From: Lepidostoma basale
Lineage: Eukaryota > Arthropoda > Insecta > Trichoptera > Lepidostomatidae
Assembly (NCBI GenBank): GCA_022606425.2
Contig: JAHDVF020001599.1
Coordinates: 1 to 64,000 of the forward strand
Direction: 5' to 3'
Length of the DNA stretch: 64,000 nt
The stretch's first letter is position 1. Every line of letters begins with the position of its first letter. Positions 1 through 64,000 of the stretch are shown here, piece by piece. A program made the position numbers and the translations under genes. The notes under the pieces were generated by a model, which was not told where the DNA came from, searched no databases, and saw only the letters and a list, made by a program, of their open reading frames with translations.

Positions 1-530
1 CCAAAAAAGCTAGAATGGCAGTGCACAATGGTGTTCTTCTACCGGCCCTTATATGGAAGCGAAGCATGGAACTGACAAAAGAAGGATGAAAACAGAATAA
101 ATGCAGTAGAAATGAGATCTCTTAGACAAATGTGTGGATACTCTGTGTATGATAGAGTGTCGAATGAAAATATAAAAAGTGAATGCGGTGCGAATAATGG
201 TGTCATGAACAAAATAATGAAAGGATCATTAAGATGGTTTGGACATATGGAAAGAATGAATGAAGTAAGAAAGGTAAAAAAGTATATGTTAATGATGTAA
301 ATGGAACCAGAAATAGAGGAAGACCGAGGAAAACGTGGCAATCAAATAAATCAAATATTGAATGTCGGCCATGTGAGGAGTCAGAGAAATCGACGCGCGT
401 GCATGACACGATGTATGAATGTTGAGGAATCGAGAGAAATTTGTCAAGAAAGAAAAGTGTGGCAGTCCATTCTTTTTGCCTACCCCTTCGGGGAGACGGC
501 GTGATGGTTAGTTAGTTAGTTAGTTACTTA
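1..530 (+). pseudogene. LINE-A 3' end (RTE-like ORF2 C-terminus), cut by window edge
   Basis: This is the last part of a LINE ORF2 entering from the left edge. The frame is broken into pieces: a start fragment to about 111, 112-297 (MRSLRQMCGYSVYDR then FGHMERMNE), and 301-504 (RNRRACMTRCMNVEE, ending YPFGETA and TGA). It is followed by a (TTAG)n tail at about 508-530. The block GHMERM plus a basic GRPRKTW-type stretch plus a Cys/Arg-rich end is typical of the region after the reverse transcriptase in RTE-like LINEs. The same text recurs more than 20 times in the window, so this is a repeat, not a host gene. It is dead. Confidence 0.85.
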
Positions 531-1130
531 AATATTTTATTTTTAAACGTTTATACTTGAGTTGATCTCAATTCGATTTTCTTACCAATCTCGCTACAAA
601 AAGTTAGCAGTTTTCTTCAACACTTTGGACGTGAGATTTTTCTTTAAAGCCGATATTTTTCGATGAAAATACGAAGTAAACCACAACGAAAAACGTGTCT
701 CAGAAGTGCGGCTGAAGTTCCTAACGAGGGAGCGAGTCGAACTTCCGATAGGAGAGGCTATTTCTATATGGCGGAGTTGCTGAAGAGCTAACACAACACT
801 TAATGCACACAGATGGCGCTACTCTCAGCCAGCTGTTCTCTTACTGAAGTGAGGTATTCATTTGATGAGAAAAATAGTTTTGTCTTCGAAATTCAAAGTT
901 ACGGAACAATTCAAAACAAAACTATACTTTGAAACACTTTGTAACGTTTTGTTACATACAAATATATGATAACTTTGACCACTCAACAAGTATTAAATAT
1001 GTTCGATCAACGTTGAATTAAAATGTAAGAATTAAGGGTTGAAACCGAAGCGATATGTGTATATAATATAATAATTAATATTTATCACGAAAAGAGAAAT
1101 TTCTCCTTTTTCAAAAATCATTACCTTGGA
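531..1130. other. No feature recognised
   Basis: AT-rich stretch between two LINE-A copies. A 66-codon frame on the minus strand (594-794) shows no family motif. Nothing is supported here. Confidence 0.5.
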
Positions 1131-1350
1131 CTTATTAAGACCGAGGAAAACGTGGCACGATCAAATAAATCAAATATTGAATGTCGGCCATGTGAGGAGT
1201 CAGAGAAATCGACGCGCGTGCATGACACGATGTATGAATGTTGAGGAAGCGAGAGAAATATGTCAGGAAAGAAAAGTGTGGCAGTCCATTCTTTCTGGCT
1301 ACCCCTTTGGGGAGACGGTGTGATGGTTTGTTACTTAGTTATTTAGTTGA
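1131..1350 (+). pseudogene. LINE-A 3' end, short copy
   Basis: An open frame reads RPRKTWHDQINQILNVGHV, then the Cys/Arg-rich block and YPFGETV before TGA at 1321-1323. A degraded TTAG-type tail follows. It is close in sequence to the copy at the left edge but starts abruptly at the RPRK motif, so it is a strongly 5'-truncated insertion. Confidence 0.85.
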
Positions 1351-1520
1351 TTTAGAATATATATTTTTTCTGTGGAGATAAAAATATTACAATAATCCGA
1401 TGATTTTACTGAAATATTACTAAAATAGTGTACAATCTTGTTCTGGGTGGTCCTGTAGACATAACGTGTGATAATAAGCCAATAACCACATCATTTTACA
1501 TTCCAAAGCTAATCATACTG

Positions 1521-1727
1521 CTGAATTTCAGAGGAGCGCAGCATATTGCTATCTGACGAAGTTATTTGACAGCAACATTCCCCAAAGTCTGAAACACAGA
1601 ATGTATGACCAATGCATATTTACAGTACTGACATATGGAGCAGAAACGCTTACCCTCACCAAGTCTACCATAATTAGACTTTGTGTAGCACAAAGGAAAC
1701 ACGATAGAGCCATGCAACATATAAGAC
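1521..1727 (+). pseudogene. LINE-E fragment (RTE-like ORF2, post-RT region)
   Basis: Reads KLFDSNIPQSLKHRMYDQC, then LTYGAETLTLTK and AQRKHDRAM. The string VLTYGAET followed by a basic helix is the usual sequence just after the reverse-transcriptase thumb in RTE-like LINEs of insects. A second relic of the same family lies at 5500-5575 on the minus strand. It abuts a LINE-T 3' end with no gap. Confidence 0.65.
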
Positions 1728-1862
1728 ATTTTAATGTCGAACCATCTCTCATGCGTTCTTGGTATTATTATGAATATATTAAAATTTACATGTGCTCAAT
1801 AGATGCCTTAAACATTATTATTGTGTGTAATGTCTGTTGAGATAATGAACTGATTTGATTTG
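1728..1862 (+). repeat. LINE-T 3' end with (TTGAT)n tail
   Basis: Matches the 3' ends at 18213, 54960 and 60900: ACCATCTCTCATGCG, then CTCAATAGATGCC, then TAATGTCTGTTGA, then a short ACTGATTTGATTTGA tail. Only the untranslated end is present. Confidence 0.7.
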
Positions 1863-1868
1863 AATATT

Positions 1869-2432
1869 CTATTATAATATTTTATGAATGTATACATATA
1901 CTTGTATACGAATACTGGATTTCACCCATTGCGGTTCTTTTTTTAACACAATGTGAATGGCTACCCGCCCATTAGCGCATTGTTAGAAGCCGCCTGGAAA
2001 TGTCACTCCTATCTATATGCCAAACATGGACCAGATATGTTTTACAATATTTTATGAATGTATACATATACTTGTATACGAATACTGGATTTCACCCATT
2101 GCGGGTTATCAATTCAAAGATGTTCTGCTTAATGCTTAATAAACATAAATCTTCATAGATGGCGTTAGTATGTAGATTATATAGAGTAATCTTAGAGATT
2201 AACATATATAATCAAACTGACATGTGAATTCTGGTGTTGGACTTTAACATATATACAACTTCCAAAAATTTGTCAGACTTGGTCATAAGAAAGGTGGAAT
2301 GGGGAATGTTGTAATTACATAAAGTGTGCACTAAACCCAACCAATGACAGGTCATAAGTCCTGTTAACACCTTGATCAACCATATTCAGTTTCCAATTTG
2401 CATCTTCGTCTCTATTGAGATACAATTAAAAT
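1869..2432 (-). repeat. FB1 foldback family copy, minus orientation
   Basis: The right side (2290-2432) carries the A end, ATTGAGATACAATT at the edge with GACCTGTC-type core inside. The left side carries the B end (GAATGTATAC, CTTGTATACGAATACTGG, ACCCATTGCGG) twice as direct repeats at about 1875-1935 and 2055-2115. Between them lie segments shared with the copies at 7692 and 26789. No coding frame is conserved, so this is a non-autonomous repeat. Confidence 0.7.
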
Positions 2433-2479
2433 CATGAATATTCTAAGATTGGATAAGAAATACCGAAATACATAGATAT

Positions 2480-2640
2480 TAAAGAGTAACGGATGTCGTC
2501 GAAAAGGTGTGAAAAAAACGATGTCTTTGACAGGCAAAACATGTCATTCCCATAAATTGTAATATAACTTCTAGAAAATATACGTTTTCATGTATATTAG
2601 TTACTATATACAGGTTTGAACAGTCAAAATAAAAAGATTT
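2480..2640 (+). repeat. Hammerhead-like repeat family F4, fragment
   Basis: Contains GACAGGCAAAACATGTC, a variant of the F4 signature (hairpin, GCGAAACATGTC), followed by TTCTAGAAAATATACGTTTTC, the usual F4 outer sequence. The GAA of the signature is AAA here, so any ribozyme would be inactive. Confidence 0.45.
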
Positions 2641-3514
2641 TCTTAAAACTTTTAAACGGTTTACAGTTTATAGAGTAAAATAAGCATTTAAAAAGGTATA
2701 AGTATGAAAATGAATAATCCGCAGCTTTTTATAATTCCATTTAACATTTAAAAAGATTTATTTTAATAGTTTGAAAGGAAAACTTTTTTGTGAAGGAACA
2801 AAAGTAGTACTTGCCCGACAGCTGTGAATGTTCCAAAGTTGTTTTCGTCGAGGGTTCAAAGGCAAAACATTTTATCTCCGGATTAATGACACCATTTAAT
2901 AACGCCATGTTTACAGGACATTTTTCAGTTGCGACGTTATTCCTCTCATCCTTTATTCGGGGTCATACATCAGAGACATCTGGTATAAACCTTGGGAACA
3001 TTTGTTTATAATGCGAATTACTATGGGTGAATAAAAAAAATCAGGGAGATGAGACAAATAATTAAAATACGTAAAAAAACAATAAATCAAAGACACAAAT
3101 TCCACCTCGATTGTAGATTTTCAGCAATATTTTTTATTCTATTGTTTTTACATAATACCGCAATATGAATTCAAATTAAGAATACTTTTTTTAGTATTGA
3201 TGAAGAGGTCTGTTTTATTTCAAAGTATATTTGAATATGTTAGTACGACATATTTTGCCTTTTGGAAGTTAGTATAAACTTAAGACTTTTGTGAATATTT
3301 TGAAATTTTAGGCGTTTTTCATTTGACCCTGGATTTTTTTACAAATGTGAGTCATCATGAATTACCAATCCCCAATGAAAGAATACGAATAAGCATACGA
3401 TATTTAATTGTTTTAATTATATTGCAATTTTCATTTGATGCGAAAAAGCACAACGCTCAGTATCAATTAATATCATTAAAAATATGTATCAATTAATATC
3501 ATTAAAAATATGCA
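2641..3514. other. No feature recognised
   Basis: AT-rich DNA. A 66-codon frame (2811-3011, +) begins without an ATG and has no recognisable motif. A 30-bp segment (TATCAATTAATATCATTAAAAATATG) is directly repeated in tandem near 3460-3510. Nothing else is supported. Confidence 0.45.
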
Positions 3515-3585
3515 TCATCCGACGAGATATAATTTCTGTGTCACAGATCGTCAGATCTATTAAAAGAAGAAGAAGAAGAAAAATA
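3515..3585 (+). repeat. LINE-G 3' terminus with (GAA)n tail
   Basis: CATCATCCGACGAGA to CAGATCGTCAGATCTAT followed by (AAG)n matches the 3' end at 60105-60165. Only about 70 bp remain, an extreme 5' truncation. Confidence 0.6.
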
Positions 3586-3959
3586 TGTAATTTATCATAA
3601 TATTGTGTACCATACAGTGATACTATGCTGAAGGTGGATTATGAAATAATCTTTGAAATTACGGAAACATAATCAATTAATTCCCATTGTCGATTAATCT
3701 TACAAATAAGTATTTCTTCAGGTATGTTAATACGAACGCGTTTGATTTTCGCTTTATCTGATGGCTTAGCAGCGAAACACGCCATTACATTTAAAAACAG
3801 CTTAACTTCAAGATAATACCACATCTAAAATGATGTTTCATACATTATCAAATTTTGAAATTCTTTTAATTTTAAATTATTAATAGAGGGAAAATGATTT
3901 AATGATATAATTACAAGTTTTGATTGTGATGACAGTAATACTTCTATGGTGATGGGAAA

Positions 3960-4200
3960 TGTGAAAAATGCACTAATGATTTCTTTGAGAAAGTTTTCCC
4001 GCCCTACTAAAAGAGGGCATTGATAAATAAATGTTGAAGATCACCATTTGCACCGCATTCACAAATAGGAGAAGGAGAACAGTTGATTTTGAATAGGTGG
4101 ACCAGAGTTAGACAGTGACCAGAACGATGTCTGGAGTATGTTGTAATTAGTTTTTTGCTAAGGCCGAGTTTTCGAAAACAGAGCTTGAGAGGAAACCAAA
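3960..4200 (-). pseudogene. Degraded LINE C-terminus (I/Jockey-type Cys-rich region)
   Basis: Read on the minus strand across shifting frames, it gives RHRSGHCLTLVHLF, then SPSPICECGANGDLQHLF. The pattern RSGH, then C-x-CG, then a late H is the C-terminal zinc-knuckle-like region seen after RNase H in I and Jockey group LINEs. Frame breaks show it is dead. The family assignment rests on this short motif only. Confidence 0.45.
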
Positions 4201-4358
4201 TCAGTTGGTTCGTTAAAACAAATAAATTGGTGTAAAAACAAAATATTAGATTATTTTAAATTATTGTAATTAATGCTACACTACAAATTAAGTACTTCAT
4301 TTGAAACACATTGATATGACTATAGTCAGTCTTAGCGGACAAAGAGTAAATAGTTATT

Positions 4359-4804
4359 AATTGTATCTCAATAGAGACGAAGAAACAAACTGGAAACTGA
4401 ATATGGATGATCAAGGTGTTTACAGGACTTATGACCTGTCATTGGTTGGGTTAAGCGCACGCTTTATGTAATTACAACATTCCCCATTCCACCATTGTTA
4501 TTATGATCATGTATGATACATTTTTTGGAAGTTGTATATATACTTTTTGTAAGTTGTATATATACGTTTTTTGGAAGTTGTATATATACTTTTTGTTGTA
4601 TATATTGTTTTTGGAAGTAGTATATATACAACTTCCAAAAAATGTATCATACATGATCATAATAACAATGGTGGAATGGGGAATGTTGTAATTACATAAA
4701 GCGTGCGCTTAACCCAACCAATGACAGGTCATAAGTCCTGTAAACACCTTGATCATCCATATTCAGTTTCCAGTTTGTTTCTTCGTCTCTATTGAGATAC
4801 AATT
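4359..4804. repeat. FB1 446-bp near-perfect hairpin
   Basis: AATTGTATCTCAATAGAGAC at 4359 is mirrored as its reverse complement ending at 4804. Matching continues inward through the GACCTGTCATTGG core and the GGAAGTTGTATATATA block, giving arms of about 185 bp around a spacer of about 75 bp. The spacer holds several direct copies of TTGGAAGTTGTATATATAC. Because the arms match, both strands show the same small frame (MIMYDTFFGSCIYT); this is a consequence of the palindrome, not coding. A partial B end in minus orientation follows at 4820-4870. Confidence 0.85.
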
Positions 4805-5374
4805 AAAAATTTAAATTAACCACCCACAGGTGAAAATCCAGGATTCGTATACAGATATAAGTATACATTTCACAAATATTAGTAAATAGTTATTTTATTG
4901 AAGTGTTGATACTCAGTATTGAGCCATTAGCTATTATAAGCAAGTTTGTGAAATAAACATAACTAACCCTGGGATACATTTCCTCTTCATTGTTTATTCA
5001 CCCCTCGGAAGATGGCTACACAATCAGAAGGCGAGAAAGACGGTTTTGAATTCGGAATGTGTAGAATTCATTTCAAAATTATATAAATGATTGTTACAGC
5101 TGCTCTGTTGAATGGGAACAATTCATTTTGTTTCAAATGTTGCCGCGCTGAATTTAAATTCATTCCGGGAAAACAATAATAATTTATGTACAAGAACTTG
5201 GGTATTCAAGGTTATTTAGGAGGTTTTAAAGCAACTTATTTAAAAGCTTTTCGGTCTCAATTTCAATTACTGAGCGCCCCAATTAAGTTATCTTTTTACG
5301 AATAATATGACTATAATTTTTTTTTCAAAATACATTTATTTATAACAACTTATGTGTGATAATTAATTCGAAAG

Positions 5375-5700
5375 AAAACGTATGTTTTTTAGAAGTTTTA
5401 TGATATTTTATGTGAATGATATGTTTCGCTTGTCTTAACCATTATCGAATTTTTAATTTTTACACCTTTTCGACGACATCCGTTACTCCCGACCGTATTT
5501 CACTGTTTCTTATCCGGTCTGAGAGTCTTACATATAGCATGGCTCTTTCGTGTTTCCTCTGTGCTATATTATCACATCTTCACATTTTATAATGCTTCAG
5601 AAAAGCGAAACATGTCAGTCATAAAATATAATACAACTTTTATAAAACAAACGTCTTCATTCGTATTAATTATTTTATTACAGACAACCTTCTTGACCGA
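5375..5700. repeat. F4 hammerhead-like palindrome interrupted by LINE-E fragment
   Basis: The left arm has GATATGTTTCGCTTG (5418-5432) and the right arm AAAGCGAAACATGTC (5600-5615), an inverted pair. Between them (about 5500-5575, minus strand) lies a LINE-E relic reading AQRKHERAM and LSDRIRN. The segment CGACGACATCCGTTACTC near 5472 also occurs inverted at 2490 next to another F4 copy, so it belongs to the F4 element. Confidence 0.55.
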
Positions 5701-5760
5701 GTGGTAAGTGCATTGACTGCCACCCTAAACCTTTTCGGTTTGTCTTTAAGAACGTTCAAA
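5690..5760 (+). repeat. SINE head (tRNA-derived), 5' part only
   Basis: ACCTTCTTGACCGAGTGG then GTGCATTGACTGCCACCC matches the start of the SINEs at 6903 and 47269, covering the A box. The B box and body are missing. Confidence 0.5.
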
Positions 5761-5794
5761 TGTTGATTATGCCAAAAAATATTTGATATTTCAT

Positions 5795-5900
5795 TACAAT
5801 GGCAAAACATGCCATTCACATAAAATATATTATAATACAATATAACAGTCTTCTAGAAAACAGACGCTTTCATTCGTATGATTTATTTATGGAGCTTAAT
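5795..5900 (+). repeat. F4 hammerhead-like repeat, half copy
   Basis: GGCAAAACATGCCATTC then TTCTAGAAAACAGACGCTTTC, the F4 signature and outer sequence, in a degraded form. Confidence 0.5.
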
Positions 5901-5924
5901 ATTAATATTAAATAATAATAAAAT

Positions 5925-6155
5925 AAAACGATGTTTTTTTACTAGTTCTACTTTTGTTTTTATTTCGACAGTAACCGGTTTCGCTAGGCTCGCTGGCATC
6001 GACAGACTGGTATGTCGATGCCAGCGAGCCTGGCGAATCCGGTCTCTGTCGAAATAAAGACAAAAGTGGAAATAGTTAAAAAAAACAACGTTTTACATAA
6101 TTATTATTTAAAACTAACTTCCATCAAGAGATTTTAGTAAAATCATTTGATTATC
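5925..6155. repeat. F2 hammerhead-like palindrome
   Basis: Two inverted arms each carry TCGATGCCAGCGAGCC and GAAACCGGT-type sequence. The outer right part includes CTTCCATCAAGAGATTTT, which recurs in F2 copies at 30700, 41770 and 59715. Six copies of this family are in the window. Confidence 0.7.
5969..6009 (-). ncRNA. Hammerhead-ribozyme-like motif (family F2)
   Basis: On the minus strand: stem I CAGT, box CTGTCGA (canonical CTGANGA, so A6 is T), one extra T, stem II GCCAG/CTAGC with a 5-nt loop, GAA, stem III ACCGGT, T at the cleavage position, stem I ACTG. All stems can pair, with one weak pair in stem II. The A6 change recurs in the readable F2 copies and would probably block activity. 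The partner motif on the + strand is at about 6013-6055. Confidence 0.35.
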
Positions 6156-6902
6156 AATATTTAAAATACGAGTAATATAAATGGCAAATTAATAAATTAA
6201 TGTTTGTGTAGTCTTATTATGCTCGTATTTTCATATAAGACAAAGCGAAGAAAAATATGAAACAAACTAATATTATATTTCAGTAAATTGCATAATGGTA
6301 CGCAATAAATATGGTACATACGACTTATAACACAATTTCCTGTATCAAAAAAAGTCAACAGTCAGATTCTCATATAGTCCACATTCAGCAAAACGTAGAT
6401 ACAGAGCAAGTATTATATTATATCGCCCGATAAATTCCTGGAGACATTTGTGCTGATTCTTCCTTCAGTTCCCACCGCAAACATTTAAAATGCATTAGAG
6501 TCTGGTCCGGAGTAAAAGGAGCACGCGGAAGTATTTAATAAAGCGCATTCCTGTGTCGCATTCGGGTACAAAATAAAAGGGCAGGAAATTGAAAAATTCT
6601 CTCTGGATTTCTGTACCTATGTATGTATGTGTATACCAATTTTCTGTGCACTTTTATCTCCTGTGATATCGTTAACACTTCAACTGTCAATTGTTAATGC
6701 GTTTTATTGATAACAATACATTTTATTGCTGACTTAATATTATATTACTTTCAGAACAGAAACATCAAATTAAACAATACGCCGTTTCTCCCATAGAGGA
6801 AGGCAGATACGAACTCTCAGACTGTTTATTTTAATAAGACAGAGACAGATGAACTGAAAATTAGTAAGTAGTTTTTTTTAAGTTTAAATTTATAACACTA
6901 AT
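6156..6902. other. No feature recognised
   Basis: AT-rich sequence with no long frame and no repeat shared with the rest of the window that I could see. Confidence 0.45.
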
Positions 6903-7172
6903 ACGACCTTCGTGGCCGAGTAGTGAGTGCTTTAACTACCACCACGAAGTTCCCGGGTACGATTTCAGGCGATGGCATTGTGATTGTTACACTGCCGTTG
7001 CAACGCGTTGGTCTGGTGCAAAATTCACGTGACAAAAAATGGTTAAATATATATTAGCTACCTTTCACATGTCACGAAAATCAATATGATAGCTATTCCA
7101 TTTACATCAATTTGGCTCGCGCTATAATGATATAAAGAGCGATTCAACAAGATAATAATAATAATAATAATA
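6903..7172 (+). repeat. tRNA-derived SINE, full-length but diverged
   Basis: It begins GACCTTCGTGGCCGAGTAG (A box) and has a degraded B box (GGGTACGATTTC). The body has GTGATTGTTACACTG and GGTCTGGTGCAAAATTC, and the 3' end TTTGGCTCGCGCTATAATG leads to an (ATA)n tail. It aligns along its length with the copy at 47269-47492, which has a better B box. Confidence 0.8.
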
Positions 7173-7329
7173 TCACAAATATAGAGAAACACAAAAGTCC
7201 GGATCCGGATCCAACTGACAACATTTGCACCATCTATTATAAAAGAACATTATTTTCATTTTGTTATATTATTTTTATTTACTTATTTTATTTCATATCA
7301 TTATATTTTAAATAATTTGTTTTAGATTT

Positions 7330-7515
7330 ATTTGTGGACGTTGGGCGATCAAAGCGTGCGCGGGAAATGCCTATTGGTGGCGATAAGGTTCGCAACCCAT
7401 CACAACGCGTCTCTTACGGAAGCGAAAAGCGAAGGATGGAGCGCCGCATCGGTTAAAGTGTGTTTGTAGTCCATTCTTTCTGCCAACGGCGCGATGGTTC
7501 GTTAGTTAGTTAGTT
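7330..7515 (+). repeat. LINE-B 3' end (LINE-A relative)
   Basis: GCGGGAAATGCCTATTGG to GCGATGG and a (TTAG)n tail. It is shared with 53020-53210 and ends in the same TCCATTCTTTCTGCC block as LINE-A, but the upstream sequence differs. No intact frame. Confidence 0.65.
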
Positions 7516-7544
7516 TATAATATCTGAATTTTTATATTTTATTT

Positions 7545-7640
7545 TTTGAAATGTCGCGACAGCAGTTTTGACAACCGACATTGGCATCATCGGTGTTACA
7601 AACAACGTGATCCGAGATGACACAATTTAGGTTGGTTGAA
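7545..7640 (-). repeat. F5 hammerhead-like repeat, single arm
   Basis: On the minus strand it reads ACCGATGATGCCAATG, then CGGTTGTCAAAACTGCTGTCG. This is the F5 order (box, extra T, stem II, AAA in place of GAA, stem III, C). Substitutions in the core suggest it is dead. Confidence 0.5.
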
Positions 7641-7691
7641 GGTTGGTTATGCATCGTGGGAGATAAAACAATCTATGGAAACTTTGTCAAA

Positions 7692-8226
7692 GATTAATTG
7701 TATCTCAATAGAGACGAAGATTCAAATTGGAAACAGAAAATGGTGATCGAGGTGTTTACAGGACTTATGACCTGTCATTGGTTGGGTAAAACGCACGCTT
7801 TATGTAATACAACATTCCTTATTCCACCTTTTCTTATGACCACCATGTCTGACAAATTTTTGGAAGTTGTATATAAGTTAATCTGTAACCCCACACTTCA
7901 CATGGTAGTTTCAATCTACACACTAGCGCCATCTTTGAAGATTGGATTTTAAGCATTAAGCAGAAGATCTTTTTGACGCAATGTGAAAGGCTACCGACAT
8001 TATCGTATTGCTAGATAACGCCTGAAGATGTCATTCCAATTTATATGCTATAACTTGGACCACTTTTTGTTATTACAACATTTTGAATGTATACAGATAC
8101 TTGTAGACGAATACTGGATTTTACCCATTGCGGGTTATCAATTCAAGGATTATAATCCTTGAATTGATAACCCGCAATGGGTAAAATCCAGTATTTGTCT
8201 ACAAGTATTTGTATACATTCAAAATG
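7692..8226 (+). repeat. FB1 unit plus inverted B end
   Basis: The A end (AATTGTATCTCAATAGAGAC) is at 7697 and the core follows. The B end runs from about 8088 (GAATGTATACAGATACTTG) to GGGTTATCAATTC and is followed at once by its own reverse complement to 8225. The B/B' junction is a nearly perfect palindrome with arms of about 68 bp centred near 8157. This is the best view of one complete A-to-B unit, about 465 bp. Confidence 0.8.
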
Positions 8227-8894
8227 TTTGTCAAATCAGGTATGAACAGACCTACGTCAATCAGAATAAACGATTTTTAAATATATATGTACAATGAAGA
8301 ATGATAAGTACCATGCGAAATATATTTATGAAGAGTGTAAAAAAGAGTGGATATAATGCGATATTTTAAAAAAATTATTGTAAATGACAATTTATTTTAC
8401 AAAAAGGCAATTTTTTTACTCGTTTAATCAAATAAGGATACGAAGGGTTATATAAACAATTTTTCCGCTACGATACTAGAATACTCCATTTACATAACGT
8501 CTAAAGCATACAATGCCTCGCGCATACATTGTGCAGTTTGCGTTGCATCTACGTGAAATAAAATCCACGGAAAACAATAAATTAATACGTATGCGTTATT
8601 TGTTCTATAAATCTCCTTTATTTTACTTCTATACAAACGAGATTCTAGCAAACCATTAGTTTATATGTTGAACGAATTGTATCAGCATTATTTTTATCTG
8701 TCTGGAAGTTGATAATAAAATAATTGATGCCTATTTTTTTTTTGTATATATCAGGTCATTTGAACCCAATTACTTTACACATTTTGTTAAGCTTTTATGT
8801 TGATTCTCATGATATGTGATAGGCACCAACGGCCATTTGTTTGGAAGTATGATTCTCAAAATATCTTTGGCCTGGTACTCGTATAGAATTTATG
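8227..8894. other. No feature recognised
   Basis: AT-rich, with no supported frame or repeat. Confidence 0.45.
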
Positions 8895-9003
8895 TAACAA
8901 TAAAATGGCGATAAATTAGCTACCAATGACATTATAATGATAATCAATATGATAGCTATACTCTTTACATCGATTTATTTGCACTGCAATCATGTTAATA
9001 GCT
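8895..9003 (+). repeat. SINE 3' body, truncated
   Basis: ATCAATATGATAGCTATAC and TTTACATCGATTT match the 3' half of the SINEs at 7080 and 47400. The end is cut by the LINE-C insertion that starts at 9004. Confidence 0.55.
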
Positions 9004-9375
9004 ATCCTTCTTCTTTCGGTGCCGTGTCAGGTCCCCCAAACGTTGCCAATCACTACAGCAAAGGCATTCCTATCCTGCGCCACTTGGAACAAGTTCTGAA
9101 CTTTTATTATTCCTGTCCACTCATTGATGTTCTGCAGCCAGGATAGTTGCCTTCTACCAACTCCCCGAAGTCCGAAGGAGGTGGTGTTTTTCTCCCCTTA
9201 GCACATGACCCAAATATGAGACGTTTCTATTTTTCACAGCTCTCTATTGGCTCTGGCTCTCTGAAGTGCGTCTGGATTACTGGTCCTGTTGGTCCACGTT
9301 ATACGGAGCATTTTGCGGTATATCCACATCTCAAACGCTTCCAACCGGTTCATTACATTCACTTTAAGGCAATAA
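9004..9375 (-). pseudogene. LINE-C 3' end
   Basis: Starts with (CTT)n and TCGGTGCCGTGTCAGG on the + strand, the reverse complement of the LINE-C terminus. It aligns with 39003-39512, where the frame is intact. Stops and indels break the protein. It sits directly against the SINE to its left. Confidence 0.75.
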
Positions 9376-9889
9376 CCATGTTCTTTTTTTTTTATTGAAC
9401 ATTATTTGTGCCTTCAACAGTATGGTATATTTTTTTAAAGCATTTGACACATTAAATGCCTAAAATGTTGACGCTTCAATTTCAAATAAACGTTTTCTCT
9501 GTACCTGTCATGACAGTTGAAAAAACGCTATCAAAGACAGGCTTTTATTATATCAATACTGATTGGAAACTATTTGTTTTTTCGGAAAAACAATATTCAA
9601 ACTGACATTCTAGATCCCTTAGACAATGTTTGCGCACGTATCTTCGAGAGGCAATTTATAATTTGTATTTGTTCTGAAGTTTCATCTCACCTTTATTTAT
9701 GTTCCATATCTTATGTGTCAAAGTTGTCACAAGTTAAATAATATAAGGTTTTTGAAGACGTAGCGATTCTTAATACACAGAAAATATATCCATCACTTTC
9801 AGTGACGTGGTGTAAGTAATATATCACCATTTTAGATAGTTTGTAAAATTATGTATTATTTATTGACTCGATGTTGTAATAATCTTAAT
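9376..9889. other. No feature recognised
   Basis: AT-rich. A 74-codon frame at 9517-9741 (+) has no recognisable motif and is probably chance. Confidence 0.4.
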
Positions 9890-9948
9890 ACAGATGACGA
9901 TTTTTTTATGAAATTAAAGCACTATTTTTTCAACTTTTGAGTTAATTT

Positions 9949-9993
9949 TTCTCGACGTGTTTCGCAGGCTTTACACTTTTATCATCGGGAGAA
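9949..9993 (-). ncRNA. Hammerhead-like motif (F6, minus arm)
   Basis: Stem I TTCTC pairs with GAGAA (5 bp). Box CCGATGA (U4 is C), extra T, a weakened stem II, GAA, ACACGT, C. Stem I and the 3' core are good; the U4 change and poor stem II argue against activity. Confidence 0.3.
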
Positions 9994-10014
9994 CCATATA
10001 AACAGTTAATATCG

Positions 10015-10059
10015 TTCACCTGATGATGAAGGTTTAAAGCCCTCGAAGCATGTAGAGAG
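10015..10059 (+). ncRNA. Hammerhead-like motif (F6, plus arm) with intact CTGATGA
   Basis: Box CTGATGA at 10020-10026, extra T, stem II GAAGG/CCCTC (4 of 5 pairs, about 7-nt loop), GAA at 10045-10047, then GCATGT and A at the cleavage position. Stem I pairs partly. The conserved 5' core is fully canonical; the G at 15.1 weakens stem III. Confidence 0.4.
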
Positions 10060-10085
10060 AAAAAAACTCAAAAATAGAAAAAAAA

Positions 10086-10805
10086 TCACGCCGTTTCCCC
10101 GCAAGGGGAAGGTAGAGAGAATGGACCGCCATTAGTTCTAGATTCCTCCACATTCATACAACGAGTCATACACACGCGTTCATTCTTCCAACTTCTAACA
10201 TGACCAACCTTTAATTAATTTGATCATGTCATGTTTCCCTCGATCTACCTCGACTCCGTACTTCATTTACATCATTAACGTGTACTTTCTTAACCATTCT
10301 TTCCCTATCCATGCGTTCCATATGACCGAACCAACGTAGCAATCCTTTCATAATTTTGTTCACAATACCTTCTTCCGCTCTACAATTCTTTATTATATCA
10401 CTATTTGAGATTTTGTCGTATATCGTTCTACCACACATACGTCTTAGGGACTTCATCTCTACCGCATTTATTCTGCTCTAATCCTTATTCTGCCAGTTTA
10501 ATGCTTCGCTTCCATACATAAAGGTTGGGACCAGAACTCCATTGTGAACGGCCGTTTTTGCTTTCATTGATACATTATTGTTTCCATTGTTTATTTTTAA
10601 ATTCCATTCACATTGTTTACCCGCACCGACCCTTCTTTTGACGTTACTACCATATACCCTCGGCCATCCGCTGTGAGCATGCTACCTAAATACATAAACT
10701 CACTCACCTGCTCCAAGTTCTCTCCGTTCACACTTATGTTACAAACTGTCATTTGCTCTTCTCTTTCAAAAACTACCACCTTTGACTTTCCGACACGGAA
10801 AAAAT
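10086..10805 (-). pseudogene. LINE-A ORF2 C-terminal segment
   Basis: Reads, on the minus strand, MVVFEREEQ and then ENLEQVSEFMYLGSMLTADG (10597-10779), then MKSLRRMCGRTIYDK and LLRWFGHMERM (10229-10456). Gaps and frame changes separate them. The YLGS-x-LTADG motif is the region between the reverse transcriptase and the C-terminus in RTE-like LINEs. It is one of the longer LINE-A pieces. Confidence 0.8.
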
Positions 10806-11649
10806 TTGTGTTTTAAAAAAGCAGTGTTCATAAAATAATCGTCGTTATGGAATTCTAATAAGTTTACGCCTTAAGTTTATCTAAAACTAAGTAAAAATGT
10901 AAAAAAAAACTCGATCATCAGTGTAACAGTAATGAATATTGATAAATCAAATTTTATACCTATTTTTCAAATTATGTTGATTCTCAATTATTTTCCAATA
11001 GACTTTCATCTCACACAGAGTCTTAAATCTCACATAAATTTAAACGACAATCTTTGATTGTAGATAATTAAAACTAAGGAATTGTGCTTAAAATCAGAAA
11101 ATCGTCCCCAGGACATTCGGTGCAGCATTCGTAGCTGCTGTCTCTTTGCCACAAATGCCGTCTTTATGCTCCAGGATTTATGTATCCTTATTATAAATAG
11201 AAATATCGCTATCACTTTTATGCGAAAATTGTAAAATATCGTTAATTAAGTTTCCATTGTTTGAAACGCCTTAGAACAACAATGTAATCCTTATTACATA
11301 AGCCACTGTTCGATCATAGCATGATATCCCTAATCTACTGACAAATTTACCTAAAACAAAGGATAACTTTTACATAATAGGTTTATGTACAAAGTTACTA
11401 GCTTATATTGAAAAGGGCCCTTTGGATGTTATTGTAAATGGGCTATCATTTTCTAGAAATGCTTCCAAGAACTGGGAACAATGGGAGTTAGTAGTTATTA
11501 CTTGAAAACGTTCCGTACACGTGTTGCAACCACTTCATTAGAACGAACGCACCCTTCTTGCTACCTGTCATGCCTAGGTTAATATAATACATATAAATAA
11601 ATGTTTCAATTAGTGTATGGAAGTAAAGCTTAGATTTATTAATTTATTT
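10806..11649. other. No feature recognised
   Basis: AT-rich; no shared repeat or plausible gene was seen. Confidence 0.45.
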
Positions 11650-11815
11650 ATCTAGGAAGCATGTTTACAACACATAAAATAATGGAAAAAGAAATCAAGA
11701 GAAGGGTCGGTGCTGGGAACAACATAAATGGCGCCCTCGATAAAATATAAATAGAAATAATAAATAGGATTATATCCACCGAAGCAAAGATGGCATACAT
11801 AATTGAATTCTAGCC
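11650..11815 (+). pseudogene. LINE-A internal fragment, old
   Basis: Reads LGSMFTTHKIMEKEIKRRVG, then AGNNINGAL, matching the YLGSMFTADG and IERRVGAGNKVNGA region of the copy at 14310-14639 but heavily diverged. Confidence 0.6.
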
Positions 11816-12464
11816 AATTATTATTTATTTCATTTCATTTATTTAAAACAAAGTCACAAACATTACAGACATTTAATTCCAGATCATTTGCAATTACGAG
11901 TACTTTATAAAAATTTAAACGAGAAGCATAAAAAATAAGCCTAAGAATTAGAAATAATCATAACATTGATATTGCATCCCTGAGGCAATTCACACTATCA
12001 CGAAATATGTCGACCTTCGAGGCGACCCGATTAAGCAATAAGATTTCCCTACCCACAGGCATAACCATTATGTATATAATTGAAGCTTAGAGCTGTCAAA
12101 CTTGGAATAAAAGTAGGAAAAATATAAAATGATATTACCGAAATGAATGTGCGAGAAAACGATGTATGAAAGAATACCGAATGACGAAATACGAAAGTAA
12201 TGTACGGCAGATGATTGTATCACAAGTAAAATTAAAAAAAAATTCCCGATCAAATTAATTATTATAATTATTAATAGACAGCTACATTCGAAGTCTAAAA
12301 AGCCAAAGAGCGTTCATAATCGTTACATAAAAAGTAAATATGAATTTAATTTTTGAATAATTAATAATGACAAAAAATCAATCATAATATGGATTATATT
12401 CAATTTAATTTACTCGTTTCAAACAAGTGGAATCAAACTAAATACAAATTATAAAAAGTCCACG
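11816..12464. other. No feature recognised
   Basis: AT-rich, no supported feature. Confidence 0.4.
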
Positions 12465-12606
12465 CACGTCAGAAAAATCAACTTGCACTACACGATGTAT
12501 GAATGTAAAAAAATCTTGATAGGTATGTCAAGACAGCAACGTGGCAGTCCATCCTCTCTGCCTAGCTTTCCGGGGAAATGGCGTGATGGTTAGTTAGTTA
12601 GTTTAA
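12465..12606 (+). repeat. LINE-A 3' terminus with (TTAG)n tail
   Basis: ACACGATGTATGAATG, then GTGGCAGTCCATCCTC, then GTGATGGTTAGTTAGTTAG. About 140 bp of the 3' end. Confidence 0.75.
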
Positions 12607-12704
12607 TGCCATCAAAGTGGTATATTAATACTTTCGTATGAAGCACTTAATTTGTGATGTGACATCATTAAATATAATATTAAGTCAGTTTTAATTTGTT
12701 TTAA

Positions 12705-12850
12705 CACCACTTTATTTTTAACAACTAACCGGTTTTGCTCCCGCAGGAGCTTCGTTAGGGATACAAACGACTATCGTCTCTTTTGTAACCCTGGCAAAGC
12801 TCCGCAAAAGCGAAATCGGTTGATTGTTAAAAAAATAATATTGTGTTTTT
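12705..12850. repeat. F8 hammerhead-like palindrome
   Basis: On the minus strand at about 12730-12760: box CTAACGA, one extra A, a perfect stem II GCTCC/GGAGC around a short loop, AAA (GAA changed), ACCGGT, T. The + strand arm (12790-12833) reads GCAAAGCTCCGC, then GCGAAATCGGTTG. It has the same architecture as F2-F6 but a different primary sequence. Confidence 0.45.
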
Positions 12851-12989
12851 AAACAAATCAAATGCGTAACTAAATAACTATCTCATTCCGTTTCACTGGA
12901 CGCAACCTTTTCGTAATTCATTAATTTGGCCATAATATGTCTTCCTTGGTCTTCCTCGACTTCTTTTTTCATTCACACTACTTACTTAC

Positions 12990-13300
12990 TTTTTACATTC
13001 ACACTACTCCGATCCGTTGCGGGAACGACACTCCGAGACAGAATTAGAAATTCTGAAATAAGAATGATCTGCAATGTAGAAGATGTCGTGCGATGGGGAA
13101 GACTGAGAAGACGCTACTGGAGAGAGCATGTTCTGAAAGAGTGATAAGTATAACCGCAAATAAAGTACCAACAGGAAATCGACCTGCATGGAGACCACCC
13201 AAAAGATGGCGAGACAGTTGGACATCTGCATCCCAGGAACAGGCTCCGAGAAATAACCGGACACAGTCCTAAATAAAGCAGAGGAAGAAGAAGGTGACTA
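12990..13300 (+). pseudogene. LINE-G 3' end
   Basis: Reads RSVAGTTLRDRIRNSEIRMI, then CNVEDVVRWGRLRRRYWREH up to a stop at 13142-13144, then frameshifted text to an (AAG)n end at about 13290. It aligns with 29550-30095. TLRDRIRN followed by a tryptophan-rich basic stretch is typical of RTE-like C-termini. Confidence 0.75.
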
Positions 13301-13484
13301 CTTACTTGTATATATATTTTTATATTCTTCCCTTATTTATTTTTTCCATTTGCCCAAAACATTCAAAGTTTATTAATATGATATTTGATATATTTATTTT
13401 TATACCGGGATACAAAGCTTTTTGTTAGAAAACAAGCTAAGAACTAATGTCATTTTGGAAATAATTTGTCTTGAGTTAATGATT

Positions 13485-13720
13485 CAATATGGCGACCGCG
13501 CTCACCGCTAGAACGTTGGCGGGAAAATATCTCATCTCCCCCTTCTCACCCACCACCGCTTCACGTTCCCATTCCTCTGCGCATTCCCTCGCCAGCCTCC
13601 TCTCTGCCCACCCTCTCAGAAACTTGCCCTATTTTGGAAACAGTCATTTGTTATTTAGAGTATTCCAGTCATAATTCGTGACACCACGAGGCTGGGTCGT
13701 TCCGTTTGTTCTCGTGTAAT
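13485..13720. other. GC-rich island of unknown nature
   Basis: Markedly richer in G+C than its surroundings. The + strand has an ATG-initiated frame of 61 codons (13489-13674), rich in Ser, Ala and Leu, with no domain I recognise. No repeat partner was found in the window. It could be a host exon or promoter region, or the 5' end of an element not otherwise present. I cannot decide. Confidence 0.3.
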
Positions 13721-13794
13721 CCAAGTTTTTACAAAGATATATACGTAAATACAAGTGGGTTACATTGAACGTTCTTAGAGCGATACCATCAATC

Positions 13795-13932
13795 AGTTTA
13801 TGTTGTATAAATGTGTTATACTTATTTGAAATTTAAAAACTTTGTTTAATCCACTATTTGATAAAAAATATTTAAAAACATTAGATGTTTCAGAGGATAC
13901 CTCCATCTTTAGGTGTACAACAACAACAACAA
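13795..13932 (-). repeat. F3 hammerhead-like repeat, single arm
   Basis: On the minus strand: ACACCTAAAGATGGAGG, then ATCCTCTGAAACATC. Stem I sequence, box CTAAAGA (G5 changed), extra T, stem II GGAGG/CCTCT, GAA, truncated stem III. It ends in an (AAC)n microsatellite shared with the adjoining LINE-A tail. Confidence 0.55.
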
Positions 13933-13934
13933 CA

Positions 13935-14705
13935 ACAAACCATCACGCCGTTTCCCCGCAGGGGTAGGCAGAGAGAATGGACCGCCAGACTACTCAATCC
14001 TGGCACACCTCTCTAGCTTCCTCCACATTCATACATCGAGTCATACACGCACGTCGATTCTTCCGATTTCTGACATGACCAACTTTTAATATTTGATTAA
14101 TCTGGTCATGCCATGTTTTCCTCGGTCTACCTCGACTCCTTACTCCATTTACATTGTTAACGTATACTTTTTTAACCATTCTTTCTTCACCCATACGCTC
14201 CATATGTCCGAACCAACGCAGCGAACCTTTTATAATTTTGTTCATAATACCTTCTTTCGCTCTACATTCCTTCCTCATATCAGCATTTAAGATTCTGTCG
14301 TACATCGCTCTACCACATACGTCTTAGGGACCTCATCTCTATCACATTTATTCTGCTCTCATCTTTCTTCTGCCAATTCCATGCTTCGCTTCCATACATA
14401 AGGGTTGGAACCAGAACTCCATTGTGAACGGCCATTTTCGCTTTCATTGATAAATTCTTGTTTCCAATAACTACTTTAAAAGCTCCATTCACTTTGTTAC
14501 CCGCACCAACCCTTCTTTCAATATCACTGTCCGTTCGGCCATCCGCTGTGAACATGCTACCTAAATACACAAATTCCCTCACCTGTTCCAAGTTCTCTTC
14601 ATTTACACTTATATTACGAATTAGACTTTCCGACATCATCTAAACATTTATTCTCAAATTGATCGCACATCTCATTTAACTTCCCTTCCATACCTCCTCT
14701 TATTT
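13935..14705 (-). pseudogene. LINE-A ORF2 C-terminal segment, longest copy
   Basis: Two consecutive minus-strand frames, 14310-14639 (ENLEQVREFVYLGSMFTADG, IERRVGAGNKVNGAF, LMYGSEAWNWQKK) and 13994-14305 (LRWFGHMERMGEERMVKKVY, RGRPRKTWHDQINQ), are separated by a small frameshift near 14306. With it removed, about 215 residues of the region downstream of the reverse transcriptase are readable, so this copy is relatively young. Its tail is (AAC)n, not TTAG. Confidence 0.85.
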
Positions 14706-14774
14706 TCCAAGTACCGATGCGGCACTCCACTCTCCTCTGTTTGCCCCTGCGGGAACGTCAACGTAGGTGTACAA

Positions 14775-15350
14775 ATATAATAAAAACTAAACAAAGAAAG
14801 ACCAATACAAAACGCATTTAAAATTCGATACAATAATTCAAATTTAAAAATTAACCTTGTTATACATAAGTAGGTACTAAGAATTATTTTTTTAACAGTG
14901 AAGTGAAATTGGATGAAAATATAATTAATAATCAGATTCCTCATTTTACTCCTTTCTCCTTAAATACTTAATCTACTTTTAATCTTCCAAGCTCCCATTC
15001 CTAATCAAATGCAAATCAATCATTTATTAATTTCTATATAAATTATGTCTTTTCAAATGTAAGTTTTTTCTAAATTATATTATCATCATGTATTATTATT
15101 ATTTAATATTTATTATTTCTTTCTCTTAAAAAAAAAGCATTAGTACTTATAACAAAGAGCCCAGGTTCATTTTTAAATTTGAATTATTGTATCAAATTTT
15201 AAATGCGTTTTTCATTTGTTTTTCATTGTTAAGTTTTTATTATATTTTAACACCTGAATATGGAGGTATTTTTTTAATAAAAATTGGATTAAACAAAGTT
15301 CTTTTCAATTTTCTAAGTATATAATTACGGAATTCCACAGTGTTGATGCC
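14775..15350. mobile_element. Penelope-like element remnant, inverted 3' ends
   Basis: From 14896 on the + strand a segment reads VKLDENIINNQIPHFTPFSL, matching the reading at 48865-49510, followed by a 3' untranslated part ending in CACCTGAATATGGAGG (the start of an F3 hammerhead-like motif). The preceding 14778-14895 is the same 3' untranslated part in the opposite orientation. Head-to-head truncated copies are common for Penelope-like elements. Confidence 0.55.
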
Positions 15351-15399
15351 TTAGCTTTCAAAAAGTTGATATCTTTACTTTTATTGAATACATTTTTAT

Positions 15400-15660
15400 T
15401 TGCGATTTAAGGATTAAGTGGACCATTTACTCTGTTACCTGAAACCTTATTTCAATATCTTTCTCAACTCACCCATCCAGTTTACCAAATTCATATATTT
15501 GTTCTAGAATAGTTCTCACTTTATTTTTTAAATAAAACTTTAGGGTGGAATCTATGTATATATTCTGGTTAAATTCATCACTTCCAAATACCAGAGGCGG
15601 TACCAGAACGCTTGTTTAATATTGTCATCTTAGCCTTTGTTTTAAATCAAAAGTATTTTT
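15400..15660 (-). repeat. LINE-A internal fragment, highly diverged
   Basis: CCATTTACTCTGTTACC, then CAATATCTTTCTCAAC, then CCCATCCAGTTTACC align with the youngest LINE-A copies (IERRVGAGNKVNGA region) on the minus strand, with many gaps. Confidence 0.5.
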
Positions 15661-16274
15661 ATTAAAAATATATATAATCTTATAAATTATGATACAAGCA
15701 CATATGGCAGAGACCATAAATTCACATTAATCATGCCCAAACCGATGGGGCTAAAAAGGATCCAAATGAAATGAAACGTACGGCATTAAAACATCATCTC
15801 CAGAAGTTTGTTAGAACAAAAAGTTTGTTTATTCTCGAACAATATTTCATCCCCATTGAAAAAAATGTCACCGGGCTGGGAAGAAACCGCCCGGGTTTCG
15901 GTTAAACTGGTATTAACGGGGGTTGATTTACTGGTTTTTCCATTGGATTTTTCCGCTTTCCATTCAATTTCCAGGTGTATTCGCTGTAATTTATTATTGG
16001 ATACCGCAATCACTTATAGCGTAGGAAATGTTCAATTGACCGACGAATTATCCCGCGATAAATCTATTTTTTTGCCATCGTCAAACAAATTATTTGGGAA
16101 ATATGATATACATTTCTGGATTATTTATATATACACCTTTGAAAAAAGTTAACATGTACCAATCCAAGGGATTAGTTTGCAGCAAAGTGTAACATTTTTT
16201 CTGTTTATTTGGATGCAACTTGGGCGTTTTATAAGGTAGTTTCCCGTTGCTTAATCCAATAAATGTACTTTTGA
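15661..16274. other. Unique sequence, no supported gene
   Basis: A 114-codon + strand frame (15808-16152) and an antisense one (15786-16013) overlap. Neither has a signal peptide, domain or neighbour that supports it, and neither recurs. It may be old intronic DNA. Confidence 0.35.
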
Positions 16275-16345
16275 CGTGAATTCTACATCAGATCAAAGAC
16301 AGTGTGACAATCTCAATGACCAAAGACAGTGTGAACCTTCCAAGT
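16275..16345 (-). repeat. SINE body fragment
   Basis: GTGAATTCTACATCAGATC then AAAGACAGTGTGACAATC matches the middle of the minus-strand SINE at 48104-48238. AAAGACAGTGTGA is repeated twice. Confidence 0.5.
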
Positions 16346-16689
16346 GGCAGTCATAGCTCTTGCCGATCTGCCACAAAGTGCATCGTTTGTTGCATGACAA
16401 AAATATGAAAAGAAGGCACATTTTATAGTTGAAAACTTTTGCTCTATTAGCTTGACATATATATATCGAAATATAATGGTATTGTCGTTTAATAATTTTT
16501 CCAATGCCATCGTGAAAATTGTGTAGTGGCTTGTATGTAAGAAAACTAATATCTGTATATATTCAAACATATGAGAAAACTTTGTTTTAATATCTCATTA
16601 TCAGAACGATGTTTATTTAAAAAAAAATACCCAATCAAATCTTTTTAACATCTGTCAGATCATGTAAACAATTTTATAAAATGTTTAAA

Positions 16690-17140
16690 AAGGTATCTTC
16701 ACTGAAGAATGACTGTTTGTCCGAAACAAGTCTTCTTCTTCTTCTTCTTTTTGCCCTGTCATACCTCCGTGGTGCATAGGGCCTCAAAGTATCTTCTCCA
16801 CCCGACCCTATTTGCCTGATGCCTTACATCATCCAAAGTGAGGCACGCTGCCTTAACCTCGTTCTGCAGGGTTCTTCTCCAGGTGACTTTAAGTCTGCCT
16901 TGCTTTCTCTTTCCCCCCATAGGGGACCAGTCTAGTGCACCCTGAGCGATGCAGGCTGGGTTCCGTCTCAAAGTGTGACCGAAATAAGTGTATGTAATTT
17001 TTTTTAAATATAAGTCTTGTATATACAAAGTGTATAAAAAAGAAATATCTAAATAAAATGCCCAACGATCACACTCACAAATTTGAGGTTTAAAAATCTT
17101 TGAACAAGGACAATATATTAAAACATGCAATAGAAATTAT
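16690..17140 (+). repeat. F7 hammerhead-like repeat split by a LINE
   Basis: The left part reads CACTGAAGAATGACTG, then TTTGTCCGAAACAAGTC: box CTGAAGA, two extra bases, a short stem II, GAA, ACAAGT, C. The right part (16985-17140) resumes with GAAATAAGTGTATGTAA and matches the downstream sequence of the F7 copy at 21585-21730 (TATAAAAAAGAAA). Confidence 0.5.
16734..16984 (-). pseudogene. LINE 3' end nested in F7, with target-site duplication
   Basis: The minus strand encodes TYFGHTLRRNPACIAQGALD, then WRRTLQNEVKA and RVGWRRYFEALCTTEV, then stop and (AAG)n. HTLRR plus a GRLKVTWRR-like stretch is a typical RTE-like C-terminus. CCGAAACAAGT to the left and CCGAAATAAGT to the right look like an 11-bp target-site duplication with one difference. 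Confidence 0.75.
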
Positions 17141-17660
17141 TGCACTTCCATAAGAGATTATATGTATAACTCATTATGTATTCAATGAAATTTAAAGTTA
17201 GACATTGTAAATGTCAGGTATATCCATGTAATTTGAGACTAAGTTGGTATTAGTTTTTAAGGAAGCGCAATATTTGTAGTATAAAATAATATAAATCTTA
17301 GGAAATTTTGAAGATTTATATCTAAGTGTTTTTTTTAGAACAATACATCTTACGCGCAATAAAATATAAAAAATAGCATTACAATATATACCAAACAGAG
17401 AGTTTTATTGTTTCTGAAGATAAAAATGAGGCTATTTAAAAATGTTTCGTTAGGTACGTTATAACGTTGGAAAAGCCCTTGTGTTTACAGCTTATGTAGT
17501 AACAAGCTGCTTTTCTGTGTAAAGTATGCGTAATCTTATTCATGATGATATGGGAGGGTGTAAATTAAATTTTAGTACACTAGGGGTGAAAAATTACACC
17601 CCATAAAATGTTAAGTAAAGTGAGCTAAATCACAATGAGGGTTATATAACGTTCTCTTTG
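17141..17660. other. No repeat recognised
   Basis: AT-rich. A short inverted repeat (AGGGGTGAAAAATTACACCCC, positions 17583-17603) is present. No gene is supported. Confidence 0.35.
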
Positions 17661-17662
17661 CA

Positions 17663-17739
17663 CACGTGTGGAAATAGATTTAACCACGTGTCGCTTCCCG
17701 GGACCACGTGATCTCTCGTTTGGTGGGATTTAGCACGTG
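17663..17739. promoter_or_regulatory. Cluster of four CACGTG E-boxes
   Basis: CACGTG occurs at 17663-17668, 17685-17690, 17705-17710 and 17734-17739, spaced 20-29 bp apart, in an otherwise AT-rich region. CACGTG is the core site of bHLH and bHLH-zipper factors (USF, MITF/TFE, MAX, CLOCK/CYC). A TATATTTTATA stretch follows at about 17765. No gene start is visible nearby, so the target is unknown. Confidence 0.4.
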
Positions 17740-17744
17740 ACCTT

Positions 17745-18212
17745 TTCATAATTTGTCCTTCGTTATATTTTATAGTGCCACTATTGTTTTATTAGGTTGT
17801 TAAACGTTTAATTTGCTTGAGTTTCACGTTCAATAAATATTAGTTTTAATTCATTCCAATGGGTACACAAAAGTCGGTTGTCTATTTGAAGTTAATAACT
17901 TAATTCGTGTTCAACTCATGCAATCAAGATGATTTTTGACAATTGTTTTACCTGTTGCCCGCTACGAATGACAGGTCAGATTATAAGTCGTGGCAATCGG
18001 GATTTTAAGTGCTTTTATTTATTATTTGATATTCGAGAAAGATACTGACATAATCAATTATAGCTGTAATAATTTGGTTTGTAAGAAAACATCGTTTTAA
18101 ATAAGACATGTGATTGTGACTGCGTCGATGAAGAATGTGCAGCCAAAGGTTGACAAATAGAGAAACGTTTAATTACCAGTCAGGGTCGAAAAATTATTAT
18201 TTTATGACTAGT
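17745..18212. other. No feature recognised
   Basis: AT-rich unique sequence. Confidence 0.35.
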
Positions 18213-18640
18213 AAGGTAAAGTACGTTCTGAAAACAAATACTCTTGACTTTGGAGAGTATCTTGTATTCCTAATGTCAAACCATCTCTCATGCGTTCCTG
18301 GTATTATACATTTATTATATTTTACCTGTTCTCAATAGATGTCTTCTTTTTCTTCTTTTGGTGCCGTGCCAGGTTCCCCTTCTCTGGTGGATTTTTCTGT
18401 CGGGGTTACCTTCTCTTAGCTGGTTGGATCTGGTTTGGAGGCGCCAGAGACTCGCCTTCCATCCCCTCGTTGTCTGCTGTGATCACACGGTTATGAGTGT
18501 GACCCCATTGCCCGGGGTTCTCGACAAGGACGCTAGCGAGATGGACTAGTCAGTAGTGTTGCCGGTGGAATGCAACTGGGCGTTTCGCAGTGTTTGTAAT
18601 ATCTTTTGAGAAAATAAACTGATTTGATATTTGATTTGAT
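18213..18640 (+). repeat. LINE-T 3' end interrupted by another LINE
   Basis: AAGTACGTTCTGAAAAC, then CCATCTCTCATGCGTTCC, to CTCAATAGATG at 18340. It resumes near 18590 with TGTAATATCTTTTGAG and the tail ACTGATTTGATATTTGATTTG. Compare the uninterrupted text at 55000-55195. Confidence 0.7.
18341..18580 (-). pseudogene. Short LINE 3' end nested in LINE-T
   Basis: (CTT)n then TTTTGGTGCCGTGCCAGG opens like LINE-C but the following sequence (GGCGCCAGAGACTCGCC) is different. It is a related (GAA)n-tailed family in minus orientation. No clear frame. Confidence 0.55.
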
Positions 18641-18711
18641 TTGTATTAATAACGAGACACCTCTTACTTTATTTCTATATTTAATTGTTTATTAAAAATG
18701 TACACATATAA

Positions 18712-18925
18712 TATTCTTCTTCTTCTTCCTCATCCTATTCCCGTCCACTCCTGGACAAAGGCCTCCTCCATTCGCTTCCGTGTCACTCTGTCTTGTGCAG
18801 ACTGCATCCAGGTTATTCCGATATGTCTGTTCAGATCATCCTTGCACTTCTCTTTGCCATTCACGGTCTCTAGGACAGCAGTCTTCTTGTCCATTTTTTT
18901 GTCTGAGCTTCTGGTAACGTGATCT
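18712..18925 (-). pseudogene. LINE-D 3' end
   Basis: (CTT)n, then TCCCGTCCACTCCTGGAC and TGCAGACTGCATCCAGG, the reverse complement of the LINE-D terminus (IQEWTE region; see 46224-46550). The reading breaks near 18925. Confidence 0.75.
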
Positions 18926-19035
18926 ATGATTGAAGGAAACTAGAAAGACCTGAAGAATTAAAAGAGATGGCCAGAGATGTGAGCCAGTGCAAGATTGTTG
19001 TGAAGGAGGCCAAATCTTATACCGGAATGAATAAT
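18926..19035 (+). pseudogene. Small LINE-like fragment
   Basis: Reads RPEELKEMARDVSQCKIVVK, then EAKSYTG. This resembles the final DR-x-x-W-x-x-V-x-EAK residues of RTE-like ORF2 proteins. Short and uncertain. Confidence 0.35.
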
Positions 19036-19065
19036 AATATAAAAAGATTCGACATTTTATTATTT

Positions 19066-19470
19066 TGAATGTATACAAATACTTGTAGACAAATACTGGA
19101 TTTTACCCATTACGGGTTAATCATTAAGAATTAATTGTATCTCAGTAGAGACGAAGATGTAAATTATTTAGTCTTAACAGATGGCGCTAGTGTAAATTGA
19201 ACTCAAATATGTGAAATGTTCCTCAACATGGTAGCATATATACAACTTTCAAAAATAATTGTCAGACGTGGTGTTCGTAAGTAGGGCGGAATGGGAAATG
19301 TTGTATTACTTAAAGGGATCACTTAACCCAACCAATGATAGGTCATAAGTCCTGTCAACACTTCGACCACCATATTCTGTTTCCAAATAATTTACGTCTT
19401 ACCACCACCATATTCTGTTTCCAAATAATTTACGTCGTCTCAATTGAGATACAATTAATTCTTAAAAATA
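19066..19470 (+). repeat. FB1 copy showing a B-to-A junction and terminal A'
   Basis: The B end (GAATGTATACAAATACTTG, CATTACGGGTTAATC) runs straight into an A end (TTAATTGTATCTCAG). After a core with ACCCAACCAATGATAGGTC in inverted orientation, an A' end (TTGAGATACAATTAATTC) closes the copy at about 19465. Near 19385-19440 a 48-bp segment (CACCATATTCTGTTTCC and following) is tandemly duplicated. Confidence 0.75.
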
Positions 19471-19477
19471 TTCGATT

Positions 19478-19600
19478 CCATACATAAGGGTCAATACAAG
19501 AACACCATTGTGCACTGCCATTTTAGCTTCTTTTGATAGACTTTTGTTTGCAATGGCAAAATTAAGTGCACCATTCACTTTGTTAATGGTAAAACATAAA
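19478..19600 (-). repeat. LINE-A internal fragment
   Basis: TCCATACATAAGGGTC, AACACCATTGTGCACTGCC and GACTTTTGTTTGC match the minus-strand LINE-A copies at 40960-41040. Confidence 0.7.
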
Positions 19601-20084
19601 TATAAAAATTGTTGGTTATGTTATATCATTGTCTAAGGCCGTAATTAGGAAAATCACCCTCCGAATTTCTCAAGAACCACCCAATGCGATCTAACAATGA
19701 CTCAAGTCTTCCCACTCTATTAAACCACCATCAATCTTCGGAGACCTCCCGAGAGGCGGGAATATAAAAAAAATCTGTCTGTAAATCCGATGTCCGATGG
19801 AACTAAAAACTCGTCCTATCTACGGTCCTGGTATGAAATGGCGTGTCATTTGTAACAAATGTACGATCCTGTGATATGGCGGATTCTTGAGACGGGTCCA
19901 GTGACTTCTCGTAATATTTATGAGAGGGTACTGTATTTCAAATCTTCAATATTCTATCTTTGATTTTTCGACGACCTTAACAGCGTAAAATAATATATTT
20001 ATTGCTTCTTCAACAAAGATGTAAAAAAAATGTAATATCAAATAAATAATACGATTGAAAGATTTCTATTTTATAGAAGTTTTA
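19601..20084. other. No feature recognised
   Basis: Includes a moderately GC-rich patch at 19720-19890 with no clear frame or family. Confidence 0.35.
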
Positions 20085-20160
20085 TAAAAAATATGGTCAT
20101 CACATGTTTCGCCTTTCTAAGGCATTATCTAATTAAAAAAACATTTGATTATGCGTTTTT
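20085..20160 (-). repeat. F4 hammerhead-like arm
   Basis: On the minus strand: AGATAATGCCTTAGAAAGGC, then GAAACATGTG. Box GATAA (G8 is A), extra T, stem II GCCT/AGGC, GAA, ACATGT, G in place of C at the cleavage position. A relic. Confidence 0.55.
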
Positions 20161-20267
20161 AAGATAATCTAATGGTTGTACTGAATTCTTTTGATGATAT
20201 TCAATTTTAAATAATAATTGTTTGTAATAGAACAATGTTTTCTTATTATTTATTATTTTTATTTTAT

Positions 20268-20430
20268 TGAATGTCGGCCATGTGAGAAGTCAGAGAAATC
20301 GACGCGCGCGCATGACACGATGTATAAATGTTGAAGAAGAGAGAGAAATATGTCATGAGAAAAGTGTGGCAGTCCATTCTTTCTGCCTACTCCTTCGAGG
20401 AGACGGCGTGATGGTTAGTTAGTTTGTTAT
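20268..20430 (+). repeat. LINE-A 3' terminus with TTAG tail
   Basis: GAATGTCGGCCATGTGAG to GGCGTGATGGTTAGTTAG. It aligns with the left-edge copy, with several substitutions and an indel. Confidence 0.8.
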
Positions 20431-20565
20431 TTTTTTTTTTAAGTACTTCCATTTTTAAGAGAAACCGGTTTCACCAGGCTAGCTGGCATCGACATACTGG
20501 TCGTTTATGATCAGTCTGTCGATGCCAGATAGCTAGGTAGTTCATAAAAAATAACGTTTTATTTA
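20431..20565. repeat. F2 hammerhead-like palindrome, eroded
   Basis: GAAACCGGTTTCACCAGG, then GCTGGCATCGACA on the left; GTCTGTCGATGCCAG on the right, where the stem II and GAA positions are lost. Confidence 0.65.
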
Positions 20566-20569
20566 ATTA

Positions 20570-20660
20570 TTGTGTGTAATGCCTTAGAAAGACGAAACAT
20601 GTCATTAAATATCTAATTAAACTTTTAGAAAGCCGTATTTTTCATTCTTATTAATTAAAA
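20570..20660 (+). repeat. F4 hammerhead-like arm
   Basis: TAATGCCTTAGAAAGACG then AAACATGTCATT, followed by TTTTAGAAAGCCGTATTTT. It follows the F2 copy directly. Confidence 0.55.
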
Positions 20661-21184
20661 ATAATCTTTACAACTTTCGCCATCACTTTGAGTTGTGAAT
20701 TCACATTTGAATAACTTTTTGAAAACATTTTATTTTCACACACTTTTTTGCACTTTTAACAAACATGTATCAGGACATAGAAGCCCTCACTCAGTATAGA
20801 AATTATAACAACAAGTATTGTTTAAATTATTCTACACTGCGGAAAGACGTCTGTGTCCCTTAACGTGTTGTGAAAATAAAATGTTTTCAACAGAAATTGT
20901 TGTGAAAATACAAAGTTTTCCAAAACTTATTCAAATAGAATATAATAAAATAAAAAAGTACCAACATTTCTTGGTTTTTCACAAGTTTTGTGAATGTCGA
21001 TCAACATAATATACGGAAACCTATTATCAATACTTTTATCTTGAAGTGAATAATTTATCTCTATCATTTTTGCTGAGAAGAATTCTTAAAGAATTTCATA
21101 TATCATTAATAGATTTATCACATTTCTTAATATAAGAAAAACAAACCCAAAATATAAACATTTACAATGATTAACTTACTTACT
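20661..21184. other. No feature recognised
   Basis: A 63-codon frame at 20818-21009 (+) begins without an ATG and shows no motif. Confidence 0.35.
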
Positions 21185-21500
21185 TCATATGGCCAACTCT
21201 CGAATAGTTTTAAGCTCCTTGATGATTTTATTCCAAATTCCTCGATTCCAGCAGTCCGATTCACTCAACCTAGCCAGATCAGCTAGAACATTATCGATTA
21301 GGCGGTGTCTAGGCCTTGCTAGTGGTCTTAATCCGATCGGTCTTGACGCGTCCAGGGTCTTGATCGATCGTGCGTGACCAATCCATGCTAGACGACCGGC
21401 TCTCACGGTGATCGTTAGTGGCTGCTGGGTCATCGTACGGATCTCTTGGTTGTTCCAATGCCTCCAAGTTCCCGCTGCAATACTAGATCTAGGTCTCAGG
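21185..21500 (-). pseudogene. LINE ORF2 C-terminus, distinct family
   Basis: An 82-codon minus-strand frame (21185-21433) reads LAWIGHARSIKTLDASRPIG, then RPRHRLIDNVLADLARLSES, ending IRELAI. WIGHARS then PRHRLID is the same layout as the GHVAR then GRPRTRW part of RTE-like C-termini. The upstream 21434-21500 continues it in another frame. No other copy is in the window. Confidence 0.6.
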
Positions 21501-21584
21501 ATAATTTTTTTCTTTAAACCAGTTGATTATTTATTAAAAAATAAAATAAAAATAAAATATCCAACACCTGTCAAAACTGACCAT

Positions 21585-21730
21585 ATTTGTAAATAATAAT
21601 TATCACTGATTAAGGGCTGGTTAGTCCGAAACATGTTAGATATGTATATAAATATTTTTAATAAAGGTGAATGTTGTATATAAAGTATATAAAAAAGAAA
21701 CATTGAACATCTACAACACAAATTTCAGGC
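21585..21730 (+). repeat. F7 hammerhead-like repeat
   Basis: CACTGATTAAGGGCTGG then TTAGTCCGAAACATGTT: box CTGATTA (G8 is T), extra A, stem II GGGCT/AGTCC, GAA, ACATGT, T. Downstream it matches the right part of 16985-17140. Confidence 0.5.
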
Positions 21731-21784
21731 AAACATAGAATATATTATTTATTTTATTAAGCGCTAAAGCATTAACAGTGTGGA

Positions 21785-21945
21785 ATTCCATACTTAGAAA
21801 ATTGAAAATAACTTTGTTTAATCCACATTAAAAATATTAAAAAAAAAAACACGACATGTTTTGGAGGTATCGACCGAAACATGTCGTGTTTTTTAATACT
21901 TTTTTACTATCAAGTGGATTTAACATAGATAATTTTAATTTGCTA
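21785..21945. repeat. F3 palindrome, collapsed centre
   Basis: ACACGACATGTTTTGGAGG on the left and CCGAAACATGTCGTGTTTT on the right meet with only GTATCGA between them. The two hammerhead-like arms have merged and the boxes are deleted. Confidence 0.65.
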
Positions 21946-22204
21946 AGTAGATTATTTATTGTTCTCTGAGAGTTATTGTCCATGACACAGAACCATATAT
22001 CACAACTGGCTTAATGATGGGGTTATAATTGCAATAATGTGAATATTCTTACCTTTTTTAATGTGTATAAAATTACGAGTTACACCCACGAAAATTAGTG
22101 TTTAATCTTATACATAGTTTAAAAGGAATATTTTCATTATTTTTTTGCATATAAAATTGTAATGTATATTTTAAAATAAAATGTTGTATTGGTACAGTTA
22201 TTAA

Positions 22205-22595
22205 CTTATACTTTGATAAAAAAATACTTCATCTTCTTCTTCGATGGCCCTACAGCCTATTTCGAGCCATAGCCTCCAGTATTCTTCGCCTCCAACTCTT
22301 CCTGTCCTACGCTTCGACTCTCCAATCTGACAATCGTAACAATTTCGCCCCATCTCTCCCAACTTCATCCTCCCATCGCAGCCATGGTCGTCCAAATGGT
22401 CTTCAACCACCTGGGTGCCACTCCAGCATCCTTTTTGGGGCTTATAATAATGGCATCCTCGGCACGTGATCGGCCCATCTCAGTCTATTTAGTCTGACCT
22501 CTATGGAAGGACTGGGAGCTTTATAAATATTGAACAGCTCGTCATTATACCGCACTCTCCAGCTTTCCCCGTTATTCACAGGTCCCAGATAAAAA
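22205..22595 (-). pseudogene. LINE 3' end, distinct (GAA)n family
   Basis: (CTT)n at 22232 followed by CGATGGCCCTACAGCC. A 69-codon minus frame (22201-22410) and adjoining broken frames have the base composition of LINE coding DNA. A short relic of the same terminus lies at 38930-38960 (CGATTGCCCTACAGCCC). Confidence 0.6.
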
Positions 22596-23011
22596 AAAAC
22601 TGCTTAAAAAGACAACGTTATAAGATTACTTGCTGAAAATATTAAAAGCGTTTTTTTTTACAGTTTTTTTTCAATATTTATTTAAAAATTTTAAAGTACA
22701 CACAACATATAATTTGAGCTTTTTGGGTATTTAATTAAATTGTGTCGTTTATTTTCAAAACGACAAATAATTTAATACAAACATGTCTGAATGTTCATAA
22801 AAATAGACAATTTTGTATTATCCAAGTTACGAAAGTTGGAAAATACTGTTGGATTTAGAATTTTTCATTCCGCCCGTAATTTTCAATATAATTTATGACA
22901 CTTTTAAATAGTTAAATATCAATTATTAATAATCTAAACACAATACACATTGCCGTCGAAAAATACTTTCAAATAGTAATATTCAAGATTTGATTTAGGT
23001 ATAATCTGGTG

Positions 23012-23092
23012 GTGGTTTTGGGGACAGCACGCTTGGCTCCTGGTCCAGGGTACATGGGTTTAAGCCTGGACACGACCAGATTCCTTCTTTAT
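23012..23092 (+). repeat. tRNA-like sequence, possible SINE head
   Basis: GGGGACAGCACGCTTGGC resembles an A box and GGGTTTAAGCCTGG a degraded B box, about 35 bp apart. Short inverted repeats AATCTGGT and ACCAGATT enclose it. It does not match the other SINE here. It is not a functional tRNA gene as far as I can fold it. Confidence 0.35.
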
Positions 23093-23224
23093 ATAATGAG
23101 CAATTTTCTGCTAATATTGAAGATTACATAATAAATTCTATTGCCAATGTTTAAAATCCTCGGAGTGAGTTTCTAAAATAAAAACGTTTTTTTAAATGTT
23201 GTTTTTTAGTTTCAAAGTAAATGT

Positions 23225-23268
23225 TTAAAATGGTGGTAGCGGGCTACCGAAACCGGCTTAAATTATGG
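23225..23268 (+). repeat. F9 hammerhead-like 3' half
   Basis: ATGGTGGTAGCGGGCTACC, then GAAACCGGCTTAA: a perfect stem (GGTAG/CTACC), GAA, ACCGGC, T. Similar to 35160-35215. The upstream CTGANGA box is not recognisable. Confidence 0.4.
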
Positions 23269-24677
23269 GATTAACAAGTTCTTTTTCTTTCTTGTGTCAA
23301 TGGTCATATTTTTCTCCGTATCAATGACAAGAAATCTATATATTATATATCGCGCTATGATAGAAATAGTTCTAAATAAATATAATTGATAAACATAATG
23401 ATTTGGAGCAAATTAAAAATAAAAGTGTTTTTCTCTGCCCTTTGTGGTAAAAATATAATTTTCCAAATGTCTTTGTAATGGACTGTGAATTTATGTTAGT
23501 TGCCGTATTATTTTGTACATATTATATAAGGGTAGATAATTCACTAAGCTAACTTCACACCACGTTCAACCAATCATCCCCCCATCCATTTCCTTTTTTT
23601 GACAACGTGACCGCCGAATTTTTTGCTTAAAATGGGAAAAAGGGCCTTTGTTTTATTGCTCCGTGAAGGGTGGCATTGAGGAGGCTTTATTTCATCCCTT
23701 ATTACGATTTGTATAAGTCTGATGGATAATAGAAGAACTTCATCATTGATTACAAGGGATACTACCCCTATCATTCTTACGGGATTATTTTTTATTGGGG
23801 TGAAATTGACCTTTATTTGTTGATACCTATATTTTTAAGGTTTAAATGAATTCTTTTCTTGCATTTAATTTTCCGATATTTTAACTTTTTCTACGTCATA
23901 GATTTTATTTTGTATTTTTTATTATTATTTGTAAATTATATTCTAAAATAATATTTTTTCTTGTACTATTTCCCAAAACTTTATAATCAATATTAACTAT
24001 GATAAAAACGTTAGATTTCTAGAATTTTTATTATTGTATTAAATATATAGAAATTATATGGAATTTTTGAATTATATTATGCCTAGCAAAGCAAAAAGAG
24101 GTTTTCTAAAAAATAAAATGTGGAAAAACTGACATTTTCATAATTTATATGAGTACGAATTGAATTTTATCAATTTATTAAGTATAATTGTTTTACTTTT
24201 ATATAATAAAATTATTTGATTTTGAAATCCAGCCATAAATACTTAAGCGTTGTTGCCGTTTTCGGGACAGCAATGAAGTACAAATATTTAATATTATTGT
24301 ACGTTCCATATTTTGAAATTGCAGGCTAATTGTCGACAAAGCAAACTAGCATAAAGTAAACACTAGTAACATAACAACACTACCTTCTATTTAGGAGTGC
24401 AGTAACAACACTTGCAGTTTCGAAAATAATTATAATAATGTTATTGAAGAGTGTTTTAGTTACTAATGATTCCAGTTGACCTAAATTCCTATTGAAGTAT
24501 TCATAACGTGGAAAGAAACTAATGAAAAATGAAGATTACACTTACCCTCAACGGTTTTTCCTGCAATATATGTAGATGATGGTATACTACTTTGGTGATG
24601 ACGAAATGAAATGAACAACTTAATACGGTGCAAAACAGCGTGCAATAGCATCACAAAATAAATGAAATAAGAGCGAT
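23269..24677. other. No feature recognised
   Basis: The longest stretch without a repeat I could name. It is AT-rich with a moderately GC-rich section at 23560-23720. A 66-codon minus frame (23574-23774) has no motif. Possibly old intergenic or intronic DNA. Confidence 0.35.
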
Positions 24678-25214
24678 ATTCTTCTTCTTTCGGTGCCGTA
24701 GCAAGTCATCTCTGTCCCCAATGGCATCTCTGTCCTGCGCCACTTGGAACAGGTTCTGGACGCGTTCATTCCTGTCCAATCTTTTATGTACCGTACCCGG
24801 AATAACTGTCTTCTTCCAACTCCCCGACGTCCCTATTCTTTACCCATTAATATCAGTCGGAACAGGTGGAACTTCTCTTCCCTCAGCAAATGACCCAAAT
24901 ATGAGACATTTCTAACTTTCACACTCTATTGGCTCTGGCTCTTTGTAGAACGTCTGCATTACTGACCTTCTCGGTCCACGGTATACGGAACATTCTGCGA
25001 TATATTCACATATCAAACACCTCCAACCGGCTCATTACATTAACTTTCAAGAGTCCAAGTTTTACAGCCATATAGTAGAACAGACCATATATTATATAAT
25101 ATTTAACGATTCTTTGTCGGAGTTTCTCGTTCTTCCATGCAAACCGCCCATCTTTTTCTCTGTCTGCCTCTCTACTCTCTGGTATTCATTCTACGTGGCC
25201 AGTCCACAGTAGGC
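24678..25214 (-). pseudogene. LINE-C 3' end, long but broken
   Basis: Opens with CTTCTTCTTTCGGTGCCG and aligns with 39003-39512 through TGGAACAGGTTCTGGACG, ACCCAAATATGAGAC and TTCCATGC. Indels break the protein in several places. Confidence 0.75.
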
Positions 25215-25448
25215 GATGAGACTTACAGACTCTCACCACTGTTTCTTGGTTAATCAGAATTTCAAATTCAAGATTTCCTTTGATTTTGTAAGTCCCATCC
25301 GCCTGTCAACATTTTTTTCTCTGATTTTTCCTCTCAAAAACTGCAAGCCTGCCTTCCTCTCTCTGCATTACAGACCATGTCTCACAGCCGTAGGTCTTAT
25401 AATAGAATTATATATAATATTAAAATATTGGTACTCTTGCCGAGTAAC
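25215..25448 (-). pseudogene. LINE segment of uncertain family
   Basis: GACTCTCACCACTGTTTC, CCTTCCTCTCTCTGC and CTCACAGCCGTAGGTC, read on the minus strand, give short stretches like the ETW region of LINE ORF2 proteins. It could be a different LINE fused to the LINE-C copy on its left. Confidence 0.4.
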
Positions 25449-26125
25449 GTAGACACCAGGAGTTTCTTACATTCATGAAAAGTCCAACAGCAGTATCACA
25501 ATCGATAATAAGAAAATTGAACCTGTTGAAGAGTATATTTATCTTGGACATAAGATCAAATTAGGGAAAGAAAATCAGACAGCGGAAGTACCCAGAAGAA
25601 TTGGACTAGGTTGGGCAGCCTTTGGGAAACTCAATCATATCCTTAAAAACAAGGATATTCCCATGAATTTAAAAAGAAAAGTGTTTGAAACATGTATCCT
25701 CCCTGTGCTTACATATGGTCTGGAAACTATCACCTTAACTGCGAGGACCATATATAAATTAAAATGTACACAGCGATCTATGGAGAGACAAATGTTAGGC
25801 ATAAGTCTGAGAGATAGAATCAGAAATGAAGAAATCAGACGCCGGACAAAGGTTGTCGACGTGGTGGATCGTATTGCCAGGCTAAAGTGGCAATGAGCAG
25901 GTCATGTTGCCAGACAGGGAACAGACAGATGGGCACCCAGAGTCCTAGGATGGAGACCATGGGACATGAAAAGAGGAATAGGCCGGCCTCAGAAACGTTG
26001 GGCCGATGATATTGTCCCTGTCGCGGGTAGCAGGTGGATAAGAGAAGCCCAAAGAAGAGAAAAATGGAAGAAATTAGAAGAGGCCTACATCCAGCAGTGG
26101 AGAAACGGCTGAAGAAGAAGATGAA
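25449..26125 (+). pseudogene. RTE-like LINE ORF2 C-terminus, nearly intact
   Basis: From about 25470 the frame is open to a TGA at 25894-25896. It reads EEYIYLGHKIKL, LPVLTYGLETITLTARTIYK, SLRDRIRNEEIRRRTKVVDV, VDRIARLKWQ, stop, then in the same frame AGHVARQGTDRWAPRVLGW, GRPQKRWADDI and EEAYIQQWRNG, with a TGA at about 26110 and a (GAA)n tail. The internal TGA stands where the family has Trp (TGG), so a single nonsense change separates it from a readable frame of about 210 residues. This is the best-preserved RTE-type fragment here. Confidence 0.85.
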
Positions 26126-26317
26126 AAGTCCTGTTTGCTGCTAAGGCGAATATTTAATTAATATACCAGCTTATTATTGAAATTGAGGTTTGTGCCCAGA
26201 TAGTTAAAATGTTGGACTTCTTCGCACATATGCATGTTGTTCCTTATGTATGTTTTGAGGGGGATGTTTCTCGTGCACACTACCCATATACTTTGTTTTT
26301 GAGGTATCTATAAATAA

Positions 26318-26760
26318 CTAACTAACAGAAATAATGGACTGCCACACCTTTCTTTCCTGACATATTTTTCTCGATTCTTCAACATTCATACATTGTGTCA
26401 TGCACGCGCGTCGATTTCTCTGACTCCTCGCGTAGCCAACATTCAATATTTTATTTATTTGATCGTGACATGTTTTCCTCGGTCTTCCTCTATTTCTGGT
26501 TCCATTTACATCGTTAACGTATAATTTTTTTACCATTCTTTCTTCATTCATTCTTCCCATATGTCCAAACCATCTAAATGATCCTTTTATTATTTTGTTC
26601 ATAACACCATCATTCGTCCCGCATTCACTTCTTATATTTTCATTCGACAGTCTATCATACACAGAGTATCCACACATTCGTCTAAGAGATCTCATTTCTA
26701 CTGCATTTATTCTACTTTCATCCTTCTTTTGCCAGTTTCATGCTTCGCTTCCATTTTATT
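26318..26760 (-). pseudogene. LINE-A ORF2 C-terminus, 125 codons open
   Basis: The minus-strand frame 26318-26695 is open: MRSLRRMCGYSVYDRLSNEN, FRWFGHMGRMNEERMVKKLY, RGRPRKTCHDQINKILNVGY, CMNVEESRKICQERKVWQSI. A TTAG-type tail (TAACTAACTAACAG) is at the left, and the copy stops upstream near GCTTCGCTTCC. A comparatively young copy. Confidence 0.85.
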
Positions 26761-26788
26761 TATATGAATACCAAATCTCTCTATCATT

Positions 26789-27130
26789 ATTTAATTGTTT
26801 CTCAATAGAGACGAAGATGCATATTGGAAACTGAATCTGGTTGATTAAGGTGTTTACAGGACTTATGACCTGTCATTGGTTTGGTTAAGCGCACGCTTTA
26901 TGTAATTACAACATTTCCCATTCCACCTTTCTTTATGACCATGTATGACAATTTTTTGGAAGTTGTATATATGTTAAAGGCCTATGCCAGATTTCACATG
27001 TTAGTTTCAATGTGCCATCTATGAAGATTTTGATTACATTTGTTAATCTTTTTAAGATTACTCTATATATAATCTACATACTAACCCCATCTATGGAGAT
27101 TTTTGTTTATTAAGCATAAAGCAGAGCATC
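26789..27130 (+). repeat. FB1 copy, A end plus core, no B end
   Basis: AATTGTTTCTCAATAGAGAC at the left, the GACCTGTCATTGGTTTGG core, then sequence shared with 1869-2432 (AGATTACTCTATATATAATC). It is truncated before the B end. Confidence 0.7.
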
Positions 27131-27868
27131 TTTATAATTTGTTTGTTTCTGCTTGTGATGCCGATTTCATCCGCATATGCGCAGATTTGAGACGATTTAA
27201 GATCAATGCAGTCTGTTTTAAAGCCCTACTATATTTGATTTAAAATTTAATATTATTAGCAGGGGTTTTCACATTAGAAGCTTAATAACAATTGCAGAGA
27301 ACATTTTTTGTAATTCGAATGGCGTTTCTCTCTCCCTAAGTGTATCCGAAAAGAACAGAGAGTGAATAAAATTCAGCCGAGTAGCACATAAAGGAACAAT
27401 TTCAGCGGAATACGGGGCTTCTGCATTTGTAAAAATAAAACCATTCGAGTGAAACCTTTTAGTAATACATACTCCGTTTGTAATTTGAATACGGCTCTGT
27501 ATGTTGAAATCAAAGCTCAGTCTGTTCTGCTTTTTCACGGGTTTCATGGAAAAAGATAGAAACTCGCACATGTAAAATATGTATTTAATATCGATGAAGC
27601 CGTCAATATGTACGTTTCCCATAGTTGTAGCAGAGCAAGGGGGCATATATTATTTTATGCCCCAAATTGCCGCACAGAAGCCCTTCAAAGTTCTCCTGTA
27701 TTGAAAGCGATTCGTCTCTTAAATGAGGTTGCTAAAGAGAAAGACCTCTTTGGATGCAATTATGGCGAATTCGTTAATACCCTAATGATAAAGGCAGCAA
27801 GCAAATAACTAGCTTTTCCTATTCATAATGTTCTATTTATATTTCGTTTGATATTCTTTTTTTTCACC
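27131..27868. other. Unique sequence, no supported gene
   Basis: A 125-codon minus frame (27269-27646) is the longest non-repeat frame here, but it has no domain, and base composition does not change across its ends. I do not call it a gene. Confidence 0.35.
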
Positions 27869-27920
27869 CTTTACTTCGATTTGGCTTGCGCTGTAATGAT
27901 GTAAGGAGTTTTTTCAACAA

Positions 27921-27953
<33 letters not shown>

Positions 27954-27955
27954 AA
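27869..27955 (+). repeat. SINE 3' end with (ATA)n microsatellite
   Basis: CGATTTGGCTTGCGCTGTAA then TTCAACAAAATAATAATA: the 3' terminus and tail of the SINE, with the ATA repeat expanded to about 35 bp. Confidence 0.65.
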
Positions 27956-28059
27956 TAATATGTGTTAACAAAAAATTCAGATTGATAAGTAATTATCAAA
28001 CATTTGATATTGTCCCAACAGGACTAAACATAATTAATACGACTGAAAACTTCTGTTTG

Positions 28060-28543
28060 CAACAACAACAACAAACCATCACGCCATTTCTCCGCAGGGG
28101 TAGGCAGAAAGAATGGACCGCCACATTCATACAGCGAGTCATACACGCACGTCGATTCTTCCGGCTTCTGACATGACCATTTGAAAAAAAATTATTGATT
28201 TGGTCATGCCATGTTTTCCTCGGTCTACCTCGACTCCGTACTCCATTTACATCATTAACGTATACTTGTTTAACCATTATTTCTTTATCCATGCACTCCA
28301 TATGTCCGAACCAACGCAGCGATCCTTTCATAATTTTGTTCATAATGCCTTCTTTTGCTCAACATTCCTTTCTAATATCAGCATTTGAGATTCTGTTGTA
28401 CATCGTTCTACCACATATACGTCTTACGGACCTCATCTCTACCGCATTTATTCTGCTTTCATCTTTCTTTTGCCAGTTCCATGCTTCGATTCCATACATA
28501 AGGGTTGGGACCAGAACTCCATTGTGAACGGCCATTTGTACGG
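28060..28543 (-). pseudogene. LINE-A 3' end with (AAC)n tail
   Basis: Minus frames read MNKIMKGSLRWFGHMECMDK, MVKQVYVNDVNGVRSRGRPR, NRRACMTRCMNV. (CAA)n at 28062-28075 takes the place of the TTAG tail, as in the copy at 13935. The NVEE-to-end segment is shortened. Confidence 0.8.
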
Positions 28544-28544
28544 A

Positions 28545-28775
28545 ATGTTTTATTACAATATATTCATTGTTTCTTGAATAATAATGTAAATCTCCATATC
28601 ACATTATTAATACGATAGGAAACGTCGGTTTTCTAGAAGTTTTATTATGATTTACAATATGTGAATGACATGTTTCATTTCATCACATTTGATTTTGCCT
28701 TAGACAGGCGAAACAAGTCATTCCCATAAATTATAATAAAACTTCTAGAAAATATACGTTTTTATTTGTATTAAT
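28545..28775. repeat. F4 hammerhead-like palindrome, both arms
   Basis: TTTTCTAGAAGTTTTATTA with GAATGACATGTTTCATT on the left is mirrored by TTTTGCCTTAGACAGGC, GAAACAAGTCATTC and ACTTCTAGAAAATATACG on the right. The right arm keeps hairpin GCCT/AGGC and GAA but has TTGATTT in place of CTGATGA. Confidence 0.65.
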
Positions 28776-28789
28776 TGGTATAAACATAC

Positions 28790-29205
28790 ATGTACCATTG
28801 AGACCAGATCAGGTACCACAAGAACGAAGACTAAAGTACGGGTGGCAGAGATGAGGACGCTGAGGATGATCCGCGAGATCTGCAAGGTAGAGGATGTCGT
28901 GAGATAAGGCAGATAGCGCTGAAGATACTGGAATGCGCGCGAGCAGAGGATGGTTCCCACGATAAGTTATGTAAAACGTTTCCATACGTATCAAAGTATT
29001 TAAAAATGATAAAATACTTGAGACAAAGCGTTTGCTGTACTGGTGCCCAAGAAGCGTAGAGTTGGTCGCCCAGGACCTCCAAGGAGTGCAGGAAATGACT
29101 GGATATGTATCCCTCAAGATAGAACAAAATTAGAAAACGAGAGGAAACCTACGTCTAAGGATGAACAGCAACAAGAGACTGAAGAAGAAAAAAACTGGAA
29201 ATGTA
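28790..29205 (+). pseudogene. LINE-G 3' end, rearranged
   Basis: GGTGGCAGAGATGAGGACG, then ATCTGCAAGGTAGAGGATG (ICKVEDVV-like) and KKRRVGRPGPPRSAGNDW, then CCTCAAGATAGAAC and a GAAGAAGAA end. Frames shift several times. It meets an inverted LINE-G at 29208. Confidence 0.65.
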
Positions 29206-29207
29206 AT

Positions 29208-29505
29208 CTTCTTCTTCTTCTGCTTTATTTAGGACTGTGTCCTGTTATTTCTTGGAGCCTGTTCCTGGGATGTAAATGCTCAATTGTCTCGCCATATTTT
29301 AGGTGGTCTTCCTGCAGGTCGATTTTCTGTTGGTACTTTATTCACTTATTCAGAACACGCTCTTTCCATATGATTTCTCCAGTAGCGTCTTCTCAGTCTT
29401 CCTCATCGCACGACATCTTCTACATTGCAGATCTTTCTTATTTCAACATTTATTTTTCGGTCTCGGAGTGTCGTTCCCGCAACGGATAGGCGAGTCTTCA
29501 TATCT
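29208..29505 (-). pseudogene. LINE-G 3' end, inverted partner
   Basis: (CTT)n then CTGCTTTATTTAGGACTGTG, the reverse complement of the LINE-G end at 12990-13300, continuing to ACTCCGAGACCGAAA on the minus strand. Together with 28790-29205 it forms a tail-to-tail pair joined at the (GAA)n and (CTT)n tracts. Confidence 0.75.
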
Positions 29506-29549
29506 GTGGTTCTTAGGAGACTTTTTGTTCTGATATTAAAAAAAAGGAG

Positions 29550-30098
29550 TCAAGTATCTTGGCATAGACCTGGTGGGGGAAGCTGATCTGCGGGAAGAAA
29601 TTCAAGTCCAAGTAAACAAAGCAGCTGCAATCTCTGGGGCTCTAAAATCCACTATATGGAAGAACAAAGACATGGCCATTAAGAGTAAGATTAAAATCTA
29701 TAAAGCATGCGTAAGACCAATAATAACATATGGCGTCGAAGCAAGGGCAGACTCAGTAAGGTCAAAACAAGTTTTGAGGACTTCCGAAATAAAGACGCTG
29801 AGGACGATAGCAGGCCAAACACTGAGGGATCGCGTGAGGAACACCAGAATAAGGAAGATATGTGAGGTTGAGGATATTATAAGATGGAGCAGACAGCGAA
29901 AAAGGGACTGGTACGGTCATGTTCAGAGAATGGACACTACCAGACTCCCCTGTATCGCATTGCATTATCAACCTCGACCTCGTGGAAGACCTCCTAAAAT
30001 ATAGAAGGACAGCTGGGAATCTACTTCACAAGAGGAGCAACACTCTGGAGAACAGACCGCATAGGTCTGCAATAAGGAAGAAGAAGAAGAATAAGGAC
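29550..30098 (+). pseudogene. LINE-G ORF2 C-terminus, 143 codons open
   Basis: The frame 29573-30004 is open: EADLREEIQVQVNKAAAISG, SKIKIYKACVRPIITYGVEA, SEIKTLRTIAGQTLRDRVRN, ICEVEDIIRWSRQRKRDWYG, HVQRMDTTRLP, PRPRGRPPKI, then a stop and residual DSWESTSQEE-like text before (GAA)n. RPIITYGVEA is the post-thumb motif. It is the reference copy for LINE-G and probably a nuclear, RT-bearing element's C-terminus. Confidence 0.85.
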
Positions 30099-30567
30099 CC
30101 TAAATAGTTCACCTCTGCCATTTACTAGAAGCCATTTGAATGGTTCTCATCGGTCCTAATTCAAAAATCTTCATTCTTCAATATGTAAACGAATGTATAT
30201 TAGATACTAAGGGAAAATGAAAACTTTAACGTCCTCGCTATAAACATATTCCAAATTTCAAATAAACGTATGAGAAAATCGAACTGAACTCCTTAATAAA
30301 ATACTTTTTTGCGGCTAAAACTGAATTAAATATAATTTGTAGGCAAGAGCGGCTCGTAAACCTTACAATGAATGTTTTCATACCACCCTCGGGTATAATC
30401 TTTCTTGGAGAAGGGAAAAAACGAAAAAAAGACGCTTTTCCATACTTAAGTTTGGGGACGCGTTTATGCGTGAACTTTGGAAGCTTTCGAGTAGTGTCTT
30501 CTGTCGGGCAGTGGTGGCTAAAAAAAATAGCTTTTTTTAATCAAAATATTTTAATAATAATGAAATG
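30099..30567. other. No feature recognised
   Basis: AT-rich to moderately mixed sequence. A 66-codon frame (30368-30568, +) has no motif. Confidence 0.35.
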
Positions 30568-30728
30568 AAACGATGTTATTCAGGCTAGCTGGCATCGACA
30601 GCAAAACGACTTGGCAAAACCAGTCGCTGTAGAAAGAATGACAATAAATGGTAAATAAATAAAAAATCGTTTTATTAAATTATTATTTAAAATAAACTTC
30701 CATCAAGAGATTTCGGTAAGATAATTAG
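30568..30728. repeat. F2 hammerhead-like repeat, internally deleted
   Basis: AGGCTAGCTGGCATCGACAG, then TTGGCAAAACCAGTCGCTG and AACTTCCATCAAGAGATTT. One arm has lost its box. Confidence 0.6.
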
Positions 30729-30990
30729 GTTTAAGAAGTACATAAATTTGCTGAGCAGTTCTTTACATCATTACAGCGAAAGCGAAATCCTTTTAAAGCG
30801 TATAAGACTCATAGTTATTGTATTGATTATCATTTACATGTTCATTGATGATATTTAGAAGTCCCAGCGTCCGTATCTCTGTCACCCGCACTTTAGCCTT
30901 TATTTTTGTGGTCTCAATGCTAAATGCGTTACGCAGGTTTTTGTATATTCTGATTTTACTGTCAGTTTTCATATACTTGTTCTTCTATAT

Positions 30991-31381
30991 CAGAGGTTCT
31001 CAAACTTTTTTGTCCCGTAGACACCTTGCCGATTTCTTATTTTTTGTGTTGACCCCCTGTTTGACTTATTTTAAAAAAAGAAGACGGTATTTGCCGTTGA
31101 CCTTTTTTTAGCTCATTTCGGGAAATCGAATGTCCAATTCGTCGGAGGGTCGGCGATTCAGCGAAGGTCGCCAGCGATTTCGGTCGTTCAATTTACCCAA
31201 GTGAGCTAAAAAAAATGAAAGGTCGCCAACGATTTCGATATTCGTTTTGCATTTCAACATTCGGCTTCCAATTAGTTGAACCATCTCGTGGAACCCTATT
31301 TATGTCTCATAGACCCCCAAATATTTTTTTGACAATTGTCGTTGACCCCTTGTAAGTTGTCGTAGACCCATGAGGGTCTAT
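30991..31381 (+). mobile_element. Probable hAT-type non-autonomous element, one end visible
   Basis: CAGAGGTTCTCAAACTTTTT is the common terminal motif of hAT elements. The interior has repeated GTTGACCCC and GTAGACCC blocks in both orientations. I could not find the matching right terminus or a target duplication, so it may be truncated near 31381. Confidence 0.4.
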
Positions 31382-31724
31382 TTTATGCTTCATTCATTTG
31401 ATGCTATGTTGGTTTTCGTAAAATTATACTATAATTTTTAAGAGAATTTTTATTTACATGCTTGGGCATTAATACATGTTTTATAAAACCATTTCTAAGC
31501 GAAATACACCACTTTAAAAAACTAAAATAAAAGCTTCCCGAGAAGGGATTTTTCATTGATTTTATAAATATTGCGAACACATTGCACAACACGGCACTGA
31601 TTTCTCGAATAGCAGACTCCGTTTGGCTCGAAAAGAATTTTATATTAAAATATTAAAAGTACCTTGGACAATGCTGAAGTTTTATTGATGATTATATGAA
31701 CAGTATATACAGCATTGACTAAAA

Positions 31725-31825
31725 CATATAGGTGTTAGACCTGATGACGTCAACATATGTTGACGAAAAAGATGTCGCGTAAAATAAAATACAATTGTGA
31801 TACATAAAACAAAGTTATTTAATTT
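31725..31825 (+). repeat. F5 hammerhead-like repeat, one arm
   Basis: GACCTGATGACGTCAACAT, then ATGTTGACGAAAAAGATGTC and GCGTAAAATAAAATAC. The downstream AATACAATTGTGATAC matches the outer part of the palindrome at 50996-51246. Confidence 0.65.
31738..31780 (+). ncRNA. Hammerhead-like motif (F5) with intact core boxes
   Basis: CTGATGA at 31741-31747, extra C, stem II GTCAAC/GTTGAC (6 bp perfect, loop ATAT), GAA at 31765-31767, then AAAGATGT and C at 31776. Both conserved boxes are canonical. Stem III (expected ACAGGTGT) is damaged and stem I pairs weakly. Confidence 0.4.
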
Positions 31826-31837
31826 AATAGTTTTAAA

Positions 31838-32035
31838 TTTATTTGGTTATTGATTATATTAAAAATTTTTGATGGCTTTTTTAATTTCTAAAATTTCGAA
31901 ATTGTTTAATGTTGGGTTTTTATTATTAATATGCAAAATTTCAAAACCGTCTTCTTTATTAATATTAAAAACTCGATCTCCATTTAGTATATAAATCACC
32001 ACTCTGTTTTATTTGATTGTTAAAATTGTAAACAT
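31838..32035 (-). pseudogene. Penelope-like endonuclease C-terminus, relic
   Basis: The minus strand reads GDRVFNINKEDGFEILHINN, then KNPTLNNFEILEIKKAIKNF and stop. The order ILH, then a Lys/Asn loop, then L-NN-E-ILEI is the C-terminal end of Penelope-like ORFs after the GIY-YIG endonuclease. It lies next to an F5 hammerhead-like arm, which supports F5 being part of a Penelope-like family. Confidence 0.5.
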
Positions 32036-32039
32036 TGAT

Positions 32040-32080
32040 AAAGGTAACTTGTAACCGAAACATGTCTGAGTTTAGTGAAA
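32040..32080 (+). repeat. F7-like hammerhead relic
   Basis: TTGATAAAGGTAACTTGTAA, then CCGAAACATGTCTGAG: a box-like TTGATAA, extra A, stem II GGT/ACC with pairing inside, GAA, ACATGT, C. Confidence 0.4.
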
Positions 32081-32239
32081 AGAAAAAGTGTTGTTATAAA
32101 AGTATAATTATATTTATTCAAACTATAGATTTTGTTAAATTTTTAAAGATATAAATTTATTTAGATATCGTATACTAGAACAAGTCTCTCACACTTTATG
32201 TAAGTAAGATTAATATTCACTATAAAACACTATCGAACT

Positions 32240-32755
32240 AAATAACTAACCATCACGCCGTCTCCCCTTAGAGGTAGGCAGAAAGAATGGACTGCCACAC
32301 TTTTCTTTCCTGACATATTTCTCGCGCTTCCTCAACATTCATACATCTTGTCATGCACGCGCGTCAATTTCTCTAACTCCTCACATGGCCGACATTCAAT
32401 ATTTGTTAGATCGTACCACGTTTTCCTCGGTCTTCCACTATTTCCGGTTACATTTACATCGTTAACATATATATTTTTTAATCATTATTTCTTCATTCAT
32501 TGTTTCCATATGTCCAAACAATCTTAATGATTTTTTCATTATTTCGTTCATCACACCATCATTCGTACCGCATTCACTTATTATATTTTCATTCGACACT
32601 CTATCATACACAGAGTATCCACACATTCGTCTAAAAGATCTCATTTCTACTGCATTTATTCTACTTTCATCCTTCTTTTGCCAGTTCCATGCTTCGCTTC
32701 CATACATAAGGCTCGGTAGAAGAACACCATTTTACACTATATTATCGAAATAAAC
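32240..32755 (-). pseudogene. LINE-A ORF2 C-terminus
   Basis: The minus frame 32462-32707 is open (MYGSEAWNWQKKDESRINAV, MRSFRRMCGYSVYDR). Downstream the frame breaks near the KKYIC point, and the rest (RRACMTR region) is degraded. A TTAG-type tail lies at 32242-32252. Confidence 0.8.
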
Positions 32756-33824
32756 AGATGAAAATAAAGTTTCAGGGCTAGTAAAGTTTAAATAATTAAC
32801 GCATCTAGTTTTCCATTACATTAATAAGATAAAGGATCCAGCTATCTGGTCTGGCTTAGTGCTAGTGCTCTGTACAATGCGAAGTAAATGTATTTTTAAA
32901 TTAACATACGCGTCTCCGGCAAACCCGCGCAGTATCAGGCGAAAGTTCCTTTCCATTGGAAACTTTTAATGGCCAAAAGCTTACTCAAGATTCCGCGAAA
33001 CTTCGGCACGGCAAATTATTGTTACACAAAGACATTTAAATATGTCCCCAGCCTTTGGGAATTAAATAAAAAGTTTGGTACTTTGATCTGCTCCAGACAC
33101 AAAAGGTTTTTTTTTTGGGAATTTTAAGTCCGTACGAATGTTCAGAAGGATTATATTGGAAGACATTCACGATAGAAAAAAATACATCTGCGAACAAAAG
33201 TTAACGAGAGTGATACAATCACAACACTCTGGAAACATTTTTTCGGGAAGGATTTTCATTTAAAAATTTCTCATCATTTTCCGCGTGTTTTAAATTGAAA
33301 TTATTTCTTAAAAATATTCACGTTTATGTTATATTTAATAATTATACTGTAGTGACACAATGTATATATTGTAACTACTTCAAAATAATTGTGAATATAT
33401 TCTAATGTTCATGAAAGTGAAGCTTAAATTGTCATAAAATAAGAAAAAAACACCGTCGAAACAAGAACGGTAAAAACAATGCGAGGAAAATATGATGCAC
33501 AATAAAATACAGAACTAATAAATATATAGTACAAGAAATAAATGTAGAATTAAGGAATATATCAGCTTGTCTCAGGGAGATCATAGAAAAAAACAATGAT
33601 TCTCAAAGTGGTCTATAGACTGGTTGAAGACTTTAGTCTTGAGGCATTGTGGTATTTTAGAGGTAAGAACATGACGTAATTTTCCAAAGACCGCCGAACC
33701 CAACTGAATTCTTCGGTTGGCTTCTTTCGCGAATTTTTTTCTACAAAGATACACATTTAAATGAATATTTGTATTTATTTAACATCTTTACTAGGCTTAG
33801 TTTCGATACTTGGTTTACAAAAAA
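32756..33824. other. No feature recognised
   Basis: Unique AT-rich sequence with a somewhat GC-richer part at 32910-33080. No frame or repeat is supported. Confidence 0.35.
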
Positions 33825-34062
33825 TAACTAACAATTACGCCGTCTCCCCGAAAGGTTAGTCAAAAAGAGTGGACAACCACACTGATCTTTCATGACATAC
33901 ATCTCTTGTTTTCTCAACATCGTACATCGTGTCATGCACGCACGTCGATTTCTCCGACTCCTCGTGGCTGATATTAAATATTTCAATGTTTTGATCATGC
34001 CACGGTTTTCTCAGTATACATATAATTTCTTTGCTATTATTTCTTCATGAGAAGCGAAAACA
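33825..34062 (-). repeat. LINE-A 3' end, degraded
   Basis: AATTACGCCGTCTCCCC, then CATGCACGCACGTCGATTTC, CCGACTCCTCGTGGC, and a fragment of the REEMMVKK region. No intact frame. Confidence 0.7.
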
Positions 34063-34564
34063 TTTTTTGTATTTTAACCTTTATTATTCATACAATTTTG
34101 ATAAACAAATAATATCTATCTTCCGTTAATTGCGTTATCTTGTTTATCTCCCAGATCCGTTGCTCATTTTAATCATTAAAAAATAATAAACCTTAAAAAC
34201 ACATTTCGAAATTATTTCAATTTGCGTAAACTAGATACGCCTTTATTATTCAAAGAGATATTCAAAGAGGAAATATATTTTGAGCATTCATGGTTTTCGT
34301 TAGAATGTTTTTTAAACCATTTTAATTATTTTTGCTTCATCGGGTAAACAGCTATCTATGGCATTGAAATAAATACAATTTAGATTTTAAAAACTTCTTT
34401 AAAACCGTGAACAGTTCACGTAGCAAATAATCAGTCCAATTATTTGACGAATTTCCAACAATATTAAATCATAGAATAATTGAGAATTCTAGAAATATCA
34501 AAAATATTTGTATAGCAATAAGTATTTTTAAATCCAAAGTTATGTTGTACGTTTTTATACAGTT
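34063..34564. other. No feature recognised
   Basis: AT-rich, nothing supported. Confidence 0.35.
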
Positions 34565-34780
34565 AACTTTTGTGATTAAAATTAATCTGTTTTTAGAAGT
34601 TGTATGATAATGTATGTGAATGGCATGTTTTACCTGTCTTGGGCATTATCATATGTTAATGACTTACTGTGTGTTTCGCCTTAGACAGGCGAAACATGTT
34701 ATTTACATACATTTACATTTTTTTTTTAGAAAACAGACGTTTTCATTCGTATTAATTATTTTATATGGATATTATTTTAC
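34565..34780. repeat. F4 hammerhead-like palindrome, both arms
   Basis: TAGAAGTTGTATGATAATG with GGCATGTTTTACCTGTC on the left. On the right GTTTCGCCTTAGACAGG, then CGAAACATGTTATTTAC and AGAAAACAGACGTTTTC. A clean GCCT/AGGC hairpin precedes GAA and ACATGT. The CTGATGA box is not conserved. Confidence 0.65.
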
Positions 34781-34855
34781 ATCTTTGTTCAAGAATAAAT
34801 AAATAAAAAAATTCGTCGCATAAATTTGTTTTGATATATTTTTTTTATTATTATG

Positions 34856-35108
34856 ACATCATCCACCGGGTGGTGACTCTAAAATGGCAATGGGTAGGTC
34901 ACGTAGGCAGAAGCTTAGATGAAAAATGGGCAAGAAGACTGCTGACTTGGAGACCGTGGAAGGCAAAGAGAAGTGCAGGGTGACCGCAACTGTGGTAGAA
35001 TGATGATCTGAACAGACACGTCGGAATAACCTCGATGCAGTCTGCACAAGACAGAGTGACATGGAAGAGAATGGAGGAGGCTTTTATCCAGGAGTGGACA
35101 GTAGATTT
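34856..35108 (+). pseudogene. LINE-D ORF2 C-terminus
   Basis: Reads IIHRVVTLKWQWVGHVGRSL, DEKWARRLLTWRPWKAKRSA, then a stop-containing stretch and QSAQDRVTWKRMEEAFIQEW up to the truncated end at GGAGTGGACA. It lacks a (GAA)n tail. Confidence 0.8.
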
Positions 35109-35159
35109 GTTAAATAAGGATATATTTAAAATAAACAATCTACAAATAAATGATATTTT

Positions 35160-35215
35160 TAATAAGACCAAAAAATGGCAGCAAGCTGCCGAAACTGATC
35201 GACGTTAAACACAAA
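35160..35215 (+). repeat. F9 hammerhead-like 3' half
   Basis: ATGGCAGCAAGCTGCCG, then AAACTGATCGACG: perfect stem GGCAG/CTGCC, GAA, ACTGAT, C. Related to 23225-23268. Confidence 0.4.
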
Positions 35216-35526
35216 TAGAAGCCCACTAAATTATAATAATAAAGAAATTTTGTATCAATTTTTATTTTATTTTCATAATGAATAATCTAGTTTTGAAGAT
35301 AATGGTTAGTTTAGATTAGAAAACGAGCAGTTTCATCAAAATTAAAATAAACGTTTTTATCAAGCAAAAATAAATCAACACCAAAATTTTTTATTAAATA
35401 TGGAAATAAGATCAGGTCTCTCGGAAAATGAACATTGTTGAAAATCTAGCCACATTGAATAGTTATTATAATATTTAAGCTGGCTTCGTTTTTCACACAA
35501 GTAATTCTGTTTTATTAATAGCAGTC
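35216..35526. other. No feature recognised
   Basis: AT-rich flank of the L2-group element. Confidence 0.35.
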
Positions 35527-38500
35527 CCATAATAATAATAAATAATAATAATATGCTAACTTTTAAAGCGCCGTTTTTGTGATGTAGTCACCTCAAGGGC
35601 GCATTAAGACGTGTTTTAAATCTTAAAAATCTAAATGTGACCGCTTAAAAAACGATCGGTTTGAAAGTATAGTAGAACAAAGTATAAATGTTTAAATTGG
35701 GTATGAAATATGAAAAAGATGGGTTTTCAATTTAGATCTGAAATCTGTCGGATCATTTATGCATCTAAGGTGTGAAGGGAGATTGTTCCAAGCTGATGGA
35801 CCGGCTACCGCGAACGCTCGATCCCCGAAATTTGTACTGGGGCAACGCTTCGGCTCAACTAATCTTCCTATTGCTGAGGAGTTCGCCGAGCGAAGTGTGG
35901 ATTTCCGTGAATTTAGGCTGTCCGTTATACAGAGTTCAGATATATAACTTGGTGCCATTCCATGTAGCGCTTTGAAGACTGTCCAGCAGAGTTTATACTG
36001 GATTCTTTCTGGACTTTTAAGCCAATGAAGTTCTTTGAGATGTTGTGTTATATGAGACTTTTTTGGAATGCCTTTAATGAGCCTTGCTGCTGCATTGAAC
36101 GCAGATTGAAGTTTGTTTATTTGTTGTTTTGGAATGTTTGCATAAATTCCATTACAATAATCAAGTCGTGACACAACGAAGGAATTTACAAGAGTTTTGA
36201 AAGTGTCATGGGGAATACTCCTTTTGACGGATTTTAATCGTCTTAGGTGGAAGAAACTAGCGCTGACCGTGTTATTAATTTGGGATTTTAGAGACAGATT
36301 TGCGTCAAGATAAACACCAAGAAGCTTTGTGGAGTTTTTGGGAACGATATCATTGTCAGCTGTTGAAATTGAGGAATGATCGATAAGATGTTGACGCTTT
36401 GCGGAAGAAGTCCAGAGAAATTCCGTTTTGGATGGATTTAGTTTAAGTTTGTTTGATGCCATCCATCTGGATATGGCATCAATGCAGTTGACAGTTGTTG
36501 ACGTAAGATGTTTGGTGTCATCAGGGTTGCAGAAAAAATAAAGTTGCTGATGATAAAGCATAGCAATGTGAGAGGAGGCCAAAGGATTCTATTATTTTAG
36601 CAACGTCATTTGTAAACATGATAAATAAAAGGGGTCCTAAAACAGAGCCTTGTGGCACACCAGATTGGATATTAGTAAATGAGGATTTTTTACCTGCTAG
36701 CTGCACAGCTTGTGAACGATCCGACAGATATGAATTTAGCCAGTCTATGGCATTACCTCTAAAACCATACGTGATCGCTAATCGTTGGATAAGATATGAG
36801 TGATCAATTGTGTCAAACGCAGCGCTCATGTCCAGAAGGGAGAGCAGTGCCAATTTGCCCGATTCGTTTGCCAGTACTAAATCTGACATGACTCTAAGCA
36901 ATCCCGTCTCCGTTGAATGGAAACGTCTGTAGGCGGATTGTAATTTAGACAAAATATTATTTGTCGAAAGGTGATTAGAAATTTGGGAGGCTACAATTTT
37001 TTCAAGAACTTTAGAGATGAAAGGTAGATTTGAGACGGGCCGGAAGTTACTAAGATTTTCGGAATCTAGTTGAGGTTTTTTTAATATGGGAGAAACAATA
37101 GCTTTCTTGAGCAAAAAGGGGACTTGTCCTGTTAGAAGAGATTTGTTAAAAATTTTGACTAAAAATGGAGCAACATGGTGACAGCATCTCTTGAGAAGCC
37201 ATGTCGGAATCGGATCAAGCGAACACTGTTTATTAGGTGCGTTTAAGATAAGTTTAATCACTTCTTGAGGTGTTGTGATATTAAATTTAGTTAGAAGTTT
37301 TCCCTCATATGTCGTGAAAGTTGGTGGTGTTGTAGATGAAGTCGTTGCACGAATCACAGCGATTTTATCTTCAAAGAATTGGGCGAAGTCCTGAGGAGAT
37401 AACTTGGTAGAGGCCTTTTCTTGTTGATTATTTCCGAGTACTGATTTAACGGAATTCCATAGATGTCGGGGATTTTCCTTTTCCGATTCAATTTTACATT
37501 TCCAGTACTCCGATCTTTTCTTCTTGATCAGGTCTCTAAAAGAATTCTGCGATCTCACCCAGGCTTCTCTTGAAGAGCTTAGGCCTGTGTTTCGGTACAT
37601 ACGTTCAAACCTACGCATTAGTCTCTTGTTTCTACGACATTCTTCATCAAACCATGCATTAGACACTCGCACCCGGAGTGTTTTTGTCGAATGTGGAGCA
37701 TGCTTGTCGAGAAGAGAAGTAAAAACATTGTAGTAGGTTTGAACTAATTCATCTAATGACATTTCGAGGGTATTGTTATTATATTTTTCACAAACATGTG
37801 AGTTAATCAAGTCTCTTTCAAATTTTTCAAAATTGAAAGAGCGCCATGTTCGTGAAGTGAAAGTTTGAAACACGGGTCGTGGTGGATGGAAAGGGATCTC
37901 CGTACGAATCATTTTGTGGTCCGAGAGTCCAATATCTCTAACACTTGCCGGAGTGTTAACAGCATTTTTGTTGGAGATGAGGATATCCAGTAATCCACCT
38001 GCGGTATGTGTTGGCTCGGTAACCCATTGCTTGGACCCATAGCATTCCATCATGTCTAGGAATTTATCACTAGACGATGAGGTTCTCTCTAATCGGATAT
38101 TGATGTCTCCAACAATCATCCAATGTTCAGAGAGGCTGGCCGCGAATTGTAGCAGTTCCGAGAATTCTTCGTAAAATTTAACGCAGGTTGATTTAGATCC
38201 TGGTCGGTAAATAGTGATAAGGGTGAAAGATGATCTTCCCGATGACACGCGACACCCAAGATGTTCAAACGTCTCGAAAACTCCGATTTTAATTCTCTCA
38301 ATATGCAAGCCTTGCCGGGCGATGGTGACAATACCACCATGGTTTGTAAAATTAAGGTTATCCCTTGATTTTTCTTTTCTTATGGGTCTCGCTTCATCTA
38401 CCGTCACATAACCAAGAGCTTGCATATTTTTTAGACATATAGAATCGGAGCTTTCGTGCCACGTTTCTGTTAGGGTGAATAGATGTAGGTTTTGCGTTTT

Positions 38501-38730
38501 GAAGATATTATCTATTTCATCTTCCTTATTTCTAATTGACCGAGCATTCCAGCTTCCAATTCCAATGTGTTTCTCCCGGAAAGAGTCTGATACCCGGTTC
38601 CCTTTCGTCGATTCTGCACTTGATACGGCGAGAGGTGGTCGTTTCACTTTCCTGCCAGCACGACATCCTCTGTGTCTTATCTTCTTAACATCTTCATTAC
38701 AACATATTATTATATTAGACGAAAATCTGG
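35527..38730 (-). mobile_element. Nearly full-length L2/CR1-group non-LTR retrotransposon
   Basis: ORF2 fills 35692-38730. A 3' untranslated part of about 140 bp (35555-35691) ends in an (AATAAT)n microsatellite at about 35530-35555, the style of 3' end known for the L2 clade. The 5' limit is unclear: the frame opens just after a TGA near 38730 and I see no separate ORF1. The element is the largest coding relic in the window and is relatively young, with one disabling frameshift. A second short 3' end of a related element lies at 53455-53530. Confidence 0.85.
35692..38730 (-). pseudogene. ORF2: endonuclease plus reverse transcriptase, frameshifted at YADD
   Basis: Residue numbers here count from 38647, an in-frame GTG that is not a real start; the open frame extends 27 codons further up with the basic RHRGCRAGRK motif. 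An APE-like endonuclease follows: N34 (WNARS), E61 (TETW), D181 and N183 (GDIN), LLDILIS 219-225, SDH 242-244. The reverse transcriptase has FRPVSNLPF, D606 and D612 (LLDMSAAFD), and GVPQGSVLGPL at 663-673. At 36550-36556 the Tyr-Ala of the YADD box is followed by one extra base and changed Asp codons, so the catalytic pair is lost. The thumb and C-terminus continue in the next frame to 35692 (SRLDYCNGIY, then GDRAFAVAGPSAWNNLP). The enzyme would nick target DNA and copy RNA in the nucleus; this copy cannot. Confidence 0.9.
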
Positions 38731-38929
38731 ATTTACGTCATAAATTTAAAAAAAAATTAATAAAATTAATTTATGAGTACATCTATACTTGACAGTAAGC
38801 TCTTGGTTTGGGTTTAAGGATAAGCATAAAGTAATACTAACTTTTCAATAAGCATTTTAATGTTATTTTATTACAAATTTGCTCCATAAGCTCTTATTTT
38901 ACTGGCATTGCTATGATTTGCACTTCAGA

Positions 38930-38962
38930 TTTCTTCTTCTTCGATTGCCCTACAGCCCATAT
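38930..38962 (-). repeat. Short LINE 3' terminus
   Basis: TTCTTCTTCTTCGATTGCCC then TACAGCCCATAT, matching the end of the LINE at 22205. Confidence 0.45.
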
Positions 38963-39002
38963 CAATAGTTTCCTTTCATCAATTTAAAACGTTTTCAAAA
39001 AA

Positions 39003-39515
39003 ATCTTCTTCTTTCGGTGTCGTGTCAGGTCCCCCCAACGTTGGCGATCACTGCAGAAAAGGCATCTCTATCCTGCGTCACTTGGAACAGGTTCTGAACT
39101 CTTGTTATTCCTGTCCACTCTTTGATGTCCTGCAGCCAGGACAACTGCCTTCTACCAACTCCCCGATGTCCCTCCACTTTACCCATTAGTATCAGTCGAA
39201 GGAGGTGATATTTTTCTCCCCTTAACATATGACCCAAATATGAGACCTTTCTAATTTTCACACTCGACAACAGCTCTCTATTGGCTCTGGTTCTCTGCAG
39301 TACTTCTGCATTACTGATCCTATCGGTCCACGGTATACGGAGCATTCTGCGGTATATCCACATCTCGAACGCTTCCAACCGGTTCATTACATTCACTTTC
39401 AGAGTCCAGGTTTCGCTGTCATATAGTAGAACAGACCATATAAAACATTTTATCATTCTTTGTCGGAGTTTCAAGTTAAGATTATCGTTGCAAAATAATG
39501 TTCTCATTTTATGAA
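39003..39515 (-). pseudogene. LINE-C ORF2 C-terminus, 160 codons open
   Basis: The minus frame 39025-39507 is uninterrupted: LRQRMIKCFIWSVLLYDSET, WTLKVNVMNRLEAFEMWIYR, RMLRIPWTDRISNAEVLQRT, KIRKVSYLGHMLRGEKYHLL, then LSWLQDIKEWTGI and a stop after ANVGGT. A (CTT)n end (as + strand) lies at 39003. LEAFEMW then RMLRIPWTDRISN and LGHMLRG are hallmark motifs of the post-RT region in this LINE group. No catalytic RT domain is present, so it is a 5'-truncated insertion. Confidence 0.85.
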
Positions 39516-39884
39516 ATTTCTTAGAAAGGCGAAATATGTAACCTTCTGCTTCTATGCTGTAGACCTATGTGGTCTGTTCTCAAGAGGGTTTTTCCTCCTG
39601 TGATTCCTAGCTGCCCTTCTATATTTGAGGAGATCTTCCTCGAGGACAAGTCCCGTGAGGCTGGTTATGTAAACATGACTTTAATAGTCCCTCCCTTGCT
39701 GTTTACTTTATCTTAAAATATCTTTGCATATCACTCTTCTTTTGATGTTCCGTATGCGATCTCTTTGTCTTGTCTGTTATTTACCATGTGTAACATAATT
39801 AATATGATACGTAACCTACATATTAATATGAGTACTTCCAGGAAACTGTATTTTTCATCAAAATTATGTATCTTTATTTTACAA
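39516..39884. other. Unclassified sequence
   Basis: Begins with AGAAAGGCGAAATATG, a possible F4 trace, then a moderately GC-rich 39580-39700 with no readable frame. Possibly an old LINE. Confidence 0.3.
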
Positions 39885-40577
39885 GGATTAATTGTATCTC
39901 AATAGAGACGAAGATGCAAATTGTTTTCTGGGAACAGAAGGTGGTGGTCGAGGCGCTTACAGGACTTATGACCTGTCATTGGTTGGGTTGAGCGATCGCT
40001 TCACGTTTAACAACATTCCCCATTCCGCCGTTATGACCACCACGTCTGACAAACTTTTGGAACTTGTATATATGGTAGGTTTCTACACCTATTTTTACAT
40101 TTTTATGTTCACTCTACACTAGCGTAATCTATTAGGATTAGAAAGCATTAAGCAGAAAACCTTTATTAATGTACTGTGAAAGTCTATGCAAATCATACAG
40201 TATTAGATTTCGCCTGGAGATGTCTCTCCAATTTTTTGCCTGCATGTACCAGTTATATTTATACAACAACATTTTGAATGTATACAAATTCTTGTAGACA
40301 AATACTGGATTTCACCAATTGCGGATAAATTATTTTTATTTTACAAGGATTAATTGTATCTCAATGGAGACGAAGATGCAAATTGTTTTCTGGGAAAAGA
40401 TGGTTTGGAACACGGAATTGGGAACAGGTGATTCGACCACCACCTTCTGTTCCCAGAAAACAATTTGCATCTTCGGCTCTATTGAGATACAATTAATCTT
40501 TGTAAAATAAAAATAATTTATCCGCAATGGGTGAAATCCAGTATTTGTCTACAAGAATTTGTATACATTCCAAATGT
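39885..40577 (+). repeat. FB1 composite: unit, tandem junction and inverted end
   Basis: A full A-to-B unit (A at 39891, B from about 40276) is followed by a B-to-A junction (TTACAAGGATTAATTGTATC) and then a hairpin in which A and B are mirrored (A' near 40475-40495, B' ending about 40573). The palindrome 40276-40573 has arms of roughly 130 bp. The text before the first A end (TTTACAAGGATTAATTG) equals that at the internal junction, as expected if the locus was once a longer head-to-tail array. Confidence 0.8.
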
Positions 40578-40612
40578 TGTTATGTATCTTATCTATTGAT
40601 TTTTAACACTAA

Positions 40613-41140
40613 TGTAACTAACTGACTAACTAACCATCATGACGTCTCTCCGGAGGGGTAGGCAGAAATAATGGAACGCCACACTGTTCTGTCCTGACAT
40701 AATTCTCTCGATTCCTCTACATACATACATCTTGTTATACACGCACGTCGATTTCTCCGACTCCTCACGTGACTGACATTTAATATTTGATTGATTTGAT
40801 CGTGTCACATTCACTTCTTATACTTGCATTTGACACTCTATCATATACAGATTTGGCACACATTCGTCTTAGAGATCTCATTTCTACTGCATTTATTCTT
40901 TTTTCATCCTTCTTTTGCCAGTTCCTTGCTTCACTTTCATACATAAGGTTCTCACAAGAACACCATTATGCACTGTGCTATCTTAGCTTTTTTGGATAGG
41001 CTTTTGTTTGCGATGACAACTTTTAGAGCACCATCTACTCTGTTGCTTGCCCCAACCCTTCTTTCAATATCCTTCTCCACCCTCCCATCCTTTGTAAAAA
41101 TACTTCCTAAATAAACAAACTCATTGTAAGTTTTAATCTA
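40613..41140 (-). pseudogene. LINE-A ORF2 C-terminus with internal deletion
   Basis: TTAG-type tail (TAACTGACTAACTAACC) at the left. The RRACMTR region is followed directly by the SECG and MRSLRRMC region, so the GHMERM-GRPRKTW part is missing. It continues upstream into KINGVLVRTL-type and YLGS-like sequence to about 41140. Confidence 0.75.
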
Positions 41141-41164
41141 GTTTAAGGATTGGTTTTACAATAT

Positions 41165-41268
41165 GAGACATTTTATAATGCCTTAGCATAGCAAAACATG
41201 TCACTCCCATAAAATGTAATAAACCTTCTTAAAACAGACGTTTTCATTCATATTAATAAAGGCCTTGT
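41165..41268 (+). repeat. F4 hammerhead-like arm
   Basis: AATGCCTTAGCATAGCAAAA, then CATGTCACTCCCATAAAATG and AAAACAGACGTTTTC. Confidence 0.5.
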
Positions 41269-41524
41269 GGCCTGTTTCTTAATCGTATTTCGCTTACATG
41301 AAACGTATAAATAGTATCCCCAAAAGTAATTGATTAAAGATTTATAGAACACTTTAATTATAAGAACTTTTACACAGTATAATACAAAGACGTAGTCAAG
41401 TTTTAGCTATTTCTTCACGATACAAAGAGAAAAAACCTTTTAGAAAGCTTCGAATTCAGTTCAACCCCATATATCTTTGGGTACAATTTTCGTTTAATGG
41501 GTAACAGTTGTTTTGTGACGTAAC

Positions 41525-41645
41525 TGCATTGTTTTCAGCAGTTCTCGAACCGGTTTGGAACGGTTCGAATCCTTCCTACCGGTTCGTAGCCGGTTCCAGA
41601 CCGGGAAACAATTTAATGGCCGGTACCGGTGAATTAAAAAGACGC
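41525..41645. repeat. GC-rich block of CCGGTTC palindromes
   Basis: CTCGAACCGGTTTGGAACGG, CCTACCGGTTCG, AGCCGGTTCCAGACCGG and GCCGGTACCGGTG: about six imperfect copies of an ACCGGTTC motif in 120 bp of otherwise AT-rich DNA. CAGCAGTTCTCGAACCGG at the left resembles a hAT terminus. Not otherwise recognised. Confidence 0.35.
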
Positions 41646-41754
41646 AACGAAATGACATCAAACGCATTTATATGATATTTTATTAATACAAATATTCTCT
41701 ATATATTATATACCTAATCATGTTTCTGGGAGTTAAATAACAGTATTAAGGTAA

Positions 41755-41905
41755 TCAAATGATTTTACTGAAATCTCTTGATGGAAGTTCATTTTAAATA
41801 ATAATTAAATAAAACGATGTTTTTTAACTACTTCCACTTTTATCTTTATTTAGACAGCGACCGGTTTCACCAGACTCGCTGGCATCGACAGACTGGTAAC
41901 ACTAT
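41755..41905 (-). repeat. F2 hammerhead-like repeat, one arm
   Basis: GATTTTACTGAAATCTCTTG leads to AGCGACCGGTTTCACCAG and CTCGCTGGCATCGACAGAC. On the minus strand the order CAGTCTGTCGATGCCAG, stem II, GAAACCGGTCGCTG is intact. Confidence 0.65.
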
Positions 41906-42469
41906 TGTAAACTTAGTCCTTTATATACATACAGATCAGGGGTAGTAAACATGATTCTATACAAAAATATTCTTCAAACATTTATGTAAAATTTTCTGAA
42001 TTTAAATATTGGTATTACAGGTATTCTTGGAGGTTCGTATTTAATACAATGGATTTTAATTTTTATTATTGCTTACATATTCATATATAATGTTTGAAAA
42101 AATTATAATTTTTTTTTATTATTACTGAATTTAAATATCGCCTTATTCGGTTTTCTCCATCCATATAGCAGCTAGGGTCTGGAATCAAACAAAAACACAT
42201 TTTGGGCAGTAATCGATTCCAGAAATATAAGTAATAAGGTTATTAAAAAAAATCTATTGTTATATAATTAAAGCAAAGAACTTTTTATTATATAAGGTTT
42301 TGGAAAATGGTTCATTCAACACAACATTGACCTTTGTAGGTATGAGATGGTGAAATTAACTTTATGTATACTAAAAGTTAGAGATATCTTATTTTGATTG
42401 GTTAACCTATTATCTGAAGTGTTTATTTTTGCCATAACATGCAATAATAATATTTTTTGAAAGCTAAGG
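41906..42469. other. No feature recognised
   Basis: AT-rich, nothing supported. Confidence 0.35.
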
Positions 42470-42687
42470 GATTCTTCTTCTTCTTCTTTGCTAGCCTTTT
42501 TCCTTCCACTGCTGGATATAGGCCTCTTCCAATTTCCTCCACCAATTTCCTGTCTATCCTGCCCCTTTGTATCCAAGATTTTCCAACTCTTTTGATAATA
42601 TCATCGGTCCATCTCATCGGTGGCCTTCCGACACTTCACCTATTTGCCCATGGTCTCCAACTGAGTATCCTGGGTGCCAATCTGTTG
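42470..42687 (-). pseudogene. LINE 3' end, (GAA)n family
   Basis: (CTT)n, then TTCCACTGCTGGATATAGG. The minus strand reads MRWTDDIIKRVGKSWIQRGR, then LVEEIGRGLYPAVEGKRL. RWTDDI and LVEE-x-GRGLYPAVEG are typical last residues of this RTE-like group. No RT domain. Confidence 0.7.
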
Positions 42688-42694
42688 CCACTGT

Positions 42695-42898
42695 GGAATT
42701 CCATAGTAATATATTTACTTAGGGAATTGAAAAAAACTTTGTTTATTTTCCACAAAACTTTAAAAAAACATGCATGTTTCGGAGGATACCTCCATCTTGG
42801 TCCTGAAGATGGAGGTTTCCTCTGAAACATGTCGTGTTATTTAATATTTTGTGGAAAATAAACAAAGTTTTTTTCAATTTCCTAAGAATAATAATATT
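42695..42898. repeat. F3 hammerhead-like palindrome, both arms
   Basis: GAATTCCATAG with GAATTGAAAAAAACTTTG at the left is mirrored by AAAGTTTTTTTCAATTTCC at the right. The centre carries two facing arms, GCATGTTTCGGAGGATACC and CTGAAGATGGAGGTTTCC. Confidence 0.75.
42802..42837 (+). ncRNA. Hammerhead-like motif (F3, plus arm)
   Basis: CTGAAGA at 42803-42809, extra T, stem II GGAGG/CCTCT (one G-U pair, 3-nt loop), GAA at 42824-42826, ACATGT, C at 42833, then GTGT. The core is canonical, but the 5' strand of stem I (GGTC) does not pair well with GTGT because the opposite arm overlaps it. Confidence 0.35.
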
Positions 42899-43011
42899 TG
42901 TATTAAATCGATGATTGAAACATTCAATTACTTTTATATCATTTCTAAAATTAAACCACAGTTCATTATTTATAAGCATTAATTATGTTGACATATTTTA
43001 ATACAATATTC

Positions 43012-43910
43012 TTTTTTTTTCTTCGGCCTGTTGTGATTATCCGCTCCCGGACATATGCCTCCTCTCGTATTTTCTACTCCCTTCTATCCTGAGTGATCCG
43101 CATCCAGGTACTTTCTGCACTCTTCCGGATATCGTCGCGCCATTGCAACTGTGGGCGCTCAAATCCACGCTTTGCCGTTTCTCGGGAACCAGCATAGCAG
43201 TCGCCTTGTCCACTTTTCATCTGGGTCACGAGCAACGTGTCCCACCCAACGCCACTTAAGGGTTGCGGCCAACTTGATGACGTCGGAGACTTTTGTCCTG
43301 GCTAGAATGTTATAATCTCTGTCCCATAAGCCAGAGGTCGGCAAACTTATTTGCCAAAGAGCCAAATATGTACATTACAACGATTTAAAAAAAATAAAAG
43401 CCAATTCTGTTTTTTTGATTTACCAAACATTTATTATAATTTCAGAACTTTATTAAATTACGGGTACCTACGCTGAATAAAATTTGATATTGTATTTAAT
43501 AAACATTTTATTCCTTGATAAAAAAATAATATATAATTAAGAAATCCATAATGAGACATCTTATTCAAAAATTACGGAAAAAAAAACCTTGTAACACGTG
43601 CGCGACTTGCAAACACGACAAGCGCCGACCGCCGTGAACTTATCAATGAAACTGGCGAGAGGACTGCTATCCAACGCCAACCAGACTTATTGAAACGCGA
43701 GAAGAGTCTCCCTCGCACCGCGCACCCCGCAGTCGTCACCCGCCGATACCATCGGCGCGTCTTGCGCGTCTGTCCGTGAACATTTGCCCCGGAGTCGCAC
43801 TTAAGAGGCTAAAGAGCCACATGCGGCTCCGGAGCCGCACTTTGCCGACCTCTGCCATAAGCTTATTCCCAGCATAACTCTCTCCATTGCTCTATGTGTG
43901 ATTATTAGCT
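43012..43910 (-). pseudogene. LINE-D relative, 3' end, split by a hAT MITE
   Basis: Left part 43012-43331: the minus strand reads DYNILARTKVSDVIKLAATL, then KWRWVGHVARDPDEKWTRRL and CWFPRNGKA, with (CTT)n-like T-rich text at its end. Right part 43863-43910 continues GCTTATTCCCAGCATAAC in the same element. Removing the MITE and one TSD copy restores the LINE. Confidence 0.75.
43332..43854. mobile_element. hAT MITE, 523 bp, with 8-bp target duplication
   Basis: The ends are CAGAGGTCGGCAAA at 43332 and TTTGCCGACCTCTG at 43854, a 14-bp perfect inverted repeat. The flanks are CCATAAGC at 43324-43331 and again at 43855-43862, an exact 8-bp target-site duplication, the hAT hallmark. AAAGAGCCA blocks lie just inside both ends. 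No transposase is present; it would have needed a hAT transposase elsewhere. The interior is AT-rich to 43600, then unusually GC-rich (43605-43800). Confidence 0.93.
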
Positions 43911-44074
43911 TTTTGGCACTTTTTATGACATTTTTATATAATCCATGTTTTATTTTATTTTTTAATAATATCAGTGATTTATTTAAACAATAATAATTGC
44001 AATTACAAAGATTATTGTGATTTTTTAAAATATTAAATTATTTTGACAGGTATCCGGAACAATTAATTAGTTAC

Positions 44075-44320
44075 TAACTAACTAACCATCACGCCGTCTC
44101 CTCGAAGGGGTAGGCAGAAAAAAAGTACTGCCACACTTTTCGTTTCCTGACATATTTCACTCTCTTTCTCAGCATTCATACGTCGTGTCATGCACGCGCG
44201 CTGATTTCTCTGACTCCTCACGTGGCCGATATTCAATATTTGATTTATTTAATTTTGTCACTTTTTCTCGGTCTTCCTCTATTTCAAGTTCCATTTACAC
44301 TGTCACAATTAATGACTAAA
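44075..44320 (-). repeat. LINE-A 3' end, degraded
   Basis: AACTAACTAACCATCACGCC (tail), CATGCACGCGCGCTGATTTC, CTTCCTCTATTTCAAG. Frames broken. Confidence 0.75.
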
Positions 44321-44564
44321 AAATAAATAAAGTATTTATAAAATATTCTACGATGAATATAATAATTATAATATAATTCCATTAGAATTATCTTAATTTC
44401 TTCATTATTAATTGGGTAATTTAGGTGAAACATATATTGTATACTGTATTTTCCAATTTTAAATCCAAATTTAAATGCGATTTTGAAAACATATTAGATT
44501 TTAATCATTGTTCAAGCGACGGAAAATATTTAATTCGATAGTGTTTGTATTTTTATCTACTAAT

Positions 44565-44752
44565 TAAAACGAACGAAAACGCCTGTTTTCTAGAAACTTT
44601 TGTAGTTCATGGAAATGATTTGTTTATTATTTTTGAGGGATTATCAAATGTATGTAGGATATTTGCCAATGCATTTGAAAGGCTGAACATGTCATTCTAA
44701 TGAAAAATAATAATATTTTTAGAAAATTCGTGTTTTCAATCAAATTATTTAT
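44565..44752. repeat. F4 palindrome, eroded
   Basis: AACGCCTGTTTTCTAGAAAC on the left; GAAAGGCTGAACATGTCATTC and TAGAAAATTCGTGTTTTC on the right. Confidence 0.5.
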
Positions 44753-45319
44753 TTATTATGGAGGTTTATATCATTGTTCAAGAAACGATAAACTTTATTC
44801 ATCTAAAGTTTTTTCGTTGCAGTTATTTGTATATATTATATAAGATAAGAATGAATAAAGTTGGATTAATTTTTGGCTTTTCTTTCTCGTCCTTTGTTCA
44901 TCCATTACAAAAAAGAAAATGAATTAGGAAAAATAAGTTCATTTCAAGTGGAGAAATCGGCGAGCGTAAAATGGTCGTGGCGCTTTGGGCGAAATTGGAG
45001 TTTTCTTGTCAAATAAAGAAAAGGTGTATTTCCGTTTAAATTTTCTAATAAACGAGGGTCGGGAATAATACCTGGGTTTTGTTTATCAGAGAAAACGTTA
45101 AAGACCTGTTTTATTATCTGGCGTTAAGAAGAAAAACATTATTTGTTTTCAAAGTCTTATTTATCATAATGAAATATTTCATTTATTAAAAAATAAATGT
45201 TCATGTCAAAATAAAAACAGAATTTATGAGCTAAAGACGCCATTTACGAGTATGTCCTGGGTGATAAATTGATTACTGAACGATCTTAACATATAATGTG
45301 AATACATTTTTGTATCTTG
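44753..45319. other. No feature recognised
   Basis: AT-rich unique sequence. Confidence 0.35.
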
Positions 45320-45456
45320 CTAGAGAGCGACGTGCGTGCATGACACTATGAATGAATGTCGAGGAAGCGAGAGATATATGTCAGGAAAGAACAATGTGGC
45401 GGTCCATCTGCCTTCTCCTTTGGGCATGATGGTGAGATAGTTAATTAGTTTACTAC
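45320..45456 (+). repeat. LINE-A 3' terminus
   Basis: CGACGTGCGTGCATGACAC, then GAATGTCGAGGAAGCGAG and a TTAG-like end (AGTTAATTAGTTTA). About 135 bp. Confidence 0.75.
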
Positions 45457-45569
45457 TAAGTGTGTTTTTATTTAATGTTTGATACTTTTGATTAATTGAA
45501 AACACATATGAATTATGTTTTTACATCAATTTCTAATATTTTGTTGTCTAAACTTCTTTTCTTATTATT

Positions 45570-45910
45570 TATGTATCAAGCCGGTTCCCCCAAGGTTGAA
45601 TATCACTTGAGATTACATGTCCCTGTCTTGTGCAATTATAAACAGCGCCTCCACTCTTCTGATCCCCGTCCAATCACGTATATTCCGGAGCAAGAAGATC
45701 TGTCTTTTACGGACATCTCGATGATCCTCTGTTTTGCCTTCTATGATTAGGTGCAGCAACTACTACTTATCTCCTCTGAATACATGCTTCAGGTAGGACA
45801 CCTTCCGAACCATGACGTGACCCAAAAATAATTATTGGATAACATCCGGATTGATCATATCGGTCCATGGAGTGCATACCATTCTACGATGACGACATCC
45901 ACATTTTCCA
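45570..45910 (-). pseudogene. LINE 3' end related to LINE-C
   Basis: CGGTTCCCCCAAGGTTGAA at the left resembles the LINE-C terminus without the (CTT)n tract. ACCCAAAAATAATTATTGG and CGGTCCATGGAGTGCATACC align loosely with the DRISN region of LINE-C. No frame survives. Confidence 0.5.
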
Positions 45911-46014
45911 AAATACCAATTGATTTCACTATAAAAAGAATTCGTAAAGGTTAAGAAATCTTTATTTCTTACTTTAACGTAGCGAAGGTTGATTATTTAT
46001 TATTTGTCCAAATG

Positions 46015-46088
46015 AAAAAGTCTGTTTTATAGAAGTTTATTTTTTAAGGTTCTGTCATGTGACGCCTTGCAAATACATTATCATTAGA
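46015..46088 (-). repeat. F4 arm, eroded
   Basis: AAAAGTCTGTTTTATAGAAG then ATGTGACGCCTTGCAAATAC, a degraded left arm. Confidence 0.4.
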
Positions 46089-46223
46089 TAAAGATGAACG
46101 TAGTATAGTCGAAAGAAGATAAATGATATTTTCGATGGAATCTTTTTTACATCCATGTCTCTGATATCCTCTATAAGCGGTCGAAGGTGAGTGCCAAAGG
46201 ATTATTATGTACCCAAGGATTAT

Positions 46224-46550
46224 TATGTATTATGAGCCACGGAAAGAGCCACGAAAAAACAAAGGTCATTGACATCATCCACCGGGTGGCGACTCTAGAA
46301 TTGCAATTAGTAGGGCACATAGCCAGAAGCTCAGATAAAAATTGGATAAGAAGACTGCTGACTTTGAGACCGTGGACGGCAAAGAGAAGTGCAGGGCGAC
46401 CACAACTACGGTGGAAGGATGATTTGAACAGACACGTCGGAATAATCTGGATACAGTCTGCACAATATAGAGTGACATGGAAGCGAATGGAAGAAGCCTT
46501 TATCCAGGAGTGGACGGAAATAGGCTGAGGAAGAAAAAGAAGAAGAAAGA
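46224..46550 (+). pseudogene. LINE-D ORF2 C-terminus, 113 codons open
   Basis: The frame 46187-46528 is open: KVIDIIHRVATLELQLVGHI, ARSSDKNWIRRLLTLRPWTA, KRSAGRPQLRWKDDLNRHVG, SAQYRVTWKRMEEAFIQEWT, EIG stop, then a GAAGAAGAAAG tail. It is the best-preserved LINE-D copy. The HIARSSD and GRPQLRWKDDL motifs define the family. The first 12 codons belong to the flank. Confidence 0.85.
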
Positions 46551-47268
46551 AGATTACTACGAATAATAACAATAATAGTAATTGAATAATAACAGCGTAA
46601 GTAAATCATTACTGACATGTACAGAAATATTAATATTATCTCTTAGTTGCTTATATCAGTAGGGTATTTACTAATTAGTTATAGCTGCATTTTCAGAAAC
46701 CATTCTATTATGCCACCTTCTTCAGAAAATAAGGAAAGATAGTATTACTCAATGCATTATTATAATGTATTGTATTGAAAATATTATGTATTGGAAAAAA
46801 AATCTATAATGTTTTAGATATATTTAAAATAAATAAATGAAATGAAAAATGAAAATTATGATCCATGATGATATGTAATTTTTATACTACAAATAACAAG
46901 TGATATAATGATTGTCATACGTTGAATATGTGATTACTTTTGTTTTTTAATAAGTATGTAGGTAGACACTTTTCTTTTACTCTAAAGCTAACTACACAAA
47001 ATTTATCAAAATTCAAGAACAAAGTGAACAATACAATTAAACAGTTCCTCGATTTGATGAGTGAAATCGTATTTCAATGAGACATTTAATCTTCCTTTAC
47101 CATTATCCTTAATTAATTGTTTCATCTTTTCAAGGCTTTCCAGATAGAAAAAAACCTTAATTTTAGACATCATTCCGAGAAATTCAATTTAAACACTCGC
47201 AACTTCTTGGAATTATTTTGAAGCCATAATTTTTTTTGCATACAACAGTTCGTTTGAACCCAATTACG
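46551..47268. other. No feature recognised
   Basis: AT-rich; no supported gene. Confidence 0.35.
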
Positions 47269-47492
47269 ACCTTCGTGGCCGAGTGATAAGTGCTCTGACT
47301 GCCACCCGAAGGTCCTGGGTTCGATTCCCGGCGATGGCGGTATGATTGTCACACTGTCTTTGGTCTGGTGCTAATTTCACCAGTGAGTAATTTGATCAAT
47401 CAAAATGATAGCTATACCCTTTACATCGATTTGGCTCGCGCTGTAATGATGTAAAGAGCAATTCAACAAAATAATAACAATAATAATAATAA
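47269..47492 (+). repeat. tRNA-derived SINE, best copy
   Basis: GACCTTCGTGGCCGAGTG (A box), then B box GGTTCGATTCC at 47318-47328, a perfect RNA polymerase III internal promoter pair about 35 bp apart. The body has GATTGTCACACTGTC and TTTGGTCTGGTGC. The 3' end TTGGCTCGCGCTGTAATG leads to an AATAATAACAATAAT tail. It would depend on a LINE for movement; the (ATA)n tail does not match the TTAG, GAA or TTGAT tails seen here. Confidence 0.85.
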
Positions 47493-47539
47493 TTACTGTA
47501 TACACTTTGATAACGATAACATAAATTTATGAAATTGAT

Positions 47540-48003
47540 AATAAAAACATAAATTTGAAACTCCGCCAGAGAATGATCAAATGCTATGTGTGGTCTGTTT
47601 TATTGTATGGATGTGAAACATGGCCCTTAAAAGTCAACTCAGTGAACAGACTGGAGGCATTTGAAATGTGGCTCTATTGCTGAATGCTCAGAATTCCCCG
47701 GACAGAAGTCCTGGAGCGAGCTAGAGTTGACAGGGAGCTGTTATCAACTATCAAGTTTCGGAAGATTTCACATCTGGGTCATATACTGCGTGGGGAAAAG
47801 TACCACCTTCTCCAACTGATATTGGTGGGGAAAATTAAGAGACGTCGAGGGCCCGGTATGTCCTGGCTGCGAAACGTGAGGGAGTGGACCGGCATCTGAA
47901 GTACGGAGGAGCCGTTCCGAGCAGCGCAGGACAGGGACAGATTCGCCAAAGTGATCGCCATCGTTGGGGGGACCCAACAGGGCACTTGAAGAAGAAGAAG
48001 AAG
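47540..48003 (+). pseudogene. LINE-C ORF2 C-terminus with (GAA)n tail
   Basis: Reads LRQRMIKCYVWSVLLYGCET, WPLKVNSVNRLEAFEMWLYC, stop, MLRIPRTEVLERARVDRELL, ISHLGHILRGEKYHLLQLIL, MSWLRNVREWTGI, stop, DRDRFAKVIAIVGGTQQGT and GAAGAAGAAGAAGAAG. Two internal stops and a small deletion where the other copies have DRISNA. It aligns closely with 39003-39515. Confidence 0.85.
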
Positions 48004-48103
48004 TATACACATTGCATTATAATATAAAATATACGAGTATAATAAAATAAAATAATAAATAATTAATACATAAGTTACGAGACTCAATATTATTGATTCT
48101 TAT

Positions 48104-48238
48104 GACTTGTGATAGGTAGCTTTTATTTTATTGTCTCGTGAATTCTACACCAGACCAAAGACAGTGTGACAATCACCCTGCCATCGCCGGGAATCGAGCC
48201 CCGGGACCTTCGATATGCTGATCATGAAGGTTGTCGTA
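48104..48238 (-). repeat. SINE, minus strand, head and body
   Basis: GTGAATTCTACACCAGACC, AAAGACAGTGTGACAATC, then the B box as GGGAATCGAGCCCC. The A-box region is altered (GATATGCTGATCATG). Confidence 0.65.
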
Positions 48239-48364
48239 ATCTACTTATTTTGAATATAATTTCAAGACTATGACAATTTGAGACTTCTTCGTAATCATTA
48301 TCAGATTATACGAATATTTATTTTAAGATAAACTTAAGGATTAAATCTGTAGAGTTTCATAATG

Positions 48365-48562
48365 ACAAACTTTTAATGAATTAAAGCGCTGTTTTTTCCA
48401 CTTGAGTTTATTTTTCTCGACATATTTCGAAGACTTTACTAGTTCATCATCGAGATATATTGATAGAGTTTATATCGTTCTCCTCATGATGAAGGTGCAA
48501 AGCTTACGAAACATGTCGAGAAAAATATACATAAAAGTAGAAAAAAAACAGTGTTTTAATTC
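48365..48562. repeat. F6 hammerhead-like palindrome
   Basis: TTTTTCTCGACATATTTCG on the left and CGAAACATGTCGAGAAAAA on the right, with inverted TCATCAT/ATGATGA blocks within. Same order as 9890-10085. Confidence 0.7.
48478..48522 (+). ncRNA. Hammerhead-like motif (F6), good stems, mutated box
   Basis: Stem I TTCTC/GAGAA (5 bp perfect), box CTCATGA (G5 is C), extra T, stem II GAAGG with CTTAC (weak), GAA, ACATGT, C. The G5 change should abolish cleavage, but the fold is conserved. Confidence 0.35.
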
Positions 48563-48734
48563 ATAAACAATATTTTAAAATATTATAATATACGTCAAAT
48601 GGCTGTTAAATAGGTGTCTATATTGCAGAGATAACGTAAACATAGATTATCTATTTATAGCTCTCCATTAACAATTATGGTGCCTGCTACACTAAGTAAC
48701 TAACATATTCGTATAATATTAACTAACAATTTTC

Positions 48735-48832
48735 ATAGATCATCGAAGAGATCTCATTTCAACGACATTTATTCTACTTTCTTCCCTCTTTTGCCAGTTC
48801 CATGATTCACTCCCATACATAAGGGACTAGTA
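48735..48832 (-). repeat. LINE-A internal fragment
   Basis: AGAGATCTCATTTCAACG, then TTTGCCAGTTCCATG and CCCATACATAAGGG: about 95 bp of the SEAWNWQKK-MRSL region. Confidence 0.65.
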
Positions 48833-48864
48833 GATATATTGAACGCTTAGGCATGAACTCTGTG

Positions 48865-49510
48865 GAAATCCAAAGTATTATACTTAGAAAATTGAAAAAC
48901 TTTGTTTAATCCACTATTTAATAAAAAAATATTAAAAAACACGACATGTTTCGGAGGACACCTCCATCTTCAGGTGTAAAAATATAATAAAAACTAAACA
49001 AAGAAATATTAATAAAAAACGCATTTAAAATTCAAATGTAAAAATTAACCTTTGCTATTGGTTATAAGCAGGTACTAACAATTATTTTTTAACAAGAACT
49101 AATAAATAATATGAAATATGAATAATACATGATGATAATAGAAAAAAAAAATGTTATTTAGAAAAAACGTAAATTTGAAAATACATAATGATTAATTTGC
49201 ATTTGATTGGGAATGGGAGCTTGGGACATTAAATGTAGACAAAGTATAATATTTAAGGAGAAAGGAGTAAAAGAAGGAATCTGATTATTAATTATGTTTT
49301 CACCCAATTTCACCGACTTAAGGATTTCAAATTTTTCATGTTTGTTTAAATTATTGCTATTGTTAACCGTGTGAAGAAATTTAGTTTAATTTTTATCGAA
49401 ACTATGGTCAAATTCAATAAAATGGTTAGCCATCTCCGAAACATGGCAACACGTGTTTTTAATTTTTATTTATTAAATAGTTTAAGAAAGTTTTTCAGTT
49501 TCCTAAATAT
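48865..49510 (-). mobile_element. Penelope-like element 3' end with hammerhead-like motif
   Basis: From 49430 downward the minus strand reads MANHFIEFDHSFDKN, stop, TKFLHTVNNSNNLNKHEKFE, ILKSVKLGENIINNQ. HFIEFDHSF followed by FLHT, a Lys/Asn loop and a final E-ILK is the C-terminal pattern of Penelope-like ORFs after the GIY-YIG catalytic core. About 200 bp of 3' untranslated sequence follow, then the F3 motif on the same strand at 48939-48977. A second F3-like block (CCATCTCCGAAACATGGC) at 49420-49445 adjoins the left of this reading. The arms repeat at 14775-15350. Confidence 0.55.
48939..48977 (-). ncRNA. Best hammerhead-ribozyme candidate (F3)
   Basis: In 39 nt on the minus strand: stem I ACAC, box CTGAAGA (canonical CTGANGA), one extra T, stem II GGAGG/CCTCC with a 3-nt loop, GAA, stem III ACATGT (self-complementary, no loop), C at the cleavage position, stem I GTGT. 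All conserved bases except the extra T agree with a type I hammerhead. With no loop in stem III it would be expected to act as a dimer, as described for minimal hammerheads of Penelope-like elements. Whether it cleaves is untested. Confidence 0.55.
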
Positions 49511-50504
49511 AATACTAGTAGATATGTATGTTTCCTAAATGTCTTCAACAAGATTGTATACTTATTATGCTGGGTTTGTTTTTGATATTAAAAATACAAA
49601 TACGCAACATAAAGGATGCCTATACAAAGCAAGTGTTTTCTGTATTCATGAATATATTTTCTTGTCGATACAATTATTAACTTAAAAAAACTGTTTGTAC
49701 TATGTTTCCGACAAAGCGATTCTGTGAACCAGATCTTAAATGGATGTGTGTCACTTGTTTAACCAAATACAACAAAATTAAATTACTTCAAATGAGGTAT
49801 TCTGATGCTCAGCAATACTTTGATTGTATACTACCCTGACATAACAGTAACCTGTACTAAAATCAACATCCCCTGTCCAACATTTCATTAACAACCCCCT
49901 ACCAAAGTTGACTCCGCGAGCTACCCTCATCTCTGCGTATCGTATTAAACCAACCCCAAATTAATTCTATGCCCTTCCATCCCTTTCTGAAGGGTTTCTC
50001 TTATCTCATCCCCGCGTCATACTGCTGAAAGTCACATCAAGTCGTGACTGACAAATTATAATAAAAGTATTGTTTTTTCGAATAATGAATACTAATGAGA
50101 AAGCGAATAGTATTTTCTGTATAAATATATTCATTTTGTTTTATAAAGCGGATTTGTTGAATGACTTCCATATTTTCCTTGTCAATAAACATCACAATAA
50201 GAAGTGTTTTAAATTATGGAGATCAGAAGAATGTTTATTTGGTTTTCTTCTTCTTTATCGTCACCCATCTTCCGTCCACTGATATGTCTATTCCATTTTA
50301 CTCTACTCGTCCCTGTCTTGCTCCTTCCGTATTAAGGTCGTTACAGCTACTCAGACAATATGATCAGGTGGCTCTTAACACTCCATTTCATTATCTCAAG
50401 CAAACTTTATCACATTAATAAAATTTGTTTAAATATTTGTTTTAAATAGTCCATGGTTTTGGCCGAAACACTATGATACTTCAACATTAATACTGTTAAA
50501 ATTT
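49511..50504. other. No feature recognised
   Basis: Mostly AT-rich. 49830-50030 is pyrimidine-rich (CATCCCCTGTCC, ACCCTCATCTCTGCG) with no readable frame. Confidence 0.35.
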
Positions 50505-50700
50505 AAAACACTGTTACAATATCACAATTTCTTTTTATTCACTGAGAGTGTCGTGACACTATTTCGCCAACTGATGTTGGCATCATCAGGTGTTACAATA
50601 AAATACAGTTTATTGTAATATCCGTTGGAAAACAGCTGTCACGACAGTCCTAGTGAATAAAAAGAAACTGTGATATTATGACAGTGTTTTAAATTTTAAC
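50505..50700. repeat. F5 hammerhead-like palindrome
   Basis: Outer inverted text AACACTGTTACAATATCAC and GTGATATTATGACAGTG enclose two facing arms, GTGTCGTGACACTATTTCG and AAACAGCTGTCACGACAG. CCGAAACACTATGATACTTC just outside (50464) recurs inverted near 56230. Confidence 0.7.
50551..50593 (-). ncRNA. Hammerhead-like motif (F5) with intact core
   Basis: CTGATGA at 50583-50589, extra T, stem II GCCAAC/GTTGGC (6 bp perfect, loop ATCA), GAA at 50563-50565, ATAGTGT, C. The core is fully canonical and stem II perfect. Stem I pairs poorly. Confidence 0.4.
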
Positions 50701-50995
50701 AGTAATAATATTTGTTTTGTATTCATTATATTTTTACATATTTGTAATGTAATCTTATTTTATTTGTGTGTAAAAAAAAAGTGTTGTTACAAAGAAAGAA
50801 AAAAATATATAATTATTATTCCGCAACACAAAGTAATGGTGAATAAAGAATATTTTAGCCTATAGCTACATATGGTGTAAAATCATTTATTTTTTATCTT
50901 CATAAATACACTTTTTGTTCAATAGAAAATGGGAAGTTCGTATCCTTATACAAAGTACATTTAAACTGTAAATTAAAAAAAAAACTTAGTTTGAT

Positions 50996-51246
50996 GTATC
51001 GCAATTGTATTTTTATTTTACGCGATAGCTGTTTCAACCTATGTTGACATCATCAGGTGGTACAATAATATATCAAATGTAAAATTTTCGTGATTTTTCG
51101 AACCTTTATGTGTATTTGTTCCTATATACATAAAGGTTCGAAAAATCATGAAAATTTGACAATGTATATATTATTGTAACACATGATGAGGTCAACATAG
51201 GTTGACGAAACAGGTGTCGCGTAAAACAAAAATACAATTGTGATAC
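50996..51246. repeat. F5 251-bp palindrome with two facing hammerhead-like arms
   Basis: GTATCGCAATTGTATTTTTA at the left is mirrored by AAAATACAATTGTGATAC at the right. The arms match through the hammerhead-like block and on to TAAAGGTTCGAAAAATCATG at the centre. Matching may extend further out (AAACTTAGTTT versus AAACTTTGTTT). Confidence 0.85.
51179..51222 (+). ncRNA. Hammerhead-like motif (F5, plus arm)
   Basis: Box ATGATGA (C3 is A), extra G, stem II GTCAAC/GTTGAC (perfect), GAA at 51207-51209, stem III ACAGGTGT, C at 51218, then GCGT. Stem I pairs at three of four positions. The minus-strand arm (51021-51060) has CTGATGA intact but lost two bases before GAA. Confidence 0.35.
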
Positions 51247-51266
51247 AAAAAACAAAGTTTTTTATA

Positions 51267-51448
51267 AGGATTAAATGCATCTCAATAGAGACAAAGATGT
51301 TAATTGTTTTCTGGGAACAGAATTTGGTGGCCGAGGCGCTTACAGGACTTATGACCTGTCATTTGTTGGGTTGAGCGATCGCTTTATGTTTTAAAAACAT
51401 TCCCCGTTCCACTCTTCTTATGACCACCATGTCTGACAATTTTTTTTT
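51267..51448 (+). repeat. FB1 A end and partial core
   Basis: AAGGATTAAATGCATCTCAA, then GACCTGTCATTTGTTGGG and CATGTCTGACAATTTTT. It follows the F5 palindrome directly and stops in a poly-T run. Confidence 0.7.
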
Positions 51449-51544
51449 TTTGCAAAGTTTTTTTAATTTAACAGTATATAATGTCAAAAGATCATAGTTG
51501 TTTCGACCCAAAAATTGACTATTTGAAATATTATATATTTAGTC

Positions 51545-51992
51545 TTACTAACTAACTAACTAAATAACTAACCATCACGCCATCTCCCCGGAGGGGTAGG
51601 CAGAAAGAATGGAACGCCACACTGTTCTGTCCTGACATACTTCTCTCGATTCCTCTACATTCATACATCTTGTCATGCACGCACGTCGATTTCTCCGACT
51701 CCTCATTCAATATTTGATTGATTTGATCGTGCCACGCTTTCCTCGGCCTCTCTCTGTTTCTAGCTCCGTTCACGCCGTTTACATATACCTTATTTACCAT
51801 TCTGTCTTCACTCATTCTTTCCATGTGTCCAAAGCATCTTAATGTCCCTTTTCTTATTTTGTTCATAACAATTTCATTCGCACCACATTCACTTCTTATA
51901 CTTGCATTTGTCACTCTGTCATATACAGATTTGTCACACATTCGTCTTAGAGATCTGGTTTCTACTGCATTTATTCTTTTGCCAGTGCATAT
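51545..51992 (-). pseudogene. LINE-A ORF2 C-terminus
   Basis: The minus frame 51552-51941 is open: MCDKSVYDRVTNASIRSECG, RKGTLRCFGHMERMSEDRMV, NKVYVNGVNGARNRERPRKA, WHDQINQILNEESEKSTCVH. A short deletion shifts the final block. Tail (CTAA)n at 51546-51575. Confidence 0.85.
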
Positions 51993-53019
51993 TTAGTCGT
52001 AGAATTGGTATTCTTCAATAAAACTTATATTTTAATGAAACGCATATGCGAACTAACAAAAAAATCTTGTACATGTATTGCTGAAAGATAATCATGTTTT
52101 ATTTTCTTTGGTTGTAATAATCTCATATAATGTAACCATGATCATGCAAATATAATTGTTGCTCTCCAGTTTTTTCGTTTTCCACTGCAGGATGGCAGAG
52201 ATACGTTATAATTTTATTTCGTGAAAAGCTTTGGAAATGAGATGAAAGCCCCCTCGACACTTCATAATACTTTTAGGCACAAATACGAACATGTCTGTGC
52301 TTTACGTTTCCGTGTGTTTGACTTTCTGTGAAATTCGTTAACGATAACCAGTTTACGTAGAGCTCAAATATGAGTCTTTCAATTTGCCTGAATGAAATAT
52401 TAAGCACTCAAGAACGGGAATCATGTTCCGTTTTAGGCCAAGTCAGAGATCGGCAACATTTTATTTTACTTAAAGCGTCTGACTAAATTTAAATGTCGTT
52501 TTGTTTATGTAAATTGGCAATCCATATAAGATAAAAATATTGGAATATTTTACACGTAATACTATAATAACTGGTTCTGATTTTGAAAATTTGGTTTGGT
52601 TCATGTGGTGCTTCCGTAAATTTGGAGATATTTCGTGTATAAGTGAATTGTTTTAGTTAATTTGATTATTGCCACACATAATTATACTTAATTGTGACAC
52701 GTAATACGTTTGTACTGTTTTGATGTTAAAATTATGCAAGATTTTTCGTTTATATAACGAATTTCGATAGGTGAAAACTTTTTTTTCATTTGTTCCAATG
52801 ACAATTTGAATAATTTCTTCAAAATTATTTTAAAGTTCTTGCTGGTGTTGGTTTATTTTAAGTGCCTAATTACAGCTAATAAAAAAAACGGTCGATACGT
52901 GGAACGTAAATTAAATAGACAATAGGTATGTGCACCATCTAAAAATAACATTATGTATTAACATTTTTATTTTATATTGTATCGTTGTATTTTATATTAT
53001 TTATTTTATAGTTTTTTTG
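51993..53019. other. No feature recognised
   Basis: Unique AT-rich DNA. 52190-52460 is somewhat GC-richer but has no supported frame. Confidence 0.35.
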
Positions 53020-53212
53020 CGGATGTTGGACGATCGAAGTGTGCGGGAATGCCTATTGGTGGCGATGAGCTTCGCAATCCATCACACCGCGTCTCCCGCG
53101 GGGCGAAAAGCGAAGGAGGGAGTGCCGCATCGGTTAAAGTGTCACAGTCCATTCTTTCTGCCTACCCTTTAGGGGAGACGGCGCAGCGTGATGTTTAGTT
53201 AGTTATTTTTAT
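53020..53212 (+). repeat. LINE-B 3' end
   Basis: GGACGATCGAAGTGTGCGGG, GCCTATTGGTGGCGATGAG, then TTCTGCCTACCCTTTAGG, GGGAGACGGCG and a TTAG tail. Counterpart of 7330-7515. Confidence 0.7.
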
Positions 53213-53454
53213 TAGTATAATTTTTTTTTTTAAGTTTAATATAATTTGGGGAAAATATTATATAAAATTTGGGAAGATTATTACGTAACAGTTTATTATA
53301 AATTAATTGAAAGAGTTCACAAAAAAATATTAAAATATAAATTTTTCAAATAAATATGTGTCTTTTTCGGATTATGAGTTTGCGCTTACTTTCCACTCTA
53401 TGGACGAATATTAATGGATTAATTTATGACATGAATTGGTTCCATTGAATTATT

Positions 53455-53532
53455 ATTATTATTTTGATGACTTATATTTTAAGTGCGCCGTTTTGTAAAA
53501 TCAATTACTCCAACGGCACACAGGAAATGACT
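53455..53532 (-). repeat. L2-group LINE 3' end
   Basis: ATTATTATTATTTTG (tail as + strand), then TTTTAAGTGCGCCGTTTTG, resembling 35535-35580 of the large L2-group element. Confidence 0.35.
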
Positions 53533-53694
53533 AAACGAACCATAAACGAGGACCGGACCATATCGTACTTCAAGGAATCATATACTTCAAGATAGATAGC
53601 CCGGAATTTCTTAGCAAATTAACTTTTTAAACCACTTTACAACGTGCAAGAAAGACACATTGTGAACCTAGTACTTCATCCCCCTGCTTATGGC

Positions 53695-54005
53695 ACCTAG
53701 TTAGTGAGAAAGACTCAATCCTGGGATTCGTTTGCAGCAATTTTGTTCTATTCTTCTCTTCCATTCTTCCCTGTCTTGTGCGGCTCTTTTGAAATCTGCA
53801 TATGATGAGCAGCGCACGTCCACCAACAGGTCCTCCGGGTACACTCGGCGTGGGCGTCTCCTAGAGTTTGTCACCTCGGTCATACCCTCCATTATGGCAT
53901 GCAAGAGACCTTCTTGACGTATTACATGGCCGATCTATCTTGCACGCCTTTCGAACAAGGTCCTTATGGTACCTATTACGCTCAAAACTCGGCGATGTAT
54001 CGGAT
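53695..54005 (-). pseudogene. LINE C-terminus, distinct RTE-like family
   Basis: The minus frame 53701-53904 reads MHAIMEGMTEVTNSRRRPRR, VYPEDLLVDVRCSSYADFKR, AAQDREEWKRRIEQNCC. The order R-x-GRxRR, then D-x-x-DV, then AQDREEWRR is the terminal layout of RTE-like ORF2 proteins. The part above 53904 reads RHVIRQEGL-like text in another frame. One copy only. Confidence 0.65.
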
Positions 54006-54514
54006 ACAACGAATGTTATATTAAAACAATATTCTAAATGCAGCAGATTTTAAAGAAAAAGATTCTGTATAGATCCTTAATGTGTACTTGATCAATTGTA
54101 TATATACTCGTATATGCATCATGATGGTGATATTTTGTATAGTTCGTGTAGTAGTGGATAAAAACGTTTGTCTCTTGGATGCTCTTCTAATGAATAAACA
54201 ACGTCTGCTTCTGAAATACCTTTAATTCGAATATAATACGAAGAGATATTCGGCCATGAAGGCGAGCTTTGTGAATGAATACATAGTAAAGATCTGACGA
54301 GAATTTAAAGAAACATAATGTAATGCCATATATGGTAAATACAAATCAATTATTTGATATTGTATATGTAAATTTAAAAAGAATTCCATATTTAATATTA
54401 TTGATTCGTTACAAACTTCAAGTAAAGTAAAGCCTATTACCACCATAAAAAAAATGTTGAGAAGTATTCAAATCATGTATTTGGTAAATTATCAATATCA
54501 CGAATAAAAATAAT
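54006..54514. other. No feature recognised
   Basis: AT-rich; no gene supported. Confidence 0.35.
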
Positions 54515-54690
54515 ATATAATAGTGAATGGTGATAGCAATGGTAGTATTTAAGGAGTTTTATTATATTTTATGATAAAATAGTGAATGTTGATAGCGATG
54601 ATCGTATTTAATGAGTTTTATTATACAATAGTGAATGTTGATAGCAATGATCGTATTTACATAGATTTACTATATTTTCTGCCAGTGACA
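54515..54690. repeat. Minisatellite, three degenerate units
   Basis: AATAGTGAATGTTGATAGC then GATGATCGTATTTAATGAG and TTTTATTATA: three copies at about 54521, 54577 and 54629, unit about 52-56 bp. Confidence 0.7.
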
Positions 54691-54744
54691 GATTTTCTTT
54701 TGCAAAAGTATTAACAAAAATTGAATAGCAAACCATGTAACATA

Positions 54745-55197
54745 GATTGTTTTACCTACCGGCCGCCAGAACCAATCTGCCTCGGGTGACACCGGTGGGA
54801 AGAGCAATTATTATATTTTATTCCATTTTTTTATGCTTCTCTTTTGAATTCTCATAGTGTAATTGCAAACGATCTAGATTAAGTAGAGTAGCCAACGATT
54901 TGGATTTAGTCTGTTATGTTTGTAATTTTTATTAAAATAAAAATAAAATAAAATAAAAATAATCTGCTGAACGCGGTCTCCTCGGAAATCGACGTCCTTC
55001 ATATTAGTGAAAGTACGTTCAGAAGGCAATCTTTATTCTAGAGAGTATCCTGTCTTCCTAAAGTTGAACCATCTCTCATGCCTTTCTGGTAGTATACTAT
55101 ACACAATATATTATTTTACCTGTTCTCAATAGATGCCTTAAAAAATATTGTAATGTCTGTTGATGAAATAAACTGATTTGATTTAATTTGATTTGAA
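54745..55197 (+). repeat. LINE-T 3' end, split by a short insert
   Basis: TTTTACCTACCGGCCGCCAG to GGGAAGAGCAATTA at 54811, then from 54962 CTGCTGAACGCGGTCTCC, CATCTCTCATGCC, CTCAATAGATGCC and a TTTGATTTAATTTGATTTG tail. In the copy at 60780 the two halves are contiguous. Confidence 0.75.
54812..54961 (+). mobile_element. Short retroposon-like insert with (AAAAT)n tail
   Basis: About 150 bp absent from the uninterrupted LINE-T at 60862, ending in TTAAAATAAAAATAAAATAA and more of the same. The clean loss from the other copy and the simple-sequence tail suggest retroposition. No tRNA boxes were found and the target duplication is at most a few bases. Confidence 0.45.
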
Positions 55198-56094
55198 CTC
55201 TCGTGAGATGTAATTAAACTCTTAGAATACTATTGTTAACGTGGTAAATACGGATCGGATGTAATGTTTCAATACAAAATATACTTTTAGTAACAATTTA
55301 AATAGCTTTAATAAAGATTATTTCATATCACCTTCACACCACTTTGATAATAAGTATAATATATTTTTACAAACATATGTTTAGTATGCTGAAACAAAAA
55401 ATAAACTAGGTTGTCATTTTGAATTGACAAATCAAATCAAGTTTTAATGTTTTATGCGGAAAAAATGAAAAAAATAACCAATCAAACTAGTGCAAATTCA
55501 ATAATCGGAATTCAAAGGAAGCAATAATTGTGCCTCTTTGAGCTCGGCTACTCTTCTTAAATATGAATAATTCTTAAATTTTCATGCGACGTGCGTCAAA
55601 AACGGATGAAGGCTGGAATCATTGAGTGATGGGGGGTCGGGAAGGGAGTATATTATTGAAGTGGGTAGAAGAGAAAGAGGAATAAAAAGGAGAGGAAAAG
55701 AAAGGAATGTGGACTCTTAACACGAATATCCTATTTGCCTAAACGCCGCTTCGGAGAAATTTTCACTTGCCATTCGGCAAAATGGGTCGTCCCGTACTAA
55801 CCATTTCGGTAAACTTTTACTGGGTAAGCGTTTGGGTATAAAACTCCACCTTAATTCGTATTTGGAGTGTTCTTTAAAATGAAACACTATTTCTTTTCAA
55901 GTGTCTCTATTCTCACGAAGTAAAGTATCCAAGAGAGCCACACAATTGAAAAAAAGTACTACTAACAATCTTATTAAAAATATATGTTTCAAGTGAGGCC
56001 ACAATTTTCATTAAAATTAAAATTAATTTGGATCATTTCACAGCACTTTTCAAAATAACTATTGAAATATAAAACGGTGTTAATGGTATCACCA
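55198..56094. other. No feature recognised
   Basis: Unique sequence; 55600-55700 is purine-rich (GGGAAGGGAG, GAAGAGAAAGAGG). No frame is supported. Confidence 0.35.
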
Positions 56095-56170
56095 TTTTAA
56101 CATAATTTTTTTTATTTTTTGCGACAGCTGTTTCGTCAACCTATGTTAACATTATTAACAAAATTTATTT
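56095..56170 (-). repeat. F5 hammerhead-like arm
   Basis: On the minus strand: TAACATAGGTTGACGAAAC, then AGCTGTCGCAAAAA: stem II remnant, GAA, a perfect self-complementary stem III ACAGCTGT, C. The CTGATGA box is decayed to TTAATAA. Confidence 0.55.
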
Positions 56171-56339
56171 TCGAAATCGTGCTACCATAAACAGCGTTTT
56201 ATATTTAAAAAATTGATAATGTTGAAGTATTATAGCGTTTCTGCCAAAATACTTGAATATTTATCAATATGTTTACAATATTGATTGAGAATAGAAACCA
56301 AACAAATAAAAATAATGAGTGGTAAAACAGTGGTAAGAT

Positions 56340-56580
56340 TCTGAAGTCTCAAACCTTAGGTGATTTGGATACACAGAATGAATGCCAGCGGCTAGAGTAC
56401 CGAAATATATGTCCTACTGGAAAAAGAGTCAAAGAAAAAGATAGGTGGACTACGCGGAAGAGGACAAGGAGAAAGACCTGGCCAGGGACAGGAGCCAGTG
56501 GAGGACGGTTGTGGAGGAGGTCAAGTCCCACACAAGGATGTAGTGCCGCAAAAAAGGAATAACACCTGGTTTCCCAGTTT
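56340..56580 (+). pseudogene. LINE ORF2 C-terminal fragment
   Basis: The + strand reads, across frames, VDYAEEDKEKDLARDRSQWR then TVVEEVKSHTRM. LARDRSQWR-x-VVEE is the usual last segment of RTE-like ORF2 proteins. One copy, frame broken. Confidence 0.5.
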
Positions 56581-57036
56581 CAGCAGTTCGTCGCCATCAT
56601 TTTTCGTCAACCGGTCAAAGCCATAAAACCAAGTGAAATTAAACTAAATTCATGTTTTATATTCTTTATTAACAACGAATCTCTACCAAGAAATTTCAAT
56701 AATCGACCTTTATAACACATAAGTTTGCGCGATTCCAAGCAGTCAGATTCTCTTTAATACATGGACTGTTTCTTTAACATTGTTTCTGTAATATAGAAAA
56801 TGTCGATTTCAATACCAATTGCGTTCATCAGTTTGAATACTGGTATCAAAGTGATATAAAATAATATTTATTGATGCTGTCAAAGCTATCACCAAAAGTA
56901 TATTTTGAATTGAAATTTTGCAGTAAGCTTCTTAAAATGTTAAAACAATATCTTTTAGATTATCGTTTTATTTTACGTAGTGAAAATACTCTAATACGTA
57001 TAAAAATTGTTTTTTCAATGTAATCACACACCTATC
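56581..57036. other. No feature recognised
   Basis: AT-rich, nothing supported. Confidence 0.35.
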
Positions 57037-57258
57037 TTGAAACACTTCTTTAGCTTCCTCCACATTAATACAGCGAGTTATATGTTACATGCCTGTCGAA
57101 TTAACGAGGCTGACCTTGTAAATTTGATTAATTTGGTATTGCCGTGTTATCCTCGGTCTTCCTTGACTAGGTACTATATTCACATTGTTAAGGTATACTC
57201 TCTTAACCAATATTTCTTCATCCACACGTTCTTTATATCTAAACCAATGCTGTATCTA
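57037..57258 (-). repeat. LINE-A 3' part, highly diverged
   Basis: TAGCTTCCTCCACATTAATA, then CTCGGTCTTCCTTGAC and CTTAACCAATATTTCTTC. An old copy without a frame. Confidence 0.65.
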
Positions 57259-57654
57259 TTCAAAAAATGGTTCCTAATGTTTTTTTTAATTGTATACAAC
57301 AGGTCTTTAGAACCCAATTACTGTATACATTTTACATAATACGTTTTACAAAAATAGCACAGACCTACATGTTAAAATAATACACATATATCAGCAATTG
57401 TGGTATGTACCTATATGATCCTTAAAAGACGCATAGGTAATTTGGAGAATGTCTACATCGACTGAAACCTCATTCAAGAGCACCATACCCCGGGTCATTG
57501 TATGCTGCGTCATGACATTTTTGTTCTGCTATGCGGTATGCACAAGATATCGTGTCTTCTGATATTCATAGTATTATATTATTGTGGATTGACATGTTTC
57601 GGTTTGTTTATATTAAATGAAATTTGTAAATTTCTCTGTTGTTTAATTTTAAGT
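57259..57654. other. No feature recognised
   Basis: AT-rich; GACATGTTTCGGTTTG at 57592 is a lone hammerhead-like 3' block on the minus strand. Confidence 0.35.
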
Positions 57655-57832
57655 TTATGAAGATTGTAAACGTGAGGAATCGGATAAATTGATGTGCGTG
57701 CATGATACGATTTATGAATGTTGAGGAGGCGAGAGAAGTATGTCAGGAAAGAAAAGTGTGGCAGTCCATTCATCCTGGCTATCTCTCCGATGAGACGTCG
57801 TTATAGTTAGTTAGTTGGTTAGTTTTAAATGT
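57655..57832 (+). repeat. LINE-A 3' terminus with (TTAG)n tail
   Basis: GAGGAATCGGATAAATTG, GAGGAGGCGAGAGAAG, then GTGTGGCAGTCCATTC and TAGTTAGTTAGTTGG. Confidence 0.75.
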
Positions 57833-59707
57833 ACTTGTTGCAACCCAGGAAATATTCACAGAAGTAAATATTTTCTACCCTTTAAAAACTTGGTTTACTG
57901 TACAATCGTAATCAGTAATAAGTTTAAACTTTGAATGTTAATATATATTTTTTACACACATTAAAAATTACATAATTATGAAAACACCAAATTTTTCTCC
58001 TTTTGTTTTCTACACTACTGTCAAAATCAGAATAAAATTTAAAATTAAATTCAGAATTAAAATAAAATTCAAATATGTTTTCCTTTTTCTCCCTCTTGTA
58101 TTCAGAATATTTTCATTCTCTTTCTTGATAACATCCTGGATTTTGCCTTTTAATATTATGATCTATTTTAATGTATAATTATTGTGAGCAACCTTCAAGT
58201 TCCTACCTACAAGAAGTAAGGTACCTTTCCCTTGCAATATTTTACCTAAAGGTAGCTTTGGGTAAGGTATTTTGAGAGTTGGGTTCACCAATAGAATCCA
58301 ATTTCTAGGATAATATCATCTTTAGAATTGCTGGCCACCTGGAGTCCGGTCAATTAGATTTTCAAGTAGAGTGTCACCCTGCCATGATAACCAGATGACG
58401 CCGAACTGAAATTGGAACCATTATCTTCCGTAATTATGCAGAATTATACAATTGATGATGACAAAATTTTGAATGTACACTGTAAACAATGCTTGTCTAA
58501 ACAATGCTTTTAATAATATCAAATATGTCCAATAGAGACAGGTAATATTATAAATTATATGCTAATAGAATTCGAAATGATAATTTATGAATGAAATCGT
58601 CTGTTTTGTATTGTTGAAGTTATATGTTATTAGAATGACAGGTTTAACTTCTTTCTAGAAGTTTGTCAATCCTTAAAATATAGGGTGTTTTTTTATATAT
58701 ACAATTCATATTCAAAAAGAAAAAAACACACTAAAACAATGTTTATGTCTAAGATTTGGCTTTATTTATTAGATAATTTTGTGCCATTATTGTTTAAATA
58801 TGATTTCGGGCATATGAGCACCACGGCTAGCTCGAATGAAGCGCAATCGTGAAATCCAATTTTCGACAATTGTCGTCTTTGTGGATGCGTATTATCCACA
58901 AGAGTACTAGAGTATACGTGGTGCGAAAACGATCCACGGTCTTTTAAATTTGGAAATTTTGAATTTGGAGAAAATAGATAATACTTTATGTAGACTTGTC
59001 GAATTCTAAGGATTTGATATTCTTTGAACAACGGGCGAAAGATGCCTTATGGGTTATTGAATATAATTAGCGTTGGAAAGGTTAAATATAATTAGCGTTA
59101 TTAATAAAAACCACGTCACTCAATACAGTATTCCGGTCGTGTTTTCAATTCAAACCAATTCAATTTGGGAAGATTCGGGCCCCGACCCCCGGTTGAGGTA
59201 TATGTTATATTATAGCAGAATGTATTATGTATTTGATGTAACATGCAAAGCCCCTCACATGCGCGGGCTTTTTGTAATTCTGTATGACGCGTGAAATACT
59301 CCGCAATGCTCTTAGGACCAGCAAAAAGCGCCCCTGGGACAGTGTCTCAGCGAAAAAATATAACATCCCCCAACACAAAAATAGCCACTGGAATTTATGC
59401 GGTGAAAAATATTAACAAAAAAAAAAAACGCTTTGCTTTACATTTTAGATATACATATAAGGCAGTTTGTGCAGTGAAAAGGGACATGCATCTCCATTCT
59501 AATAACATGAAATTAAATATTAAAAAAAACGACGAAATAAGGAAGAAGTGTAAGGAAGATGATTGTATTATAAGTCAAATTAAAAAATGATTTTTTCTTG
59601 TCTTTCGTGGAGAGATCTCCCTTACCTCACATGGAAGTGTTATTTGAATAATACAAAAAAAAATAAACTGTAGTCCAAAGTGAATGTTATCTAATTAATT
59701 TTTTATT
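57833..59707. other. Long stretch, mostly unrecognised
   Basis: 57960-58180 has a lysine/phenylalanine-rich chance frame. 58590-58660 may be an eroded F4 copy (CGTCTGTTTTG, TTCTAGAAG). 58681-59060 begins GGGTGTTTTTTTATATATAC with inverted AAAAACAC text close by and carries a minus frame of 89 codons; it may be a fragment of a DNA transposon but I cannot name it. A + frame of 99 codons at 59291-59590 has no ATG-proximal context or domain. Confidence 0.35.
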
Positions 59708-59984
59708 TTACAGAAATCTCTTGACGGTAGTTCATTTTACATAATAATGAAACATGATTATCTATTTTTTATTAACTGCTTCCACTTATTTTCTTTCTTT
59801 CGACAGCGAGCGGTTTCACCAGGCTAGCTGGTATTGACAGATTGATATGTTGATCCCGGCTAGCCTGTTGAAACCGCTTGTTATTGAAATAATAACAATA
59901 ATCGAAAATACTCGTAGTTCGTTTGATTTTTTTTATTAGTCAAAATTGAACATTATTTTCACTAATAATTAAATAAAACGATGT
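59708..59984. repeat. F2 hammerhead-like palindrome, with a displaced end
   Basis: AGAAATCTCTTGACGGTAG, CGAGCGGTTTCACCAGGC, then GATCCCGGCTAGCCTGTTG and AAACCGCTTGTTATTG. The terminal TAATAATTAAATAAAACGATG lies further right at 59964-59984. Confidence 0.6.
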
Positions 59985-60168
59985 TCCAGAAGAAGATACT
60001 GGAGGGACCATGTAGCCCGAATGGATGGTGACAGACTTGCATATACAGCCGTTTATGAAATCTGGAAGACCGCCTAAGAGATGGAAGGACAGCTGGACCT
60101 CATCATCCGACGAGACTTGATTTCTGTGTCATAGATCGTCAGATCTATAAGAAGAAGAATAAGAATAC
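59985..60168 (+). pseudogene. LINE-G 3' end inserted in F2
   Basis: RRYWRDHVARMDGDRLAY-like reading, then GRPPKRWKDSWTSSSDET and a stop, with a GAAGAAGAATAAG tail. F2-type sequence resumes at 60170 (ACGTTTTTTACTACTTCC), so LINE-G interrupts an F2 pair. Confidence 0.75.
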
Positions 60169-60325
60169 GTTTTTTACTACTTCCACATTTGTCTTAATTT
60201 TTACAGCGAGTGGCTTAGCCAGGCTCACTGGCATCGACATCGGGTCGACCAGTTTGTCGATGCCAGCGACCCTGACGAGACCGGTTGCTGTCGAAATGTG
60301 TATTATTTAATTAAAATTTAAAATA
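60169..60325. repeat. F2 hammerhead-like palindrome
   Basis: AGCGAGTGGCTTAGCCAGGC, TCACTGGCATCGACATCGG on the left; TTTGTCGATGCCAGCGACC, CTGACGAGACCGGTTGCTG on the right. GAA has become GAG in the right arm. Confidence 0.65.
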
Positions 60326-60590
60326 GAGTCAGAAACGATACGGTGAGAGAAAAAATAAAGGTCATTGACATCATCCACCGGGTGGCGACTCTAAAATGGC
60401 AATGGGCAGGCCACGTAGCCAGAAGCTCAGATGAAAAGTGGACAAGAAGACTGCTGACTTGGAGACCGTGGACGGCAAAGAGAAGTGCAGGGCAGACACG
60501 TCAGACTAACCTGGATGCAGTCTGCACAGAACAGAGTGTCATGAAAGCGAATAAAAGAGGCCTTTGTCCAGGAGTGGACGGGTTTCAGTA
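60326..60590 (+). pseudogene. LINE-D ORF2 C-terminus with deletion
   Basis: IKVIDIIHRVATLKWQWAGH, VARSSDEKWTRRLLTWRPWT, AKRSAGQTRQTNLDAVCTEQ. About 35 bp of the GRPQLRWKDD region are deleted. It ends at CAGGAGTGGACGG without a tail, against LINE-T. Confidence 0.8.
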
Positions 60591-61015
60591 AAATCAGGTA
60601 GCTATCCGTGGCTCTATCCCACGGCATTTCTTTTGAAAATGCTCGGAACCAATTCTCTACAGCTTCGAAGAGATGGACATCTAATTACCCATTTCTTTAG
60701 ATTAATTAGGGGATACTTCGAGAACTCGGCCCTACTGGAGGGTGTTTGGCTTTTGATCCCCGATAGATATCTCTGACAGCGACAGCACAGATTGTTTTAC
60801 CTACCGGCCGCCAGAACCAATCTGCCTCTGGTGACATCGGTGGGAAGAGCAATTAGTCTGCTGAACGCGGTCTCCTCGGAGATCGACGTCTTTCATGTTA
60901 GTGAAAGTACGTTCAGAAGGCAAATTACTCTTAATTGTGGAGATTATCCTGTCTTCCTAATGTTGAACCATCTCTTATGCGTTTCTAGTAGTATTCTATA
61001 CATAATATATTATTA
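60591..61015 (+). pseudogene. LINE-T ORF2 C-terminus, left of the mariner
   Basis: Reads SYPWLYPTAFLLKMLGTNSL, QLRRDGHLITHFFRLIRGYF, ENSALLEGVWLLIPDRYL, stop (60774-60776), then YLPAARTNLPLVTSVGRAIS, LLNAVSSEIDVFHVSESTFR, RQ. LGTNSLQLRRD followed by a PAARTN-type end is the C-terminus of a non-LTR ORF2; the clade is uncertain. This is the longest coding piece of LINE-T here. The 3' untranslated end resumes at 62298. Confidence 0.7.
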
Positions 61016-62295
61016 GGTCCTTACATATGAAATTGGCGTTTTGTATGGGAGGAACATAAAGTTGATATTTTTTAAATATAATATATTTATTTAATCAAAG
61101 TATGTACCATTGCTATCTATGCACTTTTGCCATCTCTTAGGTAGTTCATCGATCCCTTTACTAAAAAAACCATTCGTACGGGAATCAATAAAATCTTTGA
61201 AGTCGGTTTGGACTGCCCCATCGGAGTTGAATTTTTTCCCTTGCAAGAAGTTATCCAAATTTCGAAAAAAATAGTAATCTGTTGGGGCAAGGTCCCGAGA
61301 GTACGGTGGATATCTTAGACATTCCAATTGAAGCTCTTCTAATTTGGTAGCCGTCTGTTGTACAGTGTGTGGTCTAGCGTTATCATGAAGTAGCAGTGGC
61401 CTAGAGCGATTAACCAGCGTCGGTTGTTTAGCAGCTAGCTTTTCCATCATGGTTTGCAGTTGCTGACAATAGACATCTGCCGTAATCGTCTGGCCAGATT
61501 TAAGAAAACTGTAGTGAACGACACCAGCACTAGTCCACCAAACGCTCACAAGTAACTTTTTGGAGTCAATTTTCGCTTGGGGCATGGTTTGGCTGGTTCG
61601 GCAGGGTTCAGCCATTGCGATGAGCGCTTTCGATTATCATACAGGATCCACTTTTCATCACAGGTAATGATTCGATTCAAAATCCCTTCATTATTGTGCC
61701 GGTTGAGTAATGCAACGCGGCAGTCAACGCGCGTTTGTTAATTTGCTTCACTCAATTCGTGAGGTACCCACCTTTCAAGCTTTTTCACCTTCCCAATTTG
61801 CTTCAAGTGGATTAAAACAGTTTTATCACTAACACCGCAGCCTGCAGCTAACTCGGACGTGGTTTGCGATGGATCCGCTTCCACAATAGTCTTCAATTCT
61901 TCATTATCAACTTTGGTCTCCGGCCGTCCACGGGGCTTGTTCTGCAGGTCGAAATTTCCAGAACGAAAACGTTGGAACCAAAAACGCACTGTGTTTTCTT
62001 TTGCGGCACCGTCGCCATATACATCATTAATTCTTCGAGCCGTTTCTGCAGCACTGGTGCCACGGTGGAACTCGTACTCGTAAGTAACGCGATATTTCAA
62101 GTTTTCCATTTTGTAAACTGAGTGACGCAAAGAAAAAAAGCAATTGAGGAAAAAACAAATGAATTATAATTTTCGAAACACAAATACTTGAGTAAATAGC
62201 TGTAAAAATTTGAATTTGGAATTCCTAACCAAAGAGAATATATTTGAGATCAAAGTTGCCAGTACGGCAAAACGCCAATTTCATATGTAAGTACC
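61016..62295 (-). mobile_element. mariner transposon, 1280 bp, complete ends
   Basis: Left end GGTCCTTACATATGAAATT, then GGCGTTTTG, at 61016-61043. The right end is its reverse complement at 62268-62295 (one difference, GGTAC for GGTCC), so a 28-bp inverted repeat. TA lies on both sides (61014-61015 and 62296-62297), the mariner target-site duplication. It carries one transposase on the minus strand, disabled. It cut a LINE-T copy in two. Confidence 0.95.
61091..62109 (-). pseudogene. mariner transposase, one stop and one frameshift
   Basis: Start ATG at 62109 (MENLKYRVTYEYEF). An N-terminal paired helix-turn-helix region covers about residues 1-115 (AAETARRINDVYG; GRPETKVDNEELKTIVEADP), then the mariner signature WVPHEL. 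An in-frame TAA at 61738-61740 falls just after HELSEAN; reading on in the same frame gives the first catalytic Asp in CDEKWILYD. A one-base shift near 61557 (before KKLLVSVWW) moves to the frame with HDNARPH and DLAPTDYYFF, which puts the second and third Asp 34 residues apart (DD34D). All three Asp are kept. The YSPDLAP signature is YSRDLAP here. About 340 codons, the normal length. The overall sequence resembles the cecropia/Hsmar1-like mariners. Fixed by two lesions, it cannot make active enzyme. Confidence 0.93.
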
Positions 62296-62297
62296 TA

Positions 62298-62382
62298 ATA
62301 TTTTACCTGTTCTCAATAGATGCCTTAAAAATAAAATTTGTAATGTCTGTTGATGAAATAAACTGATTTGATTTGATTTGAT
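62298..62382 (+). repeat. LINE-T 3' end, right of the mariner
   Basis: ATTTTACCTGTTCTCAATAG, TAATGTCTGTTGATGAAA, ACTGATTTGATTTGATTTG. Joining it to 61013 recreates the text at 55100-55195. Confidence 0.85.
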
Positions 62383-62439
62383 CATTCGATTATCTCTTTT
62401 TTCAATTAATAATGCCCATAAATTTTGTTGCGGTATCAT

Positions 62440-62545
62440 TACGCCACAGTCCCGGGCCGGAATACACATTGCCGCCACCCTGCGCCGGGTGGCTGTACTC
62501 GAATCCGAAGACCGTCCGCGTTTGGTATTCACAAAATGGAGAAAG
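62440..62545. other. GC-rich island, possible host exon
   Basis: About 100 bp of GC-rich DNA in AT-rich surroundings, with two or more open frames on each strand (for example VFGFEYSHPAQGGGNVYSG on minus, IHIAATLRRVAVLESEDRPR on plus). No repeat partner. Strand, splice sites and family are undecided. Confidence 0.3.
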
Positions 62546-62821
62546 GTTTCATGAAAACATCTCGCAAAAAACACTCTTCATTTATAATATTATTTTTGTC
62601 CGTTGCTTTATATTTTGTACGGCTTATCTAATTTTCTTTTAAAAAATCTCTTTTTCATCGGTTTTTGTCGCATTTGGTATAAAAATAACTACGGTAAAAG
62701 AAAAAGCACCTCTCCGTTAAATATGATTAATTTATTTTTTACACCGAATTTAAAATACGCGATGTATTTGAATATTTTTAAGAGGGCGCCTTCATGTACA
62801 ACAGCGTTTGATTTTCACTAC

Positions 62822-63093
62822 ATATCGCACCGTGAGTGTAAAACCGAATTAAGTGCAAATACACATTTTGGAGATACGGGAGCTTAAAGACTTCATATTA
62901 CTTGGAAAAACTGTTTTTTTTTAAATAAACCAATGATTTTCGGTTTATAGTAATATACTCGTACCTATAAACCGAAAATCGTTGGTTTATTTAAAAAAAA
63001 CAAGTGTTTCCAAGCAATATGAAGACTTTAAACTCCCATATCTCCAAAATGTATATTTGCACTTAATTCGGTTTTATACTCACGGTGCGATAT
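62822..63093. repeat. 272-bp palindrome, arms about 128 bp
   Basis: ATATCGCACCGTGAGTGTAA at the left is mirrored by ACTCACGGTGCGATAT at the right. Matching runs inward through GGAGATACGGGAGC/ACTCCCATATCTCC and AACCAATGATTTTCGG/CCGAAAATCGTTGG to a centre of about 15 bp. It abuts LINE-A at 63094, whose 3' end is missing. No coding frame or hammerhead-like box. It is a foldback MITE unrelated to FB1. Confidence 0.85.
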
Positions 63094-63432
63094 TTCCTGA
63101 CATATTTCTCTCCCTTCCTCAACATTCATACATCGTGTCATGCACGCGCGTCGATTTCTCTGACTTCTTACATGTCCGACATTCAATATTTGATTTATTT
63201 GATCGTGCCACCTTTTTCCTCGGTCTTCCTCTATTTCTGGTTTCACTTACATCGTTAAAATATATTTTTTTACCATTCTTTCTTCATTCATTCTTCCGAT
63301 ATGTCTAAACCATCTAAATGATCCTTACATTATTTTGTTCATAACACCATCATTCGCACCGCATTCACTTCTTATATTTTCATTCGACACTGTATCATAC
63401 ACAGAATATTCACATATTCGTCTAAGAATTTA
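63094..63432 (-). pseudogene. LINE-A ORF2 C-terminus, 3' end missing
   Basis: Reads EECEYSVYDTVSNENIRSEC, GANDGVMNKIM, RWFRHIGRMNEERMVKK, then HDQINQILNVGHVRSQRNRR, ACMTRCMNVEEGREICQE. It stops where the palindrome begins. Several frameshifts. Confidence 0.8.
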
Positions 63433-63849
63433 TTATATTGTTTTTATAACATTTTTATTTTTACATCAATGTTTCAGAAATAATTAATAATATTATACTT
63501 ATAAAATACATAAATAAAATAAAGTAAAATATAAAATTGTCCAATTGCTAAATGAACGTTTTTTATGATCATTTTATTTTTTATTATACATGGCTCTTAA
63601 AACGTATGAAAATATTTTGGAGGAAGGTAGAAGTGAGCAGAATGTGAACAGATTTTGATAATAATTAATCAAATACGTAACCAAAATGTAACCTTACATA
63701 ATGTTTACGTAGATTTTTATTTTTAATGTTTAAACATTTTTATAAGAACATGTGTTTATGTACATGTTTACTGTTTCAAGTAAATAAATAAAATTAGTTT
63801 AATAAGATTTTTAATCGAATTTCACAAGAAGCGTAGTATTTTCCAGCAG
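63433..63849. other. AT-rich, possible intron
   Basis: No repeat recognised. Ends in TTCACAAGAAG, then TATTTTCCAGCAG, a plausible splice acceptor for the next feature. Confidence 0.35.
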
Positions 63850-64000
63850 GCGTTGCACGTATGAAATTAGAACGCATCCGTTTGTCGTGGGCCGGAAATG
63901 GTTTTCAGATTTTATCCGGAAGCTGACGCCTCTGGAACCGGCGCACCCCATAACGGTTTGTGTCTCCGAGGCGTTCCGGAAGGTCGCTTTTAAGATGTAC
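63850..64000 (+). CDS. Candidate host-gene exon, runs off the right edge
   Basis: After TTTTCCAGCAG the + strand is open for 50 codons to the window end: RCTYEIRTHPFVVGRKWFSD, FIRKLTPLEPAHPITVCVSE, AFRKVAFKMY. G+C is clearly higher than the flank and third positions favour G and C, unlike the LINE relics. The exon could begin at 63847 or 63850. I do not recognise the protein; no transposon motif is present. One minus-strand frame is also open (the last 55 codons), so the strand is inferred from the acceptor and the composition. Confidence 0.5.

Follow-up and report, generated by a model that had tools for sequence, protein, structure and literature searches.

The window analysed here, a stretch of 64,000 nt (64 kb) of a Lepidostoma basale contig, contains by our reading 17 loci with a type I hammerhead-like motif and a palindromic stem III. 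Four families (A, B, C and E) are clear, and those termed G, H, D and J are tentative. By the same reading, 14 of the 17 loci are head-to-head inverted pairs, hereafter twins; an arm may bear an additional 3' tail, and some loci are bordered by direct target-site duplications (TSDs). The features are as follows:

48826..49525, family A twin; TSD ACTAGTAGATAT at 48826-48837 and 49514-49525; left arm (minus) long with tail, right arm (plus) short
48939..48977, minus strand, family A hammerhead with intact consensus; stem I ACAC/GTGT, stem II GGAGG/CCTCC, ACATGT
49278..49439, minus strand, possible relic of a Penelope-like element (PLE) GIY-YIG domain upstream of the A hammerhead; residues 691-747 of the family C ORF, 40% identity, E 0.073
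13810..15361, family A twin; an RTE-like insertion (about 13940-14764) splits the left arm; the right arm, 14903-15361, is tailed
13878..13916, minus strand, family A hammerhead in the left arm of the preceding twin
21744..21960, family A twin; both arms begin inside the hammerhead; TSD ATTATTTATT at 21744-21753 and 21951-21960
42691..42893, family A twin; hammerheads 42799-42837 (plus) and 42767-42798 (minus)
50432..50718, family B twin; TSD AATATTTGTTTT at 50432-50443 and 50707-50718; hammerhead 50551-50593 (minus), stem II GCCAAC/GTTGGC; tail in the left arm only
50979..51263, family B twin; hammerheads 51020-51060 (minus) and 51179-51222 (plus); stem II GTCAAC/GTTGAC
31733..31836, single family B copy on the plus strand, with hammerhead 31737-31780
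56040..56263, family B twin with a very short plus arm; hammerhead 56119-56162 (minus)
7515..7601, minus strand, decayed family B single copy; hammerhead 7554-7596 (covariance model E 0.014)
5902..6153, family C twin; motifs 5969-6009 (minus) and 6008-6048 (plus); tail in the right arm only
20165..20575, family C twin; motif 20459-20499 (minus); RTE-like fragment within the left arm
30545..30726, family C twin; partial motifs
41752..41898, minus strand, tailed single copy of family C; motif 41855-41895
59705..59890, family C twin; motifs 59804-59844 (minus) and 59843-59883 (plus)
60158..60324, family C twin; motifs 60250-60290 (plus) and 60204-60244 (minus; covariance model E 0.034)
9902..10085, family E twin; hammerheads 9950-9992 (minus) and 10016-10058 (plus)
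48373..48570, family E twin; hammerheads 48415-48455 (minus) and 48479-48521 (plus); terminal motif at 48546
12723..12825, tentative family H twin; stem II GCTCC/GGAGC, ACCGGT; covariance model E 0.11 and 0.65
20097..20135, minus strand, tentative family G motif; GCCTT-AGA-AAGGC, ACATGT
5582-5619 (plus), 20568-20607 (plus) and 28663-28690 (minus), further tentative G motifs; covariance model E 0.02-0.17 for the G motifs
21602..21641, plus strand, tentative singleton D; no terminal motif, covariance model E 0.3

We recovered, place for place, the layout that a sequence-only reading of the window had described, namely CTGANGA, one further base, a hairpin, GAA, a self-complementary block and C or T. 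That reading had counted seven or more unrelated families, a number that requires counting sub-lineages of B as well as the tentative G, H, D and J, since four are certain; a common terminal motif and the twin architecture also show that the families are not of unrelated kinds. Family C, which starts at 5969, combines ACCGGT with stem II GCCAG/CTGGC, and family A combines ACATGT with GGAGG/CCTCC. Family B has ACAGCTGT with either GTCAAC/GTTGAC or GCCAAC/GTTGGC and extends to 56162, while family E has ACATGT with GAAGG, the 3' strand of which pairs at four of five places in both plus arms. The core CUGANGA...GAA is kept in families A, B and E, with the single copies decayed. A CTGANGA-like box had been ascribed to the ACCGGT family as well, but family C lacks the conserved core: 27 of 28 copies read CTGTCGA (A6 to U) and the remaining one CTGTCAA, which is why we refer to this family as hammerhead-like.

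Several measures support conservation of the fold. A strict descriptor found five sites with at most two defects in the window versus one in 30 Markov copies; a loose descriptor was dropped, as shuffles scored nearly as high. Among 13 aligned copies, standard pairs filled 85.5% of cells compared to 64.2 +/- 2.6 in shuffles, and 40 cells were changed on both sides compared to 15.6, neither value being reached in any of 500 shuffles, whereas sliding the partners gave at most 47.9% standard pair cells. Two coarser measures do not stand out, as pairs with a two-sided change (10 of 13) were reached by 48 of 500 shuffles and the 23 further pair types by 90 of 500. The compensation proposed earlier for stem II is borne out on the main measures, although four families provide only a small number of independent events for each pair; stem I is compensated as well, least well in family B. 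A covariance model trained on the same 13 copies found seven further sites at E <= 0.002. Six of these are the opposite, inverted arms of copies already in the training set, and the seventh is a further C copy. The three helices, with their covarying stems, are those of a type I hammerhead. Selection on RNA structure, as earlier suggested, agrees with covariation in excess of shuffles and slides, but the kept structure should not be equated with catalysis, because family C retains the fold without core A6. Rfam reported no hammerhead in the window, either at the gathering score or at E <= 5, and several of its sub-threshold miRNA matches sit on the palindromes. The hammerhead was mostly absent from minimum free energy folds of eight decayed single copies; such folds and dimer folds are uninformative for decayed copies. 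Exact-pattern scans of viral contigs yielded no relatives.

Families A, B, C and E also share a 3'-terminal stem-loop resembling AAACANNGTTTT. In 15 arms, this motif or a near form lies 23-40 nt past the predicted cut, and the window contains 14 exact matches compared to a mean of 0.9 (maximum 4) in 100 shuffles. Hammerhead loci account for ten of these; another is one of those ten read in reverse, and the other three lie elsewhere.

The association of these motifs with coding sequence was examined in the 769-Mb host genome. Family C encodes a 758-aa ORF with RVT_1 (residues 302-478) and a C-terminal GIY-YIG domain (651-734), and such ORFs lie between C motifs in loci L021 and L022 (754 of 758 residues identical; L021, RVT_1 1.4e-13 and GIY-YIG 6.6e-05). 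Upstream of family A hammerheads lies a divergent GIY-YIG domain, 40-54% identical to that of family C; among 20 loci with such a divergent domain, the descriptor places an A-type hammerhead within 1300 nt downstream in 9 and shows none in the other 11, of which the covariance model gained two or three. Since C motifs flank RVT_1 + GIY-YIG ORFs and A hammerheads follow GIY-YIG, the interpretation of A and C as endonuclease-bearing (EN+) PLEs, first offered by the sequence-only reading, is supported. Its proposal of several Penelope-like lineages holds for at least two by ORF (C with RT and GIY-YIG, A with GIY-YIG), whereas B and E share only the same kind of ends: no PLE ORF was found at the two family B loci examined (L076 and L077), and none was seen for family E among the loci retrieved. 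For tentative family G, there is one weak link, a G-type motif with seven defects following a GIY-YIG in L052. Six-frame Pfam scans of the window, covering 20 of 30 frame-chunks and none beyond 60 kb, found no GIY-YIG and recovered a CR1-like RT as a positive control. The best match in a GIY-YIG search of the window, at 17439-17564 (E 0.032), has no adjoining hammerhead and outscores the possible relic at 49278..49439.

These ORFs bear directly upon whether the repeats might instead be foldback or MITE-like DNA transposons, in which case a transposase would have mobilised the palindromes as terminal inverted repeats and the presence of the hammerhead would be incidental. The loci are indeed palindromic, some have target duplications and a mariner-type transposase is present in the window. 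However, full-length C copies carry RT and GIY-YIG rather than being DNA transposons devoid of such an ORF, the stems covary, the inner truncation points differ between the arms of C twins, and in the 12 C twins scored the outer ends are unequal, one being longer by about 46 nt. For families A and C, this explanation is already contradicted, and for the repeats as a whole we regard it as highly improbable.

Head-to-head copies are not confined to the window, as they also occur at 12 C loci and 14 B loci of the host genome. Exactly one arm has the tail of about 46 nt in 12 of 12 C twins scored: in 11 of 11, one arm ends at reference positions 3106-3114 and the other at 3062-3079, and the twelfth, L021, supplies the reference as its longer, tailed arm. 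In family B, none of 14 partner arms pass as tailed. Tails were scored by tail-only tests, because aligning entire 3' ends locally ran too far into AT-rich DNA. Direct TSDs of 11-14 bp border nine of the ten young C twins that were tested. Of 15 loci in the window, only three have significant TSDs and eight have none at the threshold used.

A different origin of the head-to-head form, proposed in PMC3846280, would be self-priming of a single PLE cDNA instead of two reverse transcriptions. This would accommodate twins in which both arms begin at about the same place, such as L025 (reference 1940/1938) and the B twins L061-L065 and L067. It is at odds with the arm starts of C twins L023, L024, L026 and L034, which are 230-920 nt apart, and with twins that are flanked on both sides by direct TSDs and have unlike 3' ends in their two arms, features that together imply two separate RT starts. 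Taken with the TSDs, the single tail per twin is better explained by one RT start on each target strand than by fold-back self-priming, which we consider unlikely, albeit the least so of the alternatives. Truncation purely at random does not account for the several window arms whose start lies at the motif or within it. The inner junction is common to L021 and L022, so that some twins may be whole-unit copies of earlier ones.

A third alternative concerns animal retrozymes, small tandem repeats with type I hammerheads that yield circular RNA and are moved by PLE proteins in trans. The hammerheads here are type I, for families B and E only short copies lacking an ORF have come to light here, and PLEs are named as likely helpers in PMC7761336. 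Against this, the copies are mostly inverted twins and no tandem array, with the expected direct repeats of about 150-450 bp, is present at the hammerhead loci of the window. We therefore judge a retrozyme origin to be quite improbable.

The repeats are very probably decayed copies of several endonuclease-bearing PLE lineages with hammerhead or hammerhead-like pseudo-LTRs (pLTRs) and twins primed on two strands. Each lineage carries its motif in the pLTR shortly upstream of the terminal stem-loop, near which reverse transcription would begin. The PLE protein, presumably that of a helper for families B and E, would cut the two strands of the target, with the cuts about 12 nt apart, and cDNA would be primed on both, one beginning at an inner site and the other about 46 nt further out, giving rise to the tail. 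Joining of the two cDNAs, mostly truncated at their inner (5') side, would then create a head-to-head palindrome with outward-facing motifs and a target duplication of 11-14 bp.

Much of this anatomy has precedents. Pen2a of Adineta vaga, as presented in PMC3846280, has an inverted pLTR, a tail on one pLTR and a TSD of 8-10 bp. Like Pen2a, the elements here have an RT + GIY-YIG ORF, pLTRs of which one is inverted, a tail on one of the inverted pLTRs, a short TSD, 5' truncation and head-to-head junctions; unlike Pen2a as described in that text, the TSD is 11-14 bp, the window copies are mostly short twins and several families share the terminal AAACANNGTTTT-like motif. The optional tail on one pLTR is 30-40 bp long in PLEs and about 46 nt here. 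Same-strand motifs also recur in L020 (872, 2160 and 2843) and L007/L033, where they may reflect the partial tandem direct copies (pLTR-ORF-pLTR) of PLEs. In PAc, a Poseidon element of Anolis carolinensis, both target strands are cut and extended, RT starts within an AC-rich stem-loop and the tail lies between two RT start sites (PMC11167929); the PAc ribozyme cleaved only with the help of its protein (PMC11167929). As in PAc, the pLTR here ends in a hammerhead with an AC-rich stem-loop after it and, on the explanation given above, two start sites account for the tail and both target strands are cut and extended. By contrast, the distance from cut to RT start in PAc is about 85-92 nt (worked out from positions in the paper), compared to 23-40 nt from cut to motif here. 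Furthermore, the PAc start site does not differ between strands in vitro, so the single tail per twin in our scored sets is not predicted, which counts against the two-start explanation. The motifs also resemble, by description and not by sequence, the minimal type I hammerheads of PLEs with very short or absent stem III, small variants of which undergo dimeric cleavage (Cervera and de la Pena 2014; Lunse et al. 2017, both as cited in PMC7761336), with family C set apart by its A6 to U core change. Palindromic stem/loop III compatible with dimers is likewise a feature of Aedes aegypti, newt and axolotl hammerheads, those of the amphibians residing in tandem repeats instead of inverted twin insertions (PMC3088659 and PMC7229834).

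Hammerheads in PLEs are already known, and what goes beyond cataloguing is the altered core of family C and the arm starts of family B. At first look, the genome contained 2978 candidate B places, of which 40 were scored. In this normal-core family, 5 of 14 partner arms begin +1 to +5 nt after the predicted cut. Judged from sequence, these starts are an indirect hint of self-cleavage after H17. An apparently constant 5' end, lying nine bases ahead of the B ribozyme, was rejected, being a truncation of the query itself. Family C, despite its altered ribozyme core, still has open genes elsewhere in the genome. It is conceivable, though we hold it only tentatively, that among the PLE lineages of a single genome some hammerheads still cut and others no longer do. 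Family B cDNAs would often end just past the cut, and the cleaved RNA would thus be the template of the tail-less strand, whereas family C, with A6 to U fixed, would have spread recently in the absence of such ends. In both, the two target strands would use different RT start sites.

The genome of L. basale offers a useful comparison, as PLE lineages with a normal core coexist in it with altered-core ones, insertions are numerous and their cDNA ends can be read, so that one can test by sequence whether ribozyme cleavage feeds reverse transcription. In addition, the twins provide in vivo support for the extension of both strands seen in vitro for PAc. If the tentative scenario is true, ribozyme catalysis would be dispensable for PLE movement in an animal, and the two-strand, two-start reaction may represent the normal integration pathway.

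Neighbourhoods read around hammerhead motifs in the window resolved into 17 insertion loci and four clear families that differ in their stems, where the sequence-only reading had proposed seven or more unrelated repeat families and several Penelope-like lineages. A strict search pattern, combining stems I and II and the self-complementary block with the CTGANGA and GAA core, left 5 window sites with two defects or fewer, against 1 in 30 Markov versions.

Clear hammerhead families in the window
Family A: stem I ACAC/GTGT; stem II GGAGG/CCTCC; self-complementary block ACATGT
Family B: stem I ACAC/GCGT or similar; stem II GTCAAC/GTTGAC or GCCAAC/GTTGGC; block ACAGCTGT
Family C: stem I CAGT/GCTG; stem II GCCAG/CTGGC; block ACCGGT
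Family E: stem I TCTC/GAGA; stem II GAAGG, its 3' strand pairing at 4/5 places; block ACATGT

A covariance model built from 13 copies recovered seven more at E <= 0.002; six are the inverted partners of copies used in training. Its weaker matches include the tentative multi-copy family G and the tentative twin H. Families D (E 0.3) and J, each a single copy, are likewise tentative. Other stem sequences at window 32030-32073, 23223-23263 and 35165-35204 possibly represent further families, as do those at two host loci (L023:4534-4574 and L054, about 1232 nt after GIY-YIG).

Among five family consensuses, with D as a single copy, the best partner of a 5' strand is the 3' strand of the same family in all but two cases: the B stem I 5' strand fits the A 3' strand at 4/4 places versus 3/4 for its own, and the E stem II 5' strand fits the A 3' strand and its own equally well (4/5 each). 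Across the 13 copies, paired cells reached 85.5%; shuffled copies gave 64.2 +/- 2.6, and slid controls never exceeded 47.9%. Cells changed on both sides numbered 40 versus 15.6 in shuffles (matched by 0/500), cells not being events and the contrasts lying mainly between four families. In the same copies, the number of pairs with two-sided change and the number of pair types were unremarkable, being reached by 48 and 90 of 500 shuffles, respectively.

In the 769 Mb host genome, scoring 150 of 541 candidates yielded at least 62 GIY-YIG matches at E <= 0.001. Two C copies, L021 and L022, carry a 758-aa open frame (RVT_1 302-478, GIY-YIG 651-734) identical at 754/758 residues.

The C element at L021 (locus coordinates)
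1507-3780 (+): ORF, with C motifs on either side
1156-1196 (-): C motif
4165-4205 (+): C motif
1123 (-) and 4238 (+): terminal motif

C motifs were top-scoring 32 times across 35 host loci, including five repeat sightings from overlapping loci. In 9 of 20 further GIY-YIG loci (L036-L055, L036 being without a Penelope-like match), a CTGAAGA-type hammerhead of family A follows on the same strand, no more than 1300 nt downstream; the covariance model adds L037, L038 and perhaps L042. In L052 a weak motif of the G type, with 7 defects, lies 233 nt past GIY-YIG. Within the longest A arm of the window, 49278-49439 (-) weakly matches C-ORF residues 691-747 (40%, E 0.073), with the strand and position expected for a GIY-YIG upstream of the A hammerhead; the same search gave a better match at 17439-17564 (E 0.032) with no adjoining hammerhead, and a 14-residue match at 42172-42213 (E 0.19).

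The outer ends are also shared. AAACANNGTTTT or a near form lies about 23-40 nt past the predicted cut in A, B, C and E copies (15 arms measured), and was absent from D. The exact form occurs 14 times in the window versus a mean of 0.9 and a maximum of 4 in 100 first-order shuffles; ten occurrences are at hammerhead loci, one is a reverse reading of one of these, and three (18087, 58744, 16587) have no hammerhead visible beside them. Family C behaves as a Penelope-like element in the tests run on it, and family A in the endonuclease, twin and tail tests; B and E have the tested ends in common with both and are known here without a joined ORF.

At 14/17 window loci, by reading, the copies form head-to-head inverted twins with their 3' ends outermost.

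Single copies (3/17 loci)
7515
31733
41752

The outer ends fall into two length classes, one bearing a tail of about 46 nt. By tail-only alignment of the A, B and C twins, excluding the two E twins, one arm is clearly tailed in ten (A 4, C 4, B 2) and the other arm passes in 0/10, the right arm of 42691 being borderline (25/1000 shuffles) and that of 59705 having lost its 3' end. Neither arm of the C twin at 60158 is clearly tailed, one being borderline, and no tail shows at B 50979 with the query used. Target duplications of 10-12 bp were significant at 3/15 window loci and not above threshold at 8/15. No hammerhead was found in an inverted repeat at 8077-8228 (97% identical; a young hairpin or MITE, with sub-threshold Rfam miRNA matches) or in further large palindromes with 88-90% identical arms (4354-4809, 40265-40581, 62822-63093).

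Other elements in the window
13940-14764, 10085-10745, 28060-28608, 26326-26754, 20268-20435, among others: RTE-like 3' ends, in some cases tailed by TTG or AAC
36521-38737 (-): CR1/jockey-like non-LTR element, RVT_1 and endonuclease; nearest proteins found at most 43% identical
61091-62163 (-): mariner-type transposase in two open frames (Transposase_1, HTH_48)

One RTE-like fragment sits within the left hammerhead of an A twin, apparently duplicating GTACACCT (by eye).

An indirect hint of ribozyme activity comes from B arm starts. Five of 14 B partner arms begin +1 to +5 of the predicted cut, nine begin -2 to -42 of CTGA and none within the ribozyme, these starts, from local alignment, being uncertain by a few bases; for a uniform start the probability of at least five is 0.0002, the 5-nt span having been picked post hoc. 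Stalling of reverse transcriptase at stem I would leave the same pattern. None of 12 shorter C arms begins at +1 to +5, these loci having been chosen for GIY-YIG and L021/L022 sharing one junction; the B-C difference gave a Fisher P of 0.053 (run with 10 C arms). The C core is CTGTCGA in 27/28 motifs and CTGTCAA in one. According to PMC3088659, activity drops drastically with most core changes, yet active natural core variants exist. In Poseidon of Anolis carolinensis (PAc), cleavage required protein, and insertion in vitro continued despite ribozyme loss (PMC11167929).

Twelve host C twins with both ends visible were scored (L009, L012/L031, L013, L020, L028 and L030 were left out). In 11/11, the two arms stop at different reference positions, 3106-3114 in one and 3062-3079 in the other, L007 having a tail with one variant that the script scored short and that is visible in the sequence itself; the twelfth, L021, whose longer arm supplied the reference, shows a single tail. 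Of the 14 B partner arms none qualified as tailed, the closest being L059 (15/300 shuffles); the main arms had been picked for their tail. Under independent tails with odds of one half, the chance is 0.017 for C (computed for 10 twins) and 0.00006 for B. Direct duplications of 11-14 bp flank 9/10 C twins tested, the exception, L021, lying in a TA repeat. Inner starts are far apart (reference 2099/1868, 1637/717, 1880/2196, 2018/2343), and near-equal in L025 (1940/1938). L021 and L022 have an inner junction in common (reference 2614), and their inverted pseudo-LTR may have been copied along with the element.

Direct duplications and two differing outer ends point to two initiations of reverse transcription, one per target strand, as in PAc in vitro (PMC11167929). 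These same features argue against self-priming, proposed in PMC3846280, although equal-arm twins are still compatible with it. Hammerheads in Penelope-like elements and their dimer-type palindromic stem III were previously described, so the families here are further members of an established type. An earlier account in PMC3846280, of a tail on one of the inverted pseudo-LTRs, fits the tails seen here, and the new element is their count.
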